Source: Hymenolepis diminuta
Lineage: Eukaryota; Platyhelminthes; Cestoda; Cyclophyllidea; Hymenolepididae
Direction of reading: 5' to 3'
DNA length: 64,000 bases
Assembly: GCA_900708905.1 (NCBI GenBank)
Contig: CAADRB010000042.1
Location: forward strand, 1,082,430 to 1,146,429
Shown: piece after piece, positions 1 through 64,000 of the stretch
How positions within the stretch are numbered: the stretch's first letter is position 1
How the letters are laid out: each line of letters starts with the position of its first letter
The notes under the pieces: generated by a model
Database searches by the model: none
Told to the model about the DNA's origin: nothing
Seen by the model: the letters and a program-made list of their open reading frames with translations, nothing else
Position numbers and translations under genes: made by a program

Positions 1-1337
1 TGGCTATACCACTAAATCTCTTGAAATGGATAAATTTAGTTATAGAATTTCTGCTATCAGATAGAACGCGTCATTAAGAAAGTGCAAACAAATACAGAAC
101 TTCTATATTGAGAACTAATATCTGCAAATCCCATGCAGGGACCTTTATAACTAAAATAAACAGAATATACCCAAATTCTCAAATCATGAAGGCTTTATGA
201 ACAGTGAGGCGCCAATCGAAATCATTGCTATGCAGGAATCGTTGGTCTCCTAATATCAAAATCCACTTTCTTTCGCTCAGCAAATGCGTGTGCGGGTGTG
301 TGTAAGAAAAGTGCATTTATAACGCCGCCGATTATTGTGTGTTCAGAAAATCAGAAGTGTCTGGTTCACGCAACTGCAGAACACTTAAGGTAAAATAATG
401 TAATATATGTGCCTTCCTACAGCATCAGAGAGAAGTCTACAGACCGAAGTAAGAAGAAATTTCAAAATCTCTAAATGCCTAAAGATTGAAAGTTAAATCT
501 ATACAAAAATTCTCTCGAGAAACAAACTAGTAAATATTTGAACAAATCTCGTTGTAAATACAAAGACATGAATCAATCACTATAAAAAGACACGCTTTTC
601 CCAACTTGCTTCAGATAACTTCCTCCAACCACTTTGGAAAGCATTTTTACAACTCCCCTGCAGCATGGAGGACCTGTTGAGAAAATCCATTTCCGCCAAC
701 TCCGTTAATTGTCCGATCAGTGCGCTTGGCAATTCCACACAATGGAAGTATGCCGATGGACGTAGAATATGTGACCTCAGACTTCACTGACGGCACATTA
801 AGCGTTGTGTTACCAGTGCACATCCACTTCATTTTATACTTCCCTTACCTTATCTAAATCATCCAAGAATGACTCATCGATTTCACTTGACCTCGTAAGT
901 CTCGTTTACACACCCGTTTTCCCCTTTCCCTCATTCTAAGTGCACTTGTCAACTGTGTGCGACCAAGGTGGTTTGCCAAATTGGAGAGGGCATAGTGAGT
1001 TTTTATTCAGAGAGTAGTTTCATCAGGGAAATAAAATTAAGGAACGCCAGAAGCTACGATATTTAAAGATATCCAATGAATGGATACAGAAAAGTAGCTG
1101 TAACTTAGGTGCCACCGGTTTGACCAGAGAAATTTTGTTAAGCCATCCCCCTTCTAAGCTTTTATGGGTTTCACCAAAAGAAAATAAGATTTTAGGTGGG
1201 AATAAAGAAGACGTCCACCTTTAAGCTAGTGAACTGAAAAGCGGCATGGACAAAAATGTAAAGATCAAAACAAGAGGGTCTTATTGCTGAAATAAATCAT
1301 TGAGCAACTTGAGTAATGATTTTTACCAGGTACTTAC
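1..1337 (-). other. Downstream part of the lamin gene, exons unresolved
   Basis: The lamin rod is not finished at position 1338, so the end of coil 2, the tail and the stop codon must lie here or left of the window. I find no exon with the conserved rod-end motif (like YRKLLEGEE) on the minus strand. Two stretches could be exons. One ends at a good GT donor near 849 and reads EIDESFLDDLDK. The other, about 680-790, reads as an open Ser/Thr/Gly-rich frame. Neither joins convincingly to the upstream exon, so they are not included in the CDS. Confidence 0.4.
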
Positions 1338-4300
1338 AGCCTCTTCAAGCGTGCTGATTTTCTGTTTCTGTTCATCTACCAGTTGTTGCAGATTCCTATC
1401 AGGGGGTGTCTGACTTGCTGCCCTAGCAATTCCACTTGTCAGCCCCGTCTGTCGAAGCACACGTGTCTTAACTTCGTAGGCTGAGTGAATGTCTGCACGG
1501 GCAGCCTCCAAACGCTGCTCATACTCCAGTTGGATTTCACGCAGAACCTGCATAATTTCTGTCCGAAAGATGGCTACAGCCTCCTGAGTTGACTCACGCT
1601 GAACCAAAGCAGAAAGCTCTTTCATCTCCTGAAACATATATTAGTTGGTATTAACTGGGAGTTCTTTGACTATCAGAAGAGGGACATGGCAAAATTAATT
1701 CTTCATTTCTAATATGCTGGTAAATCACCACAAAACACTATCACTCTCACAAATTTGGGGATATGATTCTTTCATAACTTGCCCAGTTATCCATTAATAG
1801 AATGCTAAAACTACTCAGACTCTAGTAGGAAGAAGGTAGGAGACTTGCAGCTCAATCAACTGTACTTATAAACGATGGGATATGGTATAAATGACTACGT
1901 TGACAGCGCTGAGTTCTTCGCTGGTGGTCTTTCATATACAAGTCCGAGCTAAGCAGTCTAATTAATCGGTAGTCCAGTACATGAGGGATGAACTTACGCG
2001 TGCACTCTTAGAGGACCCGATCGAATGCACAGAAAATATTCGATCTGGCTTCCAAACAGACCCTAAGGCTCAGCACTTGGAATGTTAGATCATGTTTATA
2101 TTAATTAATAACGGGCAACTTGATGAATTCAGGCAATATATGGCTCTTTTGAAGCTTTGTACGTCATTCCCTTCTTCTATCTGGTCTTTTTCTGCTACCC
2201 CTTTTAACGGGAGAGTCATTTTTAAGTTTGGCTTCTTTTCTACAACAAAAATAATAAATCAGATATATGAACTAATACGAGGTCATCCTCAGTCCCATTC
2301 AGATCCAAACCGAGCACAATTTTCCTCTAAGAGATTAATAAAGGAAGGGCATGTTAAATTAATTCTAAAGAAAGTGTCTGAAAGAAATGAAAATGACCCG
2401 ACAAACTGTACATTTAATTTCACTAAGAAAACAATGATTAACCAATAAGTCCTTTTCCCAACACGGCAACTACTTTCTTTACCTAACTTCAGACATGTAT
2501 TCGTTAGTTAATTTATCAATTATACAAACTATATATTAACAGTTATTACCCCCGTACTATAGCATTCTTTGGATGTTAATTTCTTGTAACAACTGAGTGA
2601 AGTCCAGTAATTTATAATTAATTATAAGTTAATGAAAACAGAAAATGGAATCGCCAACTCTTGACAAGGAACAAATACAATTTTTCATCTTGGGAATGCA
2701 TTTGAATAATGGGAATAGTGCAAGAATGAGTAAAAGAGGGGAATCGAGAAGGAAACGAAACCCTAACCCTTCAAACGGTTAGGATTGAAGGATGACTTTC
2801 AAGGTATTTCCAGAATTACTCTTTACTCGCATTCACAATGACAGTACTTCATTTTTTCGTCCGCGAAGCCGCAGTGACGTCCTCATGTTCTTAAGCCGCG
2901 AAACCTCTTTTTGTCATGCCTAAAAGAGCTTATCGATTGCCCCCTTTCTATAACTGTCTCGTCTCAATTAAAAGTACATCCAACGCGCGTCCTTGCCCAA
3001 GTGAGTTTCATTCACATACATATGCCTGCCAGTTACTGGCTTCTACACTCCCCTCTCATCTCCTCTGTCCCTCATCTCTCTCTTACTTGCCTGAATCCTC
3101 ATTGTGGTTTGATCAATACATTTTGGCCTAGTCAGGTCTTAGTGTTCTGCTTTTAAACTGTGGTTAGCCTTTACAATTTACACCCAGCAAAAAGCTATTA
3201 GTACTTTCCTTCATTTGATATATGGCTTCAGGTTGTATATTTTCACGTACCGGTTATATTTTTCAACTTAAGTTATTAATTTCGGGAATATTTGTATTTC
3301 ATAATCTAACCTCATACTTGTCTACTTTAAATAAGTAAACAATAGCGTAAATGTAGTACATTATCATTAAAAACCACAAAAAATTTCAGAAACTGAAGTT
3401 GCTACGTTAAAAAATGTTAGACAGTGTTACTCTGCTATTTTAAACATTAGAAAAAAGCGCATTGAAATAGAAAAAATCATCTAAATTGTTCAACCTGGCA
3501 AGAGGGTTCGAACATTGCGGACATGAATTCATTCGTAAACTCAGATAATAAATAGTGAAATCTGAAATTAGGAAAATTAGGACAAAAACCGTTTCAAGAA
3601 CAGTTACAGAGAAAAATGGACTCTAATCATTTTAATTCTGTTTATTTTCATAGTGTAACTGTAAATTTAAAATATTTCTTCTGGGTAAAATGACTGTGAT
3701 GAGCTTTCGCCTTTCTTTCTCTTATAAACAAGAATCTTCCATTTCATATAAAGAATATTATCTAAATAACTAATGAATCTTTCTGCCGTGAGATACAACA
3801 AATTTAACGGACTTTTTAACAATTTGAAAAGTACAAATTCTAGTTTAAACGTTGAGGAAATCCCAAGAGGAATAGAACGCTTGTCTGCTAATAAGTCATT
3901 GGTATAAAATCTCATACGACTTGGGCGTAGGGATATGTGGAAATCAAATCAGTCACAAATGCACATTTCCATGGTGAGAAAGCTACTTAATCATGAATTT
4001 GCATCCCTTCTAGATCCTCTTGGCTGTATTTCTTATCAGAACGGTGGAAAAACACAAATGCAAAATTATTCTTGATTATTGACTTTTAGAATAAAAATAT
4101 GTCAGAGTTTTGCTTTTTTAATTCTCGATTATAGAATTTTGACGAAAACTTGTATGGTGGCCATTGCGGCATTTTAACACTTTTCGGTCTATTTTTCTAA
4201 TTTTATGCCTATCCATACTAACTTGCCTTATTCGTAGTAAATAATCTCCAACACATGCTTATTTAGACCACGCTTCCTATATTGTGGCATTGCGTATGCA

Positions 4301-7300
4301 ATGGATAGCTGACACTGGCTGCGCATTACTAAGTAAATTGATTAATAACTGGATGATGTGTAATGTTGAAAATCTTGTGAATAATAGTAATGACCAAGAA
4401 TATGAAACATCAATACACATGGATGTACATCGGCGCAAGGCTAAGCACGCAAATGAAGGAAAATTACAAGATTTCATGAAATGTCCCACATTGAAAGCAA
4501 GAGCTTGGTGACAAGATAATCGAAAGGCCAACTAGTAGAAATCAGATTTGAACATTTAAGATTTCTTGAGCAGAATTTCTAAAATTTTGTGAAAGGAATT
4601 CATCTGTTGAGCGTCGGTTTTTTCAATAACTACTTTTCTATGCTCGCATTTAATAATGAGGTATCCTCTCTTATTCATAATTTACTAACCAGATAGTCAA
4701 CCAATCTCATAACACACCTTGAATATAAATGGATATACCTTCTCAATAAGATAATAAAGCAAGGTATTCATTGGGTCATAAGTTTTCACTTTTTCCTTTT
4801 AGCTCTGGTCAAATGCAGCAATTACAATATCGGAATAGACAGCCTATTGATCAGGAGCCGCACTACGGCAGATTTATCATTTGCTGTTTAGCATGTGCAG
4901 TGAAGAAAACGTGTATTATAATCCCTCGAATTAATAAACTCAGAAGCTTGTTAATCTCGTAAATAACTGTTCACATTTTCTTCTCAAAGGCGGAAAGACC
5001 TTGAATATCGTTTAAACTCTGAGTTCGTTATAATAGTGCTGTGTTTTTAAGCAATAGGAAACGGGACCCAATTCTTAAAGAATCATTGTTATCAGAATGA
5101 AACAGCAGTTTGTGACAAACTCCAATTCTAACCTTGTTTTATTAAAAATGCAATTCCTTAGAAGTGAATAGATATTTGCAGATTTATTATTTAGGGTTTG
5201 GTAATTTTATTCTAATTCCATTGATGGAGTATAAGTCATCCCTAAAAACTTGAACGAGATTGACGCACGACCAATATGAATGTTAATCTCAATCCCTGGT
5301 TGATTAAAGCTAAGTTTAATCCATTTCCAGGGAAATTTTTGAGACAGCATATTCAACCGCTCTTAAAAAAACGCCCATATGTTTACCAAGTGATAAAAAA
5401 TATCCTCCTAACTCAAATTTAAGATATATATCAAGATAAACGTGGGCTAAAATAAACGAAAATTATCGCTAGCTTAAGATAATTATGATGATCAACCTCT
5501 CTTACAAATATCCAGAAAAATGCTGACCTATATCAAGTGAATCAGATAGTCATTAATGGTTATTATCTGAGTCCACCAAAATTCTTGAAAAATAAGAGTT
5601 TACAAGGTAGATATTCAATCAAATTTTGCAAAATTTCCTTATGACAGATTATGTCGCCTAACCTACAATAGTAAATCATCAATAAAGGCTTTGTGTGACA
5701 AGGTTTACTTGTTATATTATATAAACAAGATATTTGGGAAATTTACCGCATTTTGAACCCTCTTTCGATGTTCCATTTCTTCTCTGAGAATCCTTGCATC
5801 AGTTTCAGCTGCGTGATGAGCCACGGAAAGTCTCTCATTTTTCTAAAATTAAATTTCTTATGGTATATACTACTACTCAGTTAAAGAAGTAGAAAACATG
5901 ATAGCAGCAGTAATAACCATACCAAGCAAACTTCCTTAAGCTGATCTTGCAGGCGTTTAAATTCCAAAATCTCTTTAGCTCTTTCTTCTGCCATCTTAGT
6001 ACAACGTTGCTGAATTTCTGCGGCTTCACTCTCTGCAACATTCAACTGGTCAGTAAGGCATTTCAGACGCTCTTGGCCGCTAGCAATTTGATCGTCCTTT
6101 GAGCAAAGTCTATAAATAAGTGCATTACAACAATCTTCTAAGCTAAAATCATACTGTTATCTTGGCTATTAGAAGAAAAAGTCTCCTTAGGTTATACTAA
6201 CTAACGGTGTTGTAATCCTAGGGATGAGAGTAGCGCCACCACCCGATCTTCTAAACTTGGTCATTTTAGAGATATGCTTTCATTTGTAATTAGACGAATT
6301 TGAAATGAATTTAAATGTGAGATGAAGATCATATACTATAATCTTTACCCACTTGCTTTAAAAGCTAAGCTCCAACTGAACGCCATAAAAAATCATAAGG
6401 AATAAAGTTTCAAAATACATATAAATTAACTGTAACTGAAGGTACCTAGAAATCTTAGTTTCATTACTGGAACCCCCTATTTACATTTCTACTCCCCTTA
6501 GAGAGTATTAAATTGGAATTTTTGTAGATCCTGTCAAAATTTTAACTTTGATACGACCCTTTATTCAAATGGACCAAATAATTTTACACAATAACGATGA
6601 GTTTATTGTTCGGCCGATCGTCTAATGTGCTTTAATTGGCCAGTCCCATTATTCACTCCTTCTCATTGACGTTCATGTCATTAACTGAAAGAAATATACT
6701 CGCATTTTTACAATTCATGAACCGTATATCCGCGTATCATTCTCACTTTCTTCATAGATCTGGATCAATTTCATTACTGATCAATGAATAATTAAATGAA
6801 ACATACTATCACACTCAGAAAAAAACTGGTCAAAAGATTTCTAATGAAAGATTAATCGGTTTATTATTCTCTTTCCAAATAAGTAATGAAAATCTTCTCA
6901 CTGATGGACCTTTAAATTATTTATTAGACTCGGTGTTTCCCTGATCTAACAGAAAGAAATGAACTAAAATACTCCCATTTAATAGGAGTGCTTGTGTTAC
7001 CCTTAAGTTTAGCAAAGCCACTTTTAATTTAAACTATAATATATAAAGACTCAAACCAACTCACGTATCGCCACTTAATGAACATGATCAAATGACTATT
7101 TTCGGCGCATTATATCACGAATTTCTTTGTTTATATTTTACTCATGTTTAAATAGAATTTTAAGTGTTACATATTTGATTTTCCCGCTTGTTATTACTTC
7201 AAATTTGGTTACGTATAAGGAACCTTTCGCGCCCCTCCATTTTCCCTATCCATTATCCCTTATTATTATATATTTTCAATTTCATCGATTTTTGCCTTAA

Positions 7301-9375
7301 TTAGGCAGCGAAATCTTTTCGTCAATCGGTAAACCTTGAGTACAAACCTATATACATGCATCCCGTGCCCGTTCTTACCCAAACGAACGTGGTTGTTGCT
7401 AGAGAAATACTGTCAAAAGGAAAACATATCTATATAAATCATTAAAGTATTTTCTCTTGACAAAAGGAATATTTGAACATAGTTCGAATTGGACTATGAT
7501 AGCAAGAACTTGTTCCCCTTTTTCTCTGGCTGTGATTTCAACTTGTGGATTGTAAAAAATACCTTCAAGTTAAGTTAGCTTCTGCTCTCCTTCTTCCGAA
7601 GAGAGAAAGATCTATGCTCCTTTTTGAATCTTGGGCAAATTGTATCGAAAGTCCTTTTTACAAATACCTTTCTTCACATTTTATAGTACTAATTCATTTT
7701 AAGTCGAAGAAAAAGCGGCTAATCAACTTTACTCAAAAGGCCAAATGAGAATAAACAGAATAACTCACTCCTTTTGGATCTCTTTCAGCTCATTTTCAAC
7801 TTTTTTGGCTCGAACTTCATGTTGAGCGCAATTAGCTTCCGCGGCGGCTAAAGAGGACTTTAGTTGCTCTAAATCTGAATTGTAAACGTCACGAAGACGA
7901 TTGATATCAATGCTGTAATTAGCACGGAGACGTGTAGCTTCTTTTGTTAAAGTTCTGTTGTGTGCTTCCAGCAAACGAACCTAGGCAAAACAACATACTT
8001 CTAGTAATAAGTTCGTTTCTTTGTCTTTTAATCTATCTCTTATGGATGTAGTTTGGATTTTTTAAGTACAAGTTAAGCTCTTCTATTGGGATTTCTTCGG
8101 CATTATGTATGTTTGTTCTTCAAGGTCTCCATGTATATCCATATTATCTCGCAATGAGTTTAATGGCGGTCTCCAAGTTCTAATTAACATACGAGCGAAC
8201 TCTAAACATCTTGACAGCTAGTGTGGACAAAATTGTCATCGTTTCGGTGCATTACTAATTATCAAATTAATAATCAAGCACTTTTTTATCCTTCTACAAA
8301 TTCTGAACCAAATATAGCCTAGCTGTACTACAATAGCGGCTAGTACATGCGTTTAGTTTTTCAGTGCCTTAGTGGCATTTAAGTATGAGTTTTCTTAAAC
8401 ACTTTTCGCTTTTGCAATTTAAATACGCAAATCCAATAGAATTTTTTACTTTCTCAATGCTGCCACAAAATATTTAGGTGATCTTATTTCTCACCAACCA
8501 TTATCCTAATTCGCTTACTCACCCGAACCTGTTTTCTCTTTCCTCATTTATTTTTGAGTAGGACTAATTCCTGGTCTGTACGTTTTTATCACTTCTCTTG
8601 ATTTATTAAGTACCCACTTTCAGCTTTAGTCTGATACTCTTTCTGTTTGCTGGTACCAGGGTTGTTGCCTGTTCTGAAGCTCCCCAATAGTATTCAGCCA
8701 CCGTCTCTATCCTCTTTCTATTCTATGGTGATGGGGTTTCTAAAGCTAGAAAAAGCAATAGCTCAACAGCTTTTCATCGGTTCCTTCTCAGCTGGGGCTC
8801 CTTGTGCAGTAATCTAAAAGCAACTTCTTAATTCTAGTAAATATTGGCGTACAATCAAAATTACTATCTCTGGATTCCTCTGGAAGCGTCTTTATATTTA
8901 ACATCAAACGACGCAAATTATACTAACAACTTACGCGTTCAATGAAGCTTGATAGTCGATCATTTAACCTCTGGAGTTCACACTTCTCCCGCCTACATCC
9001 CTGAATAATATCTCCTACCTCACCACATGGTTGTATCGCCGTGGCATTGCCAACAAGCGTCGTGGTGGACGATTTAGCCTGTTGTTCCAAAATCTCTCTT
9101 TGCACATGTTTAGTTGTTTCTGCACCATCAACAGTAGAACAGCGTGTTATAACAATTGATTGGCTTGTTGTATAACAACTAGTCTCTTCTTCCTCCTCTT
9201 CATATTCCGCTAATGTGGGCGGCTCTTCTATCGTCATCGCCATCGCTGTTCCTACTGCCACTTTACTTCGAGATGAAGAAGGATCCATAGATGATACGTG
9301 GGCTCTATTTACCCCGTTAGATGACTGACGAAAGGAGGGCTTGGTGCTTTCTGAGGAGGAACCGTTCTTGTCCAT
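1338..9375 (-). CDS. Nuclear lamin (intermediate filament protein), 3' end outside window
   Basis: Lamins polymerise into the lamina under the inner nuclear membrane. Five coding exons fit in frame: 8935-9375, 7769-7980, 5932-6109, 5747-5842 and 1338-1628, about 406 codons. Residues 129-147 are a classic coil 1A start (REKCELQRLNDRL, then SFIER), continuing across the first intron as VRLLEAHNR. The following exons are Leu/Glu/Lys-rich heptads of coil 1B, then coil 2 with LEYEQRLEAARADIHSAYE. The start at 9375 (MDKNGSSSES) is chosen because a splice acceptor lies just upstream, at 9408-9409. A longer in-frame upstream ATG would fall inside that putative 5' UTR intron. The head is about 128 residues, Ser-rich with an EYEEEEEE acidic run, far longer than vertebrate lamin heads of about 30. 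A cytoplasmic intermediate filament cannot be strictly excluded without the tail. Invertebrate cytoplasmic IFs share the longer lamin-type coil 1B. Confidence 0.85.
1629..5746 (-). other. Large lamin intron
   Basis: This intron lies between the last coil 1B exon and the coil 2 exon and joins them in phase 0. It carries an unbroken 118-codon plus-strand frame at 2092-2448 with no recognisable domain, and a 75-codon one at 4284-4511. Both lack splice or family support. The rest is AT-rich with no RNA gene or transposon that I can recognise. Confidence 0.6.
6110..7768 (-). other. Lamin intron
   Basis: Intron between two coil 1B exons, entering and leaving in phase 2. No other gene, repeat or RNA seen in it. 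Confidence 0.7.
7981..8934 (-). other. First coding intron of the lamin gene
   Basis: Phase 0 intron that splits the coil 1A motif between ...FIER and VRLLEAH.... It has a GTAAGT donor at 8934 reading leftward and a CCTAG acceptor at 7981. Nothing else is seen in it. Confidence 0.75.
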
Positions 9376-9407
9376 GAAGAATATGCAAATGAAGTGAGCT
9401 ACCAGGG

Positions 9408-9521
9408 CTGAAATGTGCGCAGTAACCTTTTGCGCAATTTCACCTAGTAAGTGCACGGTGACTGAATGTGGGGAGGGGCATATCAACTACGATGAGCGGA
9501 CAGTTGTTAAGTTTCACATAC
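9408..9521 (-). other. Putative 5' UTR intron of lamin
   Basis: On the minus strand a strong donor (CGCAG then GTATGTGAAAC) occurs at 9522/9521. An acceptor (GCGCACATTTCAG) ends at 9408, 33 nt before the chosen ATG. This implies a non-coding first exon upstream of 9522. The acceptor could instead take a trans-spliced leader. Confidence 0.5.
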
Positions 9522-9522
9522 C

Positions 9523-11837
9523 TGCGCGGTCACACAGGTCAGAGTGTCTTAGGCTGAATGATTGAATTATGAGTGTTTCTGACAAATAGAGAGAAACAAA
9601 AGGGAACTGTGATTATTCATATTTCCTAAATTATAAATGCTAATCCTAAGTTATTGGAGTCAACTTCCAATAACAGGAAGAGGGGCTGCAGAATTCTAAA
9701 CTTCTGATTGTTTTACCGGTTTTGGGTTCAAGAAAGCGGAATTGATACAGACGGATTAAACATTTTGAAAAAAATCACAAGAAAACTAGAACAGCTAAAT
9801 AATATGAGGGGAACTATTTTTTTAAAGTGCTAAATTTCCATTCCGATAACTTCAAAATCTGGATAAAATAGGAACCTTATGCAATGAAGCTTATTTTCAG
9901 ATTTTTACATAAGGAGCCTAACAAGATACAACCTTAACGAGTTCGTTATTGAAGTGAAATCCTTTGCAAGATCACTTTTGGTACAGTAACATAAGTGATA
10001 AACTCAAAATTTTCACTTAAGTTAGGATTTGTTAGAAATCAGACGATACGGTGATCTATTTCATCACCATAAATATCTGTTAACATATCTTAAATGACAT
10101 TTTCGCACATTTCATCATATGGCTTATACATATATGATGAATCCACGTAAAAGGTTTCAGAACTTTAGAAGACTACAGATGATAAGGCTTATTGACAACT
10201 CTTTACTAGAAGAACTCACATACGGCTATTCCCAATTCGGCCAATATTAACTCATGAAGTTAATAGTAGAGCCTAGCTTAATATTCAGCAGATTTTTATA
10301 TTTTTCACTACGTCAGCCAATCCGATTCGGTGCTCGTTTAAAAAAAGGATAGGAAAAGGATCAAATGAGGTGGCAAGTAGAAAATTGTGTGCCTAGTAGC
10401 GCATCTTACAGTATGAAAATCGTACTGGCACAGTGTTTACATTTTCCGAGACATTTAAACATTAGGTTGTAGGTGACTAAAAATTGAGGTCACTAGATAT
10501 AAAGCCTCAAAGAGAAGGAAGAAAAGCAATGAATTTAGTAATGATAATACTTACATGACCATCAGAAAATACTTCCTCTCATTCTCAACTCCTTAATGGC
10601 CATGCGTTTACACTTATCTTCACAGCTGGATTCTCATTGTCATTTAACTATTTTTACTGTCTGCCGACTCTATAAATAAATAACCAGACTTAATCTCCCC
10701 CCTGGCTGGAATCTGTTGTTCACTCATCAACGTTTCTAACACATCTACTCGGCTCGCTCCTCTTCAACTCCTCCCAATCAACTCCTACAGTCAGGCCCTT
10801 CAGCCAGCTCCTTCTATATTCCATAGTGCAGATCTCTCTTTCTATCTATGTCTCCCTCCGACAAATCTCATCAGAATTTTCACAGTGGTTTTGATGAAGG
10901 GCCGATTTATGTATGGCGATAAGATCTGGCCGACTGATAGTATATAATAACATTAACTCAGAACGCAAATGTAGTCAGTCATTACCAATACTGAAAATTT
11001 TATCTGAAAATAGTTCCTTAATAAAGTGTTTGAAATGAATACGTATTAAACTCATTTACAATAAGTAAAACCAAGAACTACACTCGTCCCATCGGTGGCG
11101 AGATAAATTAGACAAATTCGTCTAATAACATATCTTTATAAAATCAGTCTCCATTCATACATACAGCTATTCCGATCGAAAGACATTCTGAGTCCAAACT
11201 TTAAAACGTGTCTGTAAATGATAATGTCATAATTATTACAATTATTGACTCAGAGACATTGTTTAAGTGGTAAGATTCCCGAACTTGTTCACCATGACGT
11301 GTTTGACGTTAATAAGAGGCTCTTCCTCAAAGTTCTTGCCATATCTCTTGTCATATGAAGTTTGGATGATGTTGACATTAGTAAGAACTAGGGTAATGCA
11401 GATTATGTTCAAATATAATTTAAACATGCAAATGCAATTTCTGCGCATTTATAATTAAAGTGGTTGATAAAGTCACTCATATAATCATGTTAACTCAGTG
11501 ATCATATACTATCGTTTTGTTAGAATGTGATAAAATTTATGTGAATAAAAATCCAAAAGATGTAAAAAGAAAAATTATCCTCATTGAGATAGAAAACTTG
11601 AGAGGTTATGAAGGCCATAAAATACCGGTTGATGATAAAAATTCATTAATATTATTATTAATATTAAGTACGTGATATGATGGCATTAATGATAATTATT
11701 TTTATAATGACAAACACTTGAATTGTCAAGTGATTTTATGCATTTAGTTTTATTGTTTATTATTATGGATTATTTGAAATAAAACTTAGACGAATCAGGA
11801 AGTTATTTGTATAACATGTTAGTGTAATTTTAATTGC
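9523..11837. other. Intergenic region between divergent lamin and cornichon genes
   Basis: About 2.3 kb between two genes transcribed away from each other, so it should hold both promoters. No open frame with gene features is visible. It contains an AT palindrome near 11645-11670 and a C-rich patch near 10690-10870, but no element I can name. Confidence 0.5.
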
Positions 11838-11839
11838 AG
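11838..11839 (+). promoter_or_regulatory. Candidate splice acceptor in cornichon 5' UTR
   Basis: AG at the end of TTTTAATTGCAG, 83 nt before the cornichon ATG. It could end a 5' UTR intron or accept a spliced leader. No donor was identified upstream. Confidence 0.3.
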
Positions 11840-11922
11840 TTCCGACTTCGGTTTTTATTGGTTAAAATTGTGTGTTTACACTTGGCGCGCTATTTGTCTG
11901 CGGGCGTCAGTTAATTTTGAAC

Positions 11923-12424
11923 ATGGGCTTCGGATTCGTTGCTATTGCTTATATTTCTGCCCTTCTGTTTACCATTGCTTTAATTTTCTTTGTAATTTAT
12001 CACGTGAGGAGATATTGTTTTGGGTATAAAATACTTTTAGATAATTGCCTTCGATGAACTCAAAACAGATTACAAAAATCCAGTGGATCAATGTCGGAAT
12101 CTTAATCCACTTGTCCTTCCCGAATATTGCTTACATGCATTCGTAACGCTTATGTTTTTTCTTACGTGGCAATTGGGAGCGCTTTTCATTAACATCCCTC
12201 TACTGGCTTATCATGTACATAGGTTTATGACGCGTTCTGTCCGATCAGGCTTCGGTCTCTATCATCCAACCTCAATTCTTAATAGCTATGAACTTAATCG
12301 TGCTATGAAGGAAGGGTGGGTGAAACTCGCCTTCTATATTCTCACTTTCTTCTATTATCTCTACGGGTAGGTCTTTTTTCACTTATCACTCTATTCTAGA
12401 ATGATCGCCACTCTCATTGCCTAA
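11923..12424 (+). CDS. CNIH: Cornichon family protein (ER cargo receptor)
   Basis: Cornichon proteins are small ER membrane receptors that load cargo into COPII vesicles. Three exons: 11923-12003, 12041-12366 and 12400-12424, giving 143 residues, the usual family length (human CNIH1 is 144). The N-terminus MGFGFVAIAY begins a first membrane segment. The invariant motif IIAFDELKTDYKNP starts exactly at exon 2, followed by LNPLVLPEY, two further hydrophobic segments, PLLAYH and EGWVKLAFYI...FFYYLYG. The last residues, MIATLIA, come from a 25-nt final exon. The introns are only 37 nt (12004-12040) and 33 nt (12367-12399). An in-frame upstream ATG exists, but the start at 11923 matches the family N-terminus. 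Confidence 0.95.
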
Positions 12425-12591
12425 GTTAACGGGTTCTATTGACGTTCTTTTCGGCATTCTCCATCGTTCATTTCTGTACACAACATAGTTTAAATATATT
12501 CTGACTGTTGAACTTGAATTGACTCTTATTCCGTCTTTGTTTTACTGTATTTTGAATGTATGCCAAATGTTTCTCTCTTTATTTTTAGAGT
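12425..12591 (+). promoter_or_regulatory. Short intergenic spacer with candidate trans-splice acceptor
   Basis: Only 167 bp separate the cornichon stop from the Prp19 ATG. No AATAAA is seen. A pyrimidine-rich tract (TTTCTCTCTTTATTTTTAG) ends at 12588, three bases before the Prp19 ATG. Flatworms add a spliced leader to many mRNAs and process some polycistronic transcripts this way. The layout fits that, but an ordinary 5' UTR intron is also possible. Confidence 0.5.
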
Positions 12592-15500
12592 ATGTCGCTT
12601 TGTTGTTCACTTAGTAATGAGGTTCCTGAGGAGCCCGTTCTTAGCCCACGTTCAGGCCACATTTTTGAGCGTCGTTTAATAGAAAAGTATCTTGCAGAAA
12701 CCGGTGTTGATCCGATTAATCAACAACCTCTTTCTGCAGATGAGTTGATTGAAGTGAAAGCATCGCCCCTAGTGCGTCCTAAGCCACCTCATGGGACTTC
12801 AATTCCTGCTATTCTAAAATCCCTCCAGGATGAGTGGGATGCTGTTATGCTGCAATCTTTCACTATGCGACAACAGCTGCAGACAGCGAGGCAGGAACTC
12901 TCACACGCCTTGTATCAGCATGACGCGGCTTGTCGTGTCATTTCTCGTCTAATGAAAGAGGTCACTGCTGCAAGAGAAGCTCTTGCTACTCTTAAACCAC
13001 ATACTGGCATTGGTGCAGCCATGACTCAGCCAGTTACCCAAGAAAAGGAAACGACAAAGGTTGCTACTATTGACGTATCGAATGTAAGTTGTTTGAGATT
13101 GAGATTTTTGTGTGCAGGATACTAGGAGGAGGTCAGGTTAGGAGGATCGTCCTTCATTTCTCAGGCCAAATTTAAGGACATGCACTAACATTTTCAAACC
13201 TTCTTATAGTATTGGTTTAGTTTAGCCATCAGTGTTTTGCAGATTTTGTTGTGTATGGCTTTTTCATGTAATTGGGTTTAGTTGTTCTTGAGTTAAGTAT
13301 ACAGAAATGAAGTATTTGTAATCCCTTCTTTTAATGCGTAATAATTTTCCTCTCTATTTCTAGCGAGTAAACACGTTTGTTTAGGGTCATCGCAAGGTCC
13401 AATACCTTATTGTTATCGTGACATGATCTTAAATTACTTAGTGCCTGCTATCCTAATTAACCGTCTTGGTTCTAGCAACTTAGTTATGAGCTTTGAGATG
13501 TCTCGATTATGATAAGGAAGACAATAAATGGAGGTAGCCAGAAAAGATAGGTCCATTTACTTCGCTCTTTATTTACGAAGTAAGACCCTATATAGAAGTA
13601 CCGGAGGGGAATAAATGCCAGGTGTGCCTTTGAAAAAACGAATCAATCAACACGATTGGTGATGGCAACCAGTCTTTCGCTCTTATTAACTTCGATTTTT
13701 CGGATTATTATTAGATAAATGTTATGTGTCATCATTATTTTAGCGTGTTTTAGTAAGAAACTCGGTGTAATGGGTCGTTTTACAACTGTACCACTTTTTC
13801 TCCCACTTAGCTGCCAGAGGCGATAGGACTTTCTGAAGAGATAATTACTCGCTTGCAAGAACGAGCAGTTCAATTGACCGATGAACGAAAGAAACGCGGT
13901 AAAACTTTGCCAGAGGGTTTGGCCAAGGCGAGAGACATCTCAGAGTACAGGCAAATTGCTTCACTAGTGGGCATCCACTCACCTAGTGTCCCTGGCATTC
14001 TCTGCTTGGATATTAGCAAGTCCACACCTGAACACATCATCACCGGTGGCAATGACAAAAATGCTGTCGTCTATAACACACAGGCTTCTCAAGTACGTTT
14101 AAACTCTTGCGTTGTGATGTGTTACTTTGTCGTACTTTTAATAGCCGTATCTCTTCACGCTGTGTGTGCAAATGGTAAACTAAAGCTAATTGTAGCCAAA
14201 CACAAATGTTTGGTCAAATTCTACGCCGTTTTCATCCACTTTCGTATTGCTGATTTTAATACAAAATAATTACTCAAAATTCCTAAGGTTGAGAATATGT
14301 TCAACATTCAGTGAGCTATGTTTTTGGAATAATTTGTTTTAGGTGATTAATTAATAGCTTGGGTTCTATGAAAAGTTTGTTTCACTTAAATTTCTGTATC
14401 GTCATGCTCCCGTCGACTTCTAAACATCCCCGTTAATAAGAAAAATTATACTCAAAATTTAAGGAACTCTACAATGCGCTAATGCACCTCAAATCTGAAA
14501 TTGGAATAAAAGTCAGTATTCAACTCGTCTCAATAATTGACGTCAAACGCTGTTGGGCTTTTGTTTTTTTGTATTTGAATATAGTCTTTTTATCTCTTGT
14601 TTGCATCCGCATATTGTGATACGATCATTTTAATTAAGATGCCCATGAAAATGCTCCCCGCTTTGATAATGATTTGAAAAGTTGGCCAATTACTCTCTTT
14701 TGACTATTTTCACTACAACAAAAGGCGGTGAGTAGATTAGCAAACTTTTTGCTCGTAGGAATTAGGAGTAACCTAACACTTCCTATTTTACTCGGACAAT
14801 CTCTGATGAAAGATACTACAATCTTATGTTTATGCTTATTGTAAAATCATACTAGCAAAGAGAATTGGATGTAAGCACTCTTCCTGCATAATTCTCTCAT
14901 GACAATCTGATTGTGTACTAAGCATTAAATTTACTTCTCTAGACTTACGAAAATCAAGTAACAAGTTTATACCTATTGCCAAAATAGTTTAGAAGTCAAG
15001 TATTTCTTTATTCTTTCCTTCATCGTTGCTCAGCATTATTTACACTCGTTTAACCAAATGTAATTGCTTTCACATCAATGAATTTAAGTGGGAGTAATTG
15101 TTTTCACTTTTGAATCATGTTATATGTTGCTATTAATTTTGTATGTAGGTGGTGTCCATCCTGCGCGGCCACACAAAGAAAGTATCTCGTGTGGTCTACC
15201 ATCAGACTGACCAACTCGCCTTTACTGCTTCGCCTGACTGCACTGTGCGCGTATGGGGTATTGAACAGGGCCAGTGTGCCTCTGTCATCCGCGCTCACTC
15301 TGGTCCCGTGACCGGTCTCTCTTTGCACGCTATCGGAGATTACCTTCTCTCCTCATCTTCTGATGGTCAGTGGGCAATGAGTGATCTTCGTAGAGGTCAA
15401 GTCCTAGTCCGCGTCATGGTTGAGAAAAATGGTGTTCTCCAAGGACTTACAACTGCCCAATTCCATCCAGATGGTCAGATTCTAGCTACCGGTACAGTTG

Positions 15501-17318
15501 ACGGCGAAGTGAAGATTTGGGATATTCGTGAGATACGCAATGCTGCCAATTTCTCTCATGGTGTTGGTACTAATCAACCACTCACTGCTATCTCCTTCTC
15601 TGAAAATGGATACTATCTTGCCTCTGGTGGGTCTGATGGTCAAATTAAACTTTGGGATCTGCGAAAATTGAAGAACTTTAAGACTCTGGTAATTTTCTGG
15701 CTTTTATTATGTGAATGTGGCATAGAGATGGCGGAGAAAACAGGCGCCAATTACGAAACCTATGATTATTGGTTATCGTTAGCTTTCGTTGAGCTTACAT
15801 TGACTCAGTAAAATCTGGAGAAATTCTGGCCTCTTTGTGCTGGGATCTTGGTATGTTCAGGCTTAAGAATGATAGTAAAATTTCACTCGTAAACATATAG
15901 AGATTAAGCACGTGCAATTGTTGAAAGAACGTCTCTTGAATATTAATAGAATCACTAAAATTTACCATTGTACCAACTCCTGTAGAATCCCTTGAGAATG
16001 TGGGGATAGGCTCGGAAGGAACTCTGTCATATCTTGCTAAGAGTTGGACCTTATCACCTATTGCCATTAGCCCCAGTTACCGATTTTAGTGACCCGTCTG
16101 TATTCGGGGATTGACGGTTGATGATGAAAGTGACCGAGAATGAGAAGTCCTTGATTTATATATTGCTTGCAAGTAGGGGTGAGTCCTAAGAATGGTTAGG
16201 AATATACGAACTAAGCATCTTAATTTGCTCTACGCCTTTATTGATGTCTGGAAACTCAACAGAAGTTTCAGTTTTAGAAACCTATGTAAAATTTTTTATA
16301 GTTGTCTAAAGTCGTAGTCTTAGTCGTTTAACTTGGCTGTGGGATTTTTCTTCCAATCAAAATTTTGATACTCATTTTCTGCATTTCGTGAAGATAGAGT
16401 CAGGCTACGCCTACCTTCATTTATCTACTATTACTGTTATTTTTTAGTCGGATAATTAAAAATGATATTGTTGCAACATCCGAAGGGCGTTTCCTGCTAC
16501 CAACTAGTGTGTCCATGGTATCAATCTAATTGAAATTTGGTTAACTACCTCCCTAAAAATATCCTAATTATAAGTCGGAAGGGAGGTTGGATTTGTTTAA
16601 AGTAGCGTTAATTACAAATATAAGACCACTTTAAGCATCCAAGTTAGGCTTGAGCTATCCACCACTACAGATTTTAGGGCTAACAGGATCTATCAGCCTT
16701 TACCTAAGATCGGGAATCCAAGAATTGAGTTGGAGCACTAGTAATGAACAAAGTTAAAGGAGGGAGAATGGGATAAAGCAGTTGAAAGAGAGAGTAAAAA
16801 GAAGTAGGGTTCAAGGTATATTTAATGTCTAAGATGGGGGATGTTTGATAATAAACTTTGGTTAATATTTGTAATAGTTCTATTTAAGGCAATGACTAGT
16901 CTTATCCATTCCCAGGATCTTGATTTGAAATATTTGAGTTTAATTTAAGGCTTGCTATGTGAAAAATTTTCGTGGAATATAACTTTGCTGTGTTTTGCCA
17001 GTACGTGTAGTTTACTATTATTAATCTATTACCTTCTCATTTTAGACACCAGAGATGGAAAAACCGGGGTCGACGTACGAAATCCACGACCTTGAATTCG
17101 ATCAGTCGGGTACCTATCTAGCAGTTGCAGGGAGTGACGTTCGTGTCTACTTGTGTAAACAATGGGATCTGCTCGGTGTATTCTCAACACACACCTCACT
17201 ATCTACTGGTGTTCGCTTTGGTCCTAACGCCAAGACAATTACTTCTTGCAGTCTGGACCGTACTGTCAAAATCTTTGGAGAAGTGGAAAGTTCTAAGGGT
17301 GCTCCTATGGAAACTTAG
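12592..17318 (+). CDS. PRPF19: Pre-mRNA-processing factor 19 (U-box E3 ligase, WD40)
   Basis: Prp19 is the core of the NineTeen complex, which ubiquitinates spliceosome proteins and stabilises the U4/U6.U5 tri-snRNP during splicing in the nucleus. Four exons in phase 0: 12592-13083, 13811-14092, 15149-15688 and 17046-17318, giving 528 residues (human 504). Residues 1-60 form the U-box ([32 protein letters not shown]). About 70-140 is the [18 protein letters not shown] helix and coiled coil that tetramerises. From about 200 a WD40 propeller follows ([40 protein letters not shown]). The protein looks complete, with no broken domain. It lies directly behind cornichon on the same strand. Confidence 0.95.
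13084..13810 (+). other. Prp19 intron 1
   Basis: Phase 0 intron with a GTAAGT donor and a CCCACTTAG acceptor. It contains one of three short related repeats (13536-13617), listed separately. No gene otherwise. Confidence 0.8.
13536..13617 (+). repeat. Copy A of a dispersed repeat with FALYL coding remnant
   Basis: Contains the 15-mer CTTCGCTCTTTATTT (13560-13574), found twice more in this window. Read in frame, the area gives ...[15 protein letters not shown]... before a stop, resembling the other two copies. It is probably a remnant of a dispersed coding sequence or transposon, and the boundaries are approximate. Confidence 0.4.
14093..15148 (+). other. Prp19 intron 2
   Basis: Phase 0 intron of 1056 bp with a GTACGT donor and a TATGTAG acceptor. 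No other feature seen. Confidence 0.8.
15689..17045 (+). other. Prp19 intron 3
   Basis: Phase 0 intron of 1357 bp with a GTAATT donor and a CTCATTTTAG acceptor. No other feature seen. Confidence 0.8.
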
Positions 17319-17389
17319 GTTAAATGCGGAACAGCGTATCATCCTTTATTCACCAAATTGTGAAATTTTGTAATAGTGTGTCATACTGA

Positions 17390-17395
17390 ATTAAA
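17390..17395 (+). terminator. Probable poly(A) signal of Prp19
   Basis: ATTAAA lies 71 nt after the stop codon, in an AT-rich 3' UTR. It is the common variant of AATAAA. Confidence 0.45.
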
Positions 17396-19434
17396 GTTTT
17401 TATTAAATTCTATTTGCCCGTTGTTTCTGGGCATGAAGGTGGTGGGTGATTGATTAAGATGGCGCAGTGTGGTGACGTAAAAGTCTACTGAGTCTGAAAC
17501 CAACTCTGCAAGAGGGCTGGTTAATCTATAGAGTGGTGGGTATTCTACAACTGTTAAATGTCGCATTTGTCTCGATAAAATCTAGTGTTATAGTAAACTA
17601 ACATCCCCTCTTTTTAAAAATAATGCTGAAAAAGCCTTTCCAACTTAAGCTTGGAAAATTGTGCATATTTTCTCGGCTTTAAGTAGCGACATAGCTACAG
17701 TTGAGTAAACAGGGAATAAATAGATGGTCTATTATTAATTTTACCATTACAAAGTAGTGGTAAGTCTTAGGAGGTTGTGAAGGTCAAACCACCGTCGGAT
17801 CGACAGATTTTATTCATAGGTTAAGACCAAACCAACGGATAAGATGTCAAGAACTTTTTTCTATCAACGGTAAGGATAACAAGACGGTATGGAGGAAGTG
17901 TATGATTTATTTAAGCAGTTTGTTATGTTGAGATAGTAATTTGAATGGAGACCTAAAATGTAACTGAGCAATTCATACTCAGCGGATAATATTCTAGTAG
18001 CCTTATCAGTCTCATTAGTATGCGGAGCACTTTACTCCTGACATCCCGAGAGTTTGCCTAGACAAATCTGTCGTTCATCCTGTGTTAGAATGGAGTTCAA
18101 TGATCAATTATACGAAGAAGGCTTTTATACTATTAAGCTGAATTAATAAACTGTCTTAGAGGTAAAGGTCTTCAGTCTGTAAATTCTACTGGGTCCGGTA
18201 GCTAGCTGATTGTTAGAGAGAGAGCAGCTAATTGCTGCATGAAAACCTACATTTAAAGTCAAAATTGACGTATCACAACAGTGGAACCAATTAATAGCAC
18301 TAGACTATTTTGTAACTGTTTATGTACTTGATGTTATTACCAAAAACCAAGATTGTAAACAGTTCATCTCTTAGCAAACTGAGTCCTTCATGTAAAATAT
18401 TACGGTATACACGTTACTTAAATAGATTGAAGCACCATATTGGTTAATAATATTTCTTAAATCCATTGAGAAGGGACGTTTTTAGACATTTAATTTAGAT
18501 CAAGCAATTTCATTTTTGGGCCTCTTGTAGAAAATTTGCTTTTTGTCAATTTCTTTTTAATAAATTTTAATCGGCACAGTTGGATGTGCGTCAATAGGTA
18601 TTGAGCCTATCATATATTGAGAGATCTGAGCCTCATTGCCTATACCCTCCGTTTCCAGCGGCTGACATGTTTTCAGCTTTCGGTCCAAGCCCGAAGTTAC
18701 TGGAACAATTGATTAGAGATAATAGAAGTGATCAGGGATGAATCCGATCACTTCGCTCTTTATTTGCAAAGAACGAGATTGTATAAGCTGGGAATTTGGA
18801 AGAATGTCACTGAGCGGTTGGAAACACTCGGACTAATTAATATGCCTCTTAATGTGCCTCTTATGCCCTCATCAACTTCAATAAGTCAGCTGCAGATTAG
18901 GAGAACCCAATACCCGAAGAGTAGCTTTGCTTCGTTTCAACAAAATCGATGACTCCTGATTTGGCATACATGAGCATTGGCCGCAATGTCACCAGCGCTC
19001 ACTATATTGATATACTCCGTGTAAATACAAAAACAACTATTGTTCAATATTTCTATTAACACTGCCCACATTGCTCTTCTCTAGTAGCTATGTTATTAGT
19101 AATTTTCTGTACCAGTCTTTATTTCACTTACTCAAACACTTGATAATGAACCTCTCGTCATGTTTATTATGAGCTTACAGCCGCGCTACTACCGAGGAAC
19201 TGGAAGTAGATCAAGCAAGGCATCAATATGAAATCACTTGTCAGCACAAAGATCAACCAGGACACAATGAGCACATTGTAGAACTAACGAGAAGCCAAGG
19301 CTAGAGGTATTCTCAACCACGATACCGGAGGCAGAAGTAGCTTTTAAGGTAAGATGTTTGTTTTCTCTCACATTCGTACTCATCATTGTTTCTCGGGTCA
19401 TCCTTCTGTTTTCTTACACAAACCTTCAGTCCCT
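17396..19434. other. Intergenic region between convergent Prp19 and KASH-like genes
   Basis: About 2 kb between the 3' ends of two converging genes. It contains repeat copy B at 18721-18860. No conserved gene is visible. Open frames near 19350-19670 overlap the 3' part of the opposite-strand gene and look like chance. Confidence 0.5.
18721..18860 (+). repeat. Copy B of a dispersed repeat with FALYL coding remnant
   Basis: Longest of the three copies. The shared 15-mer is at 18751-18765. The frame reads VIRDESDHFALYLQRTRLY and on to GIWKNVTERLETLG without a stop. The pattern resembles a ubiquitin-fold (Ras-association or FERM F1) strand, but this is only a resemblance. Probably a fragment of a retroposed or transposon-borne coding sequence. 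Confidence 0.4.
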
Positions 19435-19440
19435 TTTATT
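19435..19440 (-). terminator. Possible poly(A) signal of the KASH-like gene
   Basis: TTTATT on the plus strand reads AATAAA on the minus strand, about 200 nt after the stop codon of the KASH-like gene. Confidence 0.3.
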
Positions 19441-19640
19441 CTATCTAATAAGGTGTGCTATAATACATCCTTATTTAAACCCTGTTTCTTACTCTACCTC
19501 AGGATGGTTTATTCAAGGCTTAGCAGCCATTATAAAAAAAGGCGTTTACAACTCTAGCAATAATATGAACAAAGCATCCGAGTATATATGTAGAATATTT
19601 AATACAGAGGAAGGATGTGAAGAACAAGTGATTCAAACAT

Positions 19641-22600
19641 CTAAATGGGAGGCACATTCGGAAAGTCATTAGAAGAAGGCTCTAGGGAGGGGATTACAGT
19701 ATGCAGGAGGATACAAAGCGAGTGAGACCAGACGGATGCAATACAGAGAGCCCATTTACGATTTTCACAAGCACGGTGAAACCGAATCTCCTCCTCGTTC
19801 AACCATACAACTTGAACAAATCCAAGAAAAAATACAGAGAAAAGGGCAAGTATTGTGAACATCAGTATCTGCAATCCGGTACAAGTTTGGGAGGTAGTTG
19901 ATACTGAAAGACCAAGAGAAAAAATTCTTGAATGGAGGTTTTGTAGATTCGCCAGAGCGTTCCGAAGACGTGCTCGCAGAATCTGATTGTCAGTGAGGGA
20001 TTCAATGGAATCTCTATGGCCAAGACCGTGGGAAGAGTCCAACTCCGAAGCGCGTTCTAGCAGTTCCTGAATAAAACAGAAAAGAGTTAAACTGAATGTA
20101 AATATGGTACTTTCATATCCTAATAGCCTTAAACTTCCGAAATTTCGATAACAATTCAAAAAATTAATAAAGCTATTCAACTTCATCTTGACTGAACTCT
20201 GCTGGTATCATTTGCCCACTCTTGGTTGTGACAAGACTAGACACTGAAATAAACTACTCGAGAGGCTCCGAATATCGGGAAAATGAACTCATCCACAAAC
20301 CTAGGAGACGAATTATAAAATTTAAACACTGTCAGCTTGACCGCTCTCCCCGTCTCGTACATAATTGGATTATTTTGCTGCTCTCTCGCATTTCGACGTT
20401 TACTAATAGTAAAGTTCTGCTTCCGTTATGATCAAGTTCCCGCTGAATAATGCTGCAGCTACAGTAGAATCAGACTCGGTGGAATTGAGTTGAGAGAAGA
20501 CAGAATTGCGACATCTTCACGACAGATTATTCAAGGTAGCTATTAATAATGGGAAGCTGTTTCTTTCATACAATTGACTATAGAATGTCAAATAACATTT
20601 CTTTCGTATCATATACACAAACTACATCTCTCTTATTAACAATGAGGATGAGAGAGTAAGAAGACGACTAGCCCTTCCCAAGACAAACATAAACTCAATG
20701 ACTTTGAGATGTTTGTCGACGCCCTAGCGAAACTCTATTTCTTTTACTGTCTATTTATTCTCGCATTTCTGATACAAAACTGATGTGGAAAGGATGATAA
20801 GAACTTACAAGAAACCCCAAGACTAAATGAGCAAGTACACTTTTCCAAATATGACCGAATTTACCAATAATTATTAAAGTTAAGTATTTTGCCATGTCAT
20901 AGGAGATACCAATAATACCTGAAGTTTCCCCGTCACCGCATTGATAGTTAACAGATCCTGATTGACATGGGAAACGTCAGTGATGCTTCCTGAGCTACCT
21001 CCCAGCTTATCCATCAAATAATCGGCCTCAATTAGTACAGGCTCTGCTCGATCTTTAACTTCTTGAAGTTTCTTGTTCCTCTCATCAGAGATTGTAGTTA
21101 AGTAATCAGATAACCGTAATTGAGATCGTAGTTCACGTTTCACTTCAGAACATCTACAGTGATAAATTAGTTTCAGAATTGTGTATAAGTATGTGTTACT
21201 ATAAAAAGGTAAGTAGAAAAGCAAACCTGGAAGCAATCGTATCCAGCCAAGAAGGAAAGAAAACAAGCAGGCCATGGTCAGATGCAAGAAGTTTACTGCT
21301 CCGACTTTCGAAACCAGCAAAACGCTTTTGGTGTTTGATGAAAAGCATATCAACTTTCTGCCGCCAACTTTGCACTTTTTCCAAATTTAGCTGTAAAACA
21401 GGGAAAACCAATGGATTAGTAAAATAGACGGTAGATTTACTTCCTGTTACAATTTCGCTAAATTCAGATAAAAAAGAACATAATTAATTAATTTTTAATC
21501 AACCATTTGTGCCAATAATTATATATATATTTTTATAAATACCAATCATTCGAACATTTTCTATTAATAATAAACGTAAAAATAAGCATATGAAATTATT
21601 CAAAAAGTTTTTCTTTCAACTGTTTAGATATTCGAGGCTGCAGTTCTCACGAAGACACAATTAGTAATCTCAAGTCAAAAAATTAGATTCAGCTGTGAAT
21701 GCTCAACTTTCTGTAAGCTTGATCCTAAAAGCGAAACTCTCTCTACCTTATAAATCAATAGAAGGCCACTCGTTTCCAATCCTCCTACACAAAGCTACTA
21801 AAACATAAAATACGAGGACAGTAGAAGGGTTACGTCCTTACCAAAAAACTGCAAACCGGACTAGAGAAGAACGCTTTTATCATTGTCATTCCTCTTCATC
21901 GAATTTGCCCTATTTAACCGGGGAGATTGAATGATTCAGATACGCAGTACGAGTATCCAAGTGTGGAAATTCGTCCGAGTTTTCCTTCCCTTGCACTGAC
22001 TACCCTTTTCTTCTAATTGGTTAATTTTTCCTGTCCTCACTTTCTACGAACGCTCTATATTAGTCATACAGTGTTTCATCGATGATCAGTAAATAAGTTT
22101 CATGTTAGGCCACAGTCTTCGCGTTTTGTGTCTTAGTAGTTCAGTTTAGTGATAGAAGAGTTCGGAAAAAGAAGTGCAAAATCTATTAGCAACTCAAAAT
22201 TAAAGTCGAATCAAATAATACTCTTTGATATCTTGATGTTGCCCAATGTATCATTTTGATGCCCTAACTTTTAGCATTCGTTGGAAATACTGTTATTCGA
22301 CGTCAGTTGCTTCTCACAATTCAAAATTGTGCATTTTTGTATTATTTTGGGTAAAAATAATAACATTCCGAAAACTGGGAAGCGAACAGAAAGCGTACCT
22401 AGGTGAAAAGCCAATAGACTTAAAGATATACAGGTGTCACTAATCATCGGTTGAACTATCACGCGGCGTAACACACTATTGAAAATTATCGTAAATGGGG
22501 AATTATAAGAATAAAAATTGGCAGGGTTTAAAATCAACCGAATTCCGTGATTACCTTTCGTCAAATACTATATTACTTCACGCTGAAATCAATTGCTTGT

Positions 22601-25600
22601 AGAGGATTACGCACTAAAGATTAATTGTCTAATCAATTTTATTATCCGTATCTCAGCATTGTGTCCTTTTTTAATCCCTTTTGAACTGGTAACTATTTGC
22701 TACGCAATATATATTAATGCTTTGTTTAGTAGTATTAAAGCCCTATGAAGCCCAGGTGTGAGGGCGCAAACTTTCGTAGGTATCAAAGTCGGGAACTTTA
22801 GGATGCTATACAATTGTAAATTACAATGAAGATATTAAAAGCAATCGACGGAAAAAGGGAATGTTGTATCAAGACCAGGGCTTTTAATGTTTATTTCCTC
22901 AACCAAACAACGGTTCGTCTTTTTTAGGCCAAACTAAGGAGGAAAAGCACAGTTAAAACACTTAGATCAATAGCCGCTACAAATTTATGTCATCCGACTG
23001 ATAAAACACCCATAAAAAGGAAATAACTCTTACATAAACTACAATTGTGCCTGCTTAAATACAGAAGTTGTATTAAAGGTTTCTTACCTCTAAATCGTGG
23101 AGATATCTATTCCAATTCTTGCGAGTAAGTCCAGGTCGTAGACGACAAAGTGGTTTTGAAGATGAAATTGAAAGACTTTCCGCCGGAGTTGAGGAGTAGA
23201 CTTCGGTCTCGAGACTAGACAGCCATTCGATCAGTTTGGAACCATCTTGGAACACTTTGTGGAGCTTTGTCGAGTCCGTCGGTGATAGACGTAGAGCAGC
23301 GGCTAGATTTGCTAGCTAAATTCACAAGAAAGACTTAAGTTAGCTAAAGAAGCCTGTGATGAATCAAGAGAACCAGAAGATGAAGTTCTACGAGAAGGCG
23401 TGACTTAAAAGGAGGTGTCAAGCGGAAATATTATATTTTCTCAAGGGGAAATATTTAATAAAATATTTATGCCTGCTACATATATATATCCTATTTGCCC
23501 CCTTGTAAATTTTAAGGTCATAATTAAAGTTCGTTTTGTGCCTAACTGACTTGGGTATTCTCTCCATTCGAGAAAGTGGGATATCGGACATGTAGATCGT
23601 AAAAGGTAACCAAGTTATTTTTTCTTAGAAAAGGGTGGAAAGATCGAACTCACCACTTATTTCGGTCGTTCTTTTCATAATAACCTTTCGGCCGAATAAG
23701 TAAAGGGTGACCAAAGTTAACTCCCACGGGATGACAGTCTGCCCCAATTTGTGAAACCTAACTGAGGTCAACGTGAAACTGATTTTCCAAATTGGCGGTA
23801 TTGCCACGAATTTCTGGTAACGCACTGAGAAAACCTATCGTAAAAATAGTAGATCCAAGACATGAAAACAAATTACCAAAGGAAGCTGCGGCCAAGACTA
23901 TGCTTTTAGGCCAATATATGCCTTACATTAAAACCATTAGGAAATAGAAGAAGTACATTCAAGATTAGTGGATTTGGTAAGCCATACAATATATAAAGGA
24001 AGATTTCAGTGGATCAGATTAATCTTGGTTAAAAGTAACTAAGTTTAATCCACTTTCTCATGTGACTTTACATATTGATTAATTTGAACAAAGGAAAAGA
24101 AGGAAGTCTGTTTATAACAAATGATCGTTTACTTGAATGGGCTCTTGCTATTATGAATGGCGTACACTACTTTTACTATTTAGTTAGAATATAGTTCTTT
24201 GTATGAGTAATGCACTAAGGGATTCTGATGATAAATATGTCTGCATAATCGCTCATCACTATCAGACTTCTCAAGAGGGCCCATCAACCAAATCGCGAAA
24301 ACGGCCATACATTTTTTGATGCAGAGAAGGTAAAATAATCCAGTGCAAATGAATAACACAAATCCTCCAGAAATAAGATTGTAAAGGACACAGGTATGTT
24401 ACAAGAGAAAAATACTGCTCTTGACTAGGTAACACCATACAGAAAAGGTTTTCTGATGGAAGAATGAAAGATATGCTAATCTGATAGTATATGTATCCAT
24501 AAAAGTTCGCTTTTAAGACTATATCATTTCCACAACAGTAAATTAAACAAACTAATTTTTTCAAATTAAGAGTATATAGCACAAAAATGTATAACTAAAA
24601 TTAATGTTTATTTTTTCATAGTTCTCTAATTAAAACTCACGGAAAAAAAGCAAATCATTTTCTTCACTTTAATAAGCCCAGGTCGCTCTGATCACAAAGC
24701 CGATTCAATAATAAAAAGGAAGGATCAAACCAAAAACCATACGAAACCGTAGATAAAAAGATTATAAGCTAAGAGGTTGGAGGGAAGTATGAACCTGGTA
24801 TTAATCTATAAATTTGCCTCGTATTAAAAAAATTGAGAAAATTCTTACTACCTTCGAGTTAAGATTAACCACAAAATCATTCAATAGTTCAGTTTAGTTC
24901 ACTTGCTATCACTAAAGTACCTGAGATTCATATACAGAAGTTGGAGGGTTATGTCATGATGTAACGAAATATAATTATTAAGCAATCCGATCATTTCAGC
25001 ATTCAGATGGACCAAGACTCTTTCACTCTACTGACTTCTACTTTCAACTACCATATTCTCCCCGTGTTCACGTACTTCTCCATTATTTAAAATTGCAACT
25101 TATAATTTGCCACAGATAATGGTAAAGATGTATGATAAACAAGATATCATAAGGTTAAAACAGAGAACAACTTACATCCTCAGATCGATAACTGAGCATA
25201 GACCAATCAACAGAAGGACATCTGCTATAAGTGGTGGTATCACCTAATCTTGTATTCATTGTAGGATCTTCATCGTCATCATCTTCTAGTTCAAATGCAT
25301 GACCGTCACTACTTGAAATTGTGGTAATGGGTACGTAGGCTTCATCCATAGTAGTATCCACCAGAAGGCTCTGACTGTCAAATGAGGGTTTCCTCAATGT
25401 CTCCTTTAGAACGCTCCAGCCACCGCCGGCGCCTCTAGAGACATTATCTGTTGAGAAAAGTCAACAACTTATGTCGAAAATAAAACACCTAGCGGGTAAA
25501 GGAGACGTAGTAACCCTATGGATTACTCATAGTTATTTATTACCTTAATTTGGTTACCAATGAATGTCAGCTTCAGCTAACCCCTGTTGTTATTTTCAGT

Positions 25601-28600
25601 TACTTTTTCACTTTAATGTTTATGTTGAATGCTTAGCGCTAGACTTTGTCCAAAAGATATTACCTAACTGAGTCTCACTGGAAGTCATTGGCAGCACAGA
25701 CTGAGGCAAATTTATTAACTAGGATTAAAATAACTTAATAGCAAGCATGATTTTGTGAATGGTAGGGCTGACAAGCTCGGTAAAATAACAATGGTGTGAC
25801 AACAGCGCATAATGAAAATCCGGTAAAATACAAAATGTGCATCTGTCTACACCACATTCTTAAAATATTAGCTAAAAGGTTCTTTCATCAGTTAAATAGA
25901 ACTTTTGGGAAAAATATTTCTTCAGAAAGACAAATCTACTTGTAACTGAGCGGGATTTACTAAGGCTATGGAGGGAATTGCTCTGTAGCTCCATAAGAAT
26001 TGAATTAAGCTAAATCTGTTAAAACATTATCCAGTAATTGGACGTTAAATTACTATACTTTTTTTTCCTATCAGTATCAATTTTCAAACGCATTAAAGCA
26101 TCAGTAATCCATAATATTAATATTAAAAGCACCAACAAACAGCAAACAGAGCATCTAATACTAACAGGATCGGAGGGATAACCACATGTCCTCTGATGAA
26201 GTTCTTTTTTGATCAACTGATTTGACCTTTGATTTTCTTAGGCTTTGTTAAAATTGGAAAAAATATTCTAAGAACTACGTGAGCGCAGTGAGAAAAATCT
26301 TGCTATGACGTGTAGGATCTTCTCTTTGAAGAACCACATTAATCAAAGTAGTAGACTCGCACCAATAATCATAAAATACTAAATTAATAGACATCACCCG
26401 ATAAAGGTTTGTCAGATAAAATTAATCACCTTACAAATTAAATTAGGCGTTCAGAAATGCTAAAACTCGGTCAAGCGCAATGAATGTAAATAGTAACTTG
26501 AACACAAACAGTTCTAATTTCTCATGTCAGTTAAATAAGATTACAAAAAACATACACTAGAAAAACTATGAATGTCAAATCATGAATGAAAAATAGAACT
26601 GACAAGCTCGATCGAATAATAATTTTATCATTCTCATAAAACTGCACGAAAGCACAACATTCTGCAAAAGCACTATCGCGAAAATAGAACAAGATCCTAA
26701 TTCGCAAGTCTATCTCAAGGTCTGCACGCTTTAGGATTAGTCAATAGTTTTATATTATTTTATTTAACTAAAAGAACGGAAATCATAAGTTCTAAGTGCT
26801 GGTAGTGGAAATGTCAACGAACACATTACAGGTTTATTCCACAAAATAGAAGTCATCAGTTTGAAACACATTGGCGCACTTCCAGCAAACGGTATTAACA
26901 ACCGTACTGGTTAAAAATGATCAACAGAGGCACCAGAATGTAGCTTCAACACGTACGACCAGCCTCCAGCAAAGTTATTAATCTTATTTAAAATTGATGG
27001 TGTCACATTTTTCGAGTAAATTACAATACCGAAGATGAGAGTACGATAATACTAGTACGCCGCACATTCAAATGCATTTATTTTCTGTTTGACGAGAGCA
27101 AGTAAAAGTAGCCAGTAAAATGGTATCAGAATACTTCAATTGAGAAAAAATAAAATACCCCTTACCTTGAAAATTTATCTCTACGAATATGAAACTGAAT
27201 AGAAAGGAAGTAAGAATTCTGCAGAGAGAATTTTCTCCCAATACGCGCTGTTTCGTACTGTATTAAATATTCTCATTTCAACTCGCTCTCTTAATTTTTT
27301 TCAAAGAAAATTCGTCTGCATGTTCCTCATTTAACATTTTGTTAATTCGCATAATTTAACACACCTGTTGTCTATTAGCTCACTCTTAGCCAATAATAAA
27401 ATCAGGAGTTGGGCATTCAATTCCCATAACATGTGTACGCATATCAATCTTTATTATACCACTTTCGTTAGTACAATTAATAGCTTAAATTAGCTCTAGA
27501 CGATGCGAAATTCATCTTAATCGACAAAACAGCATCTGTTTCTGAATGTACAATATTGATAACAGTAGATGAAGGCACGCTGGCTTGGGAAATAAGTGAC
27601 TTCTTTGTTTCCAGTTCACACACCAAACACCTACCAAACCATATATATCACCTTCTAACTCCTACTTTAAGCCTTAAACGTAAATTCTTAGACTGGATAC
27701 CAACCATTCGAAACACTCCATAAGAGATTAAAAGCAAATAAACTCGTAATAACAATAAATACTTCACCATCACCAAGTTAATACAAGAACTATAAACATG
27801 GCCTTATCTAATTAAATTGAGGAGATTTGAACAAATTCTCGAGTTCTCGATCACTGCCTTTTCACCTTTTAAGTCCGAGAATGAGATTTCATAACAGCTA
27901 TAGACTAACTAAGCAGTCAATCAATACCCACGCATCCTAATCTATACTTCCCTAAGAAAAGTACCGTTATTGGGTGATAAGCTCTTAATCTTCTCTTATT
28001 TATTCAACTGCATCTGAGTTAACCCATGCATTATTATTACTGAGGCATTTAGAGATATTACAACGGCAACGTTGTCTAAATCAATGACGGCTCCCCACTT
28101 GAACCTAAATTCTTTGATAATGGATATTCCAATAAGTTTCAAACGTGGCCGTTTGCATCAGGGAGGACATTACTGCTATAAGTATGAATTTTGCCACTAA
28201 CAGAGATGAAAATAACATGTTTAACTATGTGTACAATGAAAAATTACACTTCCTTGATCTTGAAAAAAAGGGGGTACTGTCGAGCCACTGGTTGAGAAAT
28301 TCAATCTACCATCGCCTAGCATAACAACATTAAACAACTTTACATGACCAATTTTTGACGCTTAATATCTTATAAACATCAAGGGTGATTAAACCGTCAT
28401 CTATCACAATGCCATCCTCAAGGACGACATTAAGACTGACATTGGACATATTTTCATAGAATATTCAACTCTGAAGAAAGTAGGTGGATGACATAAACAA
28501 ATATTTGGAAACTGACAAGAAAATGTCGACAATTTTTTTTTGTAATCAGAGCTGAGTAATGAACAAAGAAAGAAATCTATATTAAAAGGATCAAATTCCA

Positions 28601-31600
28601 CTCCCTCCACTCATCCAAATTTAAAATCCTAAAGCTTTCCATCTGCTCAACGCTGAAATTCACAAACAGAAGGATATTTATAGTTCCAACTAACCAGACA
28701 GAATCGGTAGACTCCTGCACAGACATCCCTGCTTCTTAGTATCACCTCCGAGGTAGATGGTTGCCATCAAATCGTCGTCGCAATCTTCAGCCATCTCCTC
28801 CTCCTGATCTGATGATTCATGGGAAATTAGAGAGTATGAAGTAGGCGAAGTGACGAGAGCCGAGTCCTCTTCAGGCTCGCCCCCTTCTCGTTGTGAGGGC
28901 TGGATGATGATGTCGCGTTCAATATCATCGTCATTGTCAAAATCAAATTCCGTACCGTCGGCGTTGGTGGTGGAAGTGGAGACAACGGATAGAGGACGTC
29001 GTGGAGAGGATGTGCAATAGGGTCTACCAAAAGGAGAGACCAAGGTCGCTTCAGCACTGGAAAAGTTATAACATACCTGTGTGATATATTAGTTTTCAGA
29101 TGTGATCAAACCTGTAAAGTATTGGGAACTCAGTACAAAGACCTAGAAGACCCCGTAAAGAATAAGTCCTTTCTAGATCACATCGGATTAAATCGCATTA
29201 ATTACAACTGCTTAGACAGACAAACGAGACACACCTGACAACAGGAAAGTAGTCAATAATACCTAGTCTCAAAGAGTTAACCATGTGGTCCTGATACACA
29301 CCTTCCAATGATTAATCTTCGTATTGAAACACCATAAACACAAGTCAACATATTGTTACAACTTTCAGGACATATCTGCACTGTCTTAGCTATGTAAGTG
29401 GTTTGAGTTAATTCCTTTGTGTGAGCAGAATTACATATTCCTTATTGAATCCGATCTTATTGCTCGATAAGTTAAACTATCGAACTGCTAGATCCGTGAT
29501 TTTCAAAATAACATAAAGAGGAAAAACACATTCATATTTGGACCAAATACAGCTCTATAGCGGTATTTTTTAAAGAACATTGTGCATATATATGCATAAT
29601 ACATATACATGTATACTGAAAATGTTTTCAATGAGTCTTTTGACAAGTGACATGAACTTACGCCGAATATTTCCTTTTAGCTGCAGCAGAGATTGGGCTT
29701 ATGAGGGAAAATAGTTGAGCTGGAATGGAACCCCCCACCTGGAGTTGACTGGTTGAAACTTGTTTAACTGGTGTGATCTCTCCAAAAGACTTGTCTTCTT
29801 GATTACTCGAAATGGACATATCTACAATGGAAGATAGATAAAGGCAAGCGTCAGAAAAATCTAAAAAGAAAATTGTATAAATTGCAATCTTGGTGAAACA
29901 TCTAAACGCATGGGAATACCACAACTGCTCTGATAATTAAGGGAGACTCAAATTTCATTTGGGCTTCAGAATTTTCAGGTTGTGCGCCTTCCTGTTTTTT
30001 GGTTCTACCGGGTTTATTTCATAACCAAACGCTTTTACAATCATGTAGAGAATTCAGACAATACGATTTCGAAGTTTTAATAATTTCCAAACCCACAGAA
30101 GGAAGAAGGATATTCAGGCAGCTCTCTGCTTATTAGTATGGTCACTGAATGTACGCCAATAGGACTCTAAACTTACCTCGAACACTATAAAGCACAGACT
30201 CCATCAATTTACCACTCCATATTTGAATGACATAGGTATCAATTTTTCTAAATGAAAAGGTAAGTTACGTTATTTTAACCTAACTTGAGCTGACCTTTTT
30301 CTTGACATGAAGATTTCAATGAGGTAGACTTAGTGAAAGGATGTGCTTTCCGACACAATATAGAACAGAACAGGTCATGCCATTCACTGAAATTGAGACA
30401 TTGAATATGGAATCCGACCTTTGACTCGACGGACGTGGTATGCTAAAAACAAAGTCACTACCGAATAGAATTTTAATGGGAAGTATTTTAAAGAAGTAAA
30501 ACACTTTTATTGTAATTAAGCCTTTCTATAGCTTAAACCTCTTTTACTGAACCCCATTTATGTGCAGCTTATGAGTGGTTGATTCTACATCATTCAGTAC
30601 GTGACAGAAAGTAGGCTTGTAAGTGAAGGAATTAACAAGAACGCATACTAAATAAAACAAAATCATACACAAATTTGACCTTCGGCTCGATGCTAACAAT
30701 AAAAACTTGACAGGCTGTACTTTCGTGATGTCAATCACTTGTAATGACAGGGAGGAACTTGTCCAGATAGTGCGAAATAGCGGCACACAAACCGAGCCGT
30801 GTATTGCTAATTGTATACGTACAAATAACTCGAGCGAATGTGTAAAGTTATGCATACGCTAATTATCGGGTTGTGACAGAGGTTCTGTCCATATTTTTAA
30901 TTTGAATTAAAGTGAAAACTTTGTCAAAAGTACATTTATTTAGCGTTCAACATAGTCACCATTTTTATTAATTACATCTTCCCATTTTGCCATAAGCTTT
31001 CTCATTCCTTCTTCATAGAATTTAGCCAGTTTGGACTCAAAAAAGAAACCAGCTTCATTTCCACCTCTTCTCTTGAAGTAAGCCTTTGTTCCGCTCAATG
31101 ATTCTGTAAGCTCCTGAAAAGATGAAATTCGGTATGGTGGGTGATGCATGACTTCCCAGCCAACTTTTTCAACTAGATTTTTGGTTGCTCTTGAAGTGTG
31201 GGGTCTGGCATTGTCAAGGTGCGGAGTTACTCGTTTTTCATTGCTCAAAGAAGGCCATTTTTCCTGCCGTTAAGTGCTTTTGAACGAGTTAGCTCCTGAC
31301 AGCAAACTTCAGATGTTATTGTTTGATTGTCACCTATTAGTTCATAATAAACAATTCCCTTCAAATCCCACAATCCACACAAGAGAATTTTCACCGGGTG
31401 CAGTCCCGATTTGTCTCGGTTGTGGAATTGGTTTTGAATCACTGTCTTTTGAGCTTAACATTGTTGTAAAGGATCCACTTCTCGTCGCTGTCACTTATGA
31501 TTCGGTCTAAAAAAGATGCCTGAAGTTCAGTTCACGAGAACGCAGTGAAACACAGCAAGTCACACACTGCTGTTTGTTGATTTCTGACAAACTGTGCAGG

Positions 31601-34600
31601 GCCCATTTCCCGGCCTTTGAGACCTTGCCAAATCTCTAAGTCATTTCCCTATATATGATCATATGGCTTACGTTAAAGGTTTTGATCAGTTCTCTAATAG
31701 TACAGGTAGGATTTTCATCAATGGCAACTTGCAATTACTCAAAATTGAGTATTTTTGAGCATCCTGCTCTCGGTTCGTCTCTCGTCTTTCAGACTGAAGT
31801 CATCCTTTTTGAAACATGAAATTCACCCTCTGCAGGCCTTTTCATTCACAACATCATCTTCATAAGTGTCTTTGAGTGTTTTTGCAGCTGAGCTTGTCAC
31901 ATTTTCTTTATGAAATTCAAACAGTAAAATATGCCTGATATGCTCTTCATTTGGAGTGTACATTAGGGCTAGAAATAGTTATTAATAAGGATAATTATCA
32001 CGCAACCTGAAAGAATAATATTTTATTAATTACCATAGATAAGCACACAACATTAACAAGCTAAACTTAAGAATTCGTAATCTAAACACGGCTCCGAATT
32101 GGACAGAACTTCAGTTGCGACCTGACACTTCGATTCAAAATGTGGAGGCCAGGAGGCTAACATATGACTTCTTTACTGACGCCAATTGATTGATACGGAG
32201 ACTTCGTGGAATTTAGAGTACAAAAGGTTCATCAACTGGAGGACGGGAAAGAGGTCCATACAAGGGAAGACAATGATATCATGGAACTCAGAAACACACA
32301 AAAGACATGGGCTGAAAAGTCCCGGGCCTAACGAAGAAAATACAGTTTTTTTGTTCAAAATTAGCTTTATTCATCAACGCAATCTCCATCAAGAACAACG
32401 CAATCATTCCAGCGCCGCTCTAACATTTCACTACCACTTTTGTAGAATGACTTATCTTTTGCCTCAAAATAGGCCTCAGTTTCAGCGATAACCTCTTCAT
32501 TCGTGCCAAATTTCTTACCGGCGAGCATTCTTTCAGGTCTGCGAACAGCCAGTAGTCGCTGGGACCCAAATCTGGCAAATACGGTGGATGTGGGAGCAAT
32601 TCGAAGTTCAATTCATGTAGTTTTGCCATTGTTTTGATTNACTTGTCACACGGTGCGTTGTCTTGATGAAACAAAATTTTTTTCTTTGCCATATGCGGCC
32701 GTTTCTTTGCAATTTCGGCCTTCAAACNNNNNNNNNNNNNNNNNNNNNNNNNNNNNNNNNNNNNNNNNNNNNNNNNNNNNNNNNNNNNNNNNNNNNNNNN
32801 NNNNNNNNNNNNNNNNNNNNNNNNNNNNNNNNNNNNNNNNNNNNNNNNNNNNNNNNNNNNNNNNNNNNNNNNNNNNNNNNNNNNNNNNNNNNNNNNNNNN
32901 NNNNNNNNNNNNNNNNNNNNNNNNNNNNNNNNNNNNNNNNNNNNNNNNNNNNNNNNNNNNNNNNNNNNNNNNNNNNNNNNNNNNNNNNNNNNNNNNNNNN
33001 NNNNNNNNNNNNNNNNNNNNNNNNNNNNNNNNNNNNNNNNNNNNNNNNNNNNNNNNNNNNNNNNNNNNNNNNNNNNNNNNNNNNNNNNNNNNNNNNNNNN
33101 NNNNNNNNNNNNNNNNNNNNNNNNNNNNNNNNNNNNNNNNNNNNNNNNNNNNNNNNNNNNNNNNNNNNNNNNNNNNNNNNNNNNNNNNNNNNNNNNNNNN
33201 NNNNNNNNNNNNNNNNNNNNATTTGGACGTCCACTGCGTTCTGCATCATCGGTGTCTCTACGACCACGTTTGAAATCAGCAAACCAACGTTTTATTGTTG
33301 TTTCTGATGGAGCGGAGTCCCCATAACACTTTTCAAACCATTGCTTCGCTTGAACGGTATTTTTTCGCATCAAGAAACAGTGTAAAATTAAAACACGAAA
33401 TTGTTTTTGATCCATTGTTTTGAAAATAACAAAAGTGGCGTCACTCTTAGCACAATAATTCACAAACTAATGAATAGAATATCATGAAATTTTAACAGCT
33501 GTCTTTTGAAGGTTAGTATTAACTGAACAAAAGGTGACCGCAATAAAACTAGCGCCATCTATGTGTTAGGCCTGGGACTTTTCAGCCCATGTGTTACACG
33601 TCTAGACGCACCCGCACTTGGTCAAACGACGTGTCAGAATCATCCATTCCACCTCCCTGGTTAATTAGCACAAATTCAACCATTTGAGTTTCGATTAGTG
33701 TCCCTAAAATAACTAAATGTGCAGAAAAGAGTACTCGTTTTGAGTGAGATGCAAAAAAAATTGGCAAATTTCCGGTGTTATATGTTGCTCCAAAATGAAA
33801 TATTCTGTGAATTTGACCTTTAGAATCACTAAAAGCATTACAAGTCAGAAGCTCCAAAAGAGAGGAACAACAAAATGCGCGAAATACAATCGCCAAATTT
33901 ACCAAACGTCTCTCTTCAATACACTAGAATTTGAAAGCTGTAAATCCTTTTATCAAAATTGTATCCTTAATGCGATGCTTGAACAGACTTGTTATTCGTG
34001 TTGTATGCATACATTACCTTTAAATCCTAATCCGAAAGTGTTACTGACAACTAAAAAAACGTCAATCAGCAGTCCTTAAAATGTACGATGAAAATCGACA
34101 ACGTCTTACTCGAAAGATGAAGGTGTGAGGATTAGAAATTAGCGTACTACTTGGTACAACTTTCAATAGTCAACTTTGACTCGAAGACAATGTCAATTGA
34201 AATTGAGTGACAGCGCCAGATAAAAAAGGTAGTATTATATTCTAATGCCTATTAAGGGAAGCGTTAATAATACTTGAACTGGATAAAGGAAAACGTTTGC
34301 TGGAGTACAGCTCTTCTTGTTGCCCATTCCAATCACTGAACGCGCACTGATGAACATCGGTCTCATGACTCCAAACGTCCACACTAACCACTAAGCCACA
34401 AGCGCATAAAAGGTTGTACATATTCTTTCGTGTGCCAATATTGTAGAAGTCACCCAAGACAGAAGGTGAGACTCATCAATGTAATTAAAACTTGAATTTC
34501 AATAGAGAAGATTCAGATAGCTACTACAGCATTCAAAATAAGTTCTAGAAAATACTTTGAATGATCTGTAAAATTGGAAAAATAAACCTTCAATTCCCTA

Positions 34601-37600
34601 TTTATTGCAATAAAATAATTTCAAGACCATATTCGAACTTATGCTAGGCAACATCAAAACTAATGATTTTTCTTATCTAGTGACTTCAAATAAAACGCAG
34701 AATCAGAATGTTGATTATTATGCTCACAGAATTACAATTACAAAAGTAGTTAAGGCAGAATAATAAATTTGAAGTCCCTTAACTGAAGTCTTTTACATCA
34801 GGAATAGAGGAATTGGATTCTGGAGCCCATCTGATGAGAAACTCGCATTTTGTAACTTTTTAACAAGTTCGGTTAATCCAACGTTTGCTGGATGTCCACG
34901 GATGAGTATCAAAGGCGAACAGGACCTCTGAGTTTGACCAATGCGTCATTGGTACACAGCAGAATAACAATCTTCAATACCAAATCTGATTTCGCTAACA
35001 CCTTTCACGATGTGAAATTCCCGGAGGAGGCAGAAATTCAAGTTGTAAGTCGAAAACAGAAAGCATTAGAAGACCCCTGCCGGTAGGTGATATGGCTTAT
35101 TTCAGAAAGGAGTGATAAATAACAATGATTGTTAATTCACGCCAACCAACCTTTAGGGGACACCAGAACATCAGAAGGAAGAGTGAAAGACCATCTGCGG
35201 TTGATTTTGGGAGGAGTGGTGAGTTTACAATCACATCTATGGCGGCGACGACGACGCAGAGCATTGTCCGAGTCACTAACGAAACCAGACTCGCCACTTG
35301 CTTTGAAGTGAATTTGTGGAACAAGGTGGTTTGTATCTTGGGCATCTATGCATCCTCGAAGATACATCAGACAAGTGAAACAGGGCTCGGACTTAGAAAA
35401 GAACGGACGCTGAAAGCAAAGACATTGTCTTCTCTTGTTTGGATTTGACCAAGTAGACTGTGAGAGAGAACCAGAACGAAGTTTGGCTGAATTCAATTTC
35501 AGAAGCAGTGGTAACTAAGAGGAAAATAAATACGTAATTACAATATGTTTACGACCAACAACCAAGTGAATAGAAATATCTCATCTAAAGATAATTTAAA
35601 AAATAAACATTATCGTCAATACAAATGGATCAAGACTGACGCGCATATTTATATGCGAGCAGTACAACGTAGAATTTGCAAACGCGAAAATGCATATATT
35701 GATTCAGCATATCAATTCCTCATTCTAACTGTCAAGTGATCGACTTTTCCTGTTTACCGTCGAACCAACAAAAGACCCAAAATAGCCAACTTAAATCCGC
35801 GGACTATGTAGCGCGTCACAGTTCTTTTGCACTCTGTAGACATTTGTTAAGGATCATAAGATTGCAATTCTTCCTTTTATCTTACTCTGTCTGAGATCCA
35901 CACTGAAATCTAGGACTTCTGGTTTGGGAAAGTCTATTGTTCACTGTTAAAGTGAGATTAATGAGGGGATGAGTGTTACTCATTATATTTGGTATGATCT
36001 CTCGAATTTATAAATGTTTTGTGTTATGTCTGAAATTTAGAACACTTGGAATACGCTATAAAAATTTCTTTCTATTAATGAGTCATTCGTCAAAACTGTG
36101 GGAAATAGACCCCTCCAAAACACATACCGTCTCTTCGTAGTACCTAATTGACCTGTTTAGTTATGCTTCCGTCTTCTAACGTCATGATTTACGAACGTCT
36201 AAGTTGTCGCTACAAGAATTTGCAACAAAAGCGTAATTCACCCTAGACCAACGTGAGACTTGGAAGAAATTTCATTCAAATCCCATATTCATGCATTTCT
36301 CACACACCTTAACATGATCATAAACGTGCAAGACTGCTTTAAAAAGCTCTATTTCAAGGCCTAACTTAGGAGAATGGAATGGATTACTGCAATCCCATTC
36401 TATCATTCAAATAGTACAAACTAGTATATACAGTCTTCAAATACTAGATATACACTGACGATTTCCGCAGAAGCACATACAATAACAATCTTTCAAGAAT
36501 CTAAATCGGATGCTTTTGATGCACTTCACTACACAAAATTCTTCCTTAAAGTATTATTTTATCGATTACTAGGCTTCTCTTTCATACTTTGAAATCACAC
36601 CTCCATACATTCAATGCTATATAAGCAATCGAATTTTTCTAAATAAATATACATCCACTTCTGTATGCATCCTCTGAGTCTAAGTAACAGTGTAGTCATC
36701 GCATTTTCTTAGCTTCTAGGAACATTGCAATGGGTCTATATTAGCGGATACCGACAGTTAAATTAGTTACAAGGACTTACTTGATTGGGGCCCACTCCAC
36801 TAGATGTCATTTTCAACATCTCCCGCAGTTCCAGTTGTCTCACCCAAACTTCGCAAACACGATCAGCCAGCTCCAGGCTCTTGGTTTTTGCCGAATAGAC
36901 AATGTCAGACCCTTCAGTTGAGAGTTCGAACCATGGCTTCTCGGAACATGAACCCTCCAGATGTTGTATCAGCTTCTGCAAATTGTCCAAACGGCGAGAT
37001 GTTTTCTTTAGCCTTAAATGCTCAATCTACAATACAGGAGATAGAAAAGCAATATTTTTGAAACCGATAGGGTATTCCAGCAGTTAGTTTTCCTAATCCG
37101 CAGCTTTTTTAACGAAATTGATGAAAGCTCAAAAAGTGAAAATAGTGCGTAAGAGGCCAGCTACTGGACCGTGTGTTCACAACACTTCATTGACAACAAT
37201 TCCAGTTCTCAAATTCATTTTCGGTAAATAAAGAGCGAAGAGGTTACCATCATCAATCTTGTCTACTTTTTTATGATACTGGGACCGAGTAGGCTTTTAG
37301 AATTAGAGCAATCATTTTTAGGTAGCAGGTATAGAAAGTAATATCCTATTATTACTGAGATATAATAGAAACGCTGAAAAAGACATTCTTATTCATAATT
37401 ACAAATTGTCACAGTAAATGGAGAAGTTATAATAATAGCAGAAAATTAACACTTCAACTGGAGAGAAAACAGAAACAGTGGCATATAATTGGAACGTTTC
37501 CATCCCAATTAATACCGGCGAAAGGTATCAATTTGGATTTAACATATTTTAAAAAGACTTAAGTCGTGGAGAAAGGCACCACCATATTGCTTACAAAAAA

Positions 37601-40600
37601 AATGAAATTTCGTCACACTATTTATCCTAACTAAATCTCACGCTATATAAGCAAGGGCATATTTTCCTAATAGAAATCGATGTTGAGTTACGGATTTTTG
37701 GTATTCTTCTACTTAATATACTTAAAAAAGGTGTGTAAGGCATCTGAGGACACCATACGCACTTTTAGATAAACAGAAAATGAGATTGTTAAAAGATGAA
37801 ACGTACAATATTTTGTGGCACAACCAATTAAACGTAATATTAACCTAGGTTTTATTTGATATATCCACCTTTCGCTTCTATCACCCACTCAATCCGAGTC
37901 CCAAAGCGACTGCAAGCTTTCATCAAATCAGGTGGTCTTTCTCGACGTTCTCCGTTCCTCCGGCTACTGCTTACATCAGAGAGGAGGATTTGGTGTTGTG
38001 GGGATACTTATTTACTTCCCTTTCAACTACGACCCGTCCCACACGTAACAATCAAAAGGATTAAGATCTAGTAAGTAGTTAGGAGGCCATAAGTTTGGTG
38101 TGACATGATGAAGAAAATTCCCCACCATACATTCAATCCTGGGTTTTGAGAGCTTTATGGGATGGAGCCGAATCTTGTTGAAAGACATGGAGTTTTCCTT
38201 CACTGACTACACTGTCTATCCAAGGGTGCTTAACAATGGTTTGAAGAGTCTCGACATAGGCATCTGCATCTGCATTGACTCTAGGGCTCTGTGGAAGAAA
38301 TTGAGCAGTCATGATTTGCCCCTCCCTCCCTGCTCCTCACAAAATCGAAAAGCATCACTTTTGCTGGAAACTTCGTTCACATAATCATTGGAACTCCAGT
38401 GGGGTTCGCCCCTCACATAGCCGCCTATCACTTCTTCGATTGACTTCCTCGTCCTGATGGAAGTTGTTTCTGTCGGAGAAAAACCAAAGACACTCTTGTT
38501 CTTCTGGATGCTTCGATTTGTTTAAGAATGATTCCGCACGCATTCAACGATTCTCTTGAGTTGTTTTTGTCGACATAAACTGATCTCGCCTAAGAACGTG
38601 TGAGATTTGTATCCGAGATGTTGATGAACAACATTCCTTATTCCTCCTTCAGACAATTGGAGACCTTTAGCAAGAAGTCGCGCAATGATTTGCCAGGATT
38701 TTCGTCCATCATGCCATATCATGCACTCTTCTCACAAACTCAGATATTCTGAATGAGTCAGCAAAGCGTTGACAATGCCCTTCTCTCTTGCTTGTGGCCA
38801 ATCAATCAATCTCCATTGTTTTCACTCAGCTCCTTTCTGACTTTCCAAACGAAAGATCTAGCGACTTGTAGAAATCTCGCATTTTCTAAATTCCTGTGTT
38901 CCGTTTTTATAGACACTATTACAGCGGGTCTTATTATTTCATCAGTTATAGTAGTGTCTGCCATGAGATCTGGTACAAAAAATACATCAATTATTTTCGG
39001 GTTAGTCTAAATTACGGAAATGTAAGTGTACTTAGATACCTTACGCACCCTGTATATTTATACACTTTTTTGCATGGTGAGATTGCAAATTCTTCCTGAG
39101 CTGTTGCAACTCTAATATACTTCGGTGGACAGCTTTTAATGACTGTGTATTTGATGTAATGTAAAATAAATTTAAATTCTGTCGCTATGACCTGTGTATT
39201 CACAAATACAATTACCCCAGTTCCGGAGCAAGAGAAGCCAGTTACATAGTCACTCCAGGGCTTTTTTTAATCTATCATGGACCATTTATGGGAATATAAT
39301 CCCTCTTCATGTGATAAAGGTTCAAGGGTTAACCCACTGCCGGACTGATAAAAGTTTGCACATCAAATAACTGTCAAGATGTCAGGAACGATCTGCGTCC
39401 CAATATTGACTTGGTTGCTGGGCGAGACAAAACGCAGAGTGCTGCCTTCAGTTATCAGTTATCGGCGTCCTGCAAGGTTTGTGAATTTGAATTGTAAGAG
39501 GTGTGCACTCACCAATACCGGTGTGTCTGTTGCAATTTAGGGGACCTACCTAGGCATAAATTGTCTTTGCCATGTTATGCAGCATCTTATCGAAATTATA
39601 AAGCATAATTTCATTTACCATGAAATAGAGTCATCACTGTGTTTGGAGAATTATCCTTTTGCTTATTTAAAATGCTCATCATCTTTTAATAAATGGAATG
39701 TCTTTCTATTTGTGTCGAGGTTAGCCATATTAATACAACAAATTCATCAGCATATCAACCCTTTGGATATTCAGATGTAAACTATAAAGAAGCAGGGAAT
39801 CGCATGTTCACAAAATGAAGTGGCTTCTATGTTCACGACTGTCTGTTCGTTAGATTGTGCAGTGTGTATGAAGTGAAGACGCTAAGGGGGGAGGAGAGGG
39901 CGGAGTGAATGCATCTATCGGATATTGTTTCCCAACAAGGATATTTCGTGTCTGAGGGCTTGGCTTGAACAGAAATTCGTTTTATGAATTGTCACATCTT
40001 ATTTTCAGCTGTCCTTTATCACCTATAATCGCTGCCCCTTTGTTTTATCGACCTTTTCAGACCTGAAGTTATTGAAAATTATACGAATTCGACAAGACGC
40101 AAAGTTAAGTAGAAACATGTGCATATAAGGACAATTGGAAATGAATGGGAGGAGGAATAGGAGTGCGAAGGGAAATTAGAACCCATATTGTGTCAAAGAG
40201 GATCTACTGAGGCAAAATAAGAGAGTTGACTGATTCCGCGTCCTTCGATAAGCAACTAATAAGATTTGTTGCCTGACAATTAGGACATAGTGGTAAGTTT
40301 TAGTTGGTTCGCACTACAGATTCTACGCCATTTGGCGTGAAATAAGGCAAATATTTCTATATTTCGATAGTCGCAGAAATTACGAGTGATAATCTATTTA
40401 TTTTTCCCTATTTCACTTAGAGAGATATGGAAAGATCTGCACCACTCGAGATATTATAAATATGCGTTTTCGGCGAAGAAAGAACCTGGAACGCCAGATG
40501 AATGTGGAACAGTCCGCACTTTCTTATTCTTCCAACAGACGTCGCCACCAGGAACAGCATTCAACAGTAGTTCGTCTCTAATTTTGCAAAGGAAAGATGT

Positions 40601-43600
40601 GGGCACTTTTAGAGGTCTTGCAATTTCTAAGTTTCTGTGCTTCGCTTTTACAGATTCTATTAGAGCGCGTCTTTTCATTTCATTAATAGTTATAGTAGTA
40701 TCTGCCATGAGATCTGGCACAAAAAATACATTAATTATTTCCGGGTTAGTTTAAATTACGAAACCGTAACTTTCGCACTCCCCACTATCTAAATGAGCAT
40801 CAATCAAGTAATGTTCAAATAAAAACAAACAAGTGGTGGGACCGGTCTATTATACCTAGACAAACGAGTTTGAATTTTTCAAGCGATATAGAATAACTTG
40901 GCCTGAGAAATCTTATTTCCAAAAAAGAAACAATGGTGTATCGACTAACGTGTTTGTCTGTGAATTCAAAGGTTACTGGCTTGACACATACACAGGGTAA
41001 GGAATGGCAAACCACATTGATTAATTTGGGGGAAGAATTCAAGTTTCATTCCAGTGAGGCTCCATGAGGATACTCTTCCAAAAACAAGATCACAAAAAAT
41101 TTTTGCCGAAATATAATAACATGAGTCAATAAGCGGTCAGCTCATAGTTTGCTTCTTTTTCCCTATAGTTGATATGGGAAATTCTAACAATTTAAAAGAT
41201 ACCTACATCTTCTACGCCGGTTGACTACGTGTAAACTTACGATACCAGAAGAGAAAAAAAGGGAACACAAACTGACATGGTGGGAAAATCAAATTCATTT
41301 CCACGAGGTACGTTAAGCTAATTAACTTAAAAAAGAGAAAAAACCTAGAAATTCCATACCAACGAAAAATGGGAATAAAGGAAAATAAATAAATAGGGTG
41401 TTAAATTTTAAATATGATCTTAAAACTTTACCACGTCTTTTGCCTGTTGAAGAATATAGAATATCACTTTATACATAAGGTGATGGGAAATTACCTCCCT
41501 TTAAAGATCGGCACATTATAAAATATGGAAACCAATTTTTCTAGTGCAAATAAGGCGATGGAGCACCACAGAAATAAATGCCTAGGTTGGTTCAAGATAT
41601 GTGAAGATCACAGGCTACATAACGGAGTTTCAAGTAATTTAAGAAATTGCAGACGAATGTATGTGTATAATTCGAATATAGAATAAAACTTCACGTAGTC
41701 TGCTTTTTCACTGTTATAAAAGCTGACTAATAATCAACGAACTAAGGCAGCATCAAAACCGATTTGTCCAATTTAAGAACATGATTTGTCTTTGCTATCG
41801 CTGACTCATCTCTATCATTATCATCATGGTAAACACTTGCCCTGGCGATTTTCATGTGTTCCAATCAACCGTTTTCCATTTTCTATTAAATACTTAGGTG
41901 GCTAGTCATGACGCTAATTTATCAACCACCTCTTTGTTAGAGCCGAAACTAGTCTATCTTAGTTTGTTATATCCTAAGCAGCACTTTAATCCCTTAATCC
42001 AACTAGACCTAGTTAATGTAATTCCAGTTAACAATTTCGAAATATTCACAAAAATATCATTAGAGGAAAGAGAAAACAAATTTAAAGGTATTAGAATTTC
42101 ATATAACGATATCCAGTTTCATCGGACAAGTTGTACACTGTGCGAGGTTATTCAGTTTGGATAAAAAATTTCATAATTAAACGTTATTTCCAACAGAAAT
42201 GGGAGAAATCATAGAATTTAATGCTGATATATTCAAAGGGCAAAAAAAACATTTCATAATTGGCCTAATTTCATTTTCTCCTTAACATCAATCAACAAAT
42301 AACCTTACCAATAATTACCAAATCCTTCAGTTTAGGTCAAAAAGTGTTCGACATAAATAAATTCAGATTGATGCCTAAGGAAAGAATTTAAATGGGAGAT
42401 GGGGTCAGAGGGGAAAGGGAGGCAAACGTATAAAGGGGCAAAATTCTGGGCACATGACCTGATAATTAAGGACACACCTCAGGTAGAAATTTACCGTCTA
42501 AAGGTTGAATTCGATGCGGAAGTCAGCTCCAAAAAAGAGGAAAAAAGGTCAGTGACGTTACACCATCACTATCTTATCTAGATGACTTTTTAGCTTAAAT
42601 AACAGCATAGCCTAATACCATGTATCAGATAATGAGGACACATGAACCTTGCACGTTAAAGTCTTCCAATAAGTGAAAGTGAAATGAGATATCTAAGCCG
42701 GACGTAATTTATAGAATCCAGACTTCTCTTAAAAAGCCCTATTAATGCAAACGATTTGACTTATTTAAATAAGTCTTACAGCATAAGCAAGAGTTTAAAA
42801 TGTAAACATGCTGTAAGAGGTAATTCGATTACTATAAGTGAAGATGATTTTACAAGTCTCCCCTGCCTGCAAATGAATTTTAAAGTAGCATGACCAACGA
42901 CCCGGTTAAATCAGCCGGTCGACAAGTTTAAATATTGTTGACATAAACTCACCCAGAAACCTAGGGATCAAATAATGAAAGTTGAGGTTTGGGAAACCTG
43001 AAAATTAAACTCTTATGAGAAAGTATCACTTAGTTTTCAGAATTCAAATAAAGTAAAACTATTGATGTTGTAGCGGATGCTACATCAATAAGCGTCTAGC
43101 AGAATCCTCTATTATAAGTTTGCTCCCAAAATTAGCTAGGCTGTTCCCAAAGTAGCGAGAACAAGAAAGGCGTGGAGTGGAGAGGGTTTCTTGCTCCGTA
43201 TCGATGAGGTAGCAAGAATTTTATTTTATATGTGTGAACAGAGCTCCGTATGAGATGAACCAGTAAAAATTTTTAAGTGAACAGAGTTCCTTATGAGATG
43301 TCGTCCACGACCTTGGTTCTTATATATAAACAATGCTAAGATGCAGGGATAGTGACTGCTGATTGTTTGGAGGCCTCTGCAGGCGAACGCCACAATATCC
43401 TGACTTCAGTAGTATGCTCCTATTCTATCCCCCGTTTCAGCCCTTACTGGATATTTTGCTATTTTGCTTGTTTAAAAATTGTAAAAAGCCTTAGCATTGT
43501 CATGGGTAATAACAAAAATTTTAAACTATTAATGCCTAAAACAATTAAATTCACTATGACTTTCTTCATTTTAAGAAGTTATCTTTATTGGCTAACCGAT

Positions 43601-45197
43601 TTGACCAAATTTGTAACTTTCTTCGACTTTAAATCCCTTTCTCAGTCTATAAGAAATTTATCGATTTTTCCACATTATTTAACACAAACAATTTTAGACT
43701 AATTAATTGCAATTTCGGCGGTTGCCTATTCTATTTTCTCCTAATACAAATATCCAGTCACCCTTTAGTCTACTTTCTCTCTTGAGATGGTGGAGTTTGT
43801 AAGGCTGGGAAGGACTGTATTTTAACTTGTTTCATCTACCCCAAGCTATTGGTTTGTAAGTTAGAGCCTCTTGCAATAAATCCATACTAAGATCAACACA
43901 GTGCCGCATAATAAAAAATAGAACCCGTAAAAAGCGAGTCAAAAAGGTGACCACTGAGGCTGGCTATCTTTTTTTGCGATGTGGGGTCCAAAGTACTCAA
44001 CGCAGTTACAGTCGCACTATTTCAGGACCCTCGGCGAATAAGAAGCAATGGTTGAAAAAAAAGGGTTTAATATCAATACACCACATGCATGGATTTGAAT
44101 TCTTGGGGAGAAGATCCTAATGTTCAATACATTAAACAACACAAGAAAACTAATCGACCCTAAATTATTCTAAATATGTCAAGTAGATCATAAGGATAAG
44201 GCGACAGCAATTATGGCTCGAACACCAATGAAATCCAAGCTTTTCACATTCACCTCTTAAACTCCTACCTTTATCTGTTCAATTTTTACGGAAGGAAATT
44301 AAAAAAAAGGTTTTTTACACAAAAAATACTATTCACTATATGTTTGAGTATTCAATGGGATAATTTACATGTCAGAAGATTCCACTAAGGAATATAGCGG
44401 TTCAAGCACAGAAGACGATTTCCAGGTATAAATGACTGCATGAATGTTTCAAGCAGGCACTGGAAGAAAAATTTTGTTTTCAACCCCATAAATTTTTTTA
44501 GATGCTTGACCAAGAACCTCCAGTAGACAGCCATGCATGTAAAGATGGGATGGTTTAGGCATCGTCTAAATTTGTGTCATGCGGAAATTGTGTACAAAAA
44601 GAGATACTGAAACGGAAATATTAATCCGATATCACAACATCTTAACTCGTAAAAACCTCCTAAGAAATTGTCAAGCATCTTTGCTAATAAATCAATTTAA
44701 AAAAAGAAAGCTGTAAGATTAGCACCAACATACATGAAAATCAATACACAAGCGCACTCACCTTGAGCCCATAGTAAAATGCGGCAACGTTTAGCGCGGC
44801 TCTTGTTAGCGGTGATGTCAAACACTGCCGCTCAATCGAGTGAAAGATGACTTCTGTTTCTGTAAGAGAGCGAGAAAAAAAGTGGGATTTGATTTCAATT
44901 AAATACTAAATTTGCTAAGTATTATTATCAGATACGCCCTAGGGTAATTAGAATGCCTAATTTAATTAAACTAAAGGTAAATGCGGTTTCCAGACAGTAT
45001 GACTCAAGAGTTTCCCTACGAGACAATAAAGCTTTTCAATGAAGAGAATAATTCCGGCTTGGCTGAACAAAAAACCTAAATCCAAAATGTTTTACAGTGA
45101 AAATCTACCTTAAAAACATTTTTCATTAACCACTGTTATGAAAAAAATAACATTTTTACTCTAGTACAAATTTACAATTCGACAATGCAAATTAATT

Positions 45198-45230
<33 letters not shown>

Positions 45231-46633
45231 CTTCTAGTTATTAAAATAGAATGGGGAAGATATGAAGAATTTTCACCTCAATCTCCACAACAGTCAGTAC
45301 TCCCTTATCATTTTTCGATATAAATGAAGTCGACCATTAAAATAGCAGAGCATGTTTCATTCCAAAGATCCCCTCAGAAGAGCAATTCCCTAAATCTAAA
45401 TTCGCCTTTAACCGTCTTTCTCTTTTGTTTGTGTGCGTGCTTCATAACAAATCGATACAAGCATGAGAAGGTAAATAAAAGAACGAGTAATAGCTAACAA
45501 ACCCTGAAATAATTATTCATTCTGCAATGATACCGCAGTAGGTATTAGACAAAAGTGTAGCGTAAAACTCCACTTACAGAAGCTAGTGCGTACCTAAACA
45601 AAGCTGCTCAAGTTCACCTTCTAAATATTTTATATTAGCAAACCGAAAACACATGACAATCGAAGTTCAATATTTCAGATAATGAAAAAGTACATTTGAT
45701 TAGCCAAACAAATAAACAAACGAGAATGGCTAATTAATCTTTAAACGTCAAGCCATTATATAACATACCACCTTCACACTAAGACATTAAGATACTTACT
45801 TCCAGAAACATCAGTAACAAGAGATGACAGTATGGAAATCTCGTTTTGAAGAGCTAAAAATTTAAAAATTAAGGCTAATGCGATTTAACAACCATAAATA
45901 AAAAAATATTAAAATAGAACTAACTTGATAAGACAGTAAGATCATTCAAATGTTCAGCAAATGAGCGCAAATGAAATCCAACCTTATTCCACAAACAATC
46001 AATATGTTTTAGAACTTGCATGTAGTCTTTGGCAAGAACTGTCCGTGGAGAATACGAGGCATGCGAAAATATCAACCTCTGATTTGATTCTCTGAAAAAG
46101 GGTAAGGTGACAGAAAGGGAAATAGGTCGAGTGAAATGAGACAGTTGTTCCGTAAACGAGTGCAGGTGTTTGAAAGAACAGTCAAATGAAACAAAAGCAC
46201 CACTAAAATTCTGATATCGTATTTCAATACGCACAAAATATTCGCTCTACCTTATACATTAAGAGCGACTGAACACTCGTGGCAATCCAACAGCGATTTC
46301 TAATGGCTTTAGTGGCCAACTTCAGCCAACTAAGCAATTCATGTGCCTCAATTTGAAGATCGAAGATTGTTTTTAGAAAGGGAATAAAATTCCGGGAGCT
46401 TGAGCCCTTTGCAGCACCGCTCTGAATTTTAAAAGTTAATTTGATATTAACTTCACCTCAGAAGCTACAGACAGCTTGCTTACGATGCTTTTACATTCTT
46501 TGACTAGATGTTCAAAGTTTTCCGAAAAGAGGATATTATCAGGAATTGAGTATTCGAGGTATTCATTCTATAAATAAAGATAACCAATAACGTCCCTTAC
46601 CAATTCCGGAGACGCAACACACGATCCAACCAT
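19641..46633 (-). CDS. KASH-like nuclear-envelope protein (LINC complex candidate)
   Basis: KASH proteins sit in the outer nuclear membrane and bind SUN proteins with their C-terminal tail, linking nucleus and cytoskeleton. Fifteen minus-strand exons join in one frame (1027 residues): 46601-46633, 46457-46567, 46258-46421, 45925-46091, 45800-45853, 44762-44859, 36781-37026, 35151-35514, 29662-29821, 28695-29056, 25176-25447, 23088-23315, 21227-21390, 20919-21153 and 19641-20066. Residues 1-290 look helical, without a named domain. About 364-384 holds SGFVSDSDNA and RRRRRHR, a possible NLS or linker. About 410-620 is Ser-rich and acidic. About 625-930 is helical and spectrin-like (LEKVQSWRQKVDML). 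A single membrane span lies at about 951-974. The tail has Cys1004 24 residues from the end (counting itself), a Pro 12 further on, and ends NVPPI. Nesprin tails share the Cys and Pro spacing but end PPPx. No CH domain is seen. An in-frame stop 9 nt before the ATG fits this start, unless further upstream exons exist. Confidence 0.65.
21391..23087 (-). other. Intron of KASH-like gene
   Basis: Phase 0 intron of about 1.7 kb. No gene or recognisable repeat seen. Confidence 0.6.
23316..25175 (-). other. Intron of KASH-like gene
   Basis: Phase 0 intron of about 1.9 kb. Open frames here (for example 24271-24582, minus) lack splice support and any domain. Confidence 0.6.
25448..28694 (-). other. 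Intron of KASH-like gene
   Basis: Phase 1 intron of about 3.2 kb, AT-rich. No transposon, RNA or coding feature recognised. Confidence 0.6.
30940..31963 (-). pseudogene. Decayed mariner transposase, old lineage
   Basis: Tc1/mariner transposases cut and paste DNA with a DD[34]D catalytic core. Minus-strand frames carry an N-terminal part (MYTPNEEHIRHILLFEFHK), a middle part (HPVKILLCGLWDLKGIVYYEL) and a C-terminal part (LDNARPHTSRATKNLVEKV, WEVMHHPPY). Several in-frame stops and frame changes interrupt it. The region that should carry the third catalytic Asp (usual PDL.PSDY) reads RISSFQE instead. It differs clearly from the mariner at 32303 and resembles Hsmar-like elements. Terminal repeats were not found. 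Inactive. Confidence 0.8.
32367..33415 (-). pseudogene. Mariner transposase, frameshifted, internal N gap
   Basis: The start MDQKQFRVLI at 33415 begins a mariner N-terminal helix-turn-helix region (SAPSETTIKRWFADFKRG). After the N gap the C-terminal part shows HQDNAPC and PSDYWLFADLK, with 34 residues between the two Asp residues, the mariner D34D signature. Directly after LFADLK the frame shifts. The A run at 32531-32533 is one base short of what the family frame needs, and the usual C-terminus continues in the next frame to a stop at 32367-32369. With gap and frame change the length would be about 349 residues, the family's usual size. Likely non-functional, unless the missing base is a sequencing error. 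Confidence 0.9.
32728..33220. other. Assembly gap of 493 N inside mariner copy 1
   Basis: A run of N from 32728 to 33220, with one more isolated N at 32640. The gap lies wholly inside the transposase and hides the first catalytic Asp. Its size agrees with the length expected from the family. Confidence 0.98.
35515..36780 (-). other. Intron of KASH-like gene
   Basis: Phase 0 intron of about 1.3 kb with a GTAAGTCC donor. No other feature recognised. Confidence 0.6.
37190..37290 (-). repeat. Copy C of a dispersed repeat with FALYL coding remnant
   Basis: Carries the reverse complement of the shared 15-mer at 37226-37240. The minus-strand frame reads VDKIDDGNLFALYLPKMNLR and then meets a stop 10 codons later. 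Boundaries are approximate. Same family as the copies in Prp19 intron 1 and at 18.7 kb. Confidence 0.4.
37730..39049 (-). mobile_element. Decayed Tc1/mariner-superfamily element with inverted repeats
   Basis: Left end GGTGTGTAAGGCATCTGAG (37730-37748) and right end 39031-39049, whose reverse complement is GGTGCGTAAGGTATCTAAG, match at 16 of 19 positions. They flank a broken transposase gene, giving a 1.3-kb element inside the largest intron of the KASH-like gene. The ends could extend a few bases further. Confidence 0.7.
37852..38964 (-). pseudogene. Broken transposase of the Tc1-like element
   Basis: Minus-strand frames starting MADTTITDEI at 38964 show a sequence like EGGIRNVVHQHLGYKSH, then VFQQDSAPSHKALKT, then TPNLWPPNYLLDLNPFDCYVW, and end CSRFGTRIEWVIEAKGG before the stop at 37852. 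QQDSAPSHK and LDLNPFDCYVW hold the second and third catalytic acidic positions. Many frame changes and stops are present, so it is dead. The family is widespread in invertebrates. Confidence 0.75.
40454..40720 (-). pseudogene. 5' fragment of a second Tc1-like transposase
   Basis: An open 88-codon frame starts MPDLMADTTITINEMKRRAL and continues with an ESVKAKHRNLEIARPLKVPT helix-turn-helix-like segment. It matches the start of the element at 37.7-39.0 kb but is better preserved. The match ends near 40454, with no middle or C-terminal part, so this copy is truncated. Confidence 0.7.
43234..43300 (+). repeat. Short direct repeat, two 24-bp units
   Basis: Units at 43234-43257 and 43277-43300 (GTGAACAGAGCTCCGTATG... 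and GTGAACAGAGTTCCTTATG...) match at 22 of 24 bases, 43 bp apart. A partial third match (GCTCCGTAT) lies near 43193. Confidence 0.7.
45203..45229. repeat. AT dinucleotide microsatellite
   Basis: About 13 AT units, inside an intron of the KASH-like gene. Confidence 0.95.
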
Positions 46634-48548
46634 TTTGCATGCTCAAAATGAGAGCGTAAAACATAAGCTATGTGTAAATGTGCATTTTAATTTGAATAAT
46701 CTTGTGTTAGGTTTGTGTAAATTATCACAACTTTATTTACTTGCATAAAATTATGGCTTTTTATTAACTTAAATTTTTATGTTGCAACTTATTTTACGCA
46801 AAATTTGTTCGAGATATTGTTACTAATACTACCAAACAGATCATTCTAAGACGTAATAATATTAATAGTAGTACTTGTTTTGAGGCTGAAAATATAAAGA
46901 GCAAGTAGATATTTACATTTTTTTATAGATCATCCTGAAAATGTTCAAACCTGTAATAATAACTGCAGTTTAATTCAACAATCTCAGCTAAAGCAATAGC
47001 TTTATCAGTTTTTCAGAGTTACAAAGTCATAAAAAACCTTTAAAATGGTTTTTTAAACCTCAAAAATGCAAGTTAAAAGCTAGAGTTCCACTTACTCCCA
47101 TTAAAATATTTGGAAGTGTTTAAATCAACCCCTGATTTTAAACTTACGAAGATTTCGGCAGGTCAGGCTATGCAGAATGTATTTTAAAGTCTGCAGTTTT
47201 GGGCATGCACTTTCTGCAAACTTCTAATTTTATTCTATCTTTAGATTTACATAAACGGTCGTTTTCGAAGTTGATAAGAAAATTGTGACTGATTTTGTTA
47301 TAGGTTACTGACTGAAGTTTACTCAGAACGATTGACGATAAAAGTAGATGGTTAACGGAAATTTATTTATCTTCCTGATTCACGCATTCCCACCTGATTT
47401 TCAGAGATTTAAATCTACTTGTAGAATGTATAACACATTGATACATCACAAATCATATAAGTTTCTTACTATCTTACGGCAGTATTGGAATCATATTCTA
47501 TTGATTAAAACATATGGGAGTTTTCAAATGAACTAAGTATTGTTAATTCGCTTCAAAATGGGACTTCTTATTGTTATTTATATTCAAATAGTATTCTCTG
47601 ATTTTAATGGAAGCGATGTGATTTTCTCGTCTTGATCTTGCGTTAAAGACAAGTGTCAAAATATCAGCACCCAGGGCTGTGAAGAAGGTTCTACTTGCTA
47701 CTTCTTAATGAGTAATCTTTAAAAATATAATAATACTTGTCACCAAATAAACTAAAACAAATCAATAAAACCATTGTTAATGAGAAAATCAACGAAAACT
47801 TTATATCTTCTGTGAATTAGGATATGAATAAATTTAAATGTGAATAAATAACAACGATTTCTGGTATATTCCTATTTTACTGGGACGAGACTATAAGATC
47901 ATAGCACAAGCCTCCATTTTGGGAATAAACTTTTGAACGACTTTGACTTAACTAGACACATGCCCTAATCCTTTTGTAGTCTCTCGGGGACGCTATTTTC
48001 AGGGTCAAACTAACAGTCGTGTTTATTAATGAAATACTTATGTAATTATTTTCATAAAATACTTTTAATTTTTCTCATTGAAACTTAATTGTTCTAATAT
48101 GCAATTTTTCTCTGGCTCCTAATTTGATGTCACGATTTATTTAGAACTATGACAGGAAAAGGTTTCATTATTTTTTGCTACGCAGTATAGACAGAACCTT
48201 TGTAATCTCGGAAAAACCTCACACGGTTTAAAATTCAAATACGGATTTTTCCTTTTGAATAAGGCAATTATATCATACATTCCTTGTCAAATTAAATCAT
48301 CAAAGGAGCAAGTAAACGCTCTCCTTCCTTGGGGTCAGCTTTTATTAAATGTCAACGCAACAACGGCATATCTCCCATTGAGTGATAAGTTGAATTCAAA
48401 ATAAACCGTGTATCAATAAAACTGCTGCCAATTTGGAAACATCATAATCAGTCAAAAATAAACAAAAAATTTAAGTTAATATTTGGTAGAACGAAATAAC
48501 ATAAGATCGTTTTATGGAGCAATGGTGGTTTACCTGAAATCCCCTTAC
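46634..48548. other. Region upstream of KASH-like gene
   Basis: AT-rich. No coding feature of its own recognised. It is either promoter plus intergenic DNA or an intron, if the candidate exon at 48549 belongs to the gene. Confidence 0.4.
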
Positions 48549-48691
48549 AAATATTGTCTTGTGTTATTCTAAATGAGACTTGAAATAGTCTTATTTTAGT
48601 AAAAGCTAACTTAGATGGATACAAATCGTTTAAAAAGTAATTCACAATGAAGACCAAAAGACGCGTTGGGTCAACGGCTAACTCCAAAGTT
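48549..48691 (-). other. Candidate upstream exon of KASH-like gene
   Basis: On the minus strand a TGATTTCAG acceptor opens a frame reading TLELAVDPTRLLVFIVNYF and on to FRITQDNI, ended by a strong GTAAGG donor. Its exit phase would join in frame to an acceptor (CTCATTTTGAG) 12 nt before the proposed KASH-like ATG. If used, the protein would be longer at its N-terminus. The residue pattern faintly recalls RGS-like helices. No exon feeding into it was found. Confidence 0.3.
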
Positions 48692-50881
48692 CTGAAATCA
48701 GACATTTGAGTGCAAAGACGGTGATGGATTAGTAAAGAGGCGCATACTCAGATCGATGCAAAGACCATCGAAATTGCCACAGAAAGCTCAAGCCCATATG
48801 TTTCATTATGGAGTCTCGTGTAATTTAAGAAACAACAGGTGTATTAGTCCAAATAAAATCCGCATGCAGTGTGTGTTCTCATGCCCTTTTAAAAAAGTTG
48901 ATTATTAATTTAATCGTAAGCTGTCGACAATAGGTAATTACTTCTCAATCCTCCCACAGTTGGTGACTATTACTCCTAGTATTTTTTCAACTTTTCTAAA
49001 AACTTAAAACTAGCAAGATGAAATGTTTACATAATTCTCTTCATTTAAACGAATGAAATTCGATTACATTTCTGGCTACACATCCCACGTAACCAAATTC
49101 TGAAGACTAGACTTTACAGTATGATGTGCCAATATAAAAATCTTGATGCAAAAACCTACATCTCCTTAATGCGATACTTCCTTCCATCAACTCAATCCCT
49201 CGTTATTCAAAAGAGAATTTTGAATTTTCATTGCAGTGAGATGCTTCACAAAGTGTATTCAATTTATTTTCTATTATTAATTAGATGAACCAATATGAAC
49301 TTACAATATACCATATTTTTCTACGAAAGTTGATACAAAATTTTAGACTGATGACAAACAGACGTCATTTACAAGCTCCCCGATATTAAGCTCACAATAT
49401 TTCTGTAGACGTCTTAGCAACATACCCTGTCCGACTTCGGAGATACGGGCGTAAATAACAATAACCTGGGCTTAACGGTACGAGAAATCGACATCTACTG
49501 ATCATAATGGCCGGATTTAAACAATATTAAATGTTATTAATAAAATGAATTCGTCTCATCCTGCATTCTCAATTGTACTAAAATTATGTGCATATCCTTT
49601 TATTTTAGTATAAAATCAGGTCTAGTTAAAGTCACCACATTTTATAAAATACGAGTGTTATTCTAAGATAAATCCTTTTAAAAAACAAGGAATCATTTCA
49701 AACGTTACCAGGAGGCAACATTCTTACTCAAATCAGAATTCCGAGGTTCGAATGAGGACACAATTATATTGAAAAACTACAAAGGCGGGAGAAAGAGAAG
49801 TAGGAATAAGAATTAAAATCGGAAGGCGGTGGAGTGAGTCACAATAGAGTATTGGCGAAAATAGTCCTTCATCAATTGTAGTCTTTACGTCTAGATGTTC
49901 AAAATGTAAATCAGTAATCAATACGCATAGAGCATAGGGCGAATTTAGTTGACTTATGTCGACACTGATAGCTGGTAACTTAACCGATACGAGATAAAAC
50001 TGAGCCTCACTAGTGTGCGGTTACGCAGTTCTCATATTCTGCAGCTGAGTCATCAAAATATTTGAGAGCAAAGCAGGCACAGATAGTGTTCAAGGTCAGT
50101 GCTCAAATTACTGGCCTTTCCATATAAATTTCGTTCTTTGCCAATAAAGAATGAAGTGGTCAGTCAGTCAGTGATCATTAATTTCATCATGATTTTTGTA
50201 ATCTCTGATCTTTATGAATCGGTAGAACCATGGTAGTCGTTCTTTTAGCGACATAATTGATATAAAGGCCAGAAATAGAACCACGGGATTTGATTAATCA
50301 ATGCACTTGTTTGATTGAAAAGAGTTTGCTTAATAGCGAACACGCCACATATGTGCATGTAATACTATATTTAATAATTGACGGGAATTCATCAGTTTGA
50401 CTAATCTCGTAAGAAAAAATCTGTAGGTGAGTGTTTCTACACACATGCTGCGCCTGTATTGCAAAGACGTCTAAGTCTTAACAGCTGAGACACTGTGCCT
50501 CTGAGTTTGGACAAATTATCACTAGTGTGAATGTTAGCACTCGAAAAATCTTCCATGCTCTATATTCGAATTTTGATACCTATAGGTATTAGAAACCCCT
50601 CTAGCTATTGTGGAAATCTGCAGCAATTAATATTATCATTAAACTCAAGCAGGATTTTCATTAGAGCAGCGTATACCTAATTCCCTTTCCTATGTGATAA
50701 GCAACAAAAAGATCAACCTAACTACCCATTATACGTGTTAACTGTCATTCCGACCAAAAGTCCCTACACTGTGACCTCTTGTGAACTTGGCACAACACGT
50801 TCTGTTTTGGTTACGGAGTGACTTAAACTCCACAACAATCCAAAAAAGAGGAAAGTCGCTTTCAATCCGAATAAAAACGCA
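48692..50881. other. Intergenic region between KASH-like and Spen genes
   Basis: No recognisable gene, RNA or transposon. The open frames here are short and unsupported. Confidence 0.5.
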
Positions 50882-50887
50882 TTTATT
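50882..50887 (-). terminator. Probable poly(A) signal of Spen
   Basis: Reads AATAAA on the minus strand, about 590 nt after the Spen stop codon. Confidence 0.5.
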
Positions 50888-51476
50888 CTATTTACATACA
50901 CAAATCTAGTAAAACGGGACGGTACGGGATATGGACGGGACGACACCTCTTATGTACATACTCATAATTTCAGCTGCCAAAAGAGAGAAAGGGGAAGAAA
51001 ATTTCAAGAAGGGACACATTTCTGGGGGAAGAGTGGGGGATGGTAAGGAGTGCTTGATTCAAGAAGAGATGGGAGAACAGACAGCCGCAGGATTTCAGCA
51101 GTAGTAGCCACGGCAACGCAGAGGTAGGAGGAGGAGAAGAGGAAAACGCGCGCACTCCAGTGCGTGAATTGATTCGTTGCCATAGCAGCCGCAAGTGTCT
51201 GAATATACGATCACACATGCACACACGCAAGTCACGCGGTCCAGAGTAGCCAATGGGATGCGCGATCGATATGAAGACTGTGTATGTATACGCTGTGTGG
51301 TGTGTGAATGAATACGGGCAGCGGGCGCAAGCGCGTTAGACCGCTTGGGTATATGCGAGATAGAGCGAGAACGAGAAAGAGGACGTGCAGCCAGAATGCT
51401 TTTTTTGTATGTGCATGTGGTAGTAGTTAGTGAGGATTTTCTCTCTGCGTCGCTCTTCTCATATGCCCAAAGCCTA
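50888..51476 (-). other. Spen 3' UTR, GC-richer than its surroundings
   Basis: Between the Spen stop and its poly(A) signal. The segment 51050-51420 is much richer in G and C than flanking DNA and is pyrimidine-rich on the transcript strand (CTTCTCCTCCTCCTACCTC). Long open frames here are compositional and do not resemble proteins. Confidence 0.5.
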
Positions 51477-54400
51477 TTAAACGACGATAATAAGCATGTA
51501 AGGTAGCCCAGCATGCAGGAGAGTCTGTTGTAAATCTGTAGACAAGAAACGCAGCTGAGATGTTGTAAAATCACATGGCGGGAACATGTGCATCACGTAA
51601 GGATTCTATAAAAGGAAACGTAATAGGATCATTAATAAACGGCGCAATAATATAAAAAACGAAACTAGAACATGTCAACGCAAGATCACTGATTTTGATG
51701 GAGGCACGACAGTAGATCAATTATTTACATAATATCGAAATACCACAGGCAGTCAAAGTCCCTATTCTTAGTTTATTAACAAGAACTAAAGCACTAAAAA
51801 CAATAAATTATGTCATGTTCAAATCATGTTAGTTATGTTATGCTAGTAACTTGGCTACTAGAAGGAACGAAGATAATGAGATATATTTTGGCCGACAACT
51901 TAAAATAATCAAAATGCCAATAAGTTCTAAACATCGTGACCATGAATCCCGTAAAGAAATCAGGGAGCAAATCCTGAAATTTAGAACAAGAAATGGTGAG
52001 TAACATTCATTTGGTAAGAATAAAATGAAACAAGACTATCTTGATACACTAACTTTTCAAATTCTACTCGATCTCCCTATTCTTCCCGTTTTCAGATGCT
52101 TTCCACAACTAAAAAAGTAGGTCTTGTTTGCTTTGCCATTGATGAGAGTAATAATAAGAGTTTGAACTAATAAACCACTTCGAAGACATATCTAAAGAGG
52201 CTGGTTGTTGAGATAAACAATAATACTGTTTAAAATAAGAGAATTTCTTAATTAGCGCATCTAACAGGTTTATAAATTCAAGCTTACTCTTTTAACTTCT
52301 AACAGAAATAGAGCTAAAATATGGTATCTCAAGAATATTTTACAGATCTAGGCGGAGAAATGATAAAAAATTCGGAAGTTTATCTTACAAGATAGTAACC
52401 TTACATTGGGGAAACAATTCTTGATTAACTTCATGGGAAGAAATGTGTAGTTTAAATCAGGGACCAATTATTGTAAAGAACAAACATTAAAAATATTGAC
52501 AAGTAAATCAAAATGCAAAGACCAGTTAATTCAAGATGATTTTGCATTCTTAATCTTAGAGGAATCCTTGCCAGATCTATGAAATGCAGTGACCCCAATT
52601 TCATGCGAAAACAATGAGATGTTCCAAACATATAGCGCAATGACTTAATATCTTACAAAGAGTGGAATGATTAAGACGCAATCAGGGCTAATTAACAATA
52701 AGCGTTATATATAGAAAGCCTTATTAGATAATAACTCCAATTTGGGTGAATGTTAGCAACACTTAACTTGGGTAGAGGTGGGATATGTTAAAGCCGCTCC
52801 GAGAAACACGCATTATTCTACTCCCCTTGTCGATCAGAATAAACCAATGCGGTTGGCAATTACGTCACTAGGTGTGGGCAAATAAGCATTGATCCCAATA
52901 TCTCAGATTTGTCAGACCACTGTGCCACCGATGTATTTAAAGGATAATCTTAACTAGCACCCGCGGGCACGAATAACAGAAAAGTAAGAAGCCCTAGTGT
53001 TTATTTAGAACCTGTACAGCTAATTTCCATTGTATACTTTATAGAATTTTACCTCATGGCCAGATGGACAGGAAATAATTCCGGCGGCAGTTTTCTCTTG
53101 AAGGTACGAAATCATATTCTGCAGAGAGATGATCTGTTGCATCATATCATTCCTCTCAGCAACGAGGTTGTGCATAGAGGAGGATGAAGCCAGAGCGAGA
53201 CACATGCAGTAATTGGACGGTTCTCTCAACTTCCTCTGAACACCTTCCAACTGTGTGCTCTCCAGACGCATCCGTTGAGCTATTCGCAGAACAACAGGAA
53301 CACCCGACGGATCCTCACCACCAGTCAATACGTTTAGACAACTTAGAATTAAGTCCTGATTTCCAGCCAAATATAACATCCGCACTGACACTCGATCATT
53401 CTTTAGGGACATACATCCTCTCCACAATAACGAGAACTTCTAAAAACAAATACGAACTTATCAAACCTGTTTCAACACACATAATTAATTAAATTAATTA
53501 AAACAGAACATACATTTTCAAGGAATCTTGGTTCCAATAGGAGATAATTTTCATTTAATGATGCATAACGATTGTGAACCGGAAGATCAGAATTCTGCGG
53601 CGGAACTGCGGAATGTAGATGAGTAGAAGCGGTATCTAAAAAGGATGGTTCCGATTGCCGTTGTTGTTGCTGCTGGGCTTGTCGTTCAAGGATGCTCAAA
53701 AGGAAGGAGGCAGCAATATCTTGCAATTGGGGCTGAACTTGAGGGGAGATTTGTTGAGCAACAACCGCCACTGCTGATTCGCCAGACGTTGGAGGAAGAG
53801 ATGGTGTCATGAGAGTCAGCACTTGCAACGGATTCAGGAAACTCTGCGGCGGTGGCGGGCGATGATCATCAATTTGGTGTTGTGAGGACTCTATCAATGT
53901 CTGTGAATGAATGTGCTGCTGGTGGTGAACTTGTGGTACAGCGGGTTTTTTCATGATAATATTGCCAATTGGAGACTGAACACCACCTCCTCTTGAGATT
54001 AATACGGAAGACCGATCATCTGAAAAGCCCGCTAACTGTGACACCTCCGCTACAGAATTTGGTGCCGATATATTTTGAGACGTAGTTAATACCTCCGACT
54101 GACCTGAGGTGGTTGAATAAACATCAATATTAGGAGGCTCTAGCTTGACGTCTTTGGAAATCGTAGTTACAATACTGCTGTTAGGAGCTGATGATAAATG
54201 CGAATAGATATCAGCTTTAGAAACCTCCAGCTTGATATCGTTGGGGGTTGCAGTCATACTGCTGTCACCAGGAGTTGATGACAACAGTGAATAGATTTCA
54301 GTTTTAGAGGTCTCTTGTTTGATATCCTTGGGTATCGCGGGTAAACTGCTACTACTAGGACCTGAGGATAACCGTGAACCACTTGAGAGACGTTGCACAT

Positions 54401-57400
54401 AGTCATTTTGCTTAAACTCCCCATGAATAACAGAATTGATGACCTCAGTCACAGTATCTTTTCTAGCAGGAGGAAGAATAACTTCTGATTCAGGTTCATC
54501 GAAATTCGGCTCATAAGGATCAACAGACCCAGTGCCCGCTGTCGCTGATGTTGATGGCACAAATTGTGTTTTTATCTCAGAGGAGAGTGAACGGGATGGT
54601 GCCTTTTGATGAGTTGTCGACTTTCTAACACCACTGCGTCTCCCATTCTCCTCTTGTGATGAGCTGCTATGCGCAATCTCCCCCCTCGCCTGTTCAATAA
54701 AATGTTGCACGTAGTCGCTTACATCTGACGATTTTACAGGTACCACTTCAGGTGGTGGTTTATTGTCCACAACTGGAATTTGTTGAATAAGTGGAGTGGC
54801 AGCAGTGGAATTAATTATTAACTGTGTAGACTGTTGACTACCACTAACAAGGGAGAATGAAGAGGGAGCCAAGACGAAAGTAGGCTGAGAAGAAACATCA
54901 GTCGAGTTCGGTCCCAGATTGTTCACAACCAGCGCTATCCGTTGATTGGTTGAGGAAGCAGGTATAACTGAACCAGGAGTCAGGAGAGTTACTGGCTGTT
55001 GTACAGACGACAAAGGAGACGTCTTTACTTCTGCATGCACTTCTGATTTCTTAGTAATAGCAGCTTCAGCTTCCACAGTAGCAGCACTTGAGAGCAAAGC
55101 TAATCCAAACTCCTCATTGAAGACAGTATCATTTGTAGTAGTAGTATTAGTAGAAGTGGGTTTCACGAGAGGCGATGTAAAAATAAGATCACTGCCACCA
55201 CAAGACTTGCTGCTAGACAGTGATTTAAAGACAGGAATTTCTAGCTCTTGCCTTGGTTCCTCAGTCATCACAACCTCTTCGGTTAGTTCAACTTCTATCT
55301 CCCGTTCTTCCTGTGCTTCTGCCACTCTAACTTTAGGCTCAACATCTGGGATAACACTTTTCACATTGTCACATAGTGGCTGTTCTTTTTCTCCTTCTTC
55401 CTGTTCAACAAGAAGAGTCATCTCTTCAATATCTTCATGATCAGAGGTTATTTGCTTCTCCAATAACGGTAAATGCTCCTCATCCTCTTTATGATCACTC
55501 TTCTCCACGCTTTCAACAGGACTACAAGATCGACTTATTTGAGGAGTTGAAGTTGTAGACGAGGAGTTTGAACGTCGACTGCGTCGTCGACGAGACTCAG
55601 GGAAGAAAGCACGTCCATTTGAATCAGACTCATTAGCACTTTCGTTAGAAGAGTAGACTGTAGCCGCATTTCTAACACGCTTTTTCGTTACTGCAGTTTT
55701 TGACTTGGTTGTGGTTGCTGCCGTTTCTTCACTCACACGTCGCTTTCGTGAAACAGGCGTAAATCTTCTTCTCTTAGCAGAAGGCAGCATTTGTGGACTG
55801 TCCGAATCAGAACTAGAACCTCCCTCACTGTCAGGTCTTTTAAGACGCGATTTTTTGCTTGATCGACGAGAACTAGTCTCTAGGGCCTCGGGTGTCAGGT
55901 GTGGCGGCTTGGTGCTTTGTGATTCTAAATCGTCTCCCTTTCCCACTTTATGCTTTCTAGATTTAAGCAGAGATTTGAGTGCTTCAGGTTTAGATTCCAA
56001 CCTCTCACTCGAGGCGTACTTATTCCCGCGCCTCTTAATTTTATCATACATTGTCTCGTAGTGACCACCACCGTCTGTAAGGTCGTCTGCTTTGAGGAAC
56101 TCAGAGGAGACACTGCCACTTCCACCATGTGGTTTCCAATCATCCTCATCACTCTCCTGTCTCTTTCGTCTCAACTTTTTCTTACTCCTCACGCTTGATT
56201 CCTCTCCTCCCTTTGAACGATTCTCCGATCCATTCTGAGGAGGAGATCTTATTGATTTTAAAGGGGGTGCAGAGCTGGGAGTAGATCTTTGTTCCCTTGA
56301 TGTATCTTTCTCTTTCTTAGGAAGTTTCTTGAAGTGAAGCTTATTCCGCTCAAAAGGTGTTGTAGGGGGAGAAATAAGTTGTCTTCTAGTCTGTTGTGTT
56401 GGCTGGCCTTCACGAGCCTTTCTGGACTTCAAAGGGGAGGTACTTCTTTCTGAGGGTTTAGACGGTGGCGGAGGCGACGAAACACCATTCGATTTAACAA
56501 CCTCCTCGTTTACCGATGAGGACTTTGTAGACATTGATAACTTGGGTGATTTAGGCGAAATATGGGAAGCAATTGATGTATTTGGCTTGCGTTTAACACC
56601 GATGTGGGGGCCATCAGGCAGGGGGGGCCTATTCGAGGATGGAGGCGACAAGACTTCCGGAGTATTTGTTTTTACAGTCTGAACAGGAGGTGATGTCTTT
56701 TCAGAATGTAAAATCTCCTTCCTTAAGGCAGGCTTAATTTTCTCGGGCAATTTACAACTTGAAGAGGGAATCGACTGCGTTGAAGTAGCACTATTTATCG
56801 GAGATAAGAGAGACCTTGGTGTAGAGGGTTTTAAGTCCACTCTTACCGATGGAGCTGCCGTGATGGGACTCAAGAGAGTTTTATCTAGAAGGGAAACAGG
56901 AGCAGAAAGTGGTGGTATCGGTGGAAGAGAAGGATGGTTGGTGATAGATGGTTCGATGATCGTACTCGTCTTCAAGGACCTGCAAGTAGATGAAAGCATA
57001 CTCTTAATAAATTCTGAGGTGTCTGTCCTTCTCGGAGCATTTGCTGATCGTGTCTCTGATGTTCCCAGTGTAGTGGCATCGGGAGATGATAGAGGGAGTA
57101 AGTGAAAAGGTGACTTTTTTACATCTACGACAGATGACGCAACAGAATGAATGGATGAGGAACCTCCTGTATTTGTAGCTGGGATATCACTTCTTCGTCG
57201 AATGCGGAATCTACTATAATCCACATGGGGTCGGATCTTGAATTGTTCATCCAACTGCCGAATACGTTCATCTATGGAAGTGGAAGTCAGATAGGATTCC
57301 AAGCCAGTTTGTTCGGAGTCTGAATCCAGAGGCTGCTTAGAGGTGGAGTAGGATGAGAAAGGAGGAAGGCTGAGTTGGAAGGTAGGGGAGTTTCGTGTTA

Positions 57401-60400
57401 GAGTCTCGCCATCAAAAGATGTTCCTGCTTTAGGCTGCGAGGGAGACACAGGAGGAGGAGGAATCGATTCAAAGGCTGCTTGATTGGGAGAGTGATTGGG
57501 TACCCCAGGGGAGGGAACCACCCCCGAAGATAATCGATTAGTTAGCGGTGGTGGCGGTGGTGGAGGAGGGGGCGGCAGAGAAGGTAGTGCAGGATGCGTC
57601 GTTATCATTGGGGAAGACATCCGATCTGGAGGAACTAGAGAGGAATTGGGAGAAAATATTGCATCTCCAGGATCACTACTACTACTCTGACCTGCACTGC
57701 CAACACTTCCAGAAACTGGAAAGTCAGACCCTCCATCAATTCTCTTTGTGGGAACTTGAATCGGGTCGGATTCAAGCAATAACGTAGGTCCATTCGTAGT
57801 AGAGTCCATGCTAAAATGATTTTAAAAAATTTAAAATTCGAGTTAACGACTTGCACACAAAGTACTACAGCAGATGATGACCTTAACAAATTGTATATCA
57901 AGTTCTAATCTGGTTTACCGCAATTCTAATAACGTTTTACCCTACACATATCAGATAAACTAGCACAGATGAATACGAGCAACTGTCAGTTATCACATTA
58001 ACGACACACCCTCTTCTTATGTTAAAATTACTTAAAGACTACTTAATCGCCATCTTTTCGAAAATTATCGTCTGTCCATAAGACAAATTCCAATGTTCTC
58101 TCTAATAAAGAAGTACCAAATGCTGCTCTATCTCTCTCTCTCGATTTCTTGTTTTCGTATAGAAATCAACTCGAGAGTAGCTCTTAGCCAATTGGAGAAA
58201 ATTTAATGCCGTTAAGAAATCCTTACCCGCCATAACCATGTTGAGTAGAGGATTCGGCATCAGTTTTCTTCTTGGTGCTGAGCTGATTCAGTTTCATCAG
58301 CAACTCATACCTTTCTCGATGGAGTTTTGACAATGTATCTCCACTTGACTCTGATGTTAGAGGAGTCTTTGGTTCGGGAAGCTTTGTCTTATGCTTTGAG
58401 GATGGGATGCGAGATTCACCATTTGTTGCATCCATGAACGACTTAGAGTGTTGATTCGACTCTGGTGTTGAACCCGTAGATTCCCGGAGATAACGCCGTG
58501 AACTGGAGACCAGTTGAGGTGAAGTGGGATCATCTCTACTGTGTCTATGACGTTCTAAGTTAGCTCGATGGGAGGATTTTCGTTTACTGGAAGTTCTCTG
58601 GTGTTCCGAGATATGTTTATGGGAATGAGAAGCATCCCGTTTTAGAGATTCTGGTTTTCGTTCAACGGACGAGGAATCACTACAAGTTGAAGCAGCATAT
58701 TGAGACTTTCGACTACTGTTCCACGATGACATTTGCCGATGAGGACTAATCTCAACGCTGTTATATCCCACTGAATGTTGATAAGATCCGCCTCCATTTG
58801 ATATTCCACGAGAACAGTCATACGAAGTTGGTGCCATTGTTTTTCGGGACTGTGAATATTTTGAGCGGTCTCGAGAAGAGGACTCATGCTTATAACTAGG
58901 TAATCCAATAAGGCTGGAAAGCAGACCACTACCGCCACCACTACCACGAAAACTAGATCCAGAAAGATTATTAAAATCCCTTGCAGGAGAATTCCTCGAG
59001 TATACAGATCCACGGCTTGGAGAAACATTCCGAGATATGCCATGATGTGAGGAACGACTGTATCCATAAGACTTGTTCAGACGCGAACTAGAATTGGATA
59101 ATCCAAGCAGAGCCACAATTTCCTTGTGCCTCAGTTTTTGAAGTCTAAAAAGACAAAAAATGTGGAATAAAGGCATAGCTACAATAGAGATTATGCAAAA
59201 GACAGATTGATATACCCTCGACTTTCTTCAAGATAACCCGCCAGACCACCGCCACCACATGGAATGCAAGCTTCAAGAAGTTCTCGCCACCTATCACCGT
59301 ACTTTCCAAAAAGACTTTCCCGCGGTTGAGACTTTTCAATGAAAGCGACCTGACACTCCACTGATGCGAAATCAATTTGCACCTTTTTTCCCAGGAGAGA
59401 TCTATTTCTAGTTTCATTTAAAGCCCTCTGGGCGACTTCAGCAGCGTCAAAGTAAAGCAACGCACGACCCAGCTTCATATCAAGTACAATATCCTTTAGA
59501 CGACCGTAACGACCAAATTGCCGAGAGAGGAAATTTTCCGTAACATTTGGAGAGAGATTATCCAACCAAACAACACTACACGGCTGACTTTTTCCAAAAC
59601 CCAACTTCACCGACTTTCCATCCACCGTTACTCTTTCCTGGTCGCTTAAAGCGCGAACCACACTTTTAATATCCGTGAATTGAACGAAAGCGTAAGAAGT
59701 TCCAGGCTGATTAGTTTGCATTTTGATGTCAATTTCGATAATTTCTCCATAATCGCGAAAGACACGCATTAGTTCATCCTGAGTGATAGTGGCAGAACAG
59801 AGATTTCCAACAAAAAGAGTTTTGGTCGCTTTAGGGTGATACTCATCCAACGCATGTTCAGGAGGACAAAGGTCAGGATCTTCAATATCTAATCCCTCTA
59901 CAAGTTCTGCTTGGACCGAAACGCCAAAAAACACCTTGTCCTTCGAATGTTCATAGGCTTTTTCAGCATCTTCACAGAGCTTGAAGGTTATATGTGCATA
60001 TCGACTGGAACCTGAGCCTCTAATAACCAACGAGGTAATTTTTCCATGCTTTTTGTATTCATGAAATAACCCTTCTCGTAGATTAGAATCTGAAGACCGG
60101 AGTGATAAGTGAGTGATTTTTAATCCACGAAGACCGTCTTCCTTTTGATTATTCCCTGATTTGGAGGAATGATCATCTAGTTCACCGTTAGATCTCCGAT
60201 GATCACGTTTATTTGGGGAATAGCTTTTCTTATTGTTCATAAACCGAGAAGATGAGCTGCGTGAACTGCAGGAGGAAGATGTACTTTCAGTATCAATTTC
60301 TCCTGCAACACTCTTTGAATCAGAAACGGAATCAGATCTTTGGTCAGATTTCTGTTCGGAAAGGAGAGTATCAGCAGATTCACAGTATTGCAATTTCAGA

Positions 60401-60669
60401 GAGGTTTTGTGTAGTTTAACACCGCTCTCTATCGCTTTAGATGCAGATCTACTGTCGACAAAAGTAACAATGGCTCCATCATTTACAAATCTTAAACATT
60501 GAATTTTTCCGTAACTAAAATAGAAAAAAAAAGCATTAAAAAAGCGGAATTTAGTTAAAATCAAGTCCTTAAACAATAAAAAGTACCAGTTAAGGACTCC
60601 ACGTAATTCGTCTTCAGAGACAGATGTGGGTAAATTAGAAATCCAAACGAATCTAGTAATATTTTTCAT
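51477..60669 (-). CDS. Spen/SHARP-type protein: four RRMs and SPOC domain
   Basis: Spen proteins bind RNA through N-terminal RRMs and recruit corepressors through the C-terminal SPOC domain, acting in Notch, Wnt and nuclear-receptor control. Exons: 60587-60669, 59216-60514, 58227-59144, 53514-57810, 53053-53439 and 51477-51535. The first five join in frame to 2328 codons. RRMs lie at about residues 7-75, 158-232 (LKITHLS), 258-332 (KTLFVGNLCS, YAFVQF) and 341-412 (VVWLDNLSPN). A long Ser/Pro/Lys-rich disordered middle follows, with a polyproline run and a Gln run. The SPOC domain (LRIAQRMRLESTQLEGVQRK, LQEKTAAGII) starts near 2200. The last exon reads LQQTLLHAGLPYMLIIVV then stop, matching the hydrophobic SPOC end. 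About 20-25 SPOC residues between the last two exons are expected, but their exon was not found. Introns 60515-60586 and 59145-59215 are 72 and 71 nt. Confidence 0.9.
51536..53052 (-). other. Spen intron interval with an unlocated SPOC exon
   Basis: The exon ending at 53053 leaves in phase 0, while the last exon enters in phase 1, so one small exon should lie between. I could not place it with confidence. A segment near 52400-52425 with a GTAAGG donor has the right exit phase but not the right entry. A small plus-strand open frame lies at 51914-52112. Confidence 0.5.
54081..54337 (-). repeat. Three tandem 29-residue repeats inside Spen, each with a SUMO-site motif
   Basis: At about residues 1925-2010 three imperfect units follow each other: KDIKQETSKTEIYS, NDIKLEVSKADIYS and KDVKLEPPNIDVYS, each followed by a Ser/Thr-rich half. 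Every unit has one psi-K-x-E SUMO consensus (IKQE, IKLE, VKLE). Confidence 0.8.
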
Positions 60670-60824
60670 TCCTTGTAAATAAATCCCTTCTTAGCATTCT
60701 ATCACACGATAGACAAACGCAGAGCGTAAAATGAGCAGAGGTAAGCCCTAATCGAAATGACAAATTCTGCGCGTGTGTTTTAGTCTAAGCTAAATACGAC
60801 CTATCACGATTCAGGCACACACTC

Positions 60825-60884
60825 ATTGGTCAGTTTTCACAAATCGATGTACGCGCCCTGGTGTAACCCGTGTGATCGACCAAT
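60825..60884. promoter_or_regulatory. Two CCAAT boxes upstream of Spen
   Basis: ATTGG at 60825-60829 (a reversed CCAAT) and CCAAT at 60880-60884, 155-215 bp upstream of the Spen start codon, in a patch richer in GC than the surroundings. Paired CCAAT boxes in opposite orientation suit an NF-Y-type promoter, possibly bidirectional. Confidence 0.35.
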
Positions 60885-63626
60885 CAGCGGAACAGGCCTT
60901 AGCCTGCAGCATGCACATTGATTTCGTTTACTGCAGTATGAATGCTGGTTGCGGATTGTTGCCTTAGTTTTGTGTTTACAGCTCTGCAGCTACTTTGTTC
61001 TTCGGACCTGCCTTTTTGTGGAGATTATTTCACGATATTTGGAATAACTTCACGGAAATATAAAGCAATGGAAATATATGTGGAATTTAATAACATTGGA
61101 GATTATATACAACTTCGAGGAATATATATTTGGATATATCTCAAGACTTTGGAATTTTATTCAGTCAATATGAGACTGTAGCGCCAAATTTTTATTAAAA
61201 CTTTGTGATATACTATTTTAGTATGGTCAAATTTAAGTTTTCGTTATGGTTATTACCATAGTATTAGTTTAAATCAACATTTAACTGAGATATATTTCAA
61301 GATTTTGTTGAATTCTAGTGCAAAAACATAGCCCTCAGTCGTTTCTAAACGCTGTGATGAAACACCGTAGAATGTTTTGCTTGAGGTCACCCCTAAGGTA
61401 CATTGCCATATCGTTAATGATGTGTTTAGTTCTGCGTTTGTAATTTTCCACTTCTCTGTAGTGCTTTATTCCGGTTCACAGCTTACGAACTATTTGAAAT
61501 CCGGTTTAACTAGAATTCGTAAGTTGTTTACATTTTAAATTTAGTATTTAACTATGGCTAGTTTTGCTTCTGCTCTAAGGTTATCTGATTCGCTTAAGTC
61601 TTAACTCACTTTGTGTATTTTAGAACTTAGCTTTATATTTCCTTCCTTCAATTCCGTTCATTCGATCGGTATGCGCGTTGGCCAAATCGCATCACTCGCG
61701 CTTGTAGGGGTGAGTCATTGCTGCATGGTGAAATTAATCAACGTGGCTCTCATTCATTGGCTAATTACTCGCTCTCCTTACATGTCTGTCTATCACCACA
61801 GCACATGTGTGTGCGTTCTCTCCATAATTTTGTGGGCCAGACTGAAAGTGGGGTCAAATCAAATTACCCCAACTGCAATAAATTTCGCCTTCAGCTTCAA
61901 TCACACACTGCGTAGTTTATCGATTTTCAGTAAAGCGTTAATTTCGTATTAGCAAATCTCGTGGAAATTCACTATTAGCTTAAATCAATTATCGGTAAAT
62001 CTCTCAGTGTATTAGCTATTCGATTACGCTTTTATATCCAGCATGAAGTGTGAATCAAAAGCGCTTAACTTGTGCAAGTTTTTCATCAGTTTTTGTCACA
62101 CGGGCATGGGGTTTGTGCACGAAAATGTGTAAGCGCTAGCCGTGTGAACTTCTTTCCGTACATATATGTAAAAATTGACTATCTAGTGTAGGACAGTTAT
62201 AAAATTCCGAACATTACGTTACCAATTTATCGTGGCTTACTAAGAATTAGCGAGATTGCTGGTCTCACTAGCGTTATTTCACAATCCTGTGAGATCGATC
62301 GGATTGAAGGGCACAATCATGTGTTTTGTTTTTTGTGTGTGAATAAAGTAGTTAAATAGCTTTTTTTAACATTCCCTATCTAGCATTGACACTGTGGAGA
62401 ATTTGAAATAGTAGCCATCTCTTTTAGAAAGTTCCGCACGTTATTAGTATTTGTTTACATTATTTGGATATTACTTTATCTCGTTCATTTATTTCAAGTC
62501 CTTTTAATGGAGATGTTTTCTATTAAATTAGAGGTCAGGGGTTCGATTCCCGACATTTAGTAGTAGATTACGAATGTCTCATTTGGGAGGCTTCAGGATG
62601 ATACAACCTATCTTAGTTACCATTGCATCAGTATCTCCAATCAAATCTCAGGATTTATGGGGATTTGGAGGACATATTGGTATTTGTGATCATGTTCTGT
62701 ACTTGTCATAGATTAGTCTCCATTCTTCGAGTTATATTCTACTGTCAACTTCACGTATTTGACTGCCCTCATAGAGTTAGAAGTAATAAATTGAAATTAC
62801 AGTCGATTTTTGTCTATTAGTAATCAGATAGAGCTTATAAGATTACTTTTTGTAATCTTATTAGCGCGTAAGTACGGTTTAATTTTGCACTTTTACGAAG
62901 TTCATATAGCAAATCGAATAGAACATCAAAACTCACTCGAGAGACCTTTAATTGAGCCTATTTCTCTGTTAATATTCTTAAACTTATTATGAAAGGTTTC
63001 ATAAGTGTGCTTAGCTGATTTATCTCTTTTTTTTCAAGTTATAAATCGATCCTATAATTTATTCAATATAATTATGGATCATTCATAAGTAATTGCATTA
63101 TTTATTACGCGTCTCCATTTTTTATCTGTATTTTATTAAATCTTATCACAAACTTGAAGTGGAATAATATTAACCTTGATCTGTCAGTTGATTTGTTTTT
63201 ATATTGCCTGTGGAGTTTAGGGTTTATTCCAGAGTCTTTTCCCTCATTTATTTTAAATTTTCTCATCGTTTTATTAAAAAGTCATATCTATCAAAGCCAT
63301 CTACAGTGTTAACCCGTTACGTCATTTTCTCAGTTGATTCCTCAGAAGTTGGATTAATGCTGACTTCTTATTCAACAAGGGACATCAAGACATCACTGCG
63401 GCTTCGTGTACGAAAAACCGAAGTATTATCACAGAGAATGCGAATAAAGCACATTTCTGGAAATACATATTCATCCTTCAAAATCTCGACAGTTCGTTTG
63501 AAAAAACTGCTACCAGTCCGGTGGTGTGCTAACTTTTAACCTTCAGCAATATGATATTCCTACATACTGTCTTGGAGTTAAAGGATTTCAGTCTTCTCAT
63601 TACAAATTACATAGGTTCTGTAGTTA
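60885..63626. other. No recognisable gene
   Basis: Open frames on the plus strand (for example 61611-61952 and 63204-63539) have no domain, no convincing splice sites and AT-rich composition. A perfect tRNA-type B box (GGTTCGATTCC) occurs near 62530-62542, but no A box or cloverleaf accompanies it. Confidence 0.45.
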
Positions 63627-64000
63627 ACACATGGGCTGAAAAGTCCCGGGCCTAACACATAGATGGCGCTAGTTTTATTGCAGTCACCTTTTGTTCAGTT
63701 AATACTAACCTTCAAAAGACAGCTGTTAAAATTTCATGATATTCTATTCATTAGTTTGTGAATTATTGTGCTAAGAGTGACGCCACTTTTGTTATTTTCA
63801 AAACAATGGATCAAAAACAATTTCGTGTTTTAATTTTACACTGTTTCTTGATGCGAAAAAATACCGTTCAAGCGAAGCAATGGTTTGAAAAGTGTTATGG
63901 GGACTCCGCTCCATCAGAAACAACAATAAAACGTTGGTTTGCTGATTTCAAACGTGGTCGTAGAGACACCGATGATGCAGAACGCAGTGGACGTCCAAAT
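63627..64000 (+). mobile_element. Mariner element, copy 2, 5' part only
   Basis: Starts ACACATGGGCTGAAAAGTCC right after a TA at 63625-63626. It matches 374 bp of copy 1 (reverse complement of 33221-33594) with two differences. The window ends inside the element, at the same base where the N gap begins in copy 1. Confidence 0.95.
63806..64000 (+). CDS. Mariner transposase, N-terminal 65 codons, cut by window end
   Basis: Cut-and-paste DNA transposase. The 65 visible residues (start MDQKQFRVLILHCFLMR) are identical to the same part of copy 1 and hold the N-terminal DNA-binding helix-turn-helix region, including SAPSETTIKRWFADFKRG. The catalytic core lies beyond the window. No stop or frame change is visible, so this copy may be intact. 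Confidence 0.93.
   Translation, partial: MDQKQFRVLILHCFLMRKNTVQAKQWFEKCYGDSAPSETTIKRWFADFKRGRRDTDDAERSGRPN

Follow-up and report, generated by a model that had tools for sequence, protein, structure and literature searches.

KASH adaptors without CH domains are already known. Namely, nesprin-3 and nesprin-4 have no CH pair and combine a C-terminal membrane span with a SUN-directed tail, nesprin-3 being similar in size to the protein described here, and Klarsicht in the fly and UNC-83 in the worm are likewise KASH adaptors that lack CH domains. Nesprin-3, Klarsicht and UNC-83 connect to the cytoskeleton by way of a linker, a motor or intermediate filaments. The tegument of tapeworms is syncytial, with sunken nuclei, and nuclear anchoring should matter there; a literature search covering titles and the openings of abstracts, with subscription journals mostly outside its range, returned no published work on flatworm KASH proteins. 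As for the tail itself, the accessible part of one structural source (PMC6527376) names as SUN-contact positions of KASH the PPPX end, an aromatic residue at -7, Leu at -9, a hydrophobic residue at -17 and Cys at -23. The same part gives 10-32 residues as the length of KASH peptides and describes Cys-23 as absent in short KASH domains; the KASH of UNC-83 is there not a canonical long domain, has 18 residues and lacks Cys-23. For nesprins, it also describes that adding a single alanine to the tail end abolishes SUN binding. The accessible part of a second source (PMC10827754) describes non-canonical KASH domains, KASH4, KASH5 and KASH6 (JAW1/LRMP), that form complexes with SUN1.

Here, we analyze a stretch of 64,000 nucleotides of Hymenolepis diminuta DNA (contig CAADRB010000042.1), which we call the window and to whose positions all coordinates refer, and in particular the product of its minus-strand gene at 46633..19641, the window protein. 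With a probability of roughly three in four, we would read this gene as encoding a KASH-type outer-nuclear-membrane adaptor of tapeworms that has no CH domains and whose tail has drifted in the Hymenolepididae. Compared with nesprin-3 and nesprin-4, the window protein has weak spectrin-repeat matches, a longer, Cys-bearing lumenal tail and no Pfam match to KASH. Compared with Klarsicht and UNC-83, its tail is longer (54 residues) and keeps the Cys-23 that UNC-83 lacks. Its likeness to KASH5 and KASH6 lies in the non-canonical tail.

Results

The gene at 46633..19641 is confirmed as real. Its ortholog-corrected model joins 15 minus-strand exons without phase conflict (Table 1), and the product is 1069 residues long. 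The exons were chained by a small program using codon and splice-site scores and allowing very short introns, which recovered the ATG at 46633 and the stop at 19641; the program was checked on PRPF19, a neighbouring gene with four exons and 529 codons (stop counted), and also recovered several exons of a lamin-type gene. A tblastn search with the protein of H. microstoma finds 14 of the 15 exons in order, counting overlaps of more than half of each exon, and the matches end near the predicted splice sites. The single exon missed is exon 1, with its 11 codons, and exons 2-4 are covered by a single match that reads across the short introns separating them. When the joined coding sequence is shifted by one or two bases, 47 or 85 stops appear, respectively. 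The first-pass annotation of this DNA had proposed a 15-exon minus-strand chain with agreeing phases, and both this and its two gene ends turned out to be right, the comparison being limited to end points, as the junctions internal to that chain were not stated. Its length of 1027 residues was not reproduced: our drafts gave 1014 and 1082 residues prior to the corrected 1069.

The relatives shift the draft junctions to exon starts at 46210 (exon 4), 35514 (exon 8) and 29821 (exon 9). The 1014-residue draft, in which exon 3 ran on to 46231 and exon 4 began at 46091, was replaced, the orthologs showing the NFSGAFV segment. The 1082-residue version uses an alternative in-frame acceptor of exon 9 at 29860 that adds 13 residues; it is possible, yet without support from the H. 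microstoma or Rodentolepis nana protein. A first gene-finder chain had taken as exons several transposon-like frames (30.9-33.5, 37.8-39.3 and 40.4-40.8 kb) as well as frames lying upstream, at 51-52 kb, and these were dropped because the alignment of the relatives has no counterpart to them between the supported exons. The 14 introns range from 33 to 7735 bp, and five of them are shorter than 75 bp: 46600-46568 (33 bp), 46456-46422 (35 bp), 46250-46211 (40 bp), 45924-45854 (71 bp) and 21226-21154 (73 bp), the first four at the 5' end of the gene.

Table 1. Exons of the corrected gene model and predicted features of its C-terminal part, with database proteins given by the handles introduced in the text.
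Feature	Position	Strand	Basis
Exon 1 (ATG at 46633)	46601..46633	minus	phase-consistent model; N-terminus alignable to P0002 and P0003
Exon 2 (33-bp intron before)	46457..46567	minus	tblastn with P0003 and P0009 starts at 46567; AG/GT splice sites
Exon 3	46251..46421	minus	tblastn, orthologs
Exon 4 (start ortholog-corrected: NFSGAFV...)	45925..46210	minus	P0002 NFSDVFTLSECSFEHLHSFTEQL
Exon 5	45800..45853	minus	tblastn with P0002, P0009
Exon 6	44762..44859	minus	tblastn with P0002, P0003
Exon 7, helical region	36781..37026	minus	tblastn with P0002, P0003, P0009
Exon 8 (start ortholog-corrected), contains conserved SGESGFVSDSDN	35151..35514	minus	tblastn, alignment
Exon 9	29662..29821	minus	P0002/P0003 match from 29813/29810
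Exon 10, disordered, acidic/Ser-rich	28695..29056	minus	tblastn with P0002, P0003, P0009
Exon 11, disordered	25176..25447	minus	tblastn with P0002, P0003
Exon 12, C-terminal helical region begins	23088..23315	minus	tblastn with P0002, P0003, P0009
Exon 13	21227..21390	minus	tblastn with P0002, P0003, P0009
Exon 14 (73-bp intron before)	20919..21153	minus	tblastn with P0009 from 21155
Exon 15: last helices, membrane span, tail, stop	19641..20066	minus	tblastn with P0002, 20072-19644, 75% identity
Predicted membrane span, residues 997-1015	19806..19862	minus	hydropathy 2.37 over 19 residues; placed by codon count in exon 15
Predicted lumenal tail, 54 residues, Cys -23, -33, -41, ends VPPI	19644..19805	minus	sequence

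Eleven database relatives of the window protein were found, all from cyclophyllidean tapeworms. With their identity to the draft protein, these are Hymenolepis weldensis (P0001, 86%), H. microstoma (P0002, 71%), Rodentolepis nana (P0003, 71%), Anoplocephala perfoliata (P0004, 45%), Taenia asiatica (P0005, 45%), T. solium (P0006, 44%), Echinococcus granulosus (P0007, 45%), Hydatigera taeniaeformis (P0008, 45%), T. crassiceps (P0009, 46%) and E. multilocularis (P0010, 44%), together with Mesocestoides corti (P0011). The order was checked for M. corti, Anoplocephala and H. weldensis, and we take the remaining species to belong to it as well. At 34-95% identity to the H. microstoma or E. multilocularis protein, the orthologs match the window protein in exon order and in helical blocks and, for complete models, also in span and tail. 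An equivalent start Met is present in five of the 11 (P0002, P0003, P0007, P0009 and P0010); P0008 has about 120 extra residues upstream of it, and the other five models (P0001, P0004, P0005, P0006 and P0011) start further in. UniRef names four of the relatives KASH domain-containing (P0008-P0011), and automatic names refer to PH in two (P0005, P0007) and to Vezatin in one (P0003), the basis of the naming not being visible; given the latter three, the KASH names are not uniform. The relatives were sought by shared 5-residue words, and no relative outside Cyclophyllidea appeared among the best ~8000 candidates scored per search, which is weak evidence of absence, since distant relatives could be missed in this way. 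Compared with the earlier suggestion that the protein could be flatworm-specific, our data are narrower, pointing to cyclophyllidean tapeworms only, with the same proviso about the search.

The window protein consists of two helix-rich regions flanking a long disordered middle, followed by one membrane span and the C-terminal tail. The single span claimed previously corresponds to the one strong peak of hydropathy (2.37), after which 54 residues remain up to the C-terminus. In the window protein and nine complete-tail orthologs alike, one strong span is followed by 49-54 residues, and in M. corti the strongest peak lies at the same place, with about 44 residues after it (a count by eye). A weaker second peak is present only in the window protein (1.76) and H. 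weldensis (1.73) among the 10 complete tails scanned. In all 11 complete sequences, the 15 residues preceding the span carry a higher net charge than the 15 that follow it, which fits an orientation with the N-terminus inside and the C-terminus in the lumen.

The N-terminal CH pair, a feature of giant nesprins, is absent by Pfam from the 1014-residue draft (no match at E up to 5) and from the 11 relatives (none at E up to 1), five of which share the start Met, in keeping with what the first-pass annotation had said. Genome-wide, a CH search gave 51 matches, unsorted as to nesprin or other genes. Spectrin repeats gave weak Pfam matches (best E 0.0058), no KLC-type W-acidic motif occurs in the 12 sequences, and sequence searches of the PDB, with a portion of the draft or the full alignment as query, gave no match. 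An AlphaFold model of the H. microstoma protein, built from 11 sequences, has a mean pLDDT of 44.8 and a pTM of 0.28, with low confidence and nothing readable in the tail. Within the otherwise variable disordered stretch, SGESGFVSDSDN (product residues 406-417) is nearly invariant, and its SGESGF core is found in 10 of the 11 relatives, the region being missing from the P0001 model. We take it to resemble a DSGxxS phosphodegron.

How closely does the tail resemble KASH? Complete tails are available for 11 of the 12 sequences, that of A. perfoliata being left out, as its model omits the span and some of the tail. A PPPX end is found in seven of the 11, the window (VPPI) not among them, and a Cys exactly at -23 also in seven, the window included. 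Tyr-7 occurs in P0005, P0006, P0008, P0009 and P0011, and Leu-9 only in P0011. Namely, the M. corti tail, whose end LRYHMQPPPM is close to nesprin LRYTNGPPPL, has four of the five SUN-contact positions (PPP, Tyr-7, Leu-9 and Phe-17). T. asiatica has PPP, Tyr-7, Leu-17 and Cys-23, the latter three being shared by T. solium; both Echinococcus species have Leu-17 and Cys-23, but Cys at -7 (in E. multilocularis three positions agree, with no aromatic residue at -7), and T. crassiceps and Hydatigera have Tyr-7, but a cysteine at -19. The window tail agrees at two positions, Val-17 and Cys-23, and departs with VPPI, Asp-7 and Ser-9. The four hymenolepidid tails (window, P0001, P0002 and P0003) have in common a PPI end preceded by V or M at -3, Asp-7, a Cys at -22 or -23 and a conserved SVW(S/T)HSLC stretch. 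In other words, tails of Taeniidae and Mesocestoides end in PPPT or PPPM, and those of hymenolepidids in VPPI or MPPI, a contrast that offers a natural experiment on dispensable SUN contacts.

In a shuffle test (last 50 residues, four of the 11 tails, His included among the aromatic residues), the observed count of positions was matched in 63 of 100000 shuffles for M. corti, 89 for T. asiatica, 3037 for E. multilocularis and 18846 for the window. Consequently, the window tail alone is no evidence for KASH; the orthologs are. Pfam KASH (PF10541) matches none of 10 tails, nor P0011, while a control nesprin tail scores 58.1 bits with the same library. Similarly, PDB searches with a profile of 10 tails and with the M. 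corti tail alone found no KASH peptide, and a control search with the nesprin tail found nesprin chains. The length of 49-54 residues, measured in 10 tails, also exceeds that given for KASH peptides. Searched exon by exon, so that split exons can be missed, the whole genome has no Pfam KASH match over the cut-off; two places below it (20.6 and 15.8 bits) were rejected, having no PPPX tail by eye, one with an internal stop and the other in frames taken for a mobile element.

The same genome (170.6 Mb assembly, 203 contigs) contains one SUN-domain match, of 126.4 bits. Against SUN2, the SUN exon aligns with an E of 2.7e-39, the GxCW Cys, LEH His, SAP Ser and EYTCIYR motif being identical, and the preceding exon aligns with SUN1 STRC, i.e. 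the lid cysteine. SUN residue numbers were placed on the tapeworm domain by counting along the sequence, and this placing is our assumption. The residues named in the accessible part of PMC6527376 are H628, S641, Y703, Y707, C601-C705 and C563. A SUN domain with both pocket and lid residues suggests a candidate partner for the tail of the window protein, and the two genes of one genome form a concrete, testable pair.

Discussion

The KASH-like, CH-less design proposed in the first-pass annotation finds partial support. It gains from the orthologs, i.e. the seven PPPX ends, Tyr-7 and Leu-9 of M. corti, the seven Cys-23, the four KASH names and the SUN domain in the genome; that said, the window tail is itself degenerate, with its VPPI and Asp-7, and Pfam KASH does not match it. 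Because of the failed Pfam and PDB tests and the non-uniform names, we do not, under strict rules, class the window protein as a canonical KASH protein. We would rather describe it as orthologous to the KASH-type proteins of tapeworms and as KASH-like in its way of working, probably tying the nucleus to the cytoskeleton. In such an arrangement, the helical bundles would lie in the cytoplasm and the tail would be bound to SUN at the outer nuclear membrane. With no CH pair, the cytoskeleton would be reached via a linker, a motor or intermediate filaments. Hymenolepidid tails would have kept the cysteine, with drift at the proline lock and at the aromatic position -7.

Could the hymenolepidid tail instead have decayed altogether? 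The span would then still anchor the protein in the nuclear or ER membrane without a SUN lock, and the protein may be a helical-bundle membrane scaffold. The four tails with a PPI end and Asp-7 all being hymenolepidid, and the window agreeing at two of five positions, speak for such a loss, but we give it a low probability, as SVW(S/T)HSLC and PPI are still conserved among the four species and the Cys at -22/-23 is retained. Moreover, non-canonical KASH4, KASH5 and KASH6 domains complex with SUN1, as described in the accessible part of PMC10827754, and drift need not mean loss. About equally improbable is a protein unrelated to LINC whose helical bundles are anchored by the tail in ER, Golgi or tegument membranes, its PPPX having arisen by chance in a proline-rich tail. 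Such a protein would be consistent with the silence of Pfam and PDB on KASH and with relatives named variously PH, Vezatin and KASH; on the other hand, both Taeniidae and Mesocestoididae keep PPPX, and there is agreement with nesprin at Tyr-7, Leu-9 and Phe-17 in M. corti and at Cys-23 and Leu-17 in T. asiatica, T. solium and both Echinococcus species. Finally, the last exon weakly matches Pfam DUF2306 (E 0.005, 17.5 bits), which could point to some other, multi-pass membrane family. We consider this most improbable: the match is under the cut-off of 31.6 bits, drops to E 0.12 with the whole draft and is found in only two of 10 tails, and the second hydropathy peak that a multi-pass protein would call for is weak and confined to the window and P0001, the eight other complete tails scanned having a single peak.

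Returning to a KASH-type adaptor with a drifted hymenolepidid tail, one can go a step further, although we hold this extension to be rather unlikely. Namely, Cyclophyllidea may have a CH-less KASH adaptor class of their own, with an enlarged Cys-bearing lumenal tail, in which the SUN coupling of hymenolepidids would have moved away from aromatic -7 and the proline lock and towards Cys-23, matched by the lid cysteine of the genome's single recognised SUN domain. What appears new here is the description of the putative tapeworm family as one gene, its long Cys-bearing lumenal tail and the apparent loss of PPPX in hymenolepidids.

Other features of the window

By eye, a SPEN-like gene lies at 53023-60690 (minus strand), with RRM domains at 59.2-60.7 kb and an apparent SPOC end at 53.0-53.4 kb; its 1449-codon open frame has no Pfam match at E 0.01. 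Searches of the window for tRNA and Rfam families gave no match. On the plus strand, there is a cornichon exon at 12041-12367 and the four-exon PRPF19 gene (U-box, Prp19, WD40) at 12592-17318. Degenerate transposase-like frames lie in introns on the minus strand (38.1-39.0, 40.5-40.75 and 30.9-31.8 kb, by eye), a trap for a naive gene finder; two of them share a DLMADTTIT...HRNLE stretch, and the two pieces searched have no Pfam match. Mariner-type (Mos1-like) transposase starts are found at 63755-64000 (plus) and 32423-33466 (minus), identical in their first 82 residues, the former matching HTH_48 and the latter, within intron 8, containing an assembly gap of N at 32728-33220. Lastly, a lamin-type intermediate filament gene at about 1327-9443 (minus strand), the one exon of which that was searched gave a Filament match under the cut-off (E 4.7e-06, 26.9 bits), may add a second gene of the nuclear envelope to the window.
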